Positions 1 to 64,000 of a stretch of DNA of 64,000 nt are shown here, one piece after another; the stretch's first letter is position 1; each line of letters starts with the position of its first letter. Source of the stretch: Forficula auricularia (taxonomy: Eukaryota > Arthropoda > Insecta > Dermaptera > Forficulidae); contig JALMQS010000673.1 of the NCBI GenBank assembly GCA_024734495.1, forward strand, positions 124,001 through 188,000. Reading direction: 5' to 3'. The notes under the pieces were generated by a model that saw only the letters and a program-made list of their open reading frames with translations, made no database searches and was not told the origin of the DNA. The position numbers and the translations under genes were made by a program.

Positions 1-266
1 ATCAATTACTACAACACTTTATTTCACTCAAGGGTATTATTTCTTCAAATTATTTTTAAATTTATAGACTCATACAAACAATGTTTAAGTAGAAAATTAA
101 TTTAATTTTTCTATTAAGTACCCGGTATAGTTGTTTTATATCCTGTTTTTGGAGTCAATAAAACAACACACTTCTTGCAACAGTTCACAACTATTTTTGG
201 CAATTAGTTGAGTTTTAGTGACAAAAATAATCATTTTACAATGGTGCCGAAAGTAAAGAATATTAT

Positions 267-497
267 CAGTGGCGGATCAAGTCAAGTGGGGGCCCTAAGC
301 GGTAAAATAAGGGGCCTTCAAAATTAATTAAACAAAAAATAAAAAAAAATTCTGAACCATGAACGATTATATGCAAATTTTGGTACTTATTAACAAAATT
401 GAATACAAGTGTTATAAAACAATGTTTAAGAAAACACTTTAACACAATCGGCCTTTTTTGGGGCCGCTCATTCCTCTTACCCTATGATCCGCTACTG
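267..497. mobile_element. short non-autonomous hAT-type element
   Basis: The ends are inverted: CAGTGGCGGATCAAG on the left and GATCCGCTACTG on the right. The 8-bp flanks AATATTAT (259-266) and CATATTAT (498-505) agree at 7 of 8 positions, as expected for a hAT target duplication. There is no coding capacity. Confidence 0.6.
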
Positions 498-581
498 CAT
501 ATTATCATAATTTCTTCTTGAAGGAGACAATAAAAGAGTGTGTCTTCTGCTGGAATTATAAATTTTATTTATTTATAACGA

Positions 582-616
582 GACTATAGTTTCGAGGGCT
601 TTGCCCTCTTCATCAG
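582..616 (-). ncRNA. hammerhead ribozyme motif, inverted partner
   Basis: This is the reverse complement of the 695-729 motif with all core bases intact: CTGATGA at 616-610, GAAA at 593-590 and GTC ending at 582. Both strands of the foldback therefore encode the same core. Confidence 0.75.
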
Positions 617-694
617 TCTATTACAATTTATTCACAGGAATTAATTTATGAATGTGAATACATGAATTAATTCCTGTGAATCCATTGTAATAGA

Positions 695-729
695 CTGATG
701 AAGAGGGCAAAGCCCTCGAAACTATAGTC
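695..729 (+). ncRNA. hammerhead ribozyme motif (type I-like, minimal stem III)
   Basis: CTGATGA (695-701) is followed by one extra A, stem II GAGGGC/GCCCTC closed by AAA, then GAAA (718-721). The next bases make a self-complementary ACTATAGT ending in GTC (727-729), the predicted cleavage point. Stem I is short and interrupted (GA/TC plus ATA/TAT). The extra base between CTGATGA and stem II departs from the textbook core. Activity is inferred, not shown. Confidence 0.75.
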
Positions 730-1017
730 TCGTTATAAATAAATAAAATTTATAAATTTAGCAGAAGACACACTCTTTTATTGTCTCCTTCAATATATAA
801 AAATTCTGCTACTCTCGGCAAAAACTTTCAATTTAATAATTTCTTCTGTTAAACCTTAAGTACTATTTCTTTATAGCTAGTTTTTAGATTTTTTTAAAAA
901 TGGCTCCAAATAGGTATTTTCTTTTTTATTTTTAATTTTTCTGTTCTTATTAGGAATGTAACTGTTTTATAAACGGTTTCAAACAATGGAGAAATTAGAC
1001 ATAGAAACCATATAATT

Positions 1018-1191
1018 GGGGGACAGGTTAGCCTAGGGGTTAGCGCACTAGCCTGCTAATCAAGTGGACCCGGGTTCGAATCCGACTCGAGGCATCTGGC
1101 TAAAGATCTGATCCCTACATATATGACATAATTTAATAATAGTATCGTAAATTGGCTGATGGCTAGAAGGGGCGAAAAGCCAAAAAAAAAA
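1018..1191 (+). mobile_element. tRNA-headed SINE
   Basis: The head contains an A-box-like TTAGCCTAGGGGTTAGCGC and a B box GGTTCGAATCC, preceded by a T-arm-like GACCCGG. The body ends GGCGAAAAGCC followed by an A-run. A second copy, on the minus strand at 23028-23201, matches from head to A-tail. Confidence 0.75.
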
Positions 1192-1550
1192 CAATTTTAT
1201 TACAATTTTGTAAATTGTTAAAAATATTTTTATAGCTGTTTTTATTTATAAGTAGGTTTAGAATTAAAAAAAAAAAATATTTAAAGTCTCGTGCAGATCA
1301 AATTATTTCTTTATAGAAAAAAAACCCATTTCTACCTTTGATTAATGGCAGGAATTTGTGACTATTTTTAATAATATTATCCATAACTCTATCAACATAT
1401 ATACTAGATATATACAGAAGTATAGATAAATTACATAGAAATAATTACAAATACACAAAAACATTGCAAAACACGTTCCTTGAGTAGATATACATGAGCA
1501 GTTTATAGATTCCAAGACATGTAGATGTAGATTTTTTTTATATAATGATA

Positions 1551-1640
1551 CTAATACAAGAAGTTACACCAAAAATGTACAACCACTGTAATCCCGCTTT
1601 GGGTCCTTTTATCTTGGAAATAAGAAGAGATTTATTGATT
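1551..1640 (-). repeat. LINE 3'-tail-like fragment
   Basis: GTTACACCAAAAATG and the following CAACC resemble the 3' tail of the LINE remnant at 34690-35010, in the same orientation. It is short and diverged. Confidence 0.35.
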
Positions 1641-2029
1641 GGGTCCGAGTTGAAGGTTAATATGTAACTAGTGTATAATAGAATAAAACTCGCAGTTGCA
1701 AAAGGGTTGTATTTTAAATTTTGATTATAATTTAAATGCCGCACTCTACTTATATTTTTATTTTTCTGGAGTCGTTTTTTAATTTTTTTATTTAATTTTA
1801 TTATTATTAATATTATATTATGCTTATGGATGGAATAATCTTTAATTATTATTATCTATTAGAGAAATTTCAAAAGATACTAATTAAATAAATCGAATTT
1901 TATTACCAACTTCTAATCTCAATTCAAGGATTTATTATTCAATTCTTTCGTTCTTTATCTAATAAGTATTTTTTCGATGATGTAACAACAATTGAGGTAA
2001 ATACTTTTTCCAAACGATGAGAACATCAA

Positions 2030-2345
2030 ACGCAAACGAATGGGCCCTTAAAACCCTTCTCTTGCCCTTCGTGTGGTCCTTTTATACATATCCGCTCAGC
2101 ATGGCTGTAATCTGGCATTCAACAGTTTAAGCTAATAAATCAAATTAGCTATGCGCCGGCAACTGTACGACCTCCACTCACTCAGCCAGTGTTCACTGTT
2201 CACGAGGGCCTGTAAAGTGGCCAAATAAAGAGGGATTACCTCCAAACAGATTTTGTACACTTTTCAATTAGATAAGCGCTAGAATAACATTTGGTCTAAT
2301 TGAAATCAAAGACCGCTCAACGCAAATAAATCACGAATTTATTAT
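2030..2345. promoter_or_regulatory. GC-richer single-copy island, candidate enhancer
   Basis: Base composition rises clearly above the flanks. The stretch holds homeodomain-type cores (CAATTAG, TCTAATTG), a TCAAAG motif and AATAAATCAC, with no ORF and no sign of repetition in the window. A regulatory role for kn is inferred only. Confidence 0.35.
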
Positions 2346-2786
2346 TCTTTAGAGAAATTTACTTATAAAATCAGAGAGTATCATTAAATCTAAAAAAATC
2401 TGGCGTGATTAAACACACTTTACTAAACACCTACCCCCATAAATTCATTATTATTATTACTTGCGTATGGCCCCTCATCATAAAATAAATATTTTTATTT
2501 ATTTATTTATTTTTACAACACAATATTTATAATTATTATACACTTAAAGGAACAGAAAAACGTATACTTGGACATTTTGACAAAACGATTATTATTTCTT
2601 AAAATATTGTTTTTTGATTAACCCCTTTTGCTGGCTATTAATTTTGCTATAATTTTTTTTATTAAAATAGTTTTAACCATTTTTAAGATTTAAGGCCAAA
2701 GAAAATTTCTGAATTAGACAATTTAACCACAGATTTTATAGGAACTGTGTTTTTATTTTTTTTCCCTAAATCAAAATAATTTAAAT

Positions 2787-4115
2787 CAGGGATGTCCAAG
2801 CCACGGCCCGCGGGCCGCATGCAGCCCAGCACTGCAATGAGTATGACCCAACATAAAATCATAAACTTCCTTAAAACATTGAGATTTATATGTAGAGATA
2901 TATTTTTTTATTCTTTTTTTCGAAATATGAATGTACATTTGTACAATACGTGAAGCTTTTTTCAAGAATAAAATTTACTAAAAGCAAAATTATAAGCTCA
3001 ACTCTTTAAGATAAAAAAAAAATAATGAAGTTTCGAATTTTTAAAAAAAAAATTTCTTCTCATCTTTTCATTTTCTAAAATATTTATTATTTCAATAATT
3101 TATATGTTACGACATTAACCAACTCTATTCTAGTACAAGGAGACAAGGAATTGGGGTTTTCTAGATCAATCACAATTAATTGAAAATTTCTCTCCTGGAC
3201 TAAAACTTGTCAGGACTTATCTTTTAGATCTTTACACGTTCTTACATGTAATTAGATATTGGATGGATTATTATATCCGTGACCATTTAAAAAAATAAAT
3301 TATCATTCCTCATATCCTTCTTTAATCACATTCGATTTAAACCAGGGCTGTCCAACCCGTGGCCCAATATAAAGTCATAAAATTACTTAAAACATTGAGA
3401 TTTATATTTAGATACTGGAAAACTCACAACAATTTGGCCTGATAATTTTTTTTCTCTAAAATAAGAAATCTGGAAATCTACTGTGAAGTTTTCGAAAAAT
3501 AAAAGTGCTAATTTTAAATTTTGAATCTGGAACTAGATTTCAAGATTTCCGGAAAAATAATCACCATTTTGGTCTATTTTCGACTCCATTTTCATTAGAA
3601 ATAAATTTCCTACTTGCAAACTTTCTCATTAAATGTATAGAATAACAATTAGATACCTATCTGAAAGAAAAATTGAATATTGTCTTTATTAGAATTTTAT
3701 ATTGATTATCTAGGCAGGAAAAAATATAAATAAATACTAATACATAATATAACTTTTTGAAAGTAAGTCGGTATGTATTTACATATACGAGAAGCTATTT
3801 TTGAGTATAAAATTTACGAAAAGTAAAATTAAAAGCTCACTATGAGCTAAAAAAATAATAAAGTTCTTATTTCTACATTATTAACTTTTTTAAATAACAC
3901 ATATCAATAGAATTATAAATTACTATAGTCTCAAACAAATAAATAATATATATACAGATATATCATCTTGATATATATGTGTATATGTTTATTTGCATCA
4001 AGCAGAGGACAACCTCTTTGTTTCTCTTTGAGAATTATAATATTTTATCCGCGGTCCGTGACATTTATTTTTCTTCAAATGTGCCCCGTGTAAACCAAAA
4101 GATTGGACACCCTTG
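2787..4115. mobile_element. non-autonomous hAT element with nested insertions
   Basis: It begins CAGGGATGTCCAAGCC followed by CGGCCCGCGGGCC, and ends AGATTGGACACCCTTG. It is flanked by a perfect 8-bp duplication ATTTAAAT (2779-2786 and 4116-4123). A second left-type end (CAGGGCTGTCCAACCC) starts at 3342 with the flank ATTTAAAC, so two copies may be joined. A hammerhead-family fragment (about 3925-4032) is inserted near the right end. No transposase frame remains. Confidence 0.7.
3925..4032 (+). repeat. subfamily A fragment of the hammerhead family
   Basis: It starts in the post-cleavage region (ACTATAGTCTCAAAC) and runs through a TA-rich linker to the TTTGCATCAAGC block. The hairpin AGAGG-ACAA-CCTCT follows, then TTTGTTTCTC. 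The catalytic core upstream is missing. Confidence 0.6.
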
Positions 4116-4439
4116 ATTTAAATCATTCAAAACCTATAAGCTTTAAGTAATTCCGATTGTCCCTTAAATTTCCAATATTGATACCATAAAGCGCAAGTTG
4201 CAAGTAATAATGTTTGTGTAAGTGAATCTCTTTCAGTTAGGCATATATATTTTCCCCAAATTAACTTAATTGAATATAAATTTTTGTATGGGGTTGGTTA
4301 ATAAAATAAAAGAATAATTGGGAAATTCTGCTCCAAGAGACTTTGTAAAAATTTAATTTCGGTTGCGGAGAATCAACTTATAAATCTATATTATAAAAGA
4401 AATGAAAAATTTTTTCACTTATTTTCCACTTCAAAAAAA

Positions 4440-4835
4440 AAGGCTAACTGTCTGAATGGGTGTCTAATCTTGGTGCGGGGGTGGGTACCTGGTCTCTCCC
4501 TCAGTCTGCAAGTTGAAAGGGGTTGTTGGATAGGCAGGCGGCAGTGGGGGATTAGCCGCTAAGGCTAATGGAGTTAGCCCACAATTTGCATACACAGCAG
4601 GAGTAACAACAACAACAGAGCCGGGGAGCCAACAACGCAACCCAACAACCTGGGATGGATGCTGCCCGTGTTATCTCTTCTCACACCCGCCCTGCGCCCT
4701 TCGTTACTACTCAGTTTATAGGTTTTCAACTCGGGTCATGTGGATCTGCCTATGGCTATGGACCACTCATTAATTCCCGTCTTGTGCTTTCATCCAACTC
4801 TTGGGAACAAGTAGCAGCCAAATGTATCACTTTCT
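4440..4835. promoter_or_regulatory. GC-richer single-copy island with CAACAA tract
   Basis: It contains GGGTGGGTACC, repeated GGCTAA(T/C) motifs and a run of CAACAACAACA near 4604. There is a 60-codon open frame at 4655-4837 with no recognisable similarity. It could be an enhancer or an untranslated exon. Confidence 0.3.
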
Positions 4836-5010
4836 AATCTAAACCAAAGACCAGAATTATTATGTAGGTAGCTTTGCCCGTTTTTTATTATATTAATTCA
4901 TATAATTTTTACTTTCACTTATATATGTCGTGGTCACTTGGTGAAACATGTCATTTCGTGTAATCCCAAGATATTTCAGTGGAGTATTCTTACAACCAGC
5001 TGCGAAACGG

Positions 5011-5358
5011 GGAATAAAATAGATTTTATTGGACAGTCATTTTCCCCCCCCACTAAAAAACCGACGTTTCGGAAGATCTTCCCTCCTTGTTCAGGGGTCA
5101 TTGAGGGAAATAATTCCCTCTTCCCTCTTTCAGCAGTGCTCGAAATTTGTCCTTTCTCAACAGAGGATAAACAAAATTCTATTGATGCCTATGTTGAGAA
5201 AGGTCAAATTTGAGCACTGTTGAAGGAGAGAAGAGGGAAGTATCTTGTATGTTTCCTTCATTGACCCCTTTTAAACCCTGAAGAAGGAGGGAAGATCATC
5301 CGAAACGTCGGTTTTTGAGAGGGGAAAAAATGACTGTCCAATAAATCTATTTTATTCC
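5011..5358. mobile_element. foldback element with two hammerhead-like cores (family E)
   Basis: The arms start GGAATAAAATAGATTT and end with the complement. Each inner arm has a GAAACGTC motif (5063-5070 minus, 5302-5309 plus). The left core is changed to CTGAACA; the right keeps CTGAAGA. The centre is diverged. Confidence 0.75.
5278..5309 (+). ncRNA. hammerhead ribozyme motif, weak stem II
   Basis: CTGAAGA (5278-5284) and GAAACGTC (5302-5309) are intact. Stem I pairs AAACC with GGTTT. Stem II is reduced to about three pairs, so activity is doubtful. Confidence 0.5.
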
Positions 5359-5895
5359 AGATAATTTTGTGCATTATCCTTATTATCACTTCTCAATTAA
5401 AATTTCTAGCAGCCCATTTTTCTCCAAAGAGAAAATTTCTTCTAATGTAAATAAAAACAATTTTCAATCAAGAATACTTTACTGTCTATTGTAGGATTCT
5501 GTTTGACTGGATTCCGATTCCCATCATATCTCAAAACAAAAAGCTCGTAGAAAGCTAATAATGGTGTCAAATGTCTATATGTACAAAACAAATAATAATA
5601 GTTGGTTAAATTTCGGGCTATCTTACTTAATAACATTTGTTTTAAAAAATTCAGAAAACCAGAAATAAAATCGAATCGTTATATGGACCAACAAAAGCTC
5701 TTGAACTGTAGTGTCTAAGAGCTAATATTTATAAAATATAAAACACCTAACTATTAAGTAGCTTTTTAATTAATTTATAAATTTTTTAAATTAACATTTT
5801 AATAGTGAATAAAAACAAGTGAGTTTTTAAATTCTAACGTCACTAGAGTCTCTGTTTAACCTTATATTATGAACAATTTAAATGCCGGATCAAAT

Positions 5896-6151
5896 ACATC
5901 CATCCCTCGATTTACATGGTAGATACGTTCCAGGAGAAAACGTGTAATTCAAAACCGCGTAAAATGAGACAGAGCATGCATAACATATAAAAATGGAGGA
6001 TAGGTTCAACTAAATTCAAAACCGTGTAAATTGAAACAAGGGATATATAGAAAAAGCAAACTGAAACCGTGTCAATCCAGGATCATATTTAAAAACCGTG
6101 CAAAAGCGAAACCATGTAAAACAGGTACCGTGTAAATCGAGGGATGGGTGT
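5896..6151. mobile_element. MITE with TA flanks and internal ACCGTGTAAA repeats
   Basis: The terminal inverted repeats read CATCCCTCGATTTACA on the left and TGTAAATCGAGGGATG on the right, flanked by TA. The decamer ACCGTGTAAA and close variants occur several times inside, as part of and next to the ends. It is a non-coding Tc1/mariner-like MITE by inference. Confidence 0.6.
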
Positions 6152-6239
6152 ATCTTATTAGATATGTTTTATTTAATGTCAGAAAAGATCCTTGGGAGTA
6201 GAACCCAAGGGCCAAAATTGCATTCCGGGTAGTAGGCTT

Positions 6240-6545
6240 AACATACCACTTTCTAGTATATATAATCGATCTGTTTGGAGGGGACTTGCGTTTATAAATA
6301 TCCCGATGTCAACATCTCTCTATCGCTTATCCCGGAGTATGTAGATAGATTCACTCCTGCAAGGCACTTTAGCATCTATATCCTCTGATGTACTTAACCC
6401 CATTAACTGGTACTAATCAGTTAATCCTTAGATAGTTCCACCTGTGGACAATTCACAGGACATCAGAAGCCGAGATGGGACAAGCATCACTCAACCGAAG
6501 CAAATTATTTTCATTTGTATCGTCATTGTAGTCTCTTGACTATTG
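6240..6545. promoter_or_regulatory. GC-richer single-copy island, candidate enhancer
   Basis: It includes a TTTATAAATA box, an E-box CCACCTGTGG, GCTTATC and ACTAATCAGTTAATCC homeodomain-like sites. There is no coding frame. Confidence 0.35.
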
Positions 6546-6621
6546 AGTAAATATGCCTAGTGCCTAGAACTCTCATTTAACTCATTAGAATGGCTTCTTA
6601 ATTGAGATAAAAAAATTACAT

Positions 6622-6800
6622 TAATAAAACGAATTATAGGTATTTTGTATAAACTTGAAAATGGATATGTTATTGACTAGAATAACAGTGTTGTTGAATT
6701 TCAAGAAACAATCAATGAGGGTATCCTCTGCTTGGTGCAAATTTAAATAGACTAGTTTTTTGATATTTGAGGATATAAGTTTTTTTTTTTTTTATATTAA
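6622..6800 (+). repeat. direct repeat unit flanking a TTAA element (copy 1)
   Basis: TTAATAAAACGAATTATAGG through the TCCTCTGCTTGGTGC block recurs almost unchanged at 7502-7685. It contains a diverged form of the AGAGGACAACCTC motif of the hammerhead family. Confidence 0.65.
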
Positions 6801-7501
6801 GGTAGTTGTTTCACCATATGGGGTTTCTTAGAATTTTTTTGAAATTTAGACAGATTATTATTATATTTAAATATTTCTGCATCGATCGGTGGCAAAACGA
6901 AATTGATGAACAATATAGTTCCGGAGTAATTAAATTCCAAAGATAGAGTTTTTCAGACTCTTATACATTGCACTATACGGGATATCGGAAAGTTTACATA
7001 CATATTTAATTATAATTAAGAAACTCTTCTTACCATTGTTAAAAAAAACTAAACCAACATTAAACAATAACTAATACATTTTTAAGGAAATTTTAATTCA
7101 TAGTTACAACAGAGTTTCTGAGATAATAATTAATAAATATTGAAAAATGTATAATGAAAAATTTACACTAAAAACAAGCTGGCAACAACGTATTTATTTA
7201 ACCTAAAAAGTGGTTTAACTTTAGTAATTTTTATGACGTTTTTTCGCTTCAGCCTTGTCGCAACAGCTTTCAATCGCTTATTAAGAACTTTTTGTTTTAT
7301 AAATCTCCCTTTATTATGTACTTTATCTGATAAAATATATACAAGCTCGGACAGTGTTGCCAGATGTCAAACGGCCACGGGATTGGCTAGTAGTGGTACA
7401 TAAACAGCAAAAAGCTTTGGGCTTATGAATTATGAATCCTTATTGTCTGTACTATATACTCTAGCATTACTTTTTGCTAGTATTATCGCGAAACAACTAC
7501 C
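6801..7501. mobile_element. TTAA-flanked element with GGTAGTTGTTTC ends
   Basis: It starts GGTAGTTGTTTCACC, ends GCGAAACAACTACC, and is flanked on both sides by TTAA (6797-6800 and 7502-7505). Copies with the same type of end occur at 35608-36248 and from 53982. TTAA duplication is the piggyBac hallmark, but the ends do not have the usual CCC start. Non-coding. Confidence 0.6.
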
Positions 7502-7685
7502 TTAATAAAACGAATTATAGGTATTTTGTATAAACTTGAAAATTGATATTTTCTTGGCGAGAATAACAGTGTTGTTGAATTTCAAGAAACAATCAATGAG
7601 GGTGTCCTCTGCTTGGTGCAAATTTTTATAGATTAATTTGTTGATATTTGACGATATATCAAGTTTTTTTATATATATTAATTAT
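7502..7685 (+). repeat. direct repeat unit flanking a TTAA element (copy 2)
   Basis: This matches 6622-6800 over about 175 bp with scattered differences. The two units bracket the 701-bp element. Confidence 0.6.
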
Positions 7686-8029
7686 TAATAAACGAAGTTT
7701 AAGAGAATTTATTTCGGAAATTAAAAAAAAAAGTAAGATTTTTTAAATCCCAATTAACACTTCACTAACTCCCTCTGGGATGTATATAGAGATAGGGATT
7801 TCTAATTCTCTTTTAAGAATATATTTTTTTTTTATTAATGAAATATCTATATGATATAAAAAGTAAAAGAGGTAATTTCATATTTTTATTCATTTTAACT
7901 TCCCACGTCCCTTCCGATTTTTGTTGAAATTGAGAGAAAAATGTAAATGTTCATTGAATAAGGATAAATTTCAATTAATAGGGCGTAAAATGGTGAAAGA
8001 GAAAGAGGGGATATATATATATTTAGAGT

Positions 8030-8055
8030 TAGAGAGAGAAAGAGAGAGAGAGAGT
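8030..8055. repeat. GA microsatellite
   Basis: Short interrupted run of GA dinucleotides within an AT-rich tract. Confidence 0.7.
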
Positions 8056-8491
8056 AAAGGGAATTTAAAGGGCGATATTCGAATTGAGTATCATTCGCGA
8101 TATTTATATTACGATACACACACTGCTCGAAAGTTGGTTGAGGAAGATTTTAATAAAGAACATGATAAAAAAACAATAAATAAATAAATAAGACAACATT
8201 AAAAATAATAATTATTTTTTTATCACCTATTTTTATTTTATTTATGGTAACTTAAAGTATGAATGTAAGGGGACATAAATAAATAATTTAATAGGATTTA
8301 ATATAAAAACTATATAAATAAATAAAATTCTGTATTGTATGCAATAGATGTACTAGATAACTAGATACATTCGAAATATTTATGAATATATAGATAGATT
8401 AAGGCAGTCCAAAAAAAAGAAGAAGATAATTTATAAAGGCAGTCCAAAAAAAGAAGAAGATAATTTACACTATCTTTTTATTCATAAAACC

Positions 8492-8523
8492 GACGTTTCG
8501 GAAGCTATTCCCTCCTTCTTCAG
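8492..8523 (-). ncRNA. hammerhead ribozyme motif (family D)
   Basis: On the minus strand it reads CTGAAGA, an extra A, GGAGG, loop, the pairing strand, then GAAAC and GTC. The loop-side pairing is CTTCC rather than CCTCC, so stem II is one pair weaker than in the partner at 9022-9053. Confidence 0.6.
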
Positions 8524-8552
8524 GGTTTTGAAAGAGGAGACAGAGGGGAATG

Positions 8553-8952
8553 NNNNNNNNNNNNNNNNNNNNNNNNNNNNNNNNNNNNNNNNNNNNNNNN
8601 NNNNNNNNNNNNNNNNNNNNNNNNNNNNNNNNNNNNNNNNNNNNNNNNNNNNNNNNNNNNNNNNNNNNNNNNNNNNNNNNNNNNNNNNNNNNNNNNNNNN
8701 NNNNNNNNNNNNNNNNNNNNNNNNNNNNNNNNNNNNNNNNNNNNNNNNNNNNNNNNNNNNNNNNNNNNNNNNNNNNNNNNNNNNNNNNNNNNNNNNNNNN
8801 NNNNNNNNNNNNNNNNNNNNNNNNNNNNNNNNNNNNNNNNNNNNNNNNNNNNNNNNNNNNNNNNNNNNNNNNNNNNNNNNNNNNNNNNNNNNNNNNNNNN
8901 NNNNNNNNNNNNNNNNNNNNNNNNNNNNNNNNNNNNNNNNNNNNNNNNNNNN
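8553..8952. other. assembly gap of exactly 400 N
   Basis: It lies at the centre of a palindrome. The last 34 bases before the gap (8518-8551) are identical to the first 34 after it (8953-8986), which suggests overlapping contigs rather than missing sequence. Confidence 0.95.
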
Positions 8953-9021
8953 CTTCAGGGTTTTGAAAGAGGAGACAGAGGGGAATATCGCATTGGATTC
9001 CTTCACGGACTTTTCAAAACC

Positions 9022-9053
9022 CTGAAGAAGGAGGGAATAGCCTCCGAAACGTC
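9022..9053 (+). ncRNA. hammerhead ribozyme motif (family D)
   Basis: CTGAAGA (9022-9028), one extra A, stem II GGAGG/CCTCC with loop GAATAG, GAAAC (9046-9050) and GTC (9051-9053). Stem I pairs AAAACC with GGTTTT directly beside the core. All invariant core bases are present; position 7 is A, which the consensus allows. Confidence 0.75.
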
Positions 9054-9170
9054 GGTTTTATGAATAAAAAGATAGTGTAAATTATCTTCTTCTTTTTTTG
9101 GACTGCCTCATCGATATCCACTTAATTCACTTATCAGTCAGTCTCCAAAAATTACTCCAATCTTATATAA

Positions 9171-10106
9171 ATAAATATTTTAAAGAATATTAAAAAAAAA
9201 AAATTCTTAAAAATATTATTAATTATAATATATTTATAAAGAATTTGAGTATGTCATTTTTTTGAAAATTTAGATGGAAAGTTTTTCAAAAAGACAACTC
9301 TTGGCAATAGCTAGTATTTTAATTAAAAAGAATTTAGATTTTTAGGGACAATGTGATCTTAGTGAAAAATTATCTTAATGATAATTATGTATATTATATT
9401 GTTTACCAGAGGGTTTCATCCCCTTCTTTATATTTAAAATATACTAAAGGATTCCTCACTGAAAACTTTTTTCAGTCAAAGTGTAGTATCTAATATTTAA
9501 TATAATAATTTAAAATACAAATGAAAAATAATAGAATTAAAAAAATAAATAGTATGAAACGCGTAAATGCTTGAAATAAAAACAATTATAAAAAAAAAAT
9601 TAAATACAAAAGTTAGTTTGATTTATTAAAATCAGCTGATAATAAGTCGTGTTGATTTGTCAAATACTGTTTTTAAAGTTAATATCTAAGTAAATTCCTC
9701 GGTTAATGATATATTTTATTGCAAAAAAAGAAACCTGCATGTTTCAAAAAGCAATTTTCTTTTTTAACTTTATATAATCAACTAATATAGTATAATTCAA
9801 GAGAAAGTGTCAAGATCTTAATTTTCTATTAAACTCTAAGAAAATGTTTACAATTTAAACAAATTTTATTTTCAAAAATTTGCTCTTTATTATAAAAAAT
9901 TAAATTATAGTTATAATCTAATATTTTTTATTTAACATTAGCGACGAAAGGACCTCCTTAAATCAAAAGCTCTCGACTCTTTCGAATTTATAATAAAATC
10001 ATCCTCAGGACAATTATAATATTTTTTATAGATATTAATTTGAATATGTTTCTATCTATAGTTAAATTTCAAAAAGCCCTAAGGAAGATTTTACAATAAA
10101 TTGAAA
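9171..10106. other. AT-rich intron, nothing recognised
   Basis: Low-complexity AT-rich sequence without ORFs, inverted repeats or motifs that I could recognise. Confidence 0.6.
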
Positions 10107-10336
10107 GCTTGATTATTTTAGATTTTCCTTCTACTTTAATTTGATTTAATTGCTCTCATCTTTAATATTCTGCTAATTTCTTTAAAATTATCTTTTTCTT
10201 TAGTGAATTAAAGATTTCACTGTCGATGGTATCTTTTTCATTTCTACCTGAAAATAATTTAACATATTTTTTTTATTAACCAATTTTTATTCCTCTTACT
10301 TCGCTTTTTCAATTGAAATAAAATCGGATTAAAAAT
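10107..10336 (+). repeat. direct repeat, copy 1
   Basis: TTTTCCTTCTACTTTAATTT through GAAATAAAATCGGATTAAAA recurs at 10970-11149 with an internal deletion there. Downstream, 10340-10430 resembles part of the repeats at 38.3-38.9 kb in inverted orientation. Confidence 0.6.
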
Positions 10337-10497
10337 AAACTGCAACGGATCGTTGCTAAACTTTAAATATTAATATGTTTATTCCTTTATTATTAATCAG
10401 ATATCACTTGCTATTTGCAGTCCATGTTGACTTAAATTCAAAAATAGATATCGATTCACATCTAATAATCGAGGAATAACCATTCTACATTGGATTT

Positions 10498-10536
10498 TTG
10501 ACGTTTCGGTTATTATTGGTAACCATTGCTGAAGAC
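10498..10536 (-). repeat. hammerhead-like motif with altered core
   Basis: The minus strand has GGTTA/TAACC stem II followed by CGAAACGTC, but the expected CTGAnGA is replaced by TCAGCAA. A decayed copy of the same region follows at 10590-10660. Confidence 0.4.
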
Positions 10537-10684
10537 ATGGAGGAATCGGCTTAAAATAAAAAATAACACTCGATTCTTATCTAATACTAGAGGAATAACC
10601 TTATTGCATTCCATTTTTTATGTTTTTACTATTAATGGCAACCTCTACTGAAAACGTGGAAGAATCGACTTAAAATCAAAAAGA

Positions 10685-10935
10685 CCGTATAGAAATAAAT
10701 AGATTTTCGAAATATCTTTTTTATATATTTTTGAAAATATATTAAAAATAAACAATTTTTGTGTTAAATTTATATAAAGTTTATGTTTTCTATATATGTA
10801 TTCTTAAAATATAAACTATTTTTATGTCGACCTAGTATAAATTTTATATAAATTTAACACAAAATTTTTATATTTTTAATATATTTTTAAAAAATATATA
10901 AAAAACATATTTTGAAAATCTATTTATTTCTATAC
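10685..10935. repeat. AT-rich foldback
   Basis: GTATAGAAATAAATAGATTT at the left is matched by its complement at the right, with arms of roughly 100 bp. It sits between the two direct repeats at 10107 and 10970. Confidence 0.7.
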
Positions 10936-10969
10936 GGGAGACTAAATTCTTTTATGGTAAACAACTCAA

Positions 10970-11149
10970 GCTTGATTTTCCTTCTACTTTAATTTGATTT
11001 AATTGCTCTGATCTTTAATATTCTGCTAATTTCTTTAAAATTATCTTTTTAATTTCTACCTGAAAATAATTTAACATATTTTTTTTATTAACCAATTTTT
11101 ATACCTCTCATTTACTTCGCTTTTTTCAATTGAAATAAAATCGGATTAA
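10970..11149 (+). repeat. direct repeat, copy 2
   Basis: Second copy of 10107-10336, lacking about 45 bp in the middle. Confidence 0.6.
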
Positions 11150-11450
11150 AAAAAATTAATTTATAAAAAAAAAGAGAGAGAGAAAGTTAATGGAGCAGAG
11201 ATTTTGATTCTCTGACGGTGCGAGGGTTGGAGTACTGGAGGTGAAATTTGATCATTTAAAGATTGCATTTTGACTTGGACGTTCGATACGCGCGATGTGG
11301 GTTATTGTGGCTCGACGACGGAGATGTTGTTGTTGTTGTTGTTGTTGTATTGGGTGAACGCGCGCCATTTTGCGGCATATATGAATGTATGTGTGTTGGT
11401 GTGCGTGCGGATGCAAGTGTGTGCTTAGGGTGGCTATAGACTCCGCCTGC

Positions 11451-11460
11451 TCCCTCGGGA
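11451..11460. promoter_or_regulatory. EBF/Collier binding site
   Basis: TCCCTCGGGA fits the palindromic EBF/COE consensus TCCCnnGGGA. Confidence 0.5.
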
Positions 11461-11488
11461 CAACGGGGGTTGGTGGGGGAGGGTCGGC

Positions 11489-11502
11489 GTTCCCATGGGA
11501 AC
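11489..11502. promoter_or_regulatory. EBF/Collier binding site, extended palindrome
   Basis: GTTCCCATGGGAAC is a perfect 14-bp palindrome containing TTCCCnnGGGAA, the strongest form of the consensus. It lies 30 bp from another site. Confidence 0.55.
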
Positions 11503-11844
11503 CCTCCCACCCCCGCACCCGGCCTCTTGCGCGTATCGACTGGCGCCCACCAGCCCACCAACCCCTTGCCAAGAATAGCAACGGGGGTTGGTAAGGGCTA
11601 AGGGGTGCTCGGCTCCCTCCCGATGGCCACCAGCAGCAAACCGACCAACTCACAACTCACAAGTTCAACTTGCAACCAGCCGGACAACGGATACAGAAGA
11701 GACAGAGGGATTGAAAGACTAATAGACACAGAGAAAGGACAGACCAACAATACAAAAAAGAGTTTACAGTTTATTCTAATCCAATGAGACATCTAAAATT
11801 ATCCGGTAGACAAAGCTCGCAGGGCGGCCAAAATGTTGAAACTA

Positions 11845-12363
11845 CCCTAGTAGCACGATGTTTCAAACTATATATCCGTATAGCACAGAGACCAAAATGC
11901 AACTTTTTTGATTGGTTGAATTATAGTCTTTATATAGTTTTAATTAGGTTGAATTACGGTTTCTAAGCGGTAGTTATGTCTCGTTTTTTTCCGTTTTGCA
12001 ACTGTTGTATTATCGTTAAATTATAGTCGCAAAGATTATAATGCAACCGTTCCAAAAAGGTTGTCGCCAACATTTTTGGCACCAATTTGAAACTGTTTAT
12101 TTATAATTAAATATTTCTTTGATTTGATTAATATAATGAATAATTACACACTTCTTTAATAAAAAACAATAGTCAACATTATATATATATATAATAGTAG
12201 CACAATGTTTCAAACTATATAGTGCCCTAGCAGCAAAATGTTTAAAACTATATAGTGCCCTAGTAGCACAATGTTTCAAACTATATAGTAACTACATAGT
12301 GCCTATATAGATTTTGAAAATCTATATAGGCGCTATGTAGTTTGAATCATTGTGCTACTAGGG
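11845..12363. mobile_element. TA-flanked element with CCCTAGTAGCAC ends
   Basis: The left end CCCTAGTAGCACGATGTTTC and right end GTGCTACTAGGG are inverted and flanked by TA. Inside, 12195-12300 repeats the terminal unit (CCCTAGTAGCACAATGTTTC) in tandem at about 39-bp spacing. Non-coding. Confidence 0.6.
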
Positions 12364-12368
12364 TAACC

Positions 12369-12992
12369 TAGTTTACAAAAAATTCTATTTGTAATGGGAG
12401 AATATTTCTCCTGAAACGTCTAGTTAAAAAATAAACGTTTTCAAGATTGTTTTATAAAAAATTTGTCATTTACATCAAGCAGAGGACAAGCTGATAGATT
12501 ACTTAAATTTTTTTGTTAAACCTACTTAAAATTTAATATTTTTTAAATTTTCTTTACTTTATTAAAATATGTTTCACACAAGAACTTACACCATTCTTAC
12601 TTAACAAAATTGATAGATTTCTCTTTAAGAAAAATATTTAGGAAAATTTGTAATTTTTAAAGCGATAGATGTTGGTTCAAGGTGAAATTTTATATGAAAC
12701 CTACCTCGTAATTTTACTTTATTTCTTATTATGAAAAAATGTTTCACCTTGAACAAACATCTATCTATCTCTTTAAAAATTACAAATTTTTCCTAAAAAT
12801 TTTAAATAATTTTTTTTTCTTAAAGAGAAATCTATCAATTTTGTTAAGCAAGAATGGTGTACGTTCTTGGGTGAAACATATTTTAGTAAAGTAAAGAAAA
12901 TTTAAAAAATATAAAATTTTAGTTAGGTTTATTTTTTAACTAGACGTTCCAGGAGAAATATTCTCCCATTATCAATAGAATTTTTTGTAAAA
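12369..12992. repeat. long AT-rich foldback containing GTGAAAC modules
   Basis: The outer arms (CTATTTGTAATGGGAG... and the complement ending AATAGAATTTTTTG) enclose inner arms with TTTCACCTTGAAC and GAAACCTACCT. GAAACGTC is present at 12412, but there is no CTGAnGA. The subfamily A block CATCAAGCAGAGGACAA appears at 12474. Confidence 0.7.
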
Positions 12993-13120
12993 ATTGAAAA
13001 AAAAAGTTGTTTTCACTAATGTTTATAAAAGATCTGTATTTTATTATTATTATTATTATTATTTAAAAACAATCAATAAAAAATTTTCTTTTCTAAATGA
13101 ATATATAGATACATATACAC

Positions 13121-13319
13121 AGAGGCGTCCGCAGAAAAATTTCCAAGGAGGGGAGGGGGGGGTGGCAATATAATAAATACAAAAACTCATACGGTACATT
13201 TAACATAGATTACTGAGACCAGGCCAAAAGTCAGGGCTGTCATAGAATTTTTTTATTCGATCCCAGGGGGGGGGGGGGGGGCATGTGCATCCTCTTGACC
13301 ACCCCTGCGAACGCCCATG
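13121..13319. mobile_element. small MITE with GGCGTCCGCAG ends
   Basis: GGCGTCCGCAG at the left and CTGCGAACGCC at the right are inverted. Inside is a run of 16 G (13266-13281). Confidence 0.5.
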
Positions 13320-13794
13320 TATATACATAAATATATAGGGTTCGCGCAATTATTTTTGTCGCCCGCCTGCAAAATGTCTCCCAATTGATAACGTAAAGGA
13401 CGAATCCCTTTAATTTTGCTTACCCAACGAGTTTCCGATGGTTATTTTAATGTTATATTAGAAATGAATTTCAAAATCAAAGAAGTATATTTTGTATTAG
13501 AACGATTAGGCGACCCCTAATAAAGGCGCCTGTCTGCAATGCAGGCGTTACAACCCCGCTTTCGCCGGCCCTATATATACTTTATTTGTTTGAGACTATA
13601 GTTTGGAATATTTGACCTTCCTCATATTTTTAATTATGAATATTTTATCTGTTTTTTCTCATCGGTTCAAAAACTCGATAGGATTTAGGCAAATTCGTTT
13701 TGTCATAATAATAAGCAGGTCATTCAACAAAAGAATACCTGTGTATAAGTCATTTGCACTAAGAAGAGGACAAACTTATTGATTTCAAAACAAA

Positions 13795-14455
13795 ATCTTT
13801 TAAATGATTAATGTAAAGATTTAAGCATCTTTTTTGAGTTTCTTTTTTTGAAAAAAGATGGAATTTTTCAAAAATCAACCAAATTATATAATAATGAAAA
13901 GTGAATTTATTTTTATTTAGGAAACAAATCAAAGATTTTAGTAGAAATATTTTTACATTGCATATCAGAGGTTTTCGTCCCCTTGGGAATCGAACCCAAG
14001 CGCTAACTAAGCTTGCCGGGCTGTTAGCCAAACCCTTAAGACAAATCTCTCTCCGATATGCAACATATATAAGAAATAAAGCTACTTTTCATTATTATAT
14101 AATTTGGTTGATTTTTGAAAAATTCCATCTTTTTTCAAAATAAGAAACTCAAAAAAGATGCTTAAATCTTTACATTAATCATTTAAATATAGGAACCGAC
14201 ACTGAAAACTTTTTTCAATTTAGCCTAATTTTTTACTATTCCATTCGAGTTGAAGGGAGTGAAAAAATTGTAGCTTTATTTCTTCGATATGTTGCATATC
14301 GGTGAGAGATTTGTCTTAAGAGTTTGGCTAACAGCCCGGCAAGCTTAGTTAGCGCTTGGGTTCGATTCCCAAGGGGACGAAACCCTCTGATATGCAATGT
14401 AAAAATATTTCTACTAAAATCTTTGATTTGTTTCCTAAATAAAAATAAAATCTTT
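13795..14455. mobile_element. pair of tRNA-related SINEs in inverted orientation forming a palindrome
   Basis: Two head-to-head copies share a T-arm CTTGGGTTCGATTCCCAAG and a TTGGCTAACAGCCCGGCAAG block. They are at about 13960-14070 (minus) and 14280-14400 (plus). Flanking arms (GATTAATGTAAAGATTTAAG and complement) are also inverted. Confidence 0.65.
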
Positions 14456-14516
14456 TAAATTATTTTTTCTGTCTGTGTATCTGCCGATTAGATTGATATG
14501 AATCTGAATTTCTAAA

Positions 14517-14740
14517 TCATCATCATCATCAGCCTGTCGATAGCGACAATCCACTGCTGAATATAGGCCTCTTCCATCAAATGGAAGGGGGTTGGCATTA
14601 AGTCACCACGCTTGCCAGACGGATTGGTGACTAGGAATCAGATTATAGCCGGTCAAATTTCAATGCAGGGACTCGGACTCGAACCCGGGACTCCTGCTTA
14701 GAAGGCTAGTGTCTTTAAGCTCTCGGCTAATCCGATTCCT
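14517..14740 (-). mobile_element. tRNA-headed SINE with CAG/GATGAT tail
   Basis: On the minus strand the head reads GGAATCGGATTAGCCGAGAG, with the B box GGTTCGAGTCC. The 3' part reads GGCCTATATTCAGCAGTGGA and ends in ATGATGATGAT. The tail resembles widespread insect non-LTR-mobilised repeats. Confidence 0.75.
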
Positions 14741-14949
14741 TAATTTCTAAATAACTGGCCAAAATTATTAGATGAGAAATCGATGCTTAGAAAGCTTTAA
14801 AACTTATAGACATATTTTTTATCGTAATATAGGCTATTTCAGTCACTTTAGAATCTAATAGAACTTGCTGCATGACATATATCACTATTGTCTTAGTATT
14901 GGTGCCCAAGATAAAATGTTTTTTTTCTTTCTATTTATTTTCAATTTTA

Positions 14950-15232
14950 TAGTCTTCTTCTTTAAGTGCCATATCTGGTCACCCTGACGTTTCGGCGCCT
15001 CTCCACATACACCTGTGCTGAGTGTGTTTAGCTGTTTTACAAAGATATACGGTACCTACTTTTTAACGCCGAACGGTTAGTTTGGAGAGGTTGACTAGGC
15101 AATTATACTCTTGGTAGTTTGGCATTGCTTTCCAAAAGGAGGGGACTGCAAATATCTGCCGAGACTCAGTCTCGAACCAGCATACTTCAGGACAGCGACC
15201 CGACACTCTGATCACTGACCCACAGTCGAATT
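14950..15232 (-). mobile_element. tRNA-headed SINE carrying a GAAACGTC tail motif
   Basis: This is an inverted copy of 24130-24412. On the minus strand it begins TGGGTCAGTGATCAGAGTGT, has the GGTTCGAGACTGAGTCTCGG B-box region, and ends AAGAAGAAGA. Near its 3' end is GCGCCGAAACGTCAGGG, preceded by CTCAGCACAGG. Confidence 0.75.
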
Positions 15233-15234
15233 TG

Positions 15235-15977
15235 TTTTAATTTATTATAAATCAAGTTCATCAGATTTAGATCAGTGTGTAGGTATTAATATTTATTAAT
15301 TCTATGTATATTAAATAAGTCCACGTTTTACTCAAGGAATTTTTTTTGTTAATGAAGAAAAATTTATTTTCTTCTTTTTAGTGCATTTTGAAATAAAATC
15401 ATGTTGGTAAATTTCGTTCCAATGTTAGTCGAAAATGATGAGCGTAAGTCCTTATCCCCTTTAGACCATTCATATTAGATGCAAGCAACACGTCTGGAAC
15501 TAGATCGATATCAGCAAGTTAAGCAAAATCAGGTGAACTTTGTAAATGGTAACCACATCTACGGGTATGGGAATTTATTTAGAGAAATACATTCATCTCC
15601 CTTAAATATACTGCACTCATTTGAGGGGCTTTAAAGTGAACATTTAAAGCACGATGAATGCGCATTTCCGAATAAAATTCAGTCTGTTTTGACAAATAAT
15701 ATAATATAATAATAAATATGATAAGAAAGAATCTCCAATGGATAAAGCACCCAGTTGGGATCTTTATTTTGTTTTTTATTGTTTCCTTAAAAAATAAGAA
15801 AGGGTGTTGGCTGTCACTCGTTGCGTTTATTTGACTTTGGAAAACTAAATAAGAGAAAATGGAAGGCGGAAAGTTAAATAAAAGATTTAAAGTATTAATA
15901 ACACGGAATAAGAAATAGCTTTAACGGGCGGTTTGATTTTTTTGTATTTTTATTTTCAAATGAAATTTATTTTAATT
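15235..15977. other. AT-rich intron, nothing recognised
   Basis: No repeats, splice pairs or coding frames that I could support. Confidence 0.5.
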
Positions 15978-16935
15978 TTTTAACCGACTTCAAAAAAGGA
16001 GGTTATCAATTCGACTGAATTTTTTGTGTCTATGTTACCTGATTTCTTCGCCAATTATGAACCGATTTCGATGATTTTTTGCATTGGATTCAGTCTAGTA
16101 CTAGATTGGTCCCGTTTTTTTGGCATTGGACCTTTTTTGATAGGTATGTTCAGGCATAACTTCTTTGTTTATAAACAGATTTCAATGATTCTTCTTTTAT
16201 TAGAAAGGGGGTACCTTAGGGATTGTCCCATATTAATTTGGTCAAGTTCTGATGATAAGATCAATGACGAAATAACTTAAATCTCCAATTCTTATGAGCA
16301 AATAATCGAAATTATAGTAAATAAAATCTTTTATAAAAATAACATTCTTAAAACGTTCATTTAAAACCCGCAAACGTTTCGAGAGAATTTCTATATTTAT
16401 GAATTGAATTCTTTCATAATTTTCTTATTCATTCGCCCGACGCTTTCTCTTACGAGATGCATATAGAATAATATCTTAAGTCACTATTAATAACATCACT
16501 AAAAAAAAAAAAAAAAATTATAAAAAAAATAAATAAAACCGACTTCAAAAAAATGGAAATGGAACAAATAAAATAATAAGAACTCAAAAATCAAATAAAA
16601 TGCACTAAAGGGTATAAAATAATTATCTAATTTAGTTATAACTAAACGACGAAATTTTTACATGAAATCACTTTTTGAAGTCGGTGCTAAACAAACTATA
16701 TAAGCCAGCTTGCGCGATTTTGTCTTCATTACCCGCCAAACGTACTAAGTGAGATTCATAAAATGTATGTTTGGCACCGACTTCAAAAAGTGATTTCATG
16801 TAAAAATTTCGTCGTTTAGTTATAACTAAATTAGATAATTATTTTATCCCTTTTTTGCATTTTATTTGATTTTTGAGTTCTTATTATTTTATTTGTTCCA
16901 TTTCCATTTTTTTGAAGTCGGTTTTATTTATTTAT
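15978..16935 (+). mobile_element. composite repeat with ACCGACTTC ends and terminal foldback
   Basis: It starts TTAACCGACTTCAAAAAAGG, runs through a diverged body, then a foldback (16538-16925) whose arms begin and end ACCGACTTCAAAAA. The copy at 30306-31015 has the same body and foldback in the opposite orientation. An 84-codon open frame here is not conserved in the other copy. Confidence 0.65.
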
Positions 16936-17380
16936 TTTTTTTTTTTATAAATTTTTTTTTTTAAATAATCAATTTAACAAGAATTAAGTGTTTGTATTAA
17001 TACTTGTCGAAGTTTGTTATTAGTTTATTAGATTGTGAGTAAAATTATTCATCATTTATGAAAGTTAAAGTGTACTTTAGAAAGTGTTTTAATATATTAA
17101 AGTAAATATGTTAAAGTTGGTTAATTCATTTAAATGACAAATAATAATTGTATAATTTTATGAGTACTATAGTAACCGTTATAATTTCATTATGTCCACC
17201 CTTTCGTCTGTTTCATAGGCTTGTAGTTGGTACAATTTTCCAACTATGTGATAAAATGACATTTAATAAGACTATATAATAATAATGATAATAATATATA
17301 CCATATATTGGTCAATTAAGAAAAGATTTTATATTATTATGCTTTAAAATTTGAGAAGTTAATTGTTTAGAAAAATTAAA
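16936..17380. other. AT-rich intron, nothing recognised
   Basis: AT-rich sequence with no clear feature. Confidence 0.5.
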
Positions 17381-17382
17381 TT

Positions 17383-17440
17383 AAAAGTTTTTATGCCGAG
17401 GGTATCAGAATTCACACACTCTTTAATTGTCTCCTTCAAG
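17383..17440 (-). repeat. truncated end of the hammerhead foldback family (subfamily B)
   Basis: It contains the CACACTCTTTAATTGTCTCC end of the 518-793 element and a diverged terminal GCCGAGGGTATCAG motif. Confidence 0.5.
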
Positions 17441-17589
17441 TTTAGAAAAATGATAAAAAATTTGGAGACATCTCTTGAAACATAATACTTAAGCGCTAAT
17501 TAAAAAATTTATAGTGTACTTAATATCTATTTTAAAATCCTATTAAACATATTTTCATTTAATGTTTTTTAAGTCTCAGTTGCGCGCTA

Positions 17590-17965
17590 TGAGCCTAGAA
17601 AATTGGTACCCATCTATCTATCTTATCTTATCTTATCTTATATTATTAAATGAGCAATTCTTGTATATTTATACATGATTTCGCTAAACATTGGTGTACC
17701 TATCAAGTCTCAAGAGTTACTAGTCGTGTATAAATTTTAATCCGATTGAAACAAAAGAAGGGGGTGTAAATTAGTCATGTCGCAAAATAAATATTTTAAT
17801 CGTTCATATCTCGTCTTCTATAGGTCGCAGAGTCTTGAAATTTGAAACTTAAGCTATCTAGAGGCTACAAGAAATACCACAAGATTTTGGTTTAAATCGA
17901 AGTACAGGAAGTTGATGTTTACGTACGTAAGAATGTACCCCCCATCGCTCGGTGCTCCAGGCACT
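17590..17965 (+). mobile_element. dispersed repeat ending in a GCTCGGTGCTCC motif
   Basis: It starts after (TATCT)n with TATTATTAAATGAGCAATTC and ends CATCGCTCGGTGCTCCAGGC. Copies lie at 20478-21475 and 62207-62897, and a fragment at 32570. In the 62-kb copy the end is a perfect hairpin ACCGAGC-GAT-GCTCGGT. The superfamily is not certain. Confidence 0.6.
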
Positions 17966-18018
17966 TGTTATAAATTAAGCAAATAAATCTCACTTATATT
18001 TACTAGATATCAAATAAA

Positions 18019-18212
18019 GATAAGAGTAAATAAATATTATATTTAATATTGATTTACTATGAGTTAAGGATTCTAGGTCACTTATTTCACATTAAAATTA
18101 AAAAATTAAAAGATATGAAATTTTTTAATTTTATTGTGAAATAAGTGACCTAGAATCCTTAACTCATAGTAAATAATTATTAAATATAATATTTATTTAC
18201 TCTTATCTTTAA
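18019..18212. repeat. near-perfect foldback
   Basis: Arms of about 85 bp (GATAAGAGTAAATAAATATT... and its complement) surround a short AT-rich loop. A single arm recurs at 54142-54223. Confidence 0.8.
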
Positions 18213-20230
18213 CAAAAGAATATACGAATGTGGTCACCCATCCAACTGCTCTATATTTTGTTTCTACAATATAATTTTTTTATATTAAACAGCCCACGGC
18301 CGTGTCAGGATCTTTTAATGTAAATAAAACATTTCGAGAGGGATTTTATAAATGGATTCCAGATTCCGATTACACTTGTTGGTTATTATTTATATTAATG
18401 TGTTTTTTATCTCAAGAGTGATTTCTCAATTTGCAAGCCTCTCAACGATTCTTGTTGTCATGTTTTACACAGTTCTTCCTTTTATTTTTATCCCCCCCCT
18501 AGTCATTTTTTAATATTTATGCTTCAAGTATAGATAGTATTATAAATAAAACAAGCATTAGCATTAATGGCATTTGCCCCCCTCTCTCTTTTCGAGAGAA
18601 TGAAAAATGCACAGTTGTTTGTTTCATTTCTGAAGCTACCCCCACTTCCAACCCTTTCGGTACAAATAACAAAAACAAAGCGGGCAAGGCATTTCCACGC
18701 TAATCATAATAAATGGACAAATGAGAGGGAAAAAGATAGGATATTGCGTTGGAGGGGGGATTTGTATAGTTTTCAGGAAAATATGCTTTTAATGTGTCTA
18801 TATTCATGTTTGTTTTATATCATGTTCAATAAACATAGGAAAAAAAAAATACAAAAAACAAATAAGAACAAATAGGGAGGACGGGTTTAGAGGAATGAGA
18901 ATATTAAAATTACAACAAAAAGATTTTCGAATTGTTTTTTTGCAACTGCAATCGTATAGAAAGTACTTCTTTTGTTTAGTTTTCGTACTCACTAAGAATC
19001 CATCATTTGGAATTTCAGGACTGACGGATAGACAATATGGAATTTGAATAATTATCGGAAAAGAGGTTTTTTCTTTAATTAGTTTTTTCCTCTTATTAAA
19101 AACAAGGACTAAAAAGATGATCAAGGACAGTCGATGGTGGAGAAATCTCCGGAGTCGAAGCTCAAATTCAATGTATACATTAATTCATGTAAAATAATTG
19201 GTTTAATAATAATTTGGAATTTCAATTCAGGATAGAGATCTTTAAAAAAAATTACCATAAAATAAAGACAGCATGGTTTTCGAAATTTAATATGATAAAA
19301 ATGTAAACTTTTCAAGACTCCGTACGCTTTATGCACAGGCAATTTTCTTGATGCCGAATTTTTTCCCCCAAAAAAACCTAATTTCGGCATTTGTTTTTGT
19401 CTATTTTTTTTGCGATTGTGTTTATTAAAAAATAATTATAGCTCGAACAGGGACAGTGGGGTCAGGGGTGTCACCTGGCCCCCTGAGAATTTTTCTACGG
19501 GGTCAAGTAGGTCAGCGGCCTAAAGAAAGAAATTTTACCGTTATTTTACCCAAAACCAAATTGTTGGTTGTAAAATTAATGTTATACTATTATCTGTTTG
19601 CGTTAACAAAACCTAAAAACGTTAGCCTAATAATTCCTAGTTACATAAGTTCATTACTTATATTTGCTAAGAATAATACAAGTATATATTGCTAATTAAT
19701 TTCATTGCGTTGAGCTCGAGTCCTAAAGCTAGGAAACATATTATTTTGTAAAAAAAAAACAACAACAGCGTACCGTACGGCGTACCGTTGATTTTTCTTT
19801 TATTGCCATGTTAATCCATGATTTTAAATTAGAACGTATACAGTGAATAATTTTCACTTGCGCTCTTTTTTGGTTACAATTAAAATTTAATAAATAAAAG
19901 ATGCGGTTTTAATATCAAAATCTAAATTAATTGTAAAATCACTAAAGTTTTAATTAACTTATTATCGAAAACAATGACACAAATAAAACAAACTACTAGC
20001 CAATTACCTTTCAAGTAATATTCATTATTAAAATATTAATAAAAAAAAAGTTTGCGCAGAAGTTTCTTATAAATTTTATAAACTTTTTAATGGTGTTTTG
20101 TAAAAAAAAATTAATTGAGTGCATGGGTTCCGTAGTTTTTACCTGAGGACCCTTTGAAGTCGCGCTTGCCGCGAGACCGATTACAATACTTTCCTCATGC
20201 TTCGCATTGGATAAAGAAAAAAAAAAATAC
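18213..20230. other. intron with no supported feature
   Basis: Mixed AT-rich sequence. The 102-codon frame at 18567-18875 and others here have no domain, no conserved splice context and low-complexity ends. Confidence 0.4.
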
Positions 20231-20236
20231 AATTTA

Positions 20237-20405
20237 TAATTGAAAAGTTTTTGTTTTGCCGAGAGTAGTAGAGTTGTTGATTCACAAAGAGAAACAAAGA
20301 GGTTGTCCTCTGCTTGATGCAAATAAACATACACATATACGTGTATGTTTATTTGCATCAAGCGGAGGACAACCTCTTTGTTTCTCTTTGACAATTTATA
20401 ATCAC
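20237..20405. mobile_element. foldback of subfamily A with AGAGGACAACCTCT hairpins
   Basis: Left arm: terminal AATTGAAAAGTTTTTGTTTT, GCCGAGAGTAGTAGAG, then AAAGAGAAACAAAGAGG and the GCTTGATGCAAATAAACAT block. The right arm returns the last two blocks after a short TACGTGTA centre. It lacks the catalytic core. Confidence 0.75.
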
Positions 20406-20591
20406 TTTTTACTAAGGCCTTGTTCTCAACGTAGCCGATTAAAATTAAACTACATAATAGAAGTAAATTAATAAATCTTAAATTATTAAATGAGCAATTC
20501 TTGTACATATATATTTACAAACGGGTTCTCGAAAACGGCTCTAACGATTTCGCTAAAAATTTGTGAACTTATCAAGTATTATAAGTTATTA

Positions 20592-20852
20592 TTATTGTAA
20601 GAGTTCGTGGCTGTGATGAAACTATACTAGATGAAGGAGGAGGTATCAGGCAAAGATGGAATCACTGGGTTCAATAAAACACATTTAATGAGACGTTTCG
20701 GCCTAAATTTTATTTGGCCATCTTCAGTCAATTAGGAGTTATACACAAAATGCGCTACACATATGTGATCGAACCAAGCCTTGTCAAAAATAAAAATTTC
20801 TTTTAGCTTCATGCGAATTTTTAACGTGCCTGGACCCAAAAGTTTCAGAATG
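20592..20852 (-). mobile_element. hammerhead-bearing retroelement insertion with 11-bp target duplication (family F)
   Basis: This 261-bp insert sits inside another repeat and is flanked by ATAAGTTATTA on both sides (20581-20591 and 20853-20863). It holds one complete core and the GTTCGTGGCTGTGAT block shared with the 56.4-kb copy. The duplication and the absence of inverted ends point to RNA-mediated insertion. Confidence 0.65.
20692..20727 (-). ncRNA. hammerhead ribozyme motif (family F)
   Basis: On the minus strand: CTGAAGA, an extra T, stem II GGCC/GGCC with a 12-nt loop, GAAAC and GTC. Stem I begins TGA/TCA and is then interrupted. Confidence 0.65.
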
Positions 20853-21535
20853 ATAAGTTATTAGTTGTATTTAATTTTTAATCCGATTGAAATAAAGGAA
20901 GGGGTTGTAAATTAGTCATGTCGTAAAACAAATAATTTAATCGTGCATATCTCGTCTTCGGTAAGTCGCAGAGCCTTGAAATTTAAAACTTAAGCTATCT
21001 AGAGGGTATAAGAAGTACCACAAAATTTTGGCTAAAATACAAGTACCGGAAGTTGATGTTTACGTACGTAAGAATTTGCCACTCTGCGTTTGGCAACCAT
21101 AAATCTCAGAGCTACGAAATTCGAAACTTAAGTTCGATATAGGCTACAAGGGGTACAACAAAATTTTGGTTGAAATCGGAACACCGGAAGTGGACATTTA
21201 CATGAAAGATTTTTTTTTTAATTTTATTTTCTCAAAAACAGCAGTAACGATTTTTTTTGAAAACTGGTGTACTTATCAAATGTCATGATTTATTAGTCGT
21301 GTATAGATTTTAATCCGATTGGAATAAAGGAAGGGGGTGCAAATTAGGAGTGTCGTAAAATAAATATTTTAATCATTCATATATCGTCTTCGGTAAATCG
21401 CAGAGCCTTGAAATTTGAAACTTAAGCTATTTAGAGGCAAAAAGTTACCGAGCATCGCTTGGTGCTCCAGGCATTTAAATATTAAAGAGCAAATAACCGA
21501 TTAAAGAAACAAAAATTGTTTCTTTTTAATTTCGA

Positions 21536-21567
21536 CATTTCGGCCTAACTGACCATCTCCAGACCCT
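21536..21567 (-). repeat. decayed hammerhead-like motif
   Basis: The minus strand has CTGGAGATGGTC, then GGCCGAAATGTC. Core positions are changed, so it is probably inactive. Confidence 0.4.
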
Positions 21568-22067
21568 TTTTATTTTAATTTTAATAGAAAAAATAAAAAC
21601 GGTCCAATTAAAGGAAGAGGTCTAGGCAGCTAGCTAGATAAGGTCAAATTTTGGGACCTTCTTTGAGAAGTTGACCAAGCGTAAAATAGAGCCTGAATCT
21701 GAATAAAAAGCCAAATTATCTTGCGGTAGATTTTTTCCGCATGGTTAATTTGTTAATTTCAAGAGATGTTAGATATATTATATTATAATTATAATATATT
21801 AGAGTGATGCCAACTTTGATAATGGCCGTCAAATTTTAAATATTATGAAAAATATTCATTTAACAAGGACGCCTCTAGGGTAGGCTAGTACAATTCAGAG
21901 ACGTATTTTGGTTGCATAGATACAGGCGGACAGCTTTCCTAGACTATTCTTTACGTAGTTTTAGTTAAAAGCAATATATTAATATTATTTTAGACTTTGA
22001 ATTCAGGTAAAAAGGTTGAATTTTTTTTTCAGCCAGAATTGAATAAAATTCACCTGCACCCATATGT

Positions 22068-22410
22068 AGGGTTGCCACCTCAGAACTAAGTTTCGCTCGG
22101 AGACATTGACTAAAAAAACACCGATATGCAATTTTTTCATTTCTACAAATTCAAACCTGACCTATAAATTAAATACAACTCTAATGATCACTAATAAAAA
22201 ACAAACTTAACAATTTACGTATACGATAAAAACAGGTAAATATGAAAAAATTCTTACAGATATTCACGCGACAGTCTGTATTTAATTTTCTACATATTCA
22301 ATTTTACTTACACAACCCGGAGAATTAATAATTAAACCCGGAGCCCGGAGATAATTCAATGAAACCCGGAGTCTCCGGGTCAAACCCGGAGGGATGTTAA
22401 CCATACCTAT
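22068..22410. mobile_element. possible DNA transposon with CCCGGAG-rich right part
   Basis: The left end TAGGGTTGCCACCTCAGAAC resembles a common transposon terminus, and the right end (GGAGGGATGTTAACCATACC) is a weak inverted match. CCCGGAG occurs five times between 22315 and 22395. Confidence 0.35.
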
Positions 22411-22412
22411 AT

Positions 22413-22843
22413 GTGACCTTCTCCGAGAAAAGGGACCTAGTGTGTGAAAATGAAGTTTTGAGAAAAACGCATTTAAAGCTTCATAACGCATTATCACTTT
22501 GAACACACCTTCAGTTGGGAGATGCGATTTGGTATGATTAGTTATGATTGGGTGCCGACTTTGGTGACGTCATGCCTATGTGGTGACGTATTTTTTGTAA
22601 AAATAACTATAAGAAAGGAAAAGAATAAAGTGACCCTTCAGTCTTGTGCCAACTGTATAACGAGTGTTATCAATATCTCAAAAGTTGTTTCCCAATTTTG
22701 GTAATTTTGTAATTTTGTTGATGTTAATTTGAAGTAATTTTTATAATCTTATTCTACACCCTTTTAGGTACCAGAATCCAGTCTTAAGTCCAAACCCGTT
22801 TTTTGACACACTAGGTCCCTTTTCTCGGAGAAGGTAACATATG
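22413..22843. repeat. foldback with 33-bp arms
   Basis: ACCTTCTCCGAGAAAAGGGA plus CCTAGTGTGTG at the left is matched by its complement at 22807-22843. The inner sequence is not palindromic. Confidence 0.7.
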
Positions 22844-23027
22844 CCAAGTTTCAGAGTTTTAAAAAATTTCACTTTTTCCTGAATGAAAAGGTTTGAAACA
22901 CACTTGATTATTATACACAATATATACATATTTATAAACGTCTATAACGTAGAACAATAGGATTAAAGAGAGAGCTATGAGGAGATTAGTTGTCAAATAT
23001 AAATAATATTTTTTGATATTTTAATTG

Positions 23028-23201
23028 TTTTTTTTTTGGCTTTTCGGTCATTCTAGTCATTAGACAATTTACGATACTATTATTTAATTATGACTTCTAT
23101 GTAGAGATCTGATTTTTAGCAGGTAGCCTCAAGTCGGATTCGAACCCGAGTCCACTTGATTAGTAGGCTTGTACGCTAACCGTTGGCCTAACCCGACCCC
23201 C
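23028..23201 (-). mobile_element. tRNA-headed SINE (copy of 1018-1191)
   Basis: On the minus strand it begins GGTCGGGTTAGGCCAACGG, has B box GGTTCGAATCC, and ends GACCGAAAAGCC plus an A-run. Confidence 0.75.
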
Positions 23202-23318
23202 ATTTTTTAATTGTTAAAAGGGGAAAAAAGTTCAAGATTGTTATGTAATTGAGGCCAATAATGTTATGTAGTTATAATAAAAAAAAGATTAAGGATGTGG
23301 AATTGTCTTTTGAGTGAT

Positions 23319-23370
23319 AAATGGGCCACTGAGGAAGTCGAAATAAGTCGACGAAACGTCTGGCCCATTT
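23319..23370 (+). ncRNA. hammerhead ribozyme motif with complete stem I
   Basis: Stem I is a perfect 10-bp pair: AAATGGGCCA before the core and TGGCCCATTT after the cleavage point. The core is CTGAGGA (23329-23335), an extra A, stem II GTCGA/TCGAC with loop AATAAG, GAAAC (23353-23357) and GTC (23358-23360). Stem III is only the self-complementary ACGT, so cleavage would be favoured in a dimer. It is a single copy, not a foldback. Confidence 0.85.
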
Positions 23371-23649
23371 AATAAAAACTCTGTTTTTAATTTATTGTCC
23401 AATTTCTTACTACTTTTTTAAATATGTTTCACTATAAACCTACACCGCTTTCGCTAAATGTTATTCCTCTTTTAATAAATAATATTGTTAATTAATATTT
23501 ATCACCACTTTATCTATCTAATTTATCCCAAATGTGTTATTTAGAATTTGTTTATGAAGGTATTTAGATTTAAATATATATTATCAAAATTTCACAAAGT
23601 TTTCAAAAAAAAATCTTGATTTCTCCATTTTGGGGTTTTTTCTTCTTTA

Positions 23650-23990
23650 TCGGTCATCTAACGAGAAACTCTTTTTTATCTCCTGAGTCTTTTAAATATT
23701 TTGATTTTTGGTTTTGATTGCCGTTAAAGGAGAGCAACGGAAATCCCACCACCGGAAGTAAAGTTGTCGTTGACGTCGGTGTATATGGATGGTCTCTGTG
23801 TGTTTTTAGAGTATTATAAGGGTGAGTTGCGGGGTGCAAGGTTGCTTCCCTCGGGAACATGCCCCAATCCCGATCCCAAACGGGTCGATGTTTCCTCCCG
23901 ACGTCGAGTCAGTCTACAACTTAGGTGGTAGTTTGGATTTTGCAACAACAACAAAAACAACAACAACAGCAACAAAAACAAACAGAGAAC
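23650..23990. promoter_or_regulatory. GC-richer island with EBF/Collier site
   Basis: A single-copy stretch with an ETS-like CCGGAAGT, a CRE-like TGACGTCG, a perfect EBF site at 23847-23856 and a CAACAA run near 23945. No coding similarity. Candidate kn enhancer. Confidence 0.45.
23845..23858. promoter_or_regulatory. EBF/Collier binding site
   Basis: CTTCCCTCGGGAAC contains TTCCCnnGGGAA. The extension TCCCTCGGGAACATGC is shared with the site at 55534. Confidence 0.55.
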
Positions 23991-24129
23991 AAAACTAGCA
24001 TTTATCACTTTCATCATTTTATTGTTCTAGTAGTCATTTCATCCATAAGAAATAGATTCAACTTATTTTAGCATACATAAACAAGTTAAATATTTTTAGA
24101 TTTAAAAAATTTAATTGAATTTGAAGAGG

Positions 24130-24412
24130 AGACTGTGGGTCAGTGATCGGAGTGTCGGTCTTGAAGTATGCTGGTTCGAGACTGAGTCTCGGCAGATATT
24201 TGCAGGCGCCTCCTCTTGGAAAGCATTGACAAACTACCGAGAGTATAATTGCCTAATCAACCTCTCCAAACTAGTCGTTCGGAACCGGTGTTAAAAAGTA
24301 GGTCCCGTATATCTGTGTAAAACAGCTAAACACACTCAGCACAGGTATATGTGTAGAGGTGTCGAAACGTCAGGGAGACCTGATATGGCACTTAAAGAAG
24401 AAGAAGAATTGA
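24130..24412 (+). mobile_element. tRNA-headed SINE carrying a GAAACGTC tail motif
   Basis: Head GTGGGTCAGTGATCGGAGTG and B-box region GGTTCGAGACTGAG, a body, then CTCAGCACAGG, GTGTCGAAACGTCAGGG and an AAGAAGAAGAA tail. The inverted copy is at 14950-15232. Confidence 0.8.
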
Positions 24413-24429
24413 ATTTGACCCTTATCCAG

Positions 24430-25026
24430 ATAGTATACTTGCTCTAGAAGATGTCTTATTCAGCTCTTATTGTCTTTAAGATGTCTAGAAGATCTCCTAA
24501 TGTCTAGAAAATATCTTTTAGGCCAAGTGTGCTAACAGGGTAGTTACTGCGAGTATATCACACACCAAGTCAAACTCCAGTTTTTACGAATAGTGCTAAT
24601 TTGAGCCTTATTAAATGTAAGAAGCTGGGTCGTGACCTGAATCTTAAGACAAGTTTACATCCATCAGATTTTGCTACTTGCTTATTCTAAAAGATGTCAG
24701 ATCCTAATCAAAGTGACACTAATAATTATACTTTGTCTCGAAATTCTAATGATTTACTATAGTTATATTATAGTTGACGACAAGGAAACACAGACAACTT
24801 TGTTCAACTATTTTGCAACTGCTTTTAAACAACAATACTCTGATTAAGCAAATATATGACAACAATTTCATTCTAATAACAAAATCATTCTTTTGGTTAT
24901 CATTTTTAAAAGTAAAGCATTTGTAGCATTATTCAGCTGTTGTAGAAATATTGCCAAACTGTTGGTCTACTTAAATCTGCTCCAGTTCTGAAAAAATTTT
25001 AACCTTTAGTTATTATTTTACCATAC
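24430..25026. other. intron, nothing recognised
   Basis: A cluster of AGATGTCT(A/T) motifs occurs near 24450-24520; otherwise there is no feature. Confidence 0.45.
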
Positions 25027-25029
25027 TAA

Positions 25030-25237
25030 GGGCCAGTTGTATGTCGGTTTGTAAAGTCTTTGTTAAAGTTGACAGTAAAACCTTAGAATTAACCTTGTGC
25101 CCGGCCGGATGACCAATCAGATGACATGCACTTTCACCTGATTGGCCATACCACCGGACCGGGCACAAGGTGAATTCTAAGGTTTTACCCTTTGTTAACT
25201 TTAACAAAGACTTTACAAACCGACATACAACTGGTCC
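25030..25237. mobile_element. Harbinger-type MITE
   Basis: A 208-bp element with long inverted ends (GGGCCAGTTGTATGTCGG and complement ending CTGGTCC) flanked by TAA on both sides (25027-25029 and 25238-25240). The 3-bp TWA target duplication is typical of PIF/Harbinger. No coding sequence. Confidence 0.7.
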
Positions 25238-25325
25238 TAAGTATAGTTAAATATTAAATAAAATCGTGTTATACAAAATTCAATTTCAACTCGTTTTTTA
25301 TCCAAAGAGTAGCTTAAATTTTCAA

Positions 25326-25440
25326 ATTTTCAAGCCTTCGAAACTATAATTCTCAAACAAATAAATAATATATAAATATAATTTCGTGCTCCGTGTATGT
25401 TTATTTGCATCAGAAGGACAACCTCTGTGGTTCTCTTTGT
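25326..25440 (+). repeat. subfamily A fragment of the hammerhead family
   Basis: It starts at GCCTTCGAAACTATAATTC (3' half of the core, GTC lost) and continues through AAACAAATAAATAATATA to GTTTATTTGCATCAGAAGG and ACAACCTC. Confidence 0.6.
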
Positions 25441-25446
25441 GTTTTT

Positions 25447-25709
25447 CAAAACAAATTAGAACCTGAAGCCATTTTCAAAACAAATTAGAATCTGAAGACA
25501 TTTTCAAAACAAATTAGAATCTGAAGACATTTTCAAAACAAATTAGAATCTGAAGACATTTTCAAAATAAATTAGAATCTGAAGCCATTTTCAAAACAAA
25601 TTAGAACCTGAAGCCATTTTCAAATCAAATTAGAATCTGAAGCCATTTTCAAAAAAAATTAGAACCTGAAGACATTTTCAAAACAAATTAGAAACTGAAA
25701 ACATTTTCA
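25447..25709 (+). repeat. minisatellite, 29 bp x 9
   Basis: Nine head-to-tail units beginning CAAAACAAATTAGAATCTG, with exact 29-bp spacing and a few substitutions (GACA/GCCA, ATC/ACC). The array abuts the subfamily A fragment. Confidence 0.9.
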
Positions 25710-27974
25710 AGTCTCAGTACGCTTTCTGCAAATTTTTATGATTTGGAAATTTTTTGTCAGTGAAGGATTAAGCTATAATAGAAAGCTAAAACTTAGTTCA
25801 AAGAAGTTTATTAACACAATATGTGTGTCTAATTTTAGCTGTTTATTATAATAGTCCAAGAGCTTATAAAATGATCCGATTTTACCTGATTTTCTGCATA
25901 TTTCATCCAAAGGTTTTAATTTAGAACCTCCTTGATTTAACAGTTCTCAGTTTTGAATATGCTAACTTTATGATAGGAATGTCCCCAAAATCCATATATT
26001 TGACTAAATAAGTGTACTTGAGATATAATGAGTATCTGAATCCAAAAAAAAATTTTGAATGAAATTAATACTCCGATCCTACCGTGTGTATTATGTCACT
26101 ATTCCACAATAGTTATTTACCTATAAAATATATTTTATATAACATATTTTACTACATTATATAGAGACAATATTAATAAAAATAAAACCATTTCCAAAAT
26201 GGTTTGTTTTAATTAATATCCAGGAAAGTCTAATTGCGACTCTTTAATATTTCTAAAGCGTAACATGTGTGGCTTCTACTAACATGAACTTTGACCACCC
26301 TTGGTATATAATATTTATATTTTTCCTGTCTTTTTCAGTTTAAATAAAATATTATTATGTGAATCTTTAAAATTTAGATTTGTTATGTTAGCTTGCCGGG
26401 TGAGAGGTGACGAGGACCCTCCTTTGACCAGGTCTCGGACATCCAGGCTATGTTCACAGATGGTGAAATAACGTGTGGAATTAAATTAGGGACACCAAAT
26501 TATATAGGATAAAAGTCAAAGTAATTATTCATGTTAGTTAATTAAAAATTAGACTTTTTTTTCAACAAGAAGAAAAAGTTTTTTTTTACTTCATTATTAT
26601 TATTATTATTTGTATTATTATCAAAAAACAAAACAAAAACAAATTCGAGTTTGTTTTTTTCAATTTCGAAACTTTTTATAATGAATTATGAGGTGATAAA
26701 TAAAAATGAATAATATGTTTCGCGATTAGTATTACTAAACTAAAAAAGTATGTTTTAATAAATTCACATTAATCAAGTCCCATTGATATGTTATTGTTAA
26801 TTAAGTCAAATATGTTTAGATATCAAGCATATTATGCACTCTTTAATTTATATTCTTTATAAATTAATAAACTCGGCGAGTCTAAACAAAAAAATTATAT
26901 TTTATATTTTTGCTGATATTTTGGCTTCTGATTTCAGAATCGATAACAGTTTACTGATAGAAAGACGAGAAATAACAAGGAACAAAATAAATACGAAATA
27001 AGTTTTAGATACTGAATACAAAATTTGGGGACATAAGTAAAGAGGTTCGGGATAGCAGCTCTATCTCGATTTTGTATTTCTGCAGAGTGACAACTTCTGT
27101 CTACTATTTTTTTTTTTTTTTAGATAAAAAATTGTTAATAATGAGGTTAATTTCGAATAAAAATCTTTGTTTTGATAAAATTAATAAAAAGAATATTGAT
27201 ATAAATTTTTCTTATAATAAAAACATTTATTTAACACAAAAACGATTTCAAGAAATAGAGTTGGAATTCTATACTAGTGCTTTTGTTATATTCTGTTGGC
27301 TGTAAACAACTTTTTATTTTTACATTTAGGAATAACTAATAAACTATAGTGTCGACACTATAGAAAAATGTATCATTCGATTCATAAAAGTTGAATTATT
27401 GATCTGTATAAATTTGTTGAAAATGGTATATTTGTATAGAAGTTATAGTCCTTTTAAAAGCTCGGTTCATTTAGTTCCTTGTTAAAAAGACAATTTTCAA
27501 TGATTTATTCCTCGGTAATGGGACAGACGATCAACTTCAAATTTTGGGAATAAATATTTAATACATCAATGATTCAATGGTAAAAATTTGAGAATTTTTT
27601 TATAAAAATGATAAACAGTCCCAAACTCCCTTAATATCATGGACAGTGACAAACTACGCTAATCTAACAAATGAATTTAAGATTTGGACATAGAAAATAG
27701 AACTAAAAGAGACAATAAATAAATAAATTTTAAAAAGTCGATAGATTTATTAATTTGTAAATAACAGTTCCCTCTTGGTTGAATTGCATTTCTGTATTAT
27801 TAATATGATATTTTTAATATCTAATGATAATTTACTATATTCATTCTCAAAAGCAAACACAATGCAATAATACTTTTATTGCACTAGAGCAATAAAGTTT
27901 TTGTTTTGTTTGCAAAATAAGTAAACGATGGATACTACATATTTGCAAGATTATAGGAAATATATTATTATTTT
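25710..27974. other. AT-rich intron with one GC patch
   Basis: A short GC-richer patch at 26395-26470 (TTGCCGGGTGAGAGGTGACG) stands out and is unexplained. A 77-codon frame at 27072 is AT-rich and unlikely to be coding. The rest shows nothing. Confidence 0.4.
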
Positions 27975-28175
27975 TAAATTGAAAGGTTTTTTTAGCCACA
28001 AACTAATAAAAGACAATAATTTCAGTTAATTATTATTATTTATTTTATTGAATCACCAATTATTAATTTGTAAATCACAATGGTGAATCAATAAAATAAA
28101 TAATAAGAATTAACTGAAATTTTTGTCTTTTATTAGTTAGTGGCTAAAAAAACCTTTCAATTTATAAATAATTTA
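27975..28175. repeat. near-perfect foldback
   Basis: Arms TTGAAAGGTTTTTTTAGCCA and complement, about 85 bp each, around AATTATTAATTTG. No hammerhead core. Confidence 0.8.
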
Positions 28176-28529
28176 AAAATTTAAGTCACTTAAGTTCAGG
28201 ACGAATTTTATTAAAGAAATATATTATATAAAATGCAAGATAAAGAATTAAAAGTGAATTGCAATTGAAACTATAAAATATTGGAATTTATGCTATAATT
28301 CTTTTTAAAGAAATATATGTATGGTATGTATAGCTAATCCCAACAAAAACATATATCTGTTAATTGAAGTTACTATATTCTCGACTCAATTAATAAATTG
28401 ATGATGTTAACTTGGCAGAACATTAGATCTCACTACTTTTTTTGGGAAACGGTTTTTATAATTCGAACTTGGCCTTTTTTTATACATTGGTATGTGTTAT
28501 TGTTGGGATTTCACTTCTTTATGTAAGTT

Positions 28530-28810
28530 AGATGGGTGTATATGCCCTGAAGAAGGGTATGTTTCGGTTTTGCGATTTCATACTTTATTAATGCCCCAAA
28601 CTCTACCAAGATGCCAAGTTTTAGAATACCAGAGTTATTATATTTTCTCTATGTGTTAATTAAGCTTATAAATTTCCCCCTTTTATTTAAGGTCCCGAAG
28701 AAGGGAAAGTTCCGCTTTTTAGATTTTCCCTTTAATTGTACCTCAAACTTTACCACTATGCTAAATTTCAGCATTCTAGGATCAGCGGAAGTACTATAGA
28801 ATTTTGTTAA
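28530..28810 (+). repeat. two related tandem halves
   Basis: CCCTGAAGAAGGGTATGTTTCGG with CTCTACCAAGATGCCAAG (first half) and CCCGAAGAAGGGAAAGTTCCG with CTTTACCACTATGCTAAA (second half) are diverged copies about 140 bp apart. Confidence 0.5.
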
Positions 28811-29079
28811 GTCACTCACTGGCGAAAAAGCCTATTTTTGGCTTCTTGTAACTTGGACGGTATAATCAATAGAAATATGATCTTTTGTAATTTAATTCAG
28901 TTTATGGACCAGTATTGAGGAAAAAAAATCAGCCATGTAGATGTTTCCATTGCGAAGTTACAGAGGCGTCAAAATGGCTCGAGTTGCTTTCTGTAAAGGG
29001 TAGTCTGGCTCGAATCGAACTTGGATGGTGTATTGAAGTGCATAGTTAAAGACTTATGGTAAATGCAATTATTATTATT

Positions 29080-29440
29080 TTAAATGACTTTGATGGCGTT
29101 TATGTCGTATCGATAGCCATAAATAAATTGATAGGCAAAATCCAACTCAAACAAACTCCTCCCTCTTGATTTTTCCCTTTCGATCTCTCTTTATTGAATA
29201 TAGCATATTGACTCCCCATTACGAGTGATTGATTCTTTCACGCTTTAACGACGATTTCACGTCGAATAATTCTCTTTTTACCATTTTTTTTAATCTCTGT
29301 CCATTTTGTTTGTTTGTTTGCTGAGATTGGCTGATTATCAGCAGATAGAAAGGAGGGTTTACATTGCCACATCATCACCAATTAAATTGCCCTTCCGACT
29401 CTTTTTTTAAATCTGTTATATGAATAAAGGCAATGGGCCT
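29080..29440. promoter_or_regulatory. single-copy island, candidate enhancer
   Basis: Contains ATCGATAG, TGATTGATT, GGCTGATTATCAGC and CCAATTAAATTG. No coding frame and no repeat in this window. Developmental enhancer by inference. Confidence 0.35.
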
Positions 29441-30305
29441 TGACATGTTGAAAGCACTAGTTCCCACAGGGTCACGAAAGCTAATAGACCGAGAGCTAGT
29501 GAACAAGAGCCTAGATTCTACGCAGCTTTGACGAAGAGATGACGAATTGATTGCCTATATTCAGGCGTATGGTACGTTCAAGGCTAGAATATTTCTTTAT
29601 GAATAATCTAAATGTTTTCAAATATTATTTAGGAATAAACTATACAAATTTAGGTATAGGTATAATATATTTATACGTCTATGTATGAACGGTTCAGCGG
29701 CCAATTCAATTAAGTCCATAAACCAGAAAATTTGTTTTTTAATTCCTAAATTTATTAGAAAACCATTTCAGATCAAATAAAAAGAAAGCTCTACTAATGA
29801 AAACCAGGGCCAGAAGTTTTGTATATATACAAAAATAATAAACCTAATTTGTTGGTTAAAAATTTACGAAAATGTATAGATTTTCCATAAGTGGGCATGG
29901 AATCGGATGAGCTTCTGAACTAGTCATAAAAAGGCAAATCTTCTGAAATGACCTATCGTTCTCCCTTTCGTATAAAATAGTAAATATAGTCATTGGAAAT
30001 GTCCTGAAATTTAACCACTCTGAAATTACTTGGTTTTACAATATTTTTGACATTTCAGTGGTCATTTACCCCTAAAAACGACTTGATTCGGCAAGTAAGA
30101 ATTTGCTGAAGCTACTTACTATCAAATTTTGTTAACTTTATTTTTTTAAATATGGGTAATTAATTTTGCAGATTTTTATATTTATCTGGACTATCTCATT
30201 TTTGTATTGTACTTCTTAACGATCAAATTACCCCCTGTGGGGCTTGGGCCCCTCTTTGGGAAATACTGTTCTAGACAGAACATAAAAATAATTTTTAAGA
30301 AAAAA
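29441..30305. other. intron, nothing recognised
   Basis: A moderately GC patch (29440-29580) and otherwise AT-rich sequence without features. Confidence 0.4.
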
Positions 30306-31015
30306 TAAAAATCGACTTCAAAAAATTAAATGTAACAAATAAAATACACTAAAACGTATAACATAATTATTATCTTATTTAGTTACAACTAAACGACGAA
30401 ATATTAACATGAAATTACTTTTTGAAGTCGGTGCCAAACAAACTATACCTATAAGCGAGCGTACCCGCCAAACGTACTGAGTAAGATCCGTTGAGTGCGA
30501 TTCATAAAAGGTATATGTTTGGCACCAACTTCAAAAAGTAATGTTAATATTTCGTCGTTTAGTTGTAACTAAATAAGATAATAATTATTTTATACCTTTT
30601 AGTCTATTTTATTTGTTGCATTTAATTTTTTGAAGTCGGTTTTTATTTTTTCTTAAAAATTATTTTTATTTTTCTCTTTTTAGTGATGTTATTAATAGTG
30701 ATCATATCATCAGAACTTGACCAAATTAATATACCATCCATAAGACACCCCCTTTTGGATAAAAAAAGAACCATCGAAATCGTTTCATAAACAAAGAGGT
30801 TAGGTCTAAACAAACCTAATAAAAAAGGTCTAATACCTATGAAAAAAAACGAAAAAAAAATGGGACCAATCGGAAGCTAGACTGGACCCAATGCAAAAAA
30901 AAATTTCAAAATCGGTTTACAATTGGCGGAGATATGAGGTAACATAGGCACAAAAAAAAAAAAAAAAATTCAGCCGAATAGAGAACCTCCTCCTTTTTTG
31001 AAGTCGGTTAAAAAG
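30306..31015 (-). mobile_element. composite repeat with ACCGACTTC ends (second copy)
   Basis: Inverted relative to 15978-16935: the foldback is at 30313-30640, the body follows, and it ends GAAGTCGGTTAA at the right. The foldback centre keeps ACCCGCCAAACGTACT. Confidence 0.65.
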
Positions 31016-31511
31016 CCATGATAGTATCTATGTTTAGGAGAACCTAACCTGTTGCCTAGGAGAACAGAGTGATCTAGATCAGGTCGAATCATCTATTAAG
31101 ATTCATTCTTAGGCCGACCTTCACCTATTGAGTTTCCTAATGAAATTAATATTTTGATAATATAATGTATTAATAAACAAAACTTGATAGGGTCGACATC
31201 CAATTTTATCAATCCCAAATTTAAAAAAAAATGATATAATATAATTCTCCTCCTCACACGATCCCACTTATTTAAATAAATCTATTTCCACACAAAAAAT
31301 ATAACACTGCTGTAGATTATATAAAAAAATTACTTCCAGATTCATCTAGAGCCTCATTTCTGTAGCTGTGTCAGGACGAAAATGAGACGAAACTTTTAAG
31401 AGACTATGTATTTTCGGGAGTTTACAGGTATACATTTGGAGTGTGGTTTTTTAAGAGGAATACAATTTTTGGACCGAGACGCCGCCCGCCAGGGCACCAG
31501 CCCGGAGGGCC

Positions 31512-31550
31512 GAGCTTTGAGGGCGTGCCGAAGGCACGCCCTCAAAGCTC
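31512..31550. repeat. perfect 18-bp hairpin with GAA loop
   Basis: GAGCTTTGAGGGCGTGCC, then GAA, then the exact complement. It is GC-rich in an AT-rich setting and lies just before a subfamily A fragment (31583-31620). Function unknown. Confidence 0.8.
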
Positions 31551-31659
31551 ATGGGTAAATAATAAATTAAATCTATGTGTGTATGATTATTTGCATGAAG
31601 CAGAGGACAACCTCTTTATTTATTTAATTATTGAATCAATAAGATTGCTTAGCTAAACA

Positions 31660-31921
31660 GAATGAAGGGTAGAAAAAAAGTCGCCTCTATCAGAATGAAA
31701 TAATTCCCATCACCGCGATTTCCCCCCCAAACGGCTCTCTCAATCAGCAATCGGATCGTTAAAAATGAACGGTCAAATGACGCCGATTTGGCCCTTCCCC
31801 CTGCACCACCCTTGGCACATTTTATAAGTATTATGGTCACTAATCAAGCGTGGTTAGACGGGAGCCGGGGGAAAGGGATGGGAGGCAAATGCAATGCGTT
31901 GATAAATGAGCCCAATTGAAC
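31660..31921. promoter_or_regulatory. GC-richer island, candidate enhancer
   Basis: Single-copy stretch with GGTCACTAATCAAGC, CACATTTTATAAG and GCCCAATTG motifs. It leads directly into the 172-bp tandem duplication. Confidence 0.35.
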
Positions 31922-32272
31922 CCATTTCCAGCCAATCACACCATCCACCTCCAGCCAATATACATCCTACCCCCTGCTCTCGTCGCACTTGTTTGCTCTT
32001 TTTTTGGCTACCTTTTATTTATTTATAATTTAAACCCAATCAATCTGTGCGAAATCTGTTTTTTTAACGTTTTGCAGCTATAATTTATAATGTCCATTTC
32101 CAGCCAATCACACCATCCACCTCCAGCCAATATACATCCTACCCCCCTGCTCTCGTCGCACTTGTTTGCTCTTTTTTTGGCTACCTTTTATTTATTTATT
32201 TATAATTCATTAATCAATCACAACATGAAATCTGTTTTTTTTAACGTTTTTGCATCTATAATTTATAATGTT
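31922..32272 (+). repeat. tandem duplication, two 172-bp units with CCAAT boxes
   Basis: Units start CCATTTCCAGCCAATCACAC at 31922 and 32094. Each has two GCCAAT motifs, a CTCGTCGCACTTG block, TATTTATTTATAAT and a closing ATAATTTATAATG. The first 120 bp are almost identical; the ends have drifted. Confidence 0.85.
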
Positions 32273-32639
32273 CTGTAAACATTTTTTTTTTTTTTAATAA
32301 TTTGATAAACATAGGTAGGTAATAAAAAAAATCGCTTCATTTTACTATCAATAAATTGTTCGATTTGTTGAATTTATTTATTTATTTTTATAATATTATT
32401 AAAATCAAATATTTTCTTAGAATTATTTACTTGAATAGTTTCTATGACAGATCAGATGACTTGATAAGTTTATTTAACATCATTATAAGTACACAACTTT
32501 AAATGGTCTAGGGTAGCGGTAACAGCCTAAATAAATTGCAAACCACAAAAAACAGAACGAAGAAAAATCTTATTATATTAAATGAGCAATTATTGTATAT
32601 ATATATGTCATTAGAGGTTTTTCGGGTTTCTCCGCGTGG

Positions 32640-32700
32640 TTTTGAGAGTTTTACTCGACGTTTCGGCTATCCTTTTGGAGCCGTTTTCAAGAGAAGGTGT
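32640..32700 (-). repeat. hammerhead-like motif with disrupted core
   Basis: The minus strand has GGCT/AGCC stem II followed by GAAACGTC and a CTC/GAG stem I, but CTGAnGA is replaced by CTTGAAA. Confidence 0.4.
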
Positions 32701-32806
32701 GGGTGGTCTACGTGGTCTTAACCTTGTAGTACCTCGGACTTGGTTTTCAAAAAAGCGCTGTCAAAACAATTCTCGTTAATAAGTCAATTATTCTTTGATA
32801 TATTAA

Positions 32807-33703
32807 CACTAGAACGCCCGAAGCCGTCAATTTGACGGTTTTCACATTTCATTTCTCTTTCATTTCGTTACTATTTAAGTTAGAACTTTGAAACTCGCTG
32901 ACTTTTAATCATTTTTGAATAGCTTTCTAATAAAAAAAAAATAGCACCCTATGAATTTTTATTTAGGAGAAAATTATGGATTTACCAAGAACGCCCAAAA
33001 GCCGTCAATTTGACGGTAACACTTTTTTACCTCAATTTTTATATTTTAAATTAATTTTTCAAGTACGAATAATTCCCATTCTTTTTTTGGAACATTTCCA
33101 TCCTTTTTGACCCTCGGATTATTTTTTGTTCTGCCTTTTTTTTTTTAATTTACAATCTTCCTTGAAAAACTTGGGGTAAAATAAAAAAATTATGTTTCTT
33201 TATGTTAATTTTTTTATCTTTTGATGATTCACTTTATTATTTTACAACATTTCGAGGGAACCTACTGTTTTGAAATCCATATAATATATATATGTCGAGC
33301 CCCTAGTCTTGCCATTTCATTTTTGTTCCGCCCTTAGAATTATCAACAACAAATTTCTCTCTCAATTTCTCGTGAGTTTTTTTTCGTATATTTGTTTTTT
33401 TTATTTCAATATTATTTATAATAATAACATATAATATAGAAACTGGTTTTGTTAATGATAATACTCCATAAATATAGCATGTTAATTTTTCATTTTACAT
33501 CATAATGATTATTAAAAAATTAAAATGTAATATCTTAATATCTTGATAATAGAATTATATTTATTATATTAGAAAAAATAAAAAAAATATTAAATAAAAG
33601 GAAACAGAATGATTTTATTTAGTTTGAGTGTTGAAAAATGCAAGTCGTCAAATTGACGGCATCCGGGCGTTCTAGGGGATCTGAAAGTCCGGGCGTTCTA
33701 GTG
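32807..33703. mobile_element. non-autonomous piggyBac-like element
   Basis: Ends CACTAGAACGCCCG and CGGGCGTTCTAGTG are perfect 14-bp inverted repeats flanked by TTAA (32803-32806 and 33704-33707). The palindrome CCGTCAATTTGACGG recurs subterminally at about 32825 and 33003, and in near form at 33650. The 897-bp body has no transposase frame, so it would depend on a helper elsewhere. Confidence 0.85.
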
Positions 33704-33834
33704 TTAATGAGAAAAATTATAAAGAATTTTATGTGTGATGCGATTAATGAAACATTTTTATTCTATTTTTGTAAATTTTTCAAAATACTGATTCCCCTTT
33801 TTGTAATAATTTAATTTTTTTTTTTGTTTTCTAG

Positions 33835-33920
33835 TGTGGCTGAGGTTCTTTCACTTTCCAGTTGAGTTGGACTCTCGCAGGAGGTTGATTCTGTTTTCTG
33901 CAAAAATTCTACTGTGCTAG
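33835..33920 (+). other. exon-like segment, 86 nt
   Basis: A T-rich tract ending TTTTCTAG precedes it and GTAAGAGC follows. All three frames contain a stop (one only at the final codon), so if transcribed it would be untranslated. Antisense to kn. Confidence 0.25.
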
Positions 33921-34598
33921 GTAAGAGCTTCTGTATTGCTCCTCAGGGACCTTTCGACGCCCTCATTTCCTTCTCATCCCAGTTTTCCCCTCTATCCGAC
34001 ATTTTCTTTTTTCCTTCACACACACATAGACACACATTTACGTATATCGTTCATCTTCCTTCAAAAAAAAAATCTAACTGCTATTTTCTCGCACACGATT
34101 CTTCTCCCAAAAAGTGCATTTCGTTTTTTTTTTCTTTCGTTTAAATTTACATAAAAAGACATTTTCTCTTTATCAATTTAACAAACATTCTTTTATGAAG
34201 ATATTCAGTGAATAAAATAAGATAAATTCACTACCTACGATTTTCTAAGTCAACTATGATCTTTTTCGAGTATACTGTCCTAAGACTGGTTTGACGCAAC
34301 CTTTAGACTGAATACTACCAGGGGGTAAATGTAACAAACATTATTTAGAGAAATTTAGAGGTTAAAATTTGCAAACTCACTTACTTAAGATGTGTCTATT
34401 TTCATAGAGCTATTTTTAATTCAGTACTTACTTAATATACATATTTGTTTAATTATAAAGTAAAAATGTTGGAGATTTTATAATTTAGTAAATTTTAAAA
34501 AGTTAGGTATTGATTCAAGGTGAAACATTTTTTAATAATAAAAAAATTAAGTAAAATAGGTAGGTTTCACATTAAATAAAACTAATATATGTTATGAG

Positions 34599-35185
34599 TA
34601 GAGACCGGATTCTTATGCAATTGCATATTTTGTTTGCCGCTACGTACGACCCAGGGATCAATTATCTATCCGAATCATGTATCTAGGTTTTTTGTTTTTA
34701 TGAAAACGATGAGAGAAGGAGTTACACCAAAAAGGTGCAACCCCTAAAGGCCTGGGTTGGCCCCTCCATCGTGAAAAGAAGAAGAAAGACTTTTATGTGC
34801 TCGGCGGGGGTCGAAGGTATCCATAGATACGGCTCTTAAATAGCTGAAGGTTATAAGTCGCCGCGAAGATGGTGGCAGGGAGCGAGTTCAAGTCTCTGAA
34901 GGTCATAGGGATAAAAGAGTTGGCAAAAGCGCTTGTTCGACTTATCCAATTTGACAGCGAAGGGGTGCTGAGCGTTCGAAAACCGCGTGTTTCTCGTAAA
35001 GAGGGCTTTAGGGGGGGGGGGGGGGAATAATTGATTGGTTCTAGAATACTGTGGGTTAAATTTTTTACTGTATATATTTGCATATTTCACCATATTCTAC
35101 GTATTACTTGCATATTTCAGCATTTTTAACTGCATATTTTGTGGCATATTTTGGCAGTTTTTACTGCATAAAAATCCGGTCTCTA
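34599..35185. mobile_element. hAT element with perfect 8-bp target duplication
   Basis: Ends TAGAGACCGGATT and AATCCGGTCTCTA are inverted. The flanks GTTATGAG (34591-34598 and 35186-35193) are identical. It carries a LINE fragment inside and interrupts a family C foldback. Confidence 0.85.
34690..35010 (-). pseudogene. LINE (Jockey-like) ORF2 C-terminal remnant with 3' tail
   Basis: On the minus strand the frame ending at 34793 reads TRGFRTLSTPSLSNW, then RTSAFANSFIPMTFRDLNSL and FKSRIYGYL. This is the typical C-terminal signature of insect non-LTR retrotransposon ORF2 (an F(I/F)P..R.WN.LP pattern, then FK.R). The invariant WNSLP is LNSLP here. The catalytic reverse transcriptase region is absent. 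The 3' tail holds a hairpin (TTGCACC/GGTGTAA) also seen near 1551 and 61548. The 5' break coincides with a run of 15 G at 35011-35025. Confidence 0.65.
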
Positions 35186-35607
35186 GTTATGAGTTTTTAT
35201 CTCGATATATAATATTTAGGGTTTTGAACCCATCATCAGGAGTTAACATACCATATACTATATATTTCGAGATAAAATCTCATAACATATATTTGTTTGT
35301 TTTTTTATGTGAAACCTACCTTGTAATTTTATTTTATTTTTTTATTATTATAATTTAGTGCCTACAACACAAAACTAATTTTAAATCTAAATATTTTTTT
35401 TTTTGAATAAATTTTAATTTAAGAGAATAAACGGGTTAAGTGTTAGCCTGATAAAAATGTTATTTATAAAGCAGTCATTAACTAATCCTTCCATAAAAGA
35501 AATAGAGCCAAAAAATGATTAATTCACCGTAACTCCAAACAGCATACCAAGTCTTGAAAAAGTTTTACTTTTTCTTCAAAATTAATTTTATTGTAATTAT
35601 CTTTTAA

Positions 35608-36248
35608 GGAAGTTCTTTCGCGACAATCCACACAAACAAAAAGTTTTACCCTCGTACCACTCAATACAGATGAACTGTTCTAAAATTTTAGGTTATGTTT
35701 TTTAACGTGACTGTACTTCTCACACTACTATATCCTCTTTATGAATGGATCGTTTCCAAGCCATTGATCTTATATCCCCTCCACTAAAAATAATCGCCCA
35801 AATATGTTTGTCTTTATTTTTTATCAAAACTATTAGGTAAATAATTTCAATTTTTTTTTTAAGTTACTCCGAATATATTATTCTAACAAATATTAATTTT
35901 TCATCAAGATGGTGAAAGTCGTTCAATGAAAAAAAATAAAATAATGATCATTTTCCCCTTTCCCAATCTACCATATGTAAAAAATTTCATTTTTAATTCC
36001 AAATATTTCATAACTTTCAAGGAGTTCGGTGTTGATTCGAAATATATCGAATTCAAAACTCAATTTTGTTTTATTTCTTTTTTGTGAAACCTACCTCGTA
36101 TCTTACTCAAGTTTTATTATTACAAATATTTCATGTTTGAGGTGATAAATCGTCTTCAAATTTTAACAGTGTGTTTATTATGCTTTTAATGACTTATATT
36201 CCAAGTTTCGAAGACTTCTTGAATTTTTGCATTTGTGAAAGAACTACC
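35608..36248. mobile_element. TTAA-flanked element with GGTAGTTCTTTC ends
   Basis: Left GGAAGTTCTTTCGCG and right GTGAAAGAACTACC are inverted and flanked by TTAA (35604-35607 and 36249-36252). The body matches 53982-54564 in inverted orientation. A family C fragment (36005-36130, GAAATATATCGAATTC) is inserted inside. Confidence 0.65.
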
Positions 36249-36252
36249 TTAA

Positions 36253-37072
36253 TTCACTTTAAATTACACTTTATTTTGGTTTGTAAATAACACAGCGTAA
36301 GTGAAAGTCATGTGTTGAACAATAAACCGGCGGACTTTTTTATCTTCAGTTCTAAGGTATAGGTACTATTCATCAGAAACATTTCGGTATTAAATTCTTT
36401 ACTTTTATCTTATAGTTATGGCAATCTTAACTTTGGTTTCCCAGTATAATTTGGTGGTTCACGCCATGGGAAGATGAGGGGAAAATATTATAGGAATTAT
36501 GATAGGATGAAGAATGTTCTCTGTATATAGCTATCGCTTGGCCTATAAATCCTCTAAACGAATGAAGAGAGAGAGAGAGGGGGAAAAGGAAAGAAGAGGA
36601 AAAGGAAATACTAGAGATGTAAGGGTGTAAGGGTGTAAGGGTAATTAGTTCCAGCCAAGTGAGAGAGTAGGAATGATGATTTATACTCTCACTCTCTGCA
36701 TTCTCATCCTCTTCTTGAAGTCTTTAGAAAAGGTGAAAGATTACTCTCATGTTCTGAATTATTATCCTTGACTTATTTATTGAAATTTTCAAAAGACGAA
36801 ACATTAAATCATTTTTTTGACATTGTAATTTCAAGAATATTTTTTACTATAGAGTAGGATTGTAATATCGTCCAAAAACAAACAAAAAACAACAACTGAT
36901 TTTTGTAGATCTTTGTTCTAAGGTCCTCTGGGTACAATAAAATATTAAAATATAATAATAAAAATGTCTGTGTGTCTGTATGTTAAGATCACAAATCTCG
37001 ATTTTTAAAAAATAATTTCAAAAAGAGAAACAAAGAGGTTGTCTTCTGCTTGATGCGAATAAACACATATAC
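36253..37072. other. intron with a purine-rich tract
   Basis: A GA-rich stretch lies at 36555-36620, followed by a short GTAAGGGT triplet repeat (36620-36640). No gene. A subfamily A block (AAGAGAAACAAAGAGG) occurs at 37022-37070. Confidence 0.45.
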
Positions 37073-37404
37073 AGGGTGTTTCAGGAGGAATAGTACATAT
37101 TTTAGGAGGTGGTTGTATAGACGAATTCCAATAGAAAATGCTATATAAAATGTGTCCAATTTTTATTGAGTACAGTTAATTGATATTGAAGTTTTCATTG
37201 TGATTTGTTGGCCAAGTCTACTGTACTGTAGCGTGTAAACATGTCCTATTTATTTACACATGCTGAGTATGCCGATATTGGGTTACATACTAACTTTGTC
37301 TCTGTACTCAATAAAAATTGGACACAAGTTATATGGGATTTTTTATTGCAATTCGTCTATACTAGCACCTCTTAAAATATTTACTATTCCTCCTGAAACA
37401 CTCT
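37073..37404. mobile_element. MITE/foldback with GGGTGTTTCAGGAGG ends
   Basis: CAGGGTGTTTCAGGAGGAAT and complement flank about 330 bp. Inner blocks (CCAATTTTTATTGAGTAC and its complement) also pair, so the arms are about 80 bp. Inserted beside a subfamily A fragment. Confidence 0.7.
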
Positions 37405-37431
37405 TGTGTATATCAAAAATATATATATACA

Positions 37432-38082
37432 TTAGGGTGGTCCTTACTTTGGGTATTTTCGAATTTTTACGCTAACAAGGGGTCATATGATTCGAAATAA
37501 ATAAAAAAAATATCCCCCAAGTTTCAAGTCTCTTACTCAATTAAAACCTGTGCCCCAGGGATATAAGTTTCTCATCTAAAAACATAGGTAACTTATGAGG
37601 AGAATTTTCTAGGTTAGGTTTCACATAAATAAGTTACTTATAATGTTTCACCTAGAACCGCCACCTAAATCCTTAAAAATTATTAAATAACATAGGGTTT
37701 TTGGCATTAATATATCAATTTGTTATTCCGGCCACAAACAATTTACAGCTAGATAAAATACTGCTATATCTTACTAAGTTATAGACTCCAAAATTAGACT
37801 AGCTAAAAATCTGTAAAAATTCTGAGGGATAGCTACTATTATAAGGATAAAGTCCACAAAGTTTCAAATTTTTTGAACCAATACTTTGACCGGAATAAAA
37901 TATTGATCATTCAATGGCAAAAACCCCATGCTATTTAGATGAGAAACTTAGATCGCTGGCGGCACAGGTTATAATTGAGATAAAGACTTGAAACTTGGGG
38001 GAGATTTTTTTATTTATTTCGAACCATATGAGCCCTTGTCAGCATAAAAATTCGATAATACCCAAAATAAGGACCACCCTAA
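37432..38082. mobile_element. foldback with TTAGGGTGGTCCTTA ends
   Basis: Inverted arms of about 130 bp (TTAGGGTGGTCCTTACTTTG and complement) enclose a diverged centre with GGTTTCACATAAATAAG, a family C-type module. Confidence 0.75.
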
Positions 38083-38094
38083 TATAAGTATATA

Positions 38095-38257
38095 TTGAAG
38101 GAGACAATAAAAGAGTGTGTCTTCTGCTGGAATTATTATGAGACATATATGTAATATGAATAAATTTTATTTATTTATAACGAAACTATAGTCTCGTTAT
38201 AAATAAATAAAATTTATAATTCCAGCAGAAGACACACTCTTTTATTGTCTCCTTCAA
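38095..38257. mobile_element. foldback of subfamily B with hammerhead core deleted
   Basis: Same ends as 518-793 (TTGAAGGAGACAATAAAAG). The centre retains only ACTATAGTCTCGTTATAAAT, so CTGATGA and stem II are lost. The terminal CTCTCGGCAAAAACTTTC follows at 38278. Confidence 0.75.
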
Positions 38258-38320
38258 TATATATAAAAATTCTGCAACTCTCGGCAAAAACTTTCAATTT
38301 AATAAGTATATATATATATT

Positions 38321-38888
38321 CATTTAAATTTGAAAAATTTAAACAATACATTATTAGATTTGAATTGTTAGCGACAATAAAAAACGCAACACTAGGATCA
38401 TTTAAATATGGCTTCCATTCTTAAACATGACAAAGCCATCGCCTGTGAAAAATCTTTCAAATTTTCATTAATTTATTATATATATTTACATTTTTCATTC
38501 AAATATATTTTATTTAAAATATTTTTGAAATAATATTCTAATTCAAAGGTATATGCTTTTAAATCATAAACTAATTTTCAAGTTAAAGTTTGATAGATTT
38601 GCATTCATTAAATTGAGACGAATTCTCAGTGGGTGTGATATCTAATTAATAATAAAGGAATAAACATACTATATCAATATTTCAAACGAGTATGAATAAA
38701 ATATAGCAACGATCTGTTGCAGTTTATTTAATATTCTCAAATGTTTTGATTTTTGGCTTTTGTCTTTTTGGTAAATGAGTGGCTGAAAAAATTAGAATAT
38801 AAATAGGGAATATATATTTTGAAATAGTCTGTCTTTAGAGAGAATTGAGGAGAAAAAAACTATACATTCAAACTAATATACTATGATA
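38321..38888 (+). repeat. direct repeat of about 570 bp, copy 1
   Basis: CATTTAAATTTGAAAAATTT to CTATGATA matches 41585-42154 with scattered changes and small indels. Part (AACGATCTGTTGCAGTTTAT) also occurs inverted at 10340-10430, so it is a dispersed element. Confidence 0.75.
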
Positions 38889-38894
38889 TATTTT

Positions 38895-39420
38895 TGATAT
38901 ATATGTGTGTATGTTTATTTGCATCAAGGAGAGGACAACCTTTTTGTTTCTATTTATGAATCAACAACTATATACCTATATATAAAATGATTTTTATTTT
39001 TTTCTACTATGGCTTACCTTTTTTCAAAATTTGAAAAGGTACTAGTATTATAGGGAAATAGATAAGGTTTGAAAAAAAAATAGTTTCATAATTGTGCCAA
39101 AATTGTATCATGGTTAAAAATTGAAATTAAAAGAAAAACATCTTTTTTCAAGGATCTGATTAACCTATAAATCTCATAATTTTTTTCCCTAAAAGATATT
39201 ACCAGTCCCCAAAACATTAAAAATTTAGATCAATCAGTTCGGTCAATCCTGAGAATTTTTTTTTCTGTTTTTACATATTTTGCTTTTTCTCAAAAACCAA
39301 TTCAGTTAGGGATCTGAAACTTTCAGGATCTTATTATTTTATTAGTACCTACATATTCCCTAAATATCATTAAATTATCTTTCGGGGGCCGATTCAGTTT
39401 GCTTATAACCTTTATAGCCT
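38895..39420. other. subfamily A fragment then AT-rich intron
   Basis: GTTTATTTGCATCAAGGAGA and the TTTTTGTTTC block lie at 38905-38965. The rest shows nothing. Confidence 0.45.
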
Positions 39421-39720
39421 TTATATATAAATTCCTTCCCGGCTGCCTAGCCTGCAGGATCGCCTGAAATTCAATGCACGGCGCTTAGGCTTACCATGCC
39501 AATATTATTTCTTTATTACAAGTATAGAAAGATTTTGATGCAGGTCTGGACATGTCGTGTCTCCCCACCACCCTCAGGGGGCCTTCTCCGCCGCCCCCTC
39601 TTCCGCTTGACCAAAGGCGCCAGTAAATCATGTGATGACGCAATTAGTTACCGACATCTTGGATTTAAGTAAACATCTCAACTCCAAATCTGTGCCGAAA
39701 ATTGCCTATTTCGACTGAAA
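39420..39720. promoter_or_regulatory. GC-rich island with TATA-like box
   Basis: TTTATATATAAATTCC precedes a GC-rich block (CTGCCTAGCCTGCAGGATCG, CCGCCGCCCCC) and TGATGACGCAATTAG. Could be an enhancer or a cryptic promoter. No coding frame. Confidence 0.35.
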
Positions 39721-40099
39721 ATCATAGATGACTAGGTATATACACTCAGCTCTCTTCTGAACAAATTCTGTTATCATTCAAATAGACTAGGATTGAATAT
39801 CAGGTAGGGTCTCTTTCTAGCTCACATTTTACGAGATATATGTTTATAGGTGCTTGTGTCTAATATAATAATTAAATCTATAGTCTATACTAATCTAAAA
39901 ATCTTTAGATTTAATACAATATAATTTCAAAATTCGTGATTGAACATCTTTTCACATGGAATGAGATCTGAGATCATTCGTTTTCTTAGTTATTAATGAA
40001 ATAATTTTACAAATTATTATTTTCCATCCTAAAAGTTATGAGGAGAATACTCGGTAAATATTTTTCATGACCATTTGTTAACGCATATTCAATTTCCAG

Positions 40100-40180
40100 G
40101 GCTAAGAGGTTTCCAATCACGACACGTCCTAACCTGTAATCGCCAGGCCTTCATCCACAGGTTCTCTTCAACATTTAAAT
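40100..40180 (+). other. exon-like segment, 81 nt
   Basis: TTCAATTTCCAG precedes it and GTAAGTTTA follows. One frame is open (LRGFQSRHVLTCNRQ) without recognised similarity. A related block (GGCCTAAGAGGCTTCC) occurs at about 40524. Confidence 0.25.
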
Positions 40181-40792
40181 GTAAGTTTATATTTAATGTT
40201 ATTTTAATAAAATTTTGGTGTCAGATTAAGATTTTAAAATTGTTTTTGGGATTAATCTCTACTTTTCTCATTTAAACATAACATTTCGGCTTCAATTTAT
40301 AAAACGTTGTAGGTAGTATAAAATCAGTATTAAAAAAATAGTTAATTTTTTCTCTAATAAGCTTAATATGATTTTTATTTTTATCTATTAATCTCGTTTA
40401 ACACATTTCTATTATTCCCATTCAAATAGTTCTCTAGTATAGGATAGATATAAATTTGCTTGCTCTTTTAATTGAGGAATATTTTCTAAAGCTTTACAAT
40501 ATGTGTTAGTGTTAGTGAGAGTGGCCTAAGAGGCTTCCATTCTCCGATACGAGTCCTAACTTGTTTAACGAGGATGAATCTAGGAGTGCCCAAATTCGGG
40601 AGTTTCTTTTTTCTATTAATTCTTTATTGTCGAATTAATTTGGATTGAATAATTTTTTTAATATAATTTTCTTTTCTTTTCGATAAATTTATTTTTTTAA
40701 ATATATTTAGTCAAAGCGAATAAATTTGTCTATTTTAATTTTCTTATTTCAATGAGTACATATAGTGAGAAGTCTGAATAAAATTATTTCAA
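40181..40792. other. intron, one GC patch related to the preceding segment
   Basis: Only the 40520-40600 patch is noteworthy. Confidence 0.4.
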
Positions 40793-41076
40793 TTAAAAAT
40801 TTTTGTTTTGGCAAGAGTAGCAGAGTTGTTGGTTCATAAAGAGAAATCATTGAAGTTATCCTCTGATTGATGTAAATAAACATATACATATATATCAAAA
40901 TATAAAATGGTATATATATTGATATATATATATATATATATTATACAATACATATTCATATTTTGATTTACATATATGTATATGTTTATTTGTATCACTC
41001 AGAGGATAACTTCAATGATTTTCTTTTATAAATCAACAACTCTACTACTCACGTCAAAACAAAAACTTTTCAATTA
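40793..41076. mobile_element. foldback of subfamily A
   Basis: Terminal AATTAAAAATTTTTGTTTTG, AGAGTAGCAGAGTTGTTG, ATTGAAGTTATCCTCTG and complements surround a TA-rich centre. No catalytic core. Confidence 0.75.
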
Positions 41077-41135
41077 TATACATTATACATATATATTTAT
41101 ACAAAATATAAATATACATTGAGTGGATATTGATT

Positions 41136-41322
41136 AGGCAGTATAAAATTCAAAAAAAGAAGAAAATTGAAAGATCTTTTTATTCATAAACCTACGTTTC
41201 GAAGGAAATCCATCCTTCACTGACCTTTCAAAACCCTGAAGGAGGGAATAAGCCTCCGAAACGTCGACTTATGAATAAAAAGATGTTTCAATTTTCTTCT
41301 TTATTTGAATTTTGGACTGCCT
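41136..41322. mobile_element. foldback of family D with damaged hammerheads
   Basis: Ends AGGCAGT and GGACTGCCT as in 8437-9108. The plus motif (41236-41265) keeps GGAGG/CCTCC and GAAACGTC but has lost three bases from CTGAAGA. The minus motif is further decayed. Confidence 0.75.
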
Positions 41323-41584
41323 CATCTATATACATTCAATTCACTTATCAGTCAGTCTCCAAAAATTACTTCAATCTTATATATATTATATATTTGTTTC
41401 AGACTATAAATTCGATGAAATTTTTTGGTACGCGGATACAAAAATGTTTACTTCCAGTGGGGTAGTTTATATTACAGTTTTTTTTTTTTATTTATTTTTT
41501 ACCATACCTGTCTAAATAGCAAGGCTTGAGAAAGTCTTCACTTTTACCTCCAATTGAAAAATTTAATTCTATTCACTTATTATT

Positions 41585-42154
41585 CATTTAAATTTGAAAA
41601 ATTTAAACAATACATTAGATTTGAATTGTTAGCGACAATAAAGAATGCAACACTAGGTTCATTTAAATATTGTTTCCATTCTTAAACAAGACAAAGACAT
41701 CGCCTGTAAAAAATCTCTCAAATTTTTATTAATTTATTATATATATTTAAATTTTTCATTCAAATATGTTTTATTTAAAGTATTTTTGAAATAATATTCA
41801 ACGAATAACATTCTAATTCAAAGGTATATTCTTTTAAATCATAAACTAATTTTCAAGTTCAAGTTTGATAGATTTGCATGAATTATATTAAGACGATTTT
41901 TCAATGGGTGCGATATCTGATTAATAGTAAATGAATAAACATACTATTTCAATATTTCAAACGACTATGGATAAAAACAATCCATTGCAGATTATTTAAT
42001 ATTATCTAATGTTTTGATTTTTGGGTTTTGTCCTTTTGGTAAATGAGTGTCTGAAAAAATTAGAATATAAATAGGGAATATATATTTTGAAATAGTCTGT
42101 CTTTAGAGAGAATTGAGGAGAAACCCTATACATTCATACTAATTTACTATGATA
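41585..42154 (+). repeat. direct repeat of about 570 bp, copy 2
   Basis: Second copy of 38321-38888, 3.3 kb away, same orientation. Confidence 0.75.
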
Positions 42155-42159
42155 AATTG

Positions 42160-42908
42160 ACTCTAATTTCTCAATAGAGATAAATAAATTGACACATTCT
42201 GATGTGGCCATCCACTTGACTTTAACATACACTTCTGGTTTTGTTTGGTCCAAGGGCCCCCCTCCCCCCCCCCCCCCCCCATTTTGGGCAGTTTGTTTTT
42301 GAATTTTTAGTGTTCTGGGGGACCACTGATTATGTATACAAAATTTGGTTGAGTTTGCTCAAATGGCCTAGATTTTTATCTTTTGACCCCCCCCCCCATA
42401 CAATTTTGGCGGTAGAAAAAAAATATTTTGGTTTTTATAGGTTCATTTTATAGTATATTTCATTTTTCTTGTTTTTTTTAGTTTGAAAATATTATAGTCG
42501 ATATGCACCAAAATCTAATCAGCTCTTAATCTCAATGCACCAAAACTCCGTGCGAAATTTGGTTTTGATATTTACACTAGTTTTTGAGCTAGTTCGTCCA
42601 CAAAATTTGGTAACGCACGTAGTAACTAGCAGACTAACTACAGACTAACAGACATTTTGAGAAAACAGTTATTATCTCGAAAAATATAATTTTTTCGATG
42701 TTCTCTTATTAGAGCTTTTTTGTAGACCGAAATACCATGGTTTCGTACAATTTTTTTTATTTAAAATAGTTTCAGCCGTTTTTGAGATATTTCGAAAAAA
42801 AAGAAGCAAAAAAAACCACTTTTTTACGTACGATTACAATACTTGACCATACCATGTATGGTAAAGTAAAAAGAATACCTAAACGAGTATTTATTATAAT
42901 ATGTTTTT
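42160..42908. other. intron with C-rich runs
   Basis: Long C runs at 42257-42280 and 42387-42397. An open frame over them is low complexity. No feature. Confidence 0.45.
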
Positions 42909-42922
42909 CATTATTCTCAAAG

Positions 42923-42990
42923 CAGACACGAGAGCGACAAGGCGTGCATGGGAGACCACGAGAAGATGCAGAGATTCCTACAGCATCCTG
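42923..42990 (+). other. exon-like segment, 68 nt
   Basis: TTCATTATTCTCAAAG precedes it and GTAAGCTT follows. All three frames are open; one reads RHESDKACMGDHEKM. GC content is well above the flanks. No family recognised. Joined to 43300-43365 every frame meets a stop. Confidence 0.3.
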
Positions 42991-43299
42991 GTAAGCTTAT
43001 ATGCTAATATATATTTTTAAAATAAATAAATCGAATTTGCAAAATACATGTTTGCTTAGGTTAAGTTTTAATATGACACCAGGTGAAAATTTTCTAGATT
43101 TTGAAACAAAATTTCTGAAACCCAAAATCTATTCAATTCTTCTTTTTCTAAATACAAATATTTTTGCATAGTTTGACTCCCTAATGAAATAGGTAATATC
43201 ATCTTAGCCCAAACTAAGAAAATGAGAAGTGGGATATTTTGAAAACATTTTTCTTCGTTCAAGTTGTTACTATTAGTTTTATTTTCCAGTATTTTCCAG

Positions 43300-43365
43300 A
43301 AATCTTCCACTCACTGAAAAATCCTATCTTGTGATCGTTTCGGTTTCATCCAGCAGCTCTATAAT
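43300..43365 (+). other. exon-like segment, 66 nt
   Basis: TATTTTCCAG precedes it and GTAAGTTT follows, a near-ideal donor. One frame is open (NLPLTEKSYLVIV). Possible untranslated or non-coding RNA exon. Confidence 0.25.
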
Positions 43366-43369
43366 GTAA

Positions 43370-44690
43370 GTTTACAACTTGTGTTATTTTATTGGTGGTC
43401 ATATGGATAATTCATATTTTTTCCATTTTTTTATTCAATTTAAAAATTAGGTCACACACGATTAATTGATGTAGTACACACCAAGCATTTTGAAAAAATA
43501 ATTAATTTAATTTATTTTTCCAAAACTAAAGTAAAGTGACTATGGATTTAATATCCTTCAAATTACACGGGGTGCTATTCACAAGTTAAATAAATATTGA
43601 ACACCTAAAAATAATACAATATATCTATGAAGTTTCGATAGACTTATTTTGCCATCGTTTTCAAAAATGAGCAGATGAGCACCCACAGCGATTTTGATCG
43701 TATTCAATAAAAAATTATAATTAATTATGTGAGATTTAAACAAAATTTCAACCTATCTATTTATTATTTTTTGTTATATATATATAATATATAATATATA
43801 TATATATCTAATTTTAACAGTTTTTTTAGATACTTTTAAAATGAAAATATAATGAATGAATACCTTCATTAATAAAAAATAATAATTTAATTTTATTATT
43901 TAACTATTCTAATTAAAAGTTAAAATCTAATCTCTTTCAATCCATTTCTCCAAATAGCTTTCAACATCGGCCCTTCTGCCATATTCACCGAGGTCTACTA
44001 TTAACCAGCATCTAGTATTAACTTCGAGATCTGCGCTTCTCTTCCACAACATGAATCCACTATTCTGGACTATAAAAAGCAAGTACATAATGCATTGGTG
44101 CGAATTAGTTCTGGGGTATCAATTTCAAAATTTAATCCAAAAGAATCAATTTCGGACTTTTTTATTTCCTTTTTCAATTTAGTCAGTTTTAGATTAGCTA
44201 TACAAACTTTTAGGATGTCTTTCTCTTTCAGCATTTCTACCATTTATTCCCTAACAACTTAGCTCTAGTAGAATAATCTAGTAGTTAATTAATTTTTTGA
44301 ATTGATTTGGATAGTTAAATAGTTAATTAAAATTGAATATTTGTATTATCATCAAAATTTAAAATTTTTATAAATTAAAAAACAAAATATAAATTTTATT
44401 TCAATATTCCCAACTAATTTTATTTCTCTTCACAGGTATTGAATGTAAAATAAAAACTAATAAAAAACAACAAAACTCTCCTTTATTTTTAATATTGAAA
44501 TAAAATTATATTTTTCTTCTGAAATATTAATTCAGAAGTAGAACAAAAAAAGAGATTAAATTATAAAATTAATGTTTTAGAATTGAATAATTTTCGGGTA
44601 AAATTAAATAGAATGTATTTATTGTTTTAATATTCACACCCTTTTAAATAAGAAAAAACAACCCTTTTTTCCTCGAATATTAAAATAAAA
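43370..44690. other. intron, mostly nothing recognised
   Basis: A GC-richer patch at 43950-44090 begins after CTCCAAATAG and might be another exon-like segment; its donor is weak. The rest is AT-rich. Confidence 0.35.
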
Positions 44691-44699
44691 TACAATTCT

Positions 44700-45050
44700 T
44701 CTTTCAAAATTGACATATTCTCCTTTTGAGAATTTAATAGATAGAGATGTAAATAGGATTTTCAGAGTCCCATCATCATTTAGGTCCTCCGAGGCTCTCC
44801 GAGAGAAAGGGTTGGTTGGTCTTCGCTTCACAAAGTAAGAGTGATTAGGGCTCGTTGTTAGAATGTCTCACTTAGGTGTTGCATTTAATGTGCTGCAGAG
44901 ATTTTCTTTCAGAGACGCAGCCCTCGACCACCGTGGGATTCATCATCAACTTGGTACCTTAGCTATTCATATGATTAGGGCTGAGATGTGCGTATTTGTC
45001 CTTGATTTAAGGGACTCTCTTTCGGTCGATCTTATTTAAAATAATCTAAA
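44700..45050. promoter_or_regulatory. GC-richer single-copy island
   Basis: Contains a repeated TGATTAGGGCT (44848 and 44976) and CCTCCGAGGCTCTCCGAG. No coding similarity. Role unknown. Confidence 0.3.
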
Positions 45051-45780
45051 AAAGCACGTACATCTCTTATTTAATAGACTAGATTGCTTGTTAAATTCAT
45101 ACATAGCTTAAGAACATGGGGGGTCATGCGCCAATGCCAACGATTGAAAACAAAAATATCAAACACACATAATAGAATAATAATAAAAAAATAAAAAATA
45201 AAAAATAAAAATAAAACCAAATATATTTAAAGCACCTCTGACAGACCGATTCAACGTTTTGATTTCTCTGAGCAAATAACAAATCTCCACATATAAATTA
45301 AACAAATATTAAAGATAATGAATAATAATACATAAATCCTTGAAAAACAAAAATCATTATATAAAATTAAAAAAAAATTACCTTCTGCAAATTAATCATA
45401 ATTATCATTATTATTATTATTATTTTTTTTTTCAATAGAAAATGATAAAAATAAATAGATATTTATTCATAGTAAAATATTTTAGATTCCAAAATTCGGC
45501 CCATAATTTCAAATTCAAATTTAAAACTTTTTATTAATTATGTTTTAAAAACTTTATTGTTAAAAAAAAATTCTTGACTTTCAAATATTATTAAAATTTA
45601 AATATAAAATATAATAATATGTGGATATATAGGTAAATGAAATTTTTCATAATTAATTAAAAAATGTAAATATTAAATTTCAAATGTTTAAATAATTTTT
45701 TTTTTTATTTTAATTATAAAAGAGTAATTTTAAATAATAAATTGTTATAATAAAGTAAACATTCACTATTGATAAAATAC
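45051..45780. other. very AT-rich intron
   Basis: AAAAAT simple-sequence tract at 45184-45214; otherwise nothing. Confidence 0.5.
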
Positions 45781-46645
45781 TAACAATATAATTGCTTTGA
45801 GGATTCATTATCGCGTGGATTGAAGTCTGTCGCCCGGAGCCTGCAGGCTTTCCTCGTGAGTCCATTAGAGGGAAGATCATGCTCAGTGTTTTCCATCTTG
45901 GGCCTCTGCTGGACAATCATGATCATTTAGATTTTAAGCTTATCTCTCAGGTTTCCCTCTAATATTAGCTAGTTCGCTCTAGTTAGGTCCTTAATGGTGC
46001 ATGTGTTAGCTGTAGAGTCCAGCAGAGAGCTAATATCGAACTCACTGTCTTGTTCTCTCCACGAACGAACCACGAGGGGAGTCGACCAGACCGGAATCAT
46101 CGGTTGAGGTCCAGGTCTCCTCTAATCTTAAGATGCGATGCGATTTCGGGAGATCGATTAGATCTCACACAATATAGCCAGTGAAAAAGGGTTCGATGCT
46201 AGATTTTGCCCGGCGAATGACTCCAGGAGGAGTGCCTTTTATTTCCGGATCTGCCCGGAACACGTGCATAGACTTCAGGAAATTTTTGGGCGGTGACTGA
46301 CAGAAAGATCCTCTACCTTTGTAAACTCATTTGTACATCTCTCTGACAGTCAATGCTGTTGCGCTTTCGGATCTAGGGACGGAATATCCAGACAGACAAC
46401 CAACAAAAGATCATAAGATCGTCTACTGTGGGTATTCCCCGAAGAGGCTCTCCTGTTGCTAGGGACTGTGCGATGCGTTACCCGCCTTGGTTTCGGTCGC
46501 CTCACAATTAAACTGCCCTTTTCGTCTCTCATACCTATACAGGTACAGGCTAGGTAGGATCTCTTTCAGGAGCCCTGTTTTCATTTAATGGGGTCTAAAG
46601 AATCAAACTTTCTTTTCATTGGCCGGTTCTCGCGGTGCGCGGTTT
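45781..46645. promoter_or_regulatory. longest GC-richer single-copy island, function unknown
   Basis: About 860 bp near 45-50% GC with sharp edges against AT-rich flanks. Short open frames on both strands carry no known domain. No inverted ends, no tRNA boxes and no internal repeats were found. Candidate regulatory element, non-coding RNA or remnant of an old insertion. Confidence 0.35.
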
Positions 46646-47837
46646 CCGACTCCAAAAGTCCAAATCTTTCGTTTTAAAATTGAAATTATGAGAATTTCAT
46701 TTGAAGCGGTTGACCCTTGGACTTCGCGATTTTATTTGAGAACAAATCCAAACCAGATTTCTTTGTAATCAAATGATGAGATATTTGATTCAAAGCAATT
46801 ATGCCATTTGGATCATCGTAGAGGCAAACATATATTTTTGATTTACTTTTGTTGCCTCTAGTTGTCTACTTCTATTTACAAGGATTTTCCTTTGTAAATG
46901 GAAGTGTAAACTAATATTTTTTGAGCTATGTCTTAGATCCCAGAATGTCTCTTCAGCCTGGTCTACTTTGGATAGCCACCAACTTAAGACTTATCTACTC
47001 TAGGGATACCGAGTTTCTACATGGTAAATATAAAGGTTTTTATTTTATAAATAAATAAAGGAAAATCTTGATTTAATAATTTATTTTCATCAAAAAGATA
47101 AAAAAAAAAATACCTAAGTAGGTATATATCTATTTGGATCACCATTAGATTTTGTCATTCCAGAGAATAAGTCACGATAAAAGAAGTTCCAAAAGTACTC
47201 ATCTAAATTATTTTGGATAAAAAAAACCTATTTTTATTTCGAAATTTTTCTTTATTTATATTTACTATTCTTCACATAGTAGTAATTTATTTTAAATTTT
47301 CTAAAATTTTGATGGTAATTAAAAATACACTTTTTTCACTCCCTCGCAAGAGAGAACATTTCTCCAATTTTAATAGTGAAATAAAAATTCATTTCCCTAT
47401 AGTTATTTTAATACCATTAATTTATTAAGATAACTTGATTTTTTTAAGATTATCTAATTTTGATAGTGAAATAAAATCTCATTTCCCTATAGTTATTTTA
47501 ATATAATTAATTTATTAAGATAACATGATTTTTTTCTATTACCGACAATACTCATTAGATTTTGGGCTTTCTAGCTTATAGATCTTCCGGTTAAAAAATT
47601 CAAAATTATTCAAAAAATTTTTAAATAATTTTTTGAGATTTTTATTGATTCTACTATTGTAAAAAAATAAACAATCGAACAGGTGTGTTTCACTTAATGA
47701 AAAACCGGAATCCAGGCTTTGAAATTTTATCGGGTTTTTTAATTGACACATAAACCAGCTGCTAAGGAGAGTGTTTCAAAATTTTAGATTTTAAATTATT
47801 TTTAAACTCCCACGTATTTATTTAACGTATTGCTTAA
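46646..47837. other. AT-rich intron with short local duplication
   Basis: A direct repeat of about 75 bp (TCATTTCCCTATAGTTATTT) occurs at 47345-47420 and 47455-47525. Nothing else. Confidence 0.5.
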
Positions 47838-48157
47838 GCACGGCCAATCACTGACCTCCATTTGATCTCTTTAGCCAATCAGAGAGATCACGCGTCGACG
47901 TCGTTGTTAAACGTTTTATAATAATATCTATAAAGAATAGAGAGCATGAGTAGGTACTTGAACGTTTTCCTTATCACTTTTAAATTCGGAAATAAATGCA
48001 CGGCCAATCACTGACCTCCATTCGATCTCTTTAGCCAATCAGAGAGATCACGCGTCGACGTCGTTGTTAAGCGTTTTATAATAATATCTATAAAGAATAG
48101 AGAGCATGAGTAGGTACTTGAACGCTTTCTTTATCACTTTTAAATTCGGAAATAAAT
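47838..48157 (+). promoter_or_regulatory. tandem duplication, two 160-bp promoter-like units
   Basis: Both units start GCACGGCCAATCACTGACC and end TTCGGAAATAAAT, with only a few substitutions. Each has two CCAAT boxes (GGCCAATCA, AGCCAATCAGAG), a GTCGACGTCG block and a TATA-like CTATAAAGAATAG about 35 bp before GTAGGTACTTGAACG. The order CCAAT, CCAAT, TATA resembles a core promoter on the plus strand. No ORF follows. Confidence 0.5.
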
Positions 48158-48159
48158 TC

Positions 48160-49330
48160 AATATTCTTGTTTAGACTTGTCATTAATTAACTTTTATATA
48201 AAATATGTAATTAATCCACTTAGATTGGAGCATCCAATTTCAATTAAATCTTTTGTACGTAAACAAAAGGATTAAAATTACTAAAGTAAACATCTCCTTG
48301 TATTTATATATCGTTGTTTTTGATTTAATATAATTTCGTGTCAATTTGAACCGGGTGGAATAATATCTATATATAAAAAAAAATAGCAACAAAAAAAATT
48401 ACAAGCAGACCGCAGAGGACTCAACAGGAACATGAAATGCTAACAAATTGTTTAAATACGCGGATGGTTTAGTTTAATTTAATGAACGCCATTAAAACCA
48501 AACATGAAAAATAATAATAAAAAAAAAAGTATAAAATAAAATTAACAAAAAAAAAAAAACAACAACAACTAGATATAAATTACTTTTTTTGTTGTTAGCA
48601 TGTGAACTAAAACATCAACAACAAATCATAAATTGAACACTTCCGAACTTTTGCTTAATACATTTCGTAAAGCAAGAAAACAATTCAGAAGGGGGAATTC
48701 AAATATTTCTCAAAAAACTAATTAATATTAACCAATATTTTCTATTTATTTATTTTTTATTTTTTTATAAATCATTCATTTATCATTTACTGAAACAATG
48801 AAAATTTTTTTTATAATAAATTGATGATGGGGATTCATTAATTTGATTGATTATCGGTGTATCGATAAATATATAATTGACGTTAGGGATTGTATGTTTT
48901 GAATTCAATAAAAATTTATTAATTTGGTACTTTTTAAGTAGTTGAATATAAAAAACAAGCATTTAGTTCTATAAAGTAATGAAAATTTAAAAAATTTTAA
49001 AAAAATTCAAAAAATTTTGCGAAAACTACCTAGAATTTGTATATTTTTAAAATCTTTTAAATTTTTTGTAAATTTTCATTACTTTATTAAAATATGTTTC
49101 ACCAAGAACCTACACCATTCTCTCTTAATAAAATTTAGTTATATATTTAGAAAATTTTAATATTTAAAATAAAGTAGCAACCTATATTATTTAGAAAATT
49201 TTAAAGAAAATGTATTACATATAATATTGTTTTAATATATCAATGAATGGTTTCTTAAAATGAGGCTACTTTCTATTTAGAGAAATTAAAAATAAATTAT
49301 ATTAGAATCTGTAATGGCTTAAGGAATTAT
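48160..49330. other. AT-rich intron
   Basis: TTTCACCAAGAACCTACACC (family C-type module) at 49098; otherwise nothing. Confidence 0.5.
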
Positions 49331-49378
49331 TTAGCCAAAGCAAGGATGCACCGGGTACAATAAAACTCCCAGAATAAA

Positions 49379-49413
49379 GACGTTTCGGCCTGAATTAATC
49401 GGGCCATCTTCAG
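49379..49413 (-). ncRNA. hammerhead ribozyme motif (family F)
   Basis: CTGAAGA, extra T, GGCC/GGCC stem II, GAAAC, GTC. Stem I pairs AATAAA with TTTATT and, past a small internal loop, CCC with GGG. All core bases present. Confidence 0.75.
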
Positions 49414-49548
49414 TTTATTGGGATTTATATGTTATACATATTACCATGTACATGTAATTTTTCTGGTTTTGTCAACAATAAGAAATTTAACTTCATATAT
49501 TTAGTGTTGTACTGGAGCCCAAGATTCAGAGACTCATCACCCAATAAA

Positions 49549-49583
49549 CAGAAGATGGCCCAATAAATTCAGGCCGAAACGTT
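49549..49583 (+). ncRNA. hammerhead motif, inverted partner, damaged
   Basis: CAGAAGA replaces CTGAAGA and the cleavage triplet is GTT rather than GTC. GGCC/GGCC stem II is kept. Probably inactive because the core U is lost. Confidence 0.55.
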
Positions 49584-50049
49584 TTTATTCTGGGAGTTTT
49601 ATTGTACCCGGTGCATCCATGCTTTGGCTGAACAGCCACGATCTCCAACAAAATTTATATTAGAATATTCATTTTCTTGCAAGAAATCCTTAAAAGACGA
49701 TTCATAAACGATTTTTTCGTTAATATGATATTTTTAAAATGACATTTAAGGGTGAATATTATTGTTTTTTTTTAATATTCAATAAATTTCCATGACATAT
49801 GATGCTTGTTAAAAACTTCTAAACACAACACAGTTCGTCGAAGTTTCCACTATAAAATCAACTCCTTTTGATATAAATAAATTCTTTATGACCTGAAAAC
49901 AGATTTACGAGAATATTAAGCTCTCAACTTAATAGCTAGTTTCTATTTTTTTTCTTCATTCGTTCTAAGTTCAACAATTATAAATTTCCCTTCACAATCC
50001 TACGAAACTACTTGTTCTTTAACAAGTTACAATAATTTTCTTTCCCTAA

Positions 50050-50560
50050 AAAGTTTTGAAAGCTAATCTCAAGTCACGTTGGAAAAAGACTAAGAAAGGT
50101 TTTCGAGTGTGCGTTTGGAGTTGGAGTAGGAACCAAAATGACGTCAACATAGAAAATGGCAGGAGGGAAAACTTAAAAGGCCTATAATACAACGACGAAG
50201 TAGCGCAAAGAAAGAGAACGAATGAAATAAGTTGTGCGATGAGTGAATAAGGCTTGGGGGACGGAAGACGTGGGGGGGTTCCCCGTTTTTAATCAGAGCA
50301 CACTGACACCCCCCCACTCATTTTACCACCGAGTCGTAATTGCTCCAACTCCCAGCCCCTTATTTCTTTCCTTACTTCCTTCACTTTGTCTTTAAAATGC
50401 CTAGTATTTGAACCCCCAGTACTTTAACCCCCTCCCGTCCCATCTCTTGGCGTCTATTAAAAGCAACATGCTCTACACTTATTCACGCCCCTTACTTTTT
50501 GGGGTGAGACAATTTATTTTTAAGGGCAACGGGAAAACCAACTTCTTAATTTCTTTCGTT
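50050..50560. promoter_or_regulatory. GC-richer single-copy island, candidate enhancer
   Basis: Includes a CRE-like ATGACGTCAAC, GTGACACCCCCCCA and pyrimidine-rich tracts. It lies about 1.4 kb downstream of the kn exon. No coding similarity. Confidence 0.35.
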
Positions 50561-51050
50561 TCATCTTTCTTTTTTTTTTTTTTGGATGGAACAAATTTTA
50601 AAGAATCTCGTCGTTATTGTTCCAACAAAAAAAAGTTTAATAGATATTTTTCTTGAAGAAAAATTGATTTAAAATTGTTTATGTGGATATAAATGAAATG
50701 CTTCTGGTTTAATCTCATCTACTTTTAAATATCAATTGAAAGATGACAAATTAATAATCACAGTCTAATTCTTAAATTTTAAAATAATATTGATGAAAAA
50801 CATATAGGGGGGCATTAGGGACATCTATTCAGCAGTTAAATGTAAAATTAATACCTATTTGAAGCAGCCAGAAGAGCTCTTTAATAGGGATAATAATAAT
50901 AATAATAATGACACGTGAGAACTCGTCAGAAGGCCGCATTATTGGGAACTGCGAATATTGTTCGACAATTTTTGAGTCTCCAGTGAACAGCCCGGGTGAT
51001 TGTCAATAAAGCCGGACTTATATTACATTCCTTTGTAATTATTTATATTT

Positions 51051-51290
51051 TGCAGTAAAAACGGTTCTTACTAGTTAAAACGCGTTTCACCGAATACCTT
51101 TGTGGCAACTAGAATTTACTGATATTGGTTAAGTTTGGTCCAAAGATCTAGAATCTTCATTTTTGACTAAAATTACACCCTCTACAACTTTGCTTCTAAT
51201 TTTTGACATTTTCGTTGAAAATTTTTTGAAAATAAACACCCAAAATGAGGCGGAAGGTCAACTTCCTATGTTTAATAATTAAAAATTGGA
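51051..51290 (+). mobile_element. truncated copy of the TTGCAGTAAAA MITE
   Basis: TTTGCAGTAAAAACGGTTCT, AACGCGTTTCACCGAATACC and the CTAGAATCTTCATTTTTGAC block match the left arm of 52585-52978; the right arm is missing. Confidence 0.7.
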
Positions 51291-52010
<720 letters not shown>

Positions 52011-52519
52011 TTTGATTTTCCTATTTTATTTGAATAAAAAATTAAAATTAAAAACAAGATAAACAGCAACATTTCACACATAATATAAGTCTTGTTCCAC
52101 AAAGATCGGGTTATGAAACATTTATTTCGTACTCTTTTTTCTCCTATTAAAATTAAAATTAATACAAACTTTCAGTAAACATAGAACCACTAAATTTAAG
52201 ACAAATAATAATAATAATAAAAGATCTCCAAATGAGTCAATTTTAACATTGAAAATACACTAATAAACACTTTACCAAATAGAAATTAAAAATTCGAATT
52301 CAAATAATATTTTCTAAATGAATTTTCGGGATTCTTTTAATTTTACAAGAAATCTCTAGATACGATTATTATGTACTTTTTTTATGAAACTAAGAGATTC
52401 CCTATTATAATAATTAGAACTGTTTCAATATTTAACATGATACAAATATCATATATCCAATATCCAATTGGTGATTGACCCCATGAGAAATAATAGATAA
52501 ATATTTTTAATTTAAAAGA

Positions 52520-52554
52520 CTGATGAAGAAGGCCAAGCCTTCAAAACGATAGTC
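52520..52554 (+). ncRNA. hammerhead motif with G12 changed (subfamily A)
   Basis: CTGATGA (52520-52526), an extra A, stem GAAGGC/GCCTTC, then AAAAC where GAAAC is expected, and a stem III ending GTC. TCAAACAAATAAAT and, beyond an inserted MITE, the GTATCAAGCAGAGGACAACC block follow (53022-53043). Probably inactive. Confidence 0.6.
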
Positions 52555-52584
52555 TCAAACAAATAAATTATACATAGTATATAT

Positions 52585-52978
52585 GTTGCAGTAAAAGCCC
52601 GTTTTAGTAAGAACGCGTTCTTACTCGTTAAAACGCGTTTCACTGAATACCTTTGTAGCAGCTAGAGTTTACTGCTGTTGGTTGAGTTTGGTTCAAAGGT
52701 CTAGAATCTTCATTTTTGACTTTCCGCCTCATTTTATGTGATTATTTTCAAAAAATTTTAGACGAAAATGTCAAAAATTAAAAGCGAAATTGTAGGGGAT
52801 GTAATTTTGGAGATTTTCGATTAAAATTTTTTGAAAATAATCACTCAAAATTAGACGGAAGGTAAAAATTAAGATTCTAGATCTTTGGACCAAACTCAAC
52901 CAACATCAGTAAACTCTAGTTGCTACAAAAGTATTCAGTGAAACGCGTTCTTACTAAAAAACTGGTTTTTACTGCAAC
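52585..52978. mobile_element. foldback MITE with GTTGCAGTAAAA ends
   Basis: GTTGCAGTAAAAGCCCGTTT and complement, with arms of about 170 bp and flanks ATAT. It splits a subfamily A element between its hammerhead and its hairpin block. A half copy is at 51051. Confidence 0.8.
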
Positions 52979-53219
52979 ATATACATATTTATATTTGATA
53001 TATATGTGTGTATGTTTATTTGTATCAAGCAGAGGACAACCTCTTTATGAAAAATTATTCATCCGCTGAAGTATTTCTTCATCTCGAAATTACTAGCATC
53101 AATAAACTCTACCAAAACTTTGGTAAATAGTTTGAGAAATTAATGTTTTGGGATTAGAACACACTATCTAAAAATCTATTTAAATAAAAGATTTGTTTTT
53201 TATTTATTTATTTTTTTAT

Positions 53220-53600
53220 TTTTTGGTCCATTTTAACATCCGACATAATTCGATCTTCTATTTCTGGTTTGTAGTGGAGGGTAGTGGGCGAAGAAGGGTA
53301 ACTTTCGTGGGTGGAGTTTAGTTATAATAAGCTTACAAGAAATAGGGCTGGCTGGCTGGCTGTTTAGTTTATTCTCCCTTAGGCTACTATTTTTATTCCT
53401 GACTCCACTTCAACCTCAACAAATCTCCCCTCGATACCGAAAAGGGCGGAGTTTCTCTCTTGCAAGACTCTGTACTGAATAACCATGTGACATTCATACT
53501 CTCGCTCTTTTATCAGAGTGCAAAAAAGATGGACTCCTCGTAAGCCCTCCATTTAATCGAGATCAAAGAATTTCCTTTGAAAATACAAACCCAAGTGAAA
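53220..53600. promoter_or_regulatory. GC-richer single-copy island, candidate enhancer
   Basis: Contains GGCTGGCTGGCTGGCTG, TTTATCAGAG (GATA-type), CCATGTGAC (E-box-like) and TCGAGATCAAAG (TCF-like). About 1.3 kb upstream of the kn exon. No coding frame. Confidence 0.4.
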
Positions 53601-53909
53601 TGATTATTAATAAGAGGGGCTGACCAAAACAAAAATGATGCAAATTTTATGGAATTTAAATAAAGGTTTTATGTATATTGAACTGAATCTTTTGAATGAG
53701 TTCAATCCACAAATTTTTTATTTTCATTGAAGTATAGGAAGATTAGCCTTTGCAGAAATGAACATTTTGAAGTTGCCTAATTCCATTCAGATCAATTTGA
53801 CTTTCACTTTTTGAAAATCAATTGGAAGAATATGATAACTTTTAGTAGTTATCACATAAAATATGTCTCACGAGCTGAAAAATTCCTTGTTTTATCTGTT
53901 TGTCTATAG

Positions 53910-53977
53910 CAGTGTTCTTCAACCTGTGTTCCCCGGAACCATAGGGTTTCACTCAAAAGCTTTAGGGGTTCCGTGAG
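53910..53977 (+). mobile_element. hAT-type terminal fragment
   Basis: CAGTGTTCTTCAACCTGTGT and TCCCCGGAACC resemble a hAT left end. The TTAA element begins immediately after. Confidence 0.45.
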
Positions 53978-53981
53978 TTAA

Positions 53982-54564
53982 GGTAGTTCTTTAACAAATG
54001 CAAAAATTCAAGAAGTCTTCGAAACTTGGAATATAAATTATTAAAATCATAATAAACAGACTGTTAAAATTTGAAGACGATTTACAACACCAAACATGAA
54101 ATAATTCCAATTAAAAATGAAATTTTTTACATATGGTAGATTAATGTGAAATAAATGACCTAGAATCCTTAACTCATAGTAAATCAATATTAAATATAAT
54201 ATTTATTTACTCTTATCTTTATTAAAGATGTTTCACCTTGTACCAACACCACAATCTCTACTAATTATATGGTAGATTGGGAAAGGGTGGCAAAATGATC
54301 ATTATTTTATTTTTTTTCCATTGTAGGACTTTCACCATCTTGATGAAAAATCAATATTTGTTAGAATAATATATTCGTTTACTTCGTAGTTTTGATAAAA
54401 AAAAAAAAAAAAACATATTTGGGCGATTATTTTTAGTGGAGGGGATATAAGAACAATGGCTTGGAAACGATCCATTCATAAAGAGGATATAGTAGTGTGC
54501 GAAGTACAGTCAGGTTAAAAAAACATAACCTAAAATTTAACACTGTTGATATGTATAGAGTGGT
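53982..54564. mobile_element. TTAA-type element, third copy, right end missing
   Basis: TTAA followed by GGTAGTTCTTTAACAAATGC. The body matches 35608-36248 inverted. The arm of the 18-kb foldback (54142-54223) is inserted. It passes into a TCATCATCATCATTGAG tail before the gap. Confidence 0.6.
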
Positions 54565-54611
54565 TCATCATCATCATTGAGTATACAGTCCTAAGACTGG
54601 TTTGATGCAAC
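54565..54611 (+). repeat. TCATCATC/CCTAAGACTGG repeat fragment
   Basis: GTCCTAAGACTGGTTTGATG is shared with 34262-34305 and is cut by the gap. Resembles insect non-LTR or SINE tails. Confidence 0.5.
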
Positions 54612-55011
54612 NNNNNNNNNNNNNNNNNNNNNNNNNNNNNNNNNNNNNNNNNNNNNNNNNNNNNNNNNNNNNNNNNNNNNNNNNNNNNNNNNNNNNNNNN
54701 NNNNNNNNNNNNNNNNNNNNNNNNNNNNNNNNNNNNNNNNNNNNNNNNNNNNNNNNNNNNNNNNNNNNNNNNNNNNNNNNNNNNNNNNNNNNNNNNNNNN
54801 NNNNNNNNNNNNNNNNNNNNNNNNNNNNNNNNNNNNNNNNNNNNNNNNNNNNNNNNNNNNNNNNNNNNNNNNNNNNNNNNNNNNNNNNNNNNNNNNNNNN
54901 NNNNNNNNNNNNNNNNNNNNNNNNNNNNNNNNNNNNNNNNNNNNNNNNNNNNNNNNNNNNNNNNNNNNNNNNNNNNNNNNNNNNNNNNNNNNNNNNNNNN
55001 NNNNNNNNNNN
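54612..55011. other. assembly gap of exactly 400 N
   Basis: It ends 6 bp before the terminus of a subfamily B foldback. The length is a placeholder. Confidence 0.95.
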
Positions 55012-55017
55012 TATATA

Positions 55018-55154
55018 TTGAAGGAGACAATAAAAGAGTGTGTCTTCTGCTGGAATTATAAATTTTATTTATTTATAACGAGACTATAGTTTCGAGGGCT
55101 TTGCCCTCTTCATCAGTCTATTACAATGGATTCACAAGAATTAATTTATGAATG
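55018..55154 (+). mobile_element. single arm of a subfamily B hammerhead element
   Basis: Begins TTGAAGGAGACAATAAAAG as in 518-793 and ends after GAATTAATTTATGAATG. The returning arm is absent. Confidence 0.8.
55082..55116 (-). ncRNA. hammerhead ribozyme motif (subfamily B)
   Basis: Identical core to 582-616: CTGATGA, GAGGGC/GCCCTC stem II, GAAA, ACTATAGT stem III, GTC. Confidence 0.75.
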
Positions 55155-55429
55155 AAAGGTTAAAATATTTCATTTTGTTAAAAAAAAATTTTCAATTTAC
55201 ATTTTTTATGTTCTCCACAACACTTATAGCATTTTTTTCTTAATTTTCTCTGCGTATTTCCTTCCTAAAATGTGTGAACTCTAATGAATTCTACCTTGGG
55301 ACGGGCGAAATACCATTTATTTATAAAAAATTCATTGAGCAAGTGTCGAGTTAAACTTGTGGCTCCCATAACCAATTTATTTCTAAATTTCCAAAGTAAA
55401 TAAATTCGAATATAGGTAGATGTATATAC

Positions 55430-55720
55430 CATATATCTATAGGGAGAGTCTGTGATAGCCTACGTTACCCCACTCCTCGCTATAGGGTATACGTGTCTGA
55501 TTGGCCTGGTTAGGTTCGGGATGCCAGCATTCCTCCCTCGGGAACATGCGCTACAATGTGCAAGTGAGCCAAAAGGGAGAGGCAAGTCCTCTCCAAGTCA
55601 TCCACTCCATTAACTATCCACTTGAGTCTCATCAAGAGCCGAAACAGACTAATCGGATCACAACTTGAAAGCCTATTCTAATCAATCGATTAAACCGATT
55701 TCAATTCAACCAAACAATAA
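55430..55720. promoter_or_regulatory. GC-richer island with EBF/Collier site, candidate kn enhancer
   Basis: A perfect EBF site at 55534-55543, plus CATTAACTATCC, AACAGACTAATCGG and TCAATCGATTAAACCG homeodomain-type sites. 3.5 kb upstream of the kn exon. Single copy, non-coding. Confidence 0.5.
55534..55543. promoter_or_regulatory. EBF/Collier binding site
   Basis: TCCCTCGGGA, followed by ACATGC as at 23847. Confidence 0.5.
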
Positions 55721-55777
55721 CCGTATAATTTTATTATTAAACAACAAAAAGGAAAAATCTTAATAAATATGCTATAG

Positions 55778-55830
55778 CAGTGTTTCCCAAACTATGATTC
55801 GCGGTTGTAGCGTTCCGCAGGAAGAAATAC
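55778..55830 (+). mobile_element. hAT-type left-end fragment
   Basis: CAGTGTTTCCCAAACTATG is a common hAT terminus. The matching right end was not found. Confidence 0.45.
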
Positions 55831-56502
55831 CGGTCCTCAAAAATATTAGCTTGGGCGCGTTCATCATAAGGCTTCATAAAGCGTACGTTATGGAAAACTA
55901 TGATTGATGTAATTTATGTGAGAAAACAGTCCGATTTTTATTACCTTTCGTTAAAAGTATAATTGCTAAGCTAGGTACTTTAGTTTTCTTAAAAAATGGT
56001 ATAGTAACAGAGTGGATGTCGAGCCAGATTTGAGAATAAAATTAACTTCTTTTCCTTCTAATTTAGAATTATTATGTGATAAGTAACAACATCATCTTTT
56101 ACAGCAACCACGCAAAAAATATATCTTCATTCGCATTCTTAAATTTTCATTTTCTTAGATAAATAAATAGTTTTTTTTCTTTACTTATAATTTGCAGTTG
56201 GCTCGAGTTTAATAAACTGTAAAATTTAATTAAACCCATTTATTTAATATTTATTATTTGATTGACAAATGCGTCACATATAACACGCCAATAATGATTC
56301 ATCTTTACAGCTAAGTCTGGTAATTTACTTGTATGGACGATATGAACACCCATGCGATCAAAAAGTTTTTGGACATTGTGAAACATGAATAAATATTTAA
56401 AATATTGTTGGAGATCGTGGCTGTGATAAATTTGTAGTGGGTTGAAGGAGTTATTCAGTCAAAGCAAGGATGCACAGAGTCCAATAAAATTACCAAAATA
56501 AA

Positions 56503-56537
56503 GACGTTTCGGCCTGAATTTATCGGGCCATCTTCAG
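56503..56537 (-). ncRNA. hammerhead ribozyme motif (family F)
   Basis: Intact CTGAAGA, GGCC/GGCC stem II, GAAAC and GTC. Stem I pairs AAATAAA with TTTATTT, then CC/GG after a bulge. Confidence 0.75.
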
Positions 56538-56750
56538 TTTATTTGGAATTATACACATATTACCATAAGTACATGTGATTGTTCTTGGTTTTGTCAACAA
56601 TAAGAAATTTAACTTCATATATTTAGTGTTGTGCTGAATCTCTGAATCTTGGGCTCCAACACGAAATATATCAAGTTAAATTTCTTATTGTTGACAAAAC
56701 CAGGAACAATCACATGTACTTATGATAATATGTGCATAATTCCCAATAAA

Positions 56751-56784
56751 CTGAAGATGGCCCGATAAATTCAAGCCGAAACGT
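56751..56784 (+). ncRNA. hammerhead motif, inverted partner, altered
   Basis: CTGAAGA is intact, but stem II is GGCC/AGCC and the cleavage triplet is GTT. Confidence 0.55.
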
Positions 56785-56964
56785 TTTTATTCTGTAAATT
56801 TTATTGGACCCAGTGCATCCTTGCTTTCGCTGAATAACTCCTTTACCCCACCACAATATTTAAAATAATTTAAAATATAACGTTTTCATTTTTTTGTTTT
56901 AGCTTTAAAAGTTCAAGATATTTTTATTTAGTTTCTTTTCATTGTACCCACAATTTTTTCCCCG

Positions 56965-57470
56965 GTGGTTATTATTGTTACTTATCTTATAAATTATATT
57001 TTGTTATATGTATTAGGATGGGCTGAGAAAAAATATTACAGAAAATACTGGTCCCCAGTTGGGAGAGGTTTGGGAAAATCTCTAAAAAATAATAATATAT
57101 CATTGGTGAGCTTTCCGCCTGGAAGTTATGCATTCAATTTGTCTTCTTAGGTTAGCAGGTTGTTGATAATTGGGCGTTCCTGTTTTTACTTCATTCCTTC
57201 TTCTTATCGTTAATATTAATACAACTTATATATGTACTAACTTAGTTGATATATTGTATCTAAAATATATAGTGGAAGCGGTTTAGTAGTTATTGTATAT
57301 TATCTAGGAGTATTATTGACCATGTGAGTAAAAAAGTTCATTTAAATATGTGTCCTATTTATCCTAAATATTGTAGTTGGAATTTAATTAATATTATTTA
57401 ACTAAATTCTTTTCGTTATACATTATGCCAATAGAACATAATCAATCATATAAGCTGACGCATGCAAAAT
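56965..57470. other. AT-rich intron, nothing recognised
   Basis: A 61-codon frame without similarity; no repeats. Confidence 0.45.
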
Positions 57471-57620
57471 TACGGTTCGATTATAACGCAAGGCTGGTTC
57501 ATATTAAGGGATGCTGACCCTCTCGGATTGGCTTGGATCGTCTAGCTCTAGTATTTGAGCGAGAATTTAGAGGTCCTCGGGGCTGTTTTGAGCAGAACCT
57601 ACATTATTCTGGGACTCTAC
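57470..57620. promoter_or_regulatory. GC-richer patch
   Basis: GACCCTCTCGGATTGGCTTGG and GGTCCTCGGGGC stand out. Function unknown. Confidence 0.25.
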
Positions 57621-57899
57621 ACACATTCTGTAGAACAGGGAATTGAGATTTCAAAAATCCTATTGTTGACCCCAATTGTTTATGTCAGTTTTTCAAATCA
57701 AATACTACCTTTTAATAATTATATTTGGATATATTTTAAATATAATTATTATCTTTCCACACGAAAAATAACAAAAGCTTAACTGTTGAAATGAACTTGT
57801 TAAATAATTCACGCGGCAAATGATTTCGTTAAGGAATGCAAATAGCTAAGTCTTTCAATGTTCCCAATGCTTATCGCCTTTAAAACAAGATAAATGATT

Positions 57900-58260
57900 T
57901 ATTAAGTTGCATAATTAGTATCCGAGAGGGGCTGAGTTGAGTGATCTTTCCCTCTTAACGAACAAACATGTAGATAGAATGAGAAATTGTGTGTACGTGA
58001 GTGTGGAAGGCTGTGTGCATGTGTGTGTGAGTGTGTATGTGTGGGTAGGTGGATACCAGCCATCCAGGGAGAGAGAAAGCGTCTTAACATGTCTAATGGG
58101 CATGAAGGTCATTCTGAATAATGGATAAACCTCCACGAGAAGGGAGGTTCTTCTGACGAACTGAACCCGTTTATTAATTGATCAGTTAAGTGAAGACAGA
58201 CAGACTGACAGACAGGAGAGCGACCACGGTCGGCTAGGAAAGATCAATCAAGATTGATTT
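57900..58260. promoter_or_regulatory. GC-richer island with TG tract, candidate enhancer
   Basis: An interrupted (TG)n run at 57990-58045, TTAATTGATCAG, and paired CAGACAGACTGACAGACAG. Frames over the TG tract are low complexity. Confidence 0.35.
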
Positions 58261-58379
58261 CGAATTTATAGAAAATGAAATATAAAAACTTTTTGAAATA
58301 AAATAAATCAATTGATAATAATTTCATATACCTAACTATTTACTATAGCCCAGGCAAATTAGACCGAAAAAAGGACGCC

Positions 58380-59082
58380 AAGCTGTAAATAATTTTAATT
58401 GACATTAGGCATCTCAAATAGAGTTATATGAGTTTGCGACGGTTTCTGGATGGTGCTAAATTTTTGAGGGCTTAAAATTCAAGAAAATTTTGGACTTTTT
58501 TCAGATTTTCGCTTATATCTCGAAAATTATGCGTCCTACAGAAAATTTTACTCTCCCCAAAATGAAAGACCATAATCACACATGAATCAAGTTTCTAGGA
58601 TGAGTGGTTTTTATTTTATGAAGGAAAACTGCATTTTTTTTTTCAAAAACTTCAACCTCATTCGGGTTCGGGTTACAATTACCCAATTAAGATAAAACTC
58701 ATTTTTTAGCCAATTGGCAACTATTAGGGGTCAGCACAGCAAAATTTCGAAAATTGACCACCTAAAAGGTCATAATTCACATTTCCGCCAAATTGATAAA
58801 AATTGCCTATATTTGACGATCGATTGTGCCTAAACAGGTGAACCGATTTTAAATTTTAAGTAGATTATTCGACGCGGAATTTTATGATTTTTTATTTTGA
58901 TAATGGTAAAATTTTATGTAGGACATATCGTTTTTAAGTTATAAGGGAAAATCTGAAAAAAGTCTAAAATTTTCGTGGTTTTTAGGCCCTTAAAAATTTA
59001 GCAAAAGCCAGAAACCGTCTCAAACTCATATAACTCTTATTTGGGATGCCTAACGTCGATTAAATTTATTTCCATCTTGTGC
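58380..59082. repeat. old foldback, diverged arms of about 200 bp
   Basis: GACATTAGGCATCTC... and GATGCCTAACGTCG..., plus AGTTATATGAGTTTG and its complement, show inverted arms with many differences. Confidence 0.65.
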
Positions 59083-59621
59083 ATATTTTTTATTGGCCAA
59101 CAGAAGTCCAATTTTCCCGGACTACTATTAATTTTGGTAAAAAAATACTTTATAATTTCTTATTAATTAATATTTTAGTTCATATTGGTCTTTTTTTATA
59201 TATTTACGCGATTGGGTGTCGAGTAAAAATTTATCTGGCGAAAACGAGTGAAAAAAGTTTAAAAAAAAGCTCTGTTAAAGATGACGTTTATTACATTACC
59301 AATGAGGTGAATATCTATCTTCTGACATGTAATAAAAATCATTCATAACAGCTTGAATACAGTATAAGATAATTTTGTGATTTTTTCCAAAAACTTTATT
59401 CGAATGTAAAAATATCATTCAAAGTATAAAGATATTTTTTTTTTTAATATTTATTTTCATATGTGTATTTTATTTAGTATGTATAGAATGAATTTGTTCG
59501 TATCAAGTTTAAACAAGCTCAGACTTGTTTAATCGAAATGGAATAAATTTTTCACATGAATACTTTTAAGATTTCCCTTTTAACTACTGGGAATTTGTAC
59601 AATAACTACTCATTTTTCCAG
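59083..59621. other. AT-rich intron
   Basis: An 89-codon frame at 59079 is AT-rich without domain; nothing else. Confidence 0.4.
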
Positions 59622-59764
59622 GGTTCAGAGTCCACTCTTCACTACCAACCCATCCGCCCTTGTCCCGTGGAGCTGTGAACCCGTCAATCCAAACGGCGCT
59701 ATTAAGGAAGGACCCTCATCAGTGAACTGTCCAATTGTTTCGCCTGGATCCACGCGTCTTCCAG
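59622..59764 (+). other. exon-like segment, 143 nt
   Basis: CTCATTTTTCCAG precedes it and GTGAGATTT follows. One plus frame is open throughout (VQSPLFTTNPSALVPW then SCEPVNPNGAIKEG). GC content is well above the flanks. No family recognised. It lies antisense within the upstream kn intron. Confidence 0.35.
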
Positions 59765-61256
59765 GTGAGATTTTTTCTATTTTTTTTAATTACTCGATAT
59801 GTCCGGGAAGTAGGATTTGAAAGATTTTTAACTAGGTTACAGGCTAGTTTGTTGACCTATGGTTAACTTGTGTGGGGATCAAAATAAGTGAGAGATGCTG
59901 TCATTTTAGGCTGCAGTTTTGAGTGGTGACCTGGTGACAGTTATTTGATTTAGCTGGTAGTCAAAGACATTCGTGAAATTGACCCAAGGTTGACCGTGAT
60001 CAGTTAACCCATATTTAATGGACTTTCGAGTCACCCCTAAAGTATCATTAAAGGGAGACTAATCAGGTGGAAAATGACATGTATTGGATTCAAAGAACTT
60101 CAAACTGATATGATGTTTGATTTCCGCAAATTCTACAGATGGTCTTTGGAGGAGGTAACTTTGACAGAATTTGAGCTGTGCTACTAATAATTTTCGGACT
60201 TTTATTTTTCGAAATATCAGGATCGTGCTGGAAGCATACAGAAAGTTTGAAATAAAAAAGGCCTTTAGTTCCAAAACTGAATTTTATTAATCAAATAGGT
60301 ATTATTACTTAATTTCGAAGAGTCTTATTAAATCTAGAAAATTCAGAATTATCAAGAAAAATAAAGTTTACAATATAATAAAATAAAATTCTTCAATATT
60401 AACTGAATCTCGGCAAAACAAAAACTTTTCAATTAAGTGAAGATGTAATATTATACTCGTATTTATTATTGTATTGTATGTTGAGCTTTTTTTATGTATT
60501 TGCTCTTGGGTGCTCTGGAAGGTACGTTTCTTAAAATTTCTGTTTACACATCTATAAGAATAAAAGGGTTTTAATATGAAATCCCCTCTTTAATTATTAT
60601 AATCATAATTCATTTAATAAGATCTCACTATATAAGCGTTGAAATGGATCTTAATAAATGTTAGAGCTATTAGATTAGTATGAAATTAATAATTAAAGTA
60701 TATCACTTTTAATATTTTGTTAAGTAAATTTAATTTTCAATTAAGTTGTTGCAAAATGACATTCAGCCTCTTTCCAACCCTTCTTTGGAAGAGTTCTACT
60801 TAAAATTCGATTAAAATTCATCCAATTTTATAGGCGGATTCAATTACAGTGAAGTTTCGTAAATAGACCTAATATAATATTAAGAAAAGTTTCGTTGAGT
60901 AATTCAAAGTATAAAATTTTCTTTTTGGAAATATTAATGCCATAATCTCAATCCAAATAGAAGTAAATTGTGGATTCACATCCTTGGGTTACTAAAATGC
61001 AATTATAATTAGATTGCGATTGATTGTAATTTTGATTTTTTACAAATTGTTTTATAATTATTAAAAGAATAATTTTCGTTTTTAAAAACTTCAGACATGG
61101 TATCGACACCAATAAGGTCTGGTCCTTAACCAGAATTATGTTAAACTTTTTTAAATTTATTTCACTTTAAAATGGCAATGTGAGAGATACAAAGTGTCCA
61201 TTTTTTGTGTGATTTTTGTTGCTTTCGGCTTTCAGTAATGGCTTAAGCTAAATTTA
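59765..61256. other. intron, nothing recognised
   Basis: GTTGACC-type words recur near 59850-60010. A terminal fragment of the hammerhead family (CGGCAAAACAAAAACTTTTC) lies at 60411. Confidence 0.45.
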
Positions 61257-61380
61257 GGGTAACTTTTAAGGAGTTAGGTGTTGTTCTAGGTGAAACATTT
61301 TAATATAATAATAAAACTAGAGCAGGATGCAAGGTAGGTTTCACAAAAAAAGAAATAAAACAAAATTGAGTTTTGAATTC

Positions 61381-61410
61381 GATATATTTCGGGGGTGAGC
61401 CCATCATCAG
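61381..61410 (-). ncRNA. hammerhead ribozyme motif (family C)
   Basis: Minus strand: CTGATGA, extra T, GGG/CCC stem II with 6-nt loop, GAA, then self-complementary ATATAT and C. Stem I is weak. Confidence 0.6.
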
Positions 61411-61437
61411 GAGTCAGAGAAGAGTTTTCTCTGACTC

Positions 61438-61467
61438 CTGATGATGGGCTCACCCCCGAAATATATC
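61438..61467 (+). ncRNA. hammerhead ribozyme motif, inverted partner (family C)
   Basis: Plus strand copy of 61381-61410, identical core. Confidence 0.6.
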
Positions 61468-61739
61468 GAATTCAAAACTCAATTTTGTTTTATTTCTTTT
61501 TTTGTGAAACCTACCTCGCATCTTGCTCAAGTTTTATTACTACTTTAGGGGTTGCACCTTCTTTATCAAACTCCTTCATATATCAATGTCATAAAAAAAA
61601 GCTGTCCACCTCAGCTTACACCAATCTTGTGGGAGTCATTTTAGCCGTATCTGAAAACGACTAACATTTCAAAACATTGTCTCTTCTGATAAGATCTCAC
61701 CAAAAAATACCTAAGCTAGGTGATTACTTCCAGCCGAAA

Positions 61740-62150
61740 CACTTGAACAAATTAACAAACTCCCCTAAGACTAAACTCAACAAATGAAGAAGGGGTATTT
61801 ATAACAGTACAGTAGATTTAGTGATTTCAGGTGGTTGATTGCCAATGATGATACCTCTACACCCCTTAATGCTCTCGTAGGGCAGAAAGCAGCGAAAGAA
61901 GAAGAGGGTGAATGATGGCAAACCAACCCCCGAAGATCAAAGCGCATGCGTTCTTCAGTAGCAGACACTCGGTCTCTCTTTTGCGCTTCCACCCCCACGC
62001 CTCGTTCATTCATCTACTCTGGTAGTTAGGGTGGCGTCAAATCGCGCACGTGGCGACCAACCGCCGGGTTCATGTCAATGTTTCCTCGTTTGTTTTAAAT
62101 AGGCCAATTTGTTGCGATTTATTTTTTTGCGAACAAAAACCATTCTAGAA
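61740..62150. promoter_or_regulatory. GC-rich island with NRF-1-like site, candidate enhancer or promoter
   Basis: AAGCGCATGCGTTC resembles the NRF-1 palindrome. Also GAAGATCAAAG, CGCGCACGTGGCG (E-box) and GGTGGTTGATTGCC. The 78-codon frame here has no similarity. Confidence 0.4.
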
Positions 62151-62206
62151 CAGCCTTTTATCCATCACTTCGGATAACATAAATTAAATATAGTGTTTTG
62201 GGTTTA

Positions 62207-62897
62207 ATATAGAGTGCCTGGAACACCGAGCGATGCTCGGTAACTTTTTGCCTCTAACTAGGTTAAGTTTCAAATTTCAAAGCTCTGCGACTTAACCAAG
62301 ACGATATATGAATGATTAAAATATTTATTTTACAAAACTCCTAATTTACACCCTCTTCCTTTATTTCAACCGGATTAAAATCTATACACGATTAATAACT
62401 CATGTCACTTGATAAGTACACCAATTTTTAAAAAAATCGGTAGTGCATCTTTCATGTAAATGTCAACTTACGGTGTTCCGATTTCAGGCATATGTTTGCT
62501 GTAGCCCTTCTAGCCTATATCGAGCTTAAGTTTCGAATTTCGTAGCTCTGAGATTTATGGTAGGGAAATACATGGGGGAGGGGGGGGGTACATTCTTACG
62601 TAAGTAAACATCAACTTCCGGTACTTCTATTTTAGCCAAAATCTTGTGGTATTTCTTGTAGCCTCTAGATAGCTTAAGTTTCAAATTTCAAGCCTCTGCG
62701 ACTTCCCGACGAGATATGAAAGATTAAAATATTTATTTTATAACATGAGTAATTTACACCCCCTTCCTTTATTCCAATTGAATTAAAAATTTGACTTGAT
62801 AAGTACACCAATTTTTAGCGAAATCGTTAGCGCCGTTTTCGAGAAACCGATTCTATGTATATATACAAGAACTGCTCATTTAATAATAAGATAAGAT
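62207..62897 (-). mobile_element. dispersed repeat with ACCGAGC/GCTCGGT hairpin (third copy)
   Basis: On the minus strand it runs from TTATTAAATGAGCAGTTC to a perfect hairpin ACCGAGC-GAT-GCTCGGT and GTTCCAGGCACTC. Same body blocks as 17590 and 20478. Confidence 0.65.
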
Positions 62898-63670
62898 AAA
62901 CCAGCTGCGAAGCCCGTTTTTCGTGGGCCTCTTTCTGTCTAGGGGCCTACACACCCTGGGTATAAAGTTCTGGTACGCAGACTTCCGATTCTTCCTCGAT
63001 TAGGGTTCATTTCACCGTGTTTTCTTTAACCAGGAATCTCTTACTTCTGAACGAAAAAAAAAACTACAGGTAGTTTTTAAAGTTTCAGAAAATAAAAAAT
63101 ACAATAAAATAGTTTCTTGGAAAAATAAATTCAAAACCCTCTCTAAATACATGAGAGGGTGAAATTCTCAAGACAATTATCTTGAATAATGGTAAAATGC
63201 AATAACTTTTGTTTAACTTAGAGGTTGATTTAAAAAAAATTGACAGATTTGACAGTTGGCTAAGTCACGGGGCCTGATGATATAATAGAATTATATATAG
63301 AGAAAGGTATATTATAAAATTTTACAAAAAAAAAAAATAATTAAAATAACTTTTATCTAATATTAATTTAAATTTTTGGATATTTGTCTAAAAAATAACA
63401 TATATCAAAAAAATTACCTACATTTGACAAATTACGTTATTAATTGAATGAAGCTTTCGTCGGCGACGTCCATTAGGGCTTTATTATTAACTATATAGGT
63501 ATATAGTATATTTTTATTTATCTACTAAATTTATTTATTTGCAAACAAAAATCTATAGACCCGCCTTTATCCACCATAAGTAAATTAAAGATTGTCTTTT
63601 GTGCTTAATATAAATAAGTATTTTTATAGATGAAGAAAATTTAATGTGGCTGTAGTTTAATTATATAAGA
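62898..63670. other. GC patch then AT-rich intron
   Basis: 62898-63060 (CCAGCTGCGAAGCCCG, TACACACCCTGGGTATAAAG) is GC-richer and may belong to the flank of the dispersed repeat. Nothing else. Confidence 0.35.
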
Positions 63671-63681
63671 TTAAAGAGTAC

Positions 63682-63889
63682 AGGCAGCCAGAAAAAAGAA
63701 AAATATCTCCAAAGCTAACCTGACGTTTCAATTTAATTTTCAGGATTTGGGAATGTTATAACATGAAATATTCACGTATATGATTAGGTACTTATATTAT
63801 CAATAAATTGTCCCAAAAACTTAATTGAAAAATAAATCGAAACGTCAGTTTTTGAGATATTTTTATTTTTTCTGTCTGTTTGAACCCTT
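63682..63889. mobile_element. foldback with decayed GAAACGTC motifs
   Basis: CAGCCAGAAAAAAGAAAAAT and complement-like CTGTCTG ends. Inner motifs CTGAAAATT...GAAACGTC (minus) and TCGAAACGTC (plus) have lost the hammerhead core. Confidence 0.55.
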
Positions 63890-64000
63890 TAATTCTATAT
63901 AGAATTTTTATTTCTTTGGGGGAATTCACAAATAAAACAGGTTACCATCTTCAGATTTACCAACACCAAAAAATAAACTTAAACAAAGCTGATTATATTT

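Follow-up and report, generated by a model that had tools for sequence, protein, structure and literature searches.

Minimal type I hammerhead ribozymes (HHRs) have been described in Penelope-like elements (PLEs) (Cervera and De la Pena 2014; Lunse, Weinberg and Breaker 2017); according to the parts of PMC7761336, PMC6155905 and PMC6466107 cited here, they lie in the pseudo-LTRs (pLTRs), have little or no helix III and are expected to act as dimers. Single-nucleotide insertions beside CUGAnGA fall within the tolerance of known hammerhead alignments, as set out in the cited portion of PMC10085705. In the anole PLE, whose purified protein cleaves and extends both strands, the tail is delimited by two reverse transcription start sites (PMC11167929). 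Here we analysed a window of Forficula auricularia DNA, meaning the whole stretch of 64,000 nt. Its hammerhead-like motifs are minimal type I HHRs of PLEs and not a new ribozyme class, and the novelty implied by a first-pass annotation of this DNA was not upheld: PLE hammerheads of this sort have been reported before. Type I HHRs in the pLTRs of many PLE families of this genome, with window copies that are mostly 5'-truncated, two-sided insertions, are very probably the explanation of the whole.

Hammerhead motifs of the window and of the host genome

Both strands of the window were searched for CTGAnGA...GAA followed by a palindrome beginning with A and ending with T and then by H, the stems being left free. 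Over the whole window this script, with no stem requirement, retrieved 13 distinct perfect-core HHRs, all of which carry the CUGAnGA...GAAA core and H17 by construction, because the search pattern defines the set. Judged from 300 dinucleotide shuffles, core plus palindrome is expected by chance 0.51 times per window, a figure that falls to 0.03 when the one-extra-base register must also hold a stem II of 3 bp or more. Such a stem II was found with one extra base after CTGAnGA in 13/13 motifs and with none or two in 0/13; all 13 depart in this from the type I consensus core, where stem II directly follows A9. Three families have A as this extra base and two have T, so its place, but not its identity, is constant. 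In every one of the 13, stem III is a loopless palindrome: ACTATAGT at 616-, 695+ and 55116-, ACGT at 5278+, 8523-, 9022+, 20727-, 49413-, 56537-, 56751+ and 23329+, and ATATAT at 61410- and 61438+. Dropping the palindrome requirement yielded no additional perfect-core match with stems in the window, and two further copies, at 49549+ and 5094-, have one core change.

Ten of the 13 HHRs lie in the arms of long imperfect palindromes, each facing away from the centre. This outward-facing setting was absent from the first-pass annotation. The features of the window are as follows (strand in brackets where assigned).

519-835: family A head-to-head element, palindrome 518-793, right tail 794-835; target-site duplication (TSD) ATAATTTCTTCT at 507-518 and 836-847
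582-616 (-): HHR of the family A left arm, extra base A, stem III ACTATAGT
695-729 (+): HHR of the family A right arm, from the motif scan and stem II register
3922-4035 (+): pLTR copy assigned to the main PLE family, truncated; it begins 8 nt before the cleavage site and runs to the short end
5011-5358: family E palindromic element, HHR 5278-5309 (+)
5094 (-): family E left-arm HHR, G8 changed
8437-9108: family F palindromic element with internal N gap, HHRs 8523-8492 (-) and 9022-9053 (+)
20241-20390: palindromic copy from the main PLE pLTR family, with a left tail and with each arm truncated 3' of the HHR; TSD ACAATTTATAAT at 20229-20240 and 20391-20402
20692-20727 (-): HHR of a family D single arm, extra base T, stem III ACGT
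23329-23360 (+): single-copy HHR, 11-bp stem I, stem II GTCGA/TCGAC, ACGT
36012-36122: family C insertion, truncated to a tail piece and a right arm that breaks off in stem II, read by eye; TSD CAAATATTTCAT at 36000-36011 and 36123-36134
near 54096-54142: empty-site paralogue of the 36012-36122 insertion, read by eye
38096-38301: family A insertion whose right arm breaks off at the 3' strand of stem II; TSD ATAAGTATATAT at 38084-38095 and 38302-38313
40791-41075: seemingly two tails
41118-41340: decayed family E/F palindromic element, HHRs mutated
49309-49654: family D element, HHR 49413-49379 (-), right-arm HHR 49549 (+) with one core change; TSD TTATATTAGAAT at 49297-49308 and 49655-49666
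55018-55154 (-): family A arm adjoining an N gap, HHR 55116-55082
56404-56854: family D palindromic element with HHRs 56537-56503 (-) and 56751-56785 (+), tailed at its left end and short at its right; TSD AATATTTAAAAT at 56392-56403 and 56855-56866, by eye
61261-61542: family C palindromic element with a left tail, HHRs 61410-61381 (-) and 61438-61467 (+); the decayed TSD still shares 7 bp

Covariation was scored on an alignment of eight distinct rows with six stem I and three stem II pairs. In the two stems 88.9% of cells were paired, and the covariation score of 0.82 was matched by none of 500 shuffles; changes on both sides occurred in 8/9 stem pairs, which 8/500 shuffles reached. In old arm pairs the HHR was conserved above the rest of the arm in 6/8 (one-sided p<0.05; the pairs are not independent), the other two showing no significant excess, one of them perhaps through misalignment. 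Among the minimum-energy folds, stem II was present in 4/5 window examples; stems I and II as drawn were the minimum-energy fold only for the 9022 and 23329 copies, stem I paired otherwise in families A and D, and no hammerhead was given for the ATATAT family. In the window, Rfam returned no family at the gathering threshold and no hammerhead model at E values up to 5, and the sub-threshold matches obtained with relaxed thresholds were miRNA precursors, reflecting the long hairpins. With a palindromic stem III, the HHRs would be expected to cleave as dimers; RNAcofold on the homodimers gave extended duplexes, an output uninformative for the pseudoknot-like dimer fold.

Two HHR patterns had 33,253 and 15,715 matches in the 1.06-Gb host genome, the reversed controls giving 27 and 0; in the search with 33,253 matches, T as the extra base is largely set by the fetch pattern. 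One extra base was present in 84 of the first 100 listed genome matches, the other 16 comprising 13 without a 3-bp stem II, two in register 0 and one in register 2. In the first 100 places of each pattern, read by eye, 18 HHR pairs were outward versus 1 inward for the former pattern and 19 versus 2 for the latter.

The proposal of the first-pass annotation that one hammerhead design, with a loopless palindromic stem III, recurs over otherwise unrelated repeat bodies is borne out by the 13 perfect-core motifs. The compensatory change it saw in stem II is present in the eight-row alignment and extends to stem I, the core has not decayed with the arm in the six non-independent pairs above, and the genome-wide search it called for gave matches far beyond the reversed controls. 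As to the extra base, its constant place stands in 13/13 motifs. The repeats are better seen as truncated PLE pLTRs arranged head-to-head.

The main family and family A are Penelope-like elements

The clearest full-length context is a tandem PLE array (L081), in which 858-codon open frames carry YVDD and, within the same frames, GIY-YIG, with an HHR at each unit junction, every 2909 bp. PF01541 scored over the cut-off in open frames of up to 864 aa, and a YVDD-type RT motif was present in 8/8 fetched long-frame loci. A GIY-YIG Pfam match above the cut-off was also found at L033 (E=6.6e-7); the RT query piece of this locus has no Pfam match of its own, and among its 23 homologues five have RVT_1 and one PF01541. 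At L076 the family A HHR of the window recurs, with an identical 8 nt upstream of it, downstream of a GIY-YIG frame. The best 20 GIY-YIG loci include 14 with a total of 17 HHRs, 17/17 in the one-extra-base register, and six with no HHR within about 3.2 kb. The tandem or inverted pLTRs, optional tail and TSD that mark PLEs are found in L081 (tandem) and in full-length L083, which has an inverted pLTR, one tail, ends at 104 and 149 and a 12-bp TSD; no TSD was found at three of the eight loci in the set of the latter (L084, L085 and L087). These data establish the PLE identity of the main family and of family A. Window families C, D and E/F and the 23.3-kb copy may be linked to PLEs too, as suggested by HHR, arrangement, tail and TSD; no ORF was seen beside their exact HHRs. 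Pfam gave no match on ten window ORFs, and no PLE frame was found among those ten.

Sampled elements had a recognisable HHR in at least one arm and came from the first listed contigs. Insertion ends were mapped to one genomic unit for 29 loci, of which L023, L029, L031 and L052, a subfamily aligning only at the HHR, do not enter the two-armed count. Nine of the 20 loci with a single listed HHR have a clear head-to-head partner and were mapped together with L056, the others (L040, L045, L047, L048, L051, L053, L054, L055, L057 and L058) lying outside the mapping. Also left out of the two-armed count were L035 (inward), L038 (unclear) and L056 (one arm). In 21 of the resulting 22 two-armed copies of the main family one arm began at a short start and the other at a tail start; the remaining copy (L026) was short/short and none was tail/tail. 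The outer ends fell at +101 to +111 from C17 (+91 in L027) and at +144 to +154. The two sites lie ~104 and 148 nt after the cleavage site, the tail start ~45 nt beyond the short one, and both precede the first Met codon of the long L081 frame. For L027 the TSD reading (128/144) conflicts with the mapping (91/151). The inner ends range from -1171 to +47, indicating differing truncation points.

TSD words of at least 11 bp flanked 13/18 elements versus 2/306 swapped flanks, the other five having no clear TSD. For the window palindromes the count depends on the filter (3/21, then 5/21): at score 12 it was 5/21 versus 4/420, and at score 10 7/21 versus 27/420. In the ACGT families a TSD of at least 12 bp was found in 9/19 elements versus 7/342, and 11/19 were without a clear TSD when L102 is discounted. 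TSD length is mostly 12 bp in the main family and 12-15 bp in the ACGT families.

Comparison of the arms in 18 elements gave 6 shared-state versus 59 private differences, which reads as both arms deriving from one source and leaves an origin from RNAs of different loci unsupported. The HHR cleavage site coincided with the arm start in 1/97 arms (32 of the 97 end inside or downstream of the HHR, so that an intact HHR in that arm was not the reason for their sampling), and cleavage as the definer of insertion 5' ends is thus unsupported.

Proposed insertion from both ends of a cut and the alternatives

Most window copies look like extreme 5'-truncated, head-to-head PLE insertions, and they are best read as products of target-primed reverse transcription that started at both ends of a single staggered cut. 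The cut, with a stagger of about 12 bp, would be made by the PLE's RT and GIY-YIG endonuclease, an enzyme predicted to be a dimer by analogy with the purified anole protein; both ends of the target would then prime a cDNA on pLTR RNA, one from the short and the other from the tail start. The two cDNAs would stop independently and be joined, which would give a head-to-head palindrome with an outward HHR per arm, one tail and a TSD. We infer this two-sided priming from the insertion ends. The HHR would process the RNA of tandem PLE transcripts, without setting the insertion ends; both this role and its dimer cleavage are predictions from sequence.

A different origin of the palindromes, proposed for rotifer Penelope in the cited part of PMC3846280, is snapback self-priming, in which one cDNA folds back and copies itself. 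It would account for source variants common to both arms of an element and for inner ends gathering at near-palindromes (18/97 at -80 to -94). The pairing of one short with one tail start in 21/22 copies speaks against it, and it is contradicted for L033, L044 and L050, where the longer arm starts from the short site and the tail is on the other arm, so that neither arm's cDNA holds all of the other; as a general explanation we regard snapback as very unlikely. Animal retrozymes are small tandem repeats, non-autonomous and equipped with type I HHRs, whose spread relies on circular RNAs. They share the ribozyme type, a similar size (about 170-400 nt) and low GC and are known in metazoans, according to the cited part of PMC7229834, and one direct array of four ACGT-type HHRs occurs at C4:1022704-1023098 among the matches listed. 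Metazoan retrozymes are, however, tandem repeats of about 150-400 bp, whereas the copies here are mostly inverted, have TSDs and a one-sided tail, hardly ever begin at the cleavage site and include in the window no perfect-core HHR with a looped stem III, which makes this origin most improbable. That foldback or MITE-type DNA transposons captured hammerheads would fit short inverted repeats with near-fixed TSD length and yet is scarcely credible, given a full-length version with the same ends and TSD that encodes RT and GIY-YIG, the varying 5' truncation and the asymmetric ends.

Compatible with the PLE reading is the view that the HHRs are relics kept by copying alone, with no catalytic role. 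The anole PLE inserts in vitro with HHR-dead RNA, with no reads ending at the cleavage site (PMC11167929), and the insertion ends here ignore that site as well; on the other hand, core, stems I and II and palindrome are kept with compensatory changes across families otherwise unrelated, and we consider a relic status unlikely, if worth keeping in mind. Two-sided priming might even be coupled through stem III: two pLTR units of one tandem transcript would pair into a double hammerhead, loading a dimeric RT-endonuclease with two start sites, and each cut end would be primed at a different site. Such coupling is a long shot; if true, it would explain the non-independent start sites, the same-source arms and a self-complementary stem III kept though its sequence and length vary. 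Reading the extra base as the U of a start codon, as the anole element suggests, is possible for GATGG families and fails to carry over to the ACTATAGT family, where an AUG spanning the extra T runs into an in-frame TAG within ACTATAGT.

Comparison with known systems

Scans of IMG/VR with GGCC stem II plus ACGTC gave an extra T in seven cases, no extra base in two and another extra base in one; a scan for the GGAGG family gave 0 matches, and a GTDB scan gave one Paenibacillus contig. Seven IMG/VR loci (L001-L007) read CTGAnGA-T-GGCC...GGCC-GAAACGTC, likewise with an extra U, fixed by the search pattern, and none of them reached the Rfam cut-off; they differ in that L002 and L003, the two that were folded, form stem I and close stem III as a hairpin.

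The newt and axolotl satellite HHRs and the metazoan retrozymes share type I and a weak helix III, with dimer action in the amphibians, and differ in their tandem arrays, circRNA and loop-loop contacts, as described in the cited part of PMC7229834. The repeat-borne HHRs of Aedes, Nematostella and others (Perreault et al. 2011) have the palindromic stem III and the dimer model in common with ours, and a PLE or head-to-head context is a feature of Forficula, absent from the cited portion of PMC3088659. Adineta Penelope, from what is cited of PMC3846280, and anole PAc (PMC11167929) share an RT plus GIY-YIG ORF, tandem and inverted pLTRs, a TSD and a one-sided tail of about 30-45 nt, and PAc also the HHR. 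Many copies here differ as palindromes without an ORF, and their TSD, mostly 12 bp in the main family, compares with 8-10 in Adineta. The position of their start sites relative to the cleavage site and to the first Met, given above, also sets them apart.

The Forficula copies bear on the PLE insertion mode, the origin of inverted pLTRs and the role of PLE hammerheads. About 49,000 matches to two HHR patterns, many in short insertions with a readable TSD, besides long-frame PLEs, make the mechanism countable: which start sites pair, how long the stagger is, where truncation falls and whether the templates had been cut by the ribozyme. They also offer a natural set, suited to assay, of hammerheads whose core has an extra base and whose stem III is loopless and self-complementary.

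Closest of all are the minimal type I HHRs of PLEs, with the same pLTR location, little or no helix III and expected dimer action. Their arrangement is tandem in the cited part of PMC6466107, whereas HHR pairs here are mostly head-to-head; the constant extra base and the strictly self-complementary stem III of 4-10 nt of the Forficula HHRs may be further differences. The ribozyme type is already known, and the copies appear to record PLE insertion at both ends of a DNA break.

Hammerhead motif in the window and in the genome

In thirteen sequences of the window, CTGAnGA and a single extra base precede stem II, which is followed by GAA, a palindrome beginning with A and ending with T (4, 6 or 8 nt) and H17. 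All of these hammerhead ribozyme (HHR) motifs form three or more stem II pairs with exactly one unpaired base after A9, and none does so with zero or two; dinucleotide shuffles put the chance expectation at 0.03 such motifs per window. This agrees with the first-pass annotation, which had proposed an extra base constant across families. Rescanning the window with the palindrome requirement dropped gave no further perfect-core HHR. The compensatory change that had also been claimed for stem II was recovered in an alignment including stem I (8 distinct rows from 5 families, with 6 stem I and 3 stem II pairs): 88.9% of cells were paired and the covariation score was 0.82, equalled by none of 500 shuffles and falling to 0.36 and 0.18 when the register was slid by one. 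Changes on both sides were found at 8 of 9 stem pairs, a number reached by 8/500 shuffles, with stem II pair 1 being invariant (G-C in 8/8 rows). Decay of the core at the same rate as the rest of the repeat, the outcome named by the annotation as contrary to its reading, was not seen in six of eight comparisons of old arm pairs, where the HHR was conserved above the remainder (p<0.05, one-sided; some arms enter more than one comparison). Minimum-energy folds drew stems I and II as modelled in the copies at 9022 and 23329; in families A and D stem I pairs otherwise, and in the ATATAT family no hammerhead is given.

Genome-wide, the pattern CTGANGATN{10,40}GAAACTATAGTC retrieved 15,715 matches (reversed control, 0) and CTGANGAN{12,40}GAAACGTC retrieved 33,253 (reversed control, 27). 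Among the first 100 places listed for each, read by eye, outward and inward HHR pairs within ~1.3 kb stood at 18:1 and 19:2, respectively. The second pattern leaves the stem II register free, and one extra base was present in 84 of its first 100 listed matches (A 72, T 11, G 1), the others being 13 without a 3-bp stem II, two in register 0 and one in register 2. In the host loci L012-L060, fetched with a pattern favouring T as the extra base, 48 of 55 cores with a 3-bp stem II had a single extra base, T in 41 and A in seven; six had two and one had none.

Other arrangements were also seen. Rare inward-facing HHR pairs occur in L108 and L035 (G000:C4:4943600-4944760), the latter a palindrome of 871 bp and perhaps a nested or tail-to-tail copy. 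Four direct ACGT-type HHR copies spaced by ~118 bp at G000:C4:1022704-1023098 are satellite-like, and in L051 and L053, having HHRs with a AAGGGTCAAGCCTT stem II, the surrounding pseudo-LTR (pLTR) repeats are direct, not inverted. Hammerhead-like motifs with an extra U after CUGAnGA were found in the IMG/VR contigs L001-L007, where all Rfam models scored below cut-off; stems I, II and III all fold in L002 and L003.

Carrier elements and insertions in the window

A search for GIY-YIG domains, with 150 of 3,423 candidates scored, gave open frames of up to 864 aa. HHRs were present in 14 of the 20 best loci, all 17 of them with one extra base; in the other six no HHR was found within ~3.2 kb. Locus L033 has a 5'-truncated coding region (YVDD and GIY-YIG domain) flanked by head-to-head HHRs, L081 is a tandem array with an HHR each 2,909 bp, the intervals being occupied by frames of 858 codons counted from stop to stop, and L083 is a full-length element with head-to-head inverted pLTRs. 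The family A HHR sequence of the window lies 3' of the GIY-YIG frame in L076; it also occurs in L074, 3' of another HHR. ACGT-type HHRs are found in L063, L064, L071, L077 and L078. On the evidence of L033, L081, L083, L076 and the 14 GIY-YIG loci, the motifs of family A and of the main family (the one mapped below by its arm ends) are therefore hammerheads of Penelope-like elements (PLEs), and those of the remaining families very probably are too.

The window itself is AT-rich and crowded with long imperfect palindromes, and no Pfam match was obtained in the ten ORFs tried. Ten of its 13 HHRs sit in palindrome arms, facing outward. Exact 12-bp direct repeats flank several palindromes, HHR-bearing or not, which have a tail of ~38-46 nt on one side only; at score 12, with the third version of the flank-repeat script, such repeats were found for 5/21 palindromes versus 4/420 swapped flanks. 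Further insertions are as follows.

Further insertions in the window
56427-56862, further flanking-repeat case, read by eye
36012-36122, truncated copy with flanking repeat, read by eye; an empty-site paralogue exists
3922-4035, truncated main-family PLE pLTR copy
31571-31621, truncated main-family PLE pLTR copy
37017-37073, truncated main-family PLE pLTR copy
38871-38969, truncated main-family PLE pLTR copy
52979-53046, truncated main-family PLE pLTR copy

Two related palindromes (16500-16963 and 30279-30672) with CACCGACTTCAAAAA and AT-rich ends, in which neither HHR nor target site duplication (TSD) was found, are perhaps another kind of inverted repeat. Judged by eye, HHR-less palindromes and fragments at 12517-12931, 34482-34600 and 48971-49087 are similar to a tail-like sequence, ATGTTTCACC...AGAACC...ACACC, present in family C and in the 23.3-kb copy. 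A tandem array with a period of 29 nt lies at 25385-25768.

Paired arm ends and the making of copies

Of 29 loci mapped to one genomic unit, 22 were readable two-armed main-family copies and seven were set aside. In 21 of the 22, one arm starts 101-111 nt past the cleavage site (91 in L027; short) and the other 144-154 nt past it (tail), L026 alone being short/short and none tail/tail; two equally likely sites used independently would give 21 mixed pairs about five times in a million. Inner ends span -1171 to +47 and are mostly unequal between arms, a group of symmetric junctions falling at about -87, the position of a near-palindrome. The outer ends of 97 arms from non-overlapping loci were tail in 50, short in 44 and other in three; the 5' ends of 12 of these arms lie at +43..48, where the sequence is AT-rich.

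Of 18 elements, 13 had a flanking word of 11 bp or longer, versus 2/306 swapped flanks; for ACGT families, words of at least 12 bp were found in 9/19 versus 7/342. One of these nine, the 17-bp word of L102, was discounted as not credible; the other eight are 12-15 bp long, with an end offset of 27-49 nt in every case. The full-length L083 has a 12-bp TSD and ends at 104 and 149, and a word of 12-14 bp at such ends was present, in an uncontrolled count, in five of eight ORF-bearing loci (L069, L073, L083, L086, L088) and not in L084, L085 and L087.

The protein of an anole PLE was reported to cleave both strands of the target and to extend them, reverse transcription starting at two sites bounding the tail (PMC11167929). 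Taking the paired start sites and the TSDs together with this biochemistry, two-ended target-primed reverse transcription at one staggered cut is therefore the simplest process: each of the two ends of the cut would prime reverse transcription, and the two resulting cDNAs would be joined head to head. Within elements, arms showed 6 shared-state versus 59 private differences (18 elements), with 3.3 shared-state differences for each random arm pair; since source variants are thus common to both arms, these stem from one transcript or one locus. A single cDNA snapping back on itself does not account for L033, L044 and L050: there the longer arm is without the tail, and the tailed arm is without the longer arm's inner sequence.

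Role of the ribozyme and relation to known elements

A single arm of the 97 starts at the cleavage site.

Arm starting at the cleavage site
L107:1111-1260, 5' end at the HHR cleavage site

Cleaved RNA is therefore not the usual insertion template, as likewise reported for the anole element in vitro (PMC11167929). We infer that the likeliest role of the HHR is the processing of tandem PLE RNA via putative dimeric hammerheads; on a bolder reading, compatible with the data, the putative dimer would in addition hold two template units to both target ends and so couple them.

A search of the open-access literature, with key primary sources lying outside it, recovered no recognised account of a large collection of head-to-head PLE copies that bear HHRs but no ORF, nor of a genome-wide constant extra base or of the paired use of two start sites; priority is claimed for none of these. 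Both ribozyme type and element are of known kinds. The novelty implied by the first-pass annotation for the HHR design is not supported, minimal type I HHRs of PLEs, devoid of helix III and acting as dimers, being already described (PMC7761336, PMC6155905 and PMC6466107). The layout of L083 matches that described for Penelope elements of Adineta (PMC3846280), for which a one-sided tail on one inverted pLTR has likewise been described.
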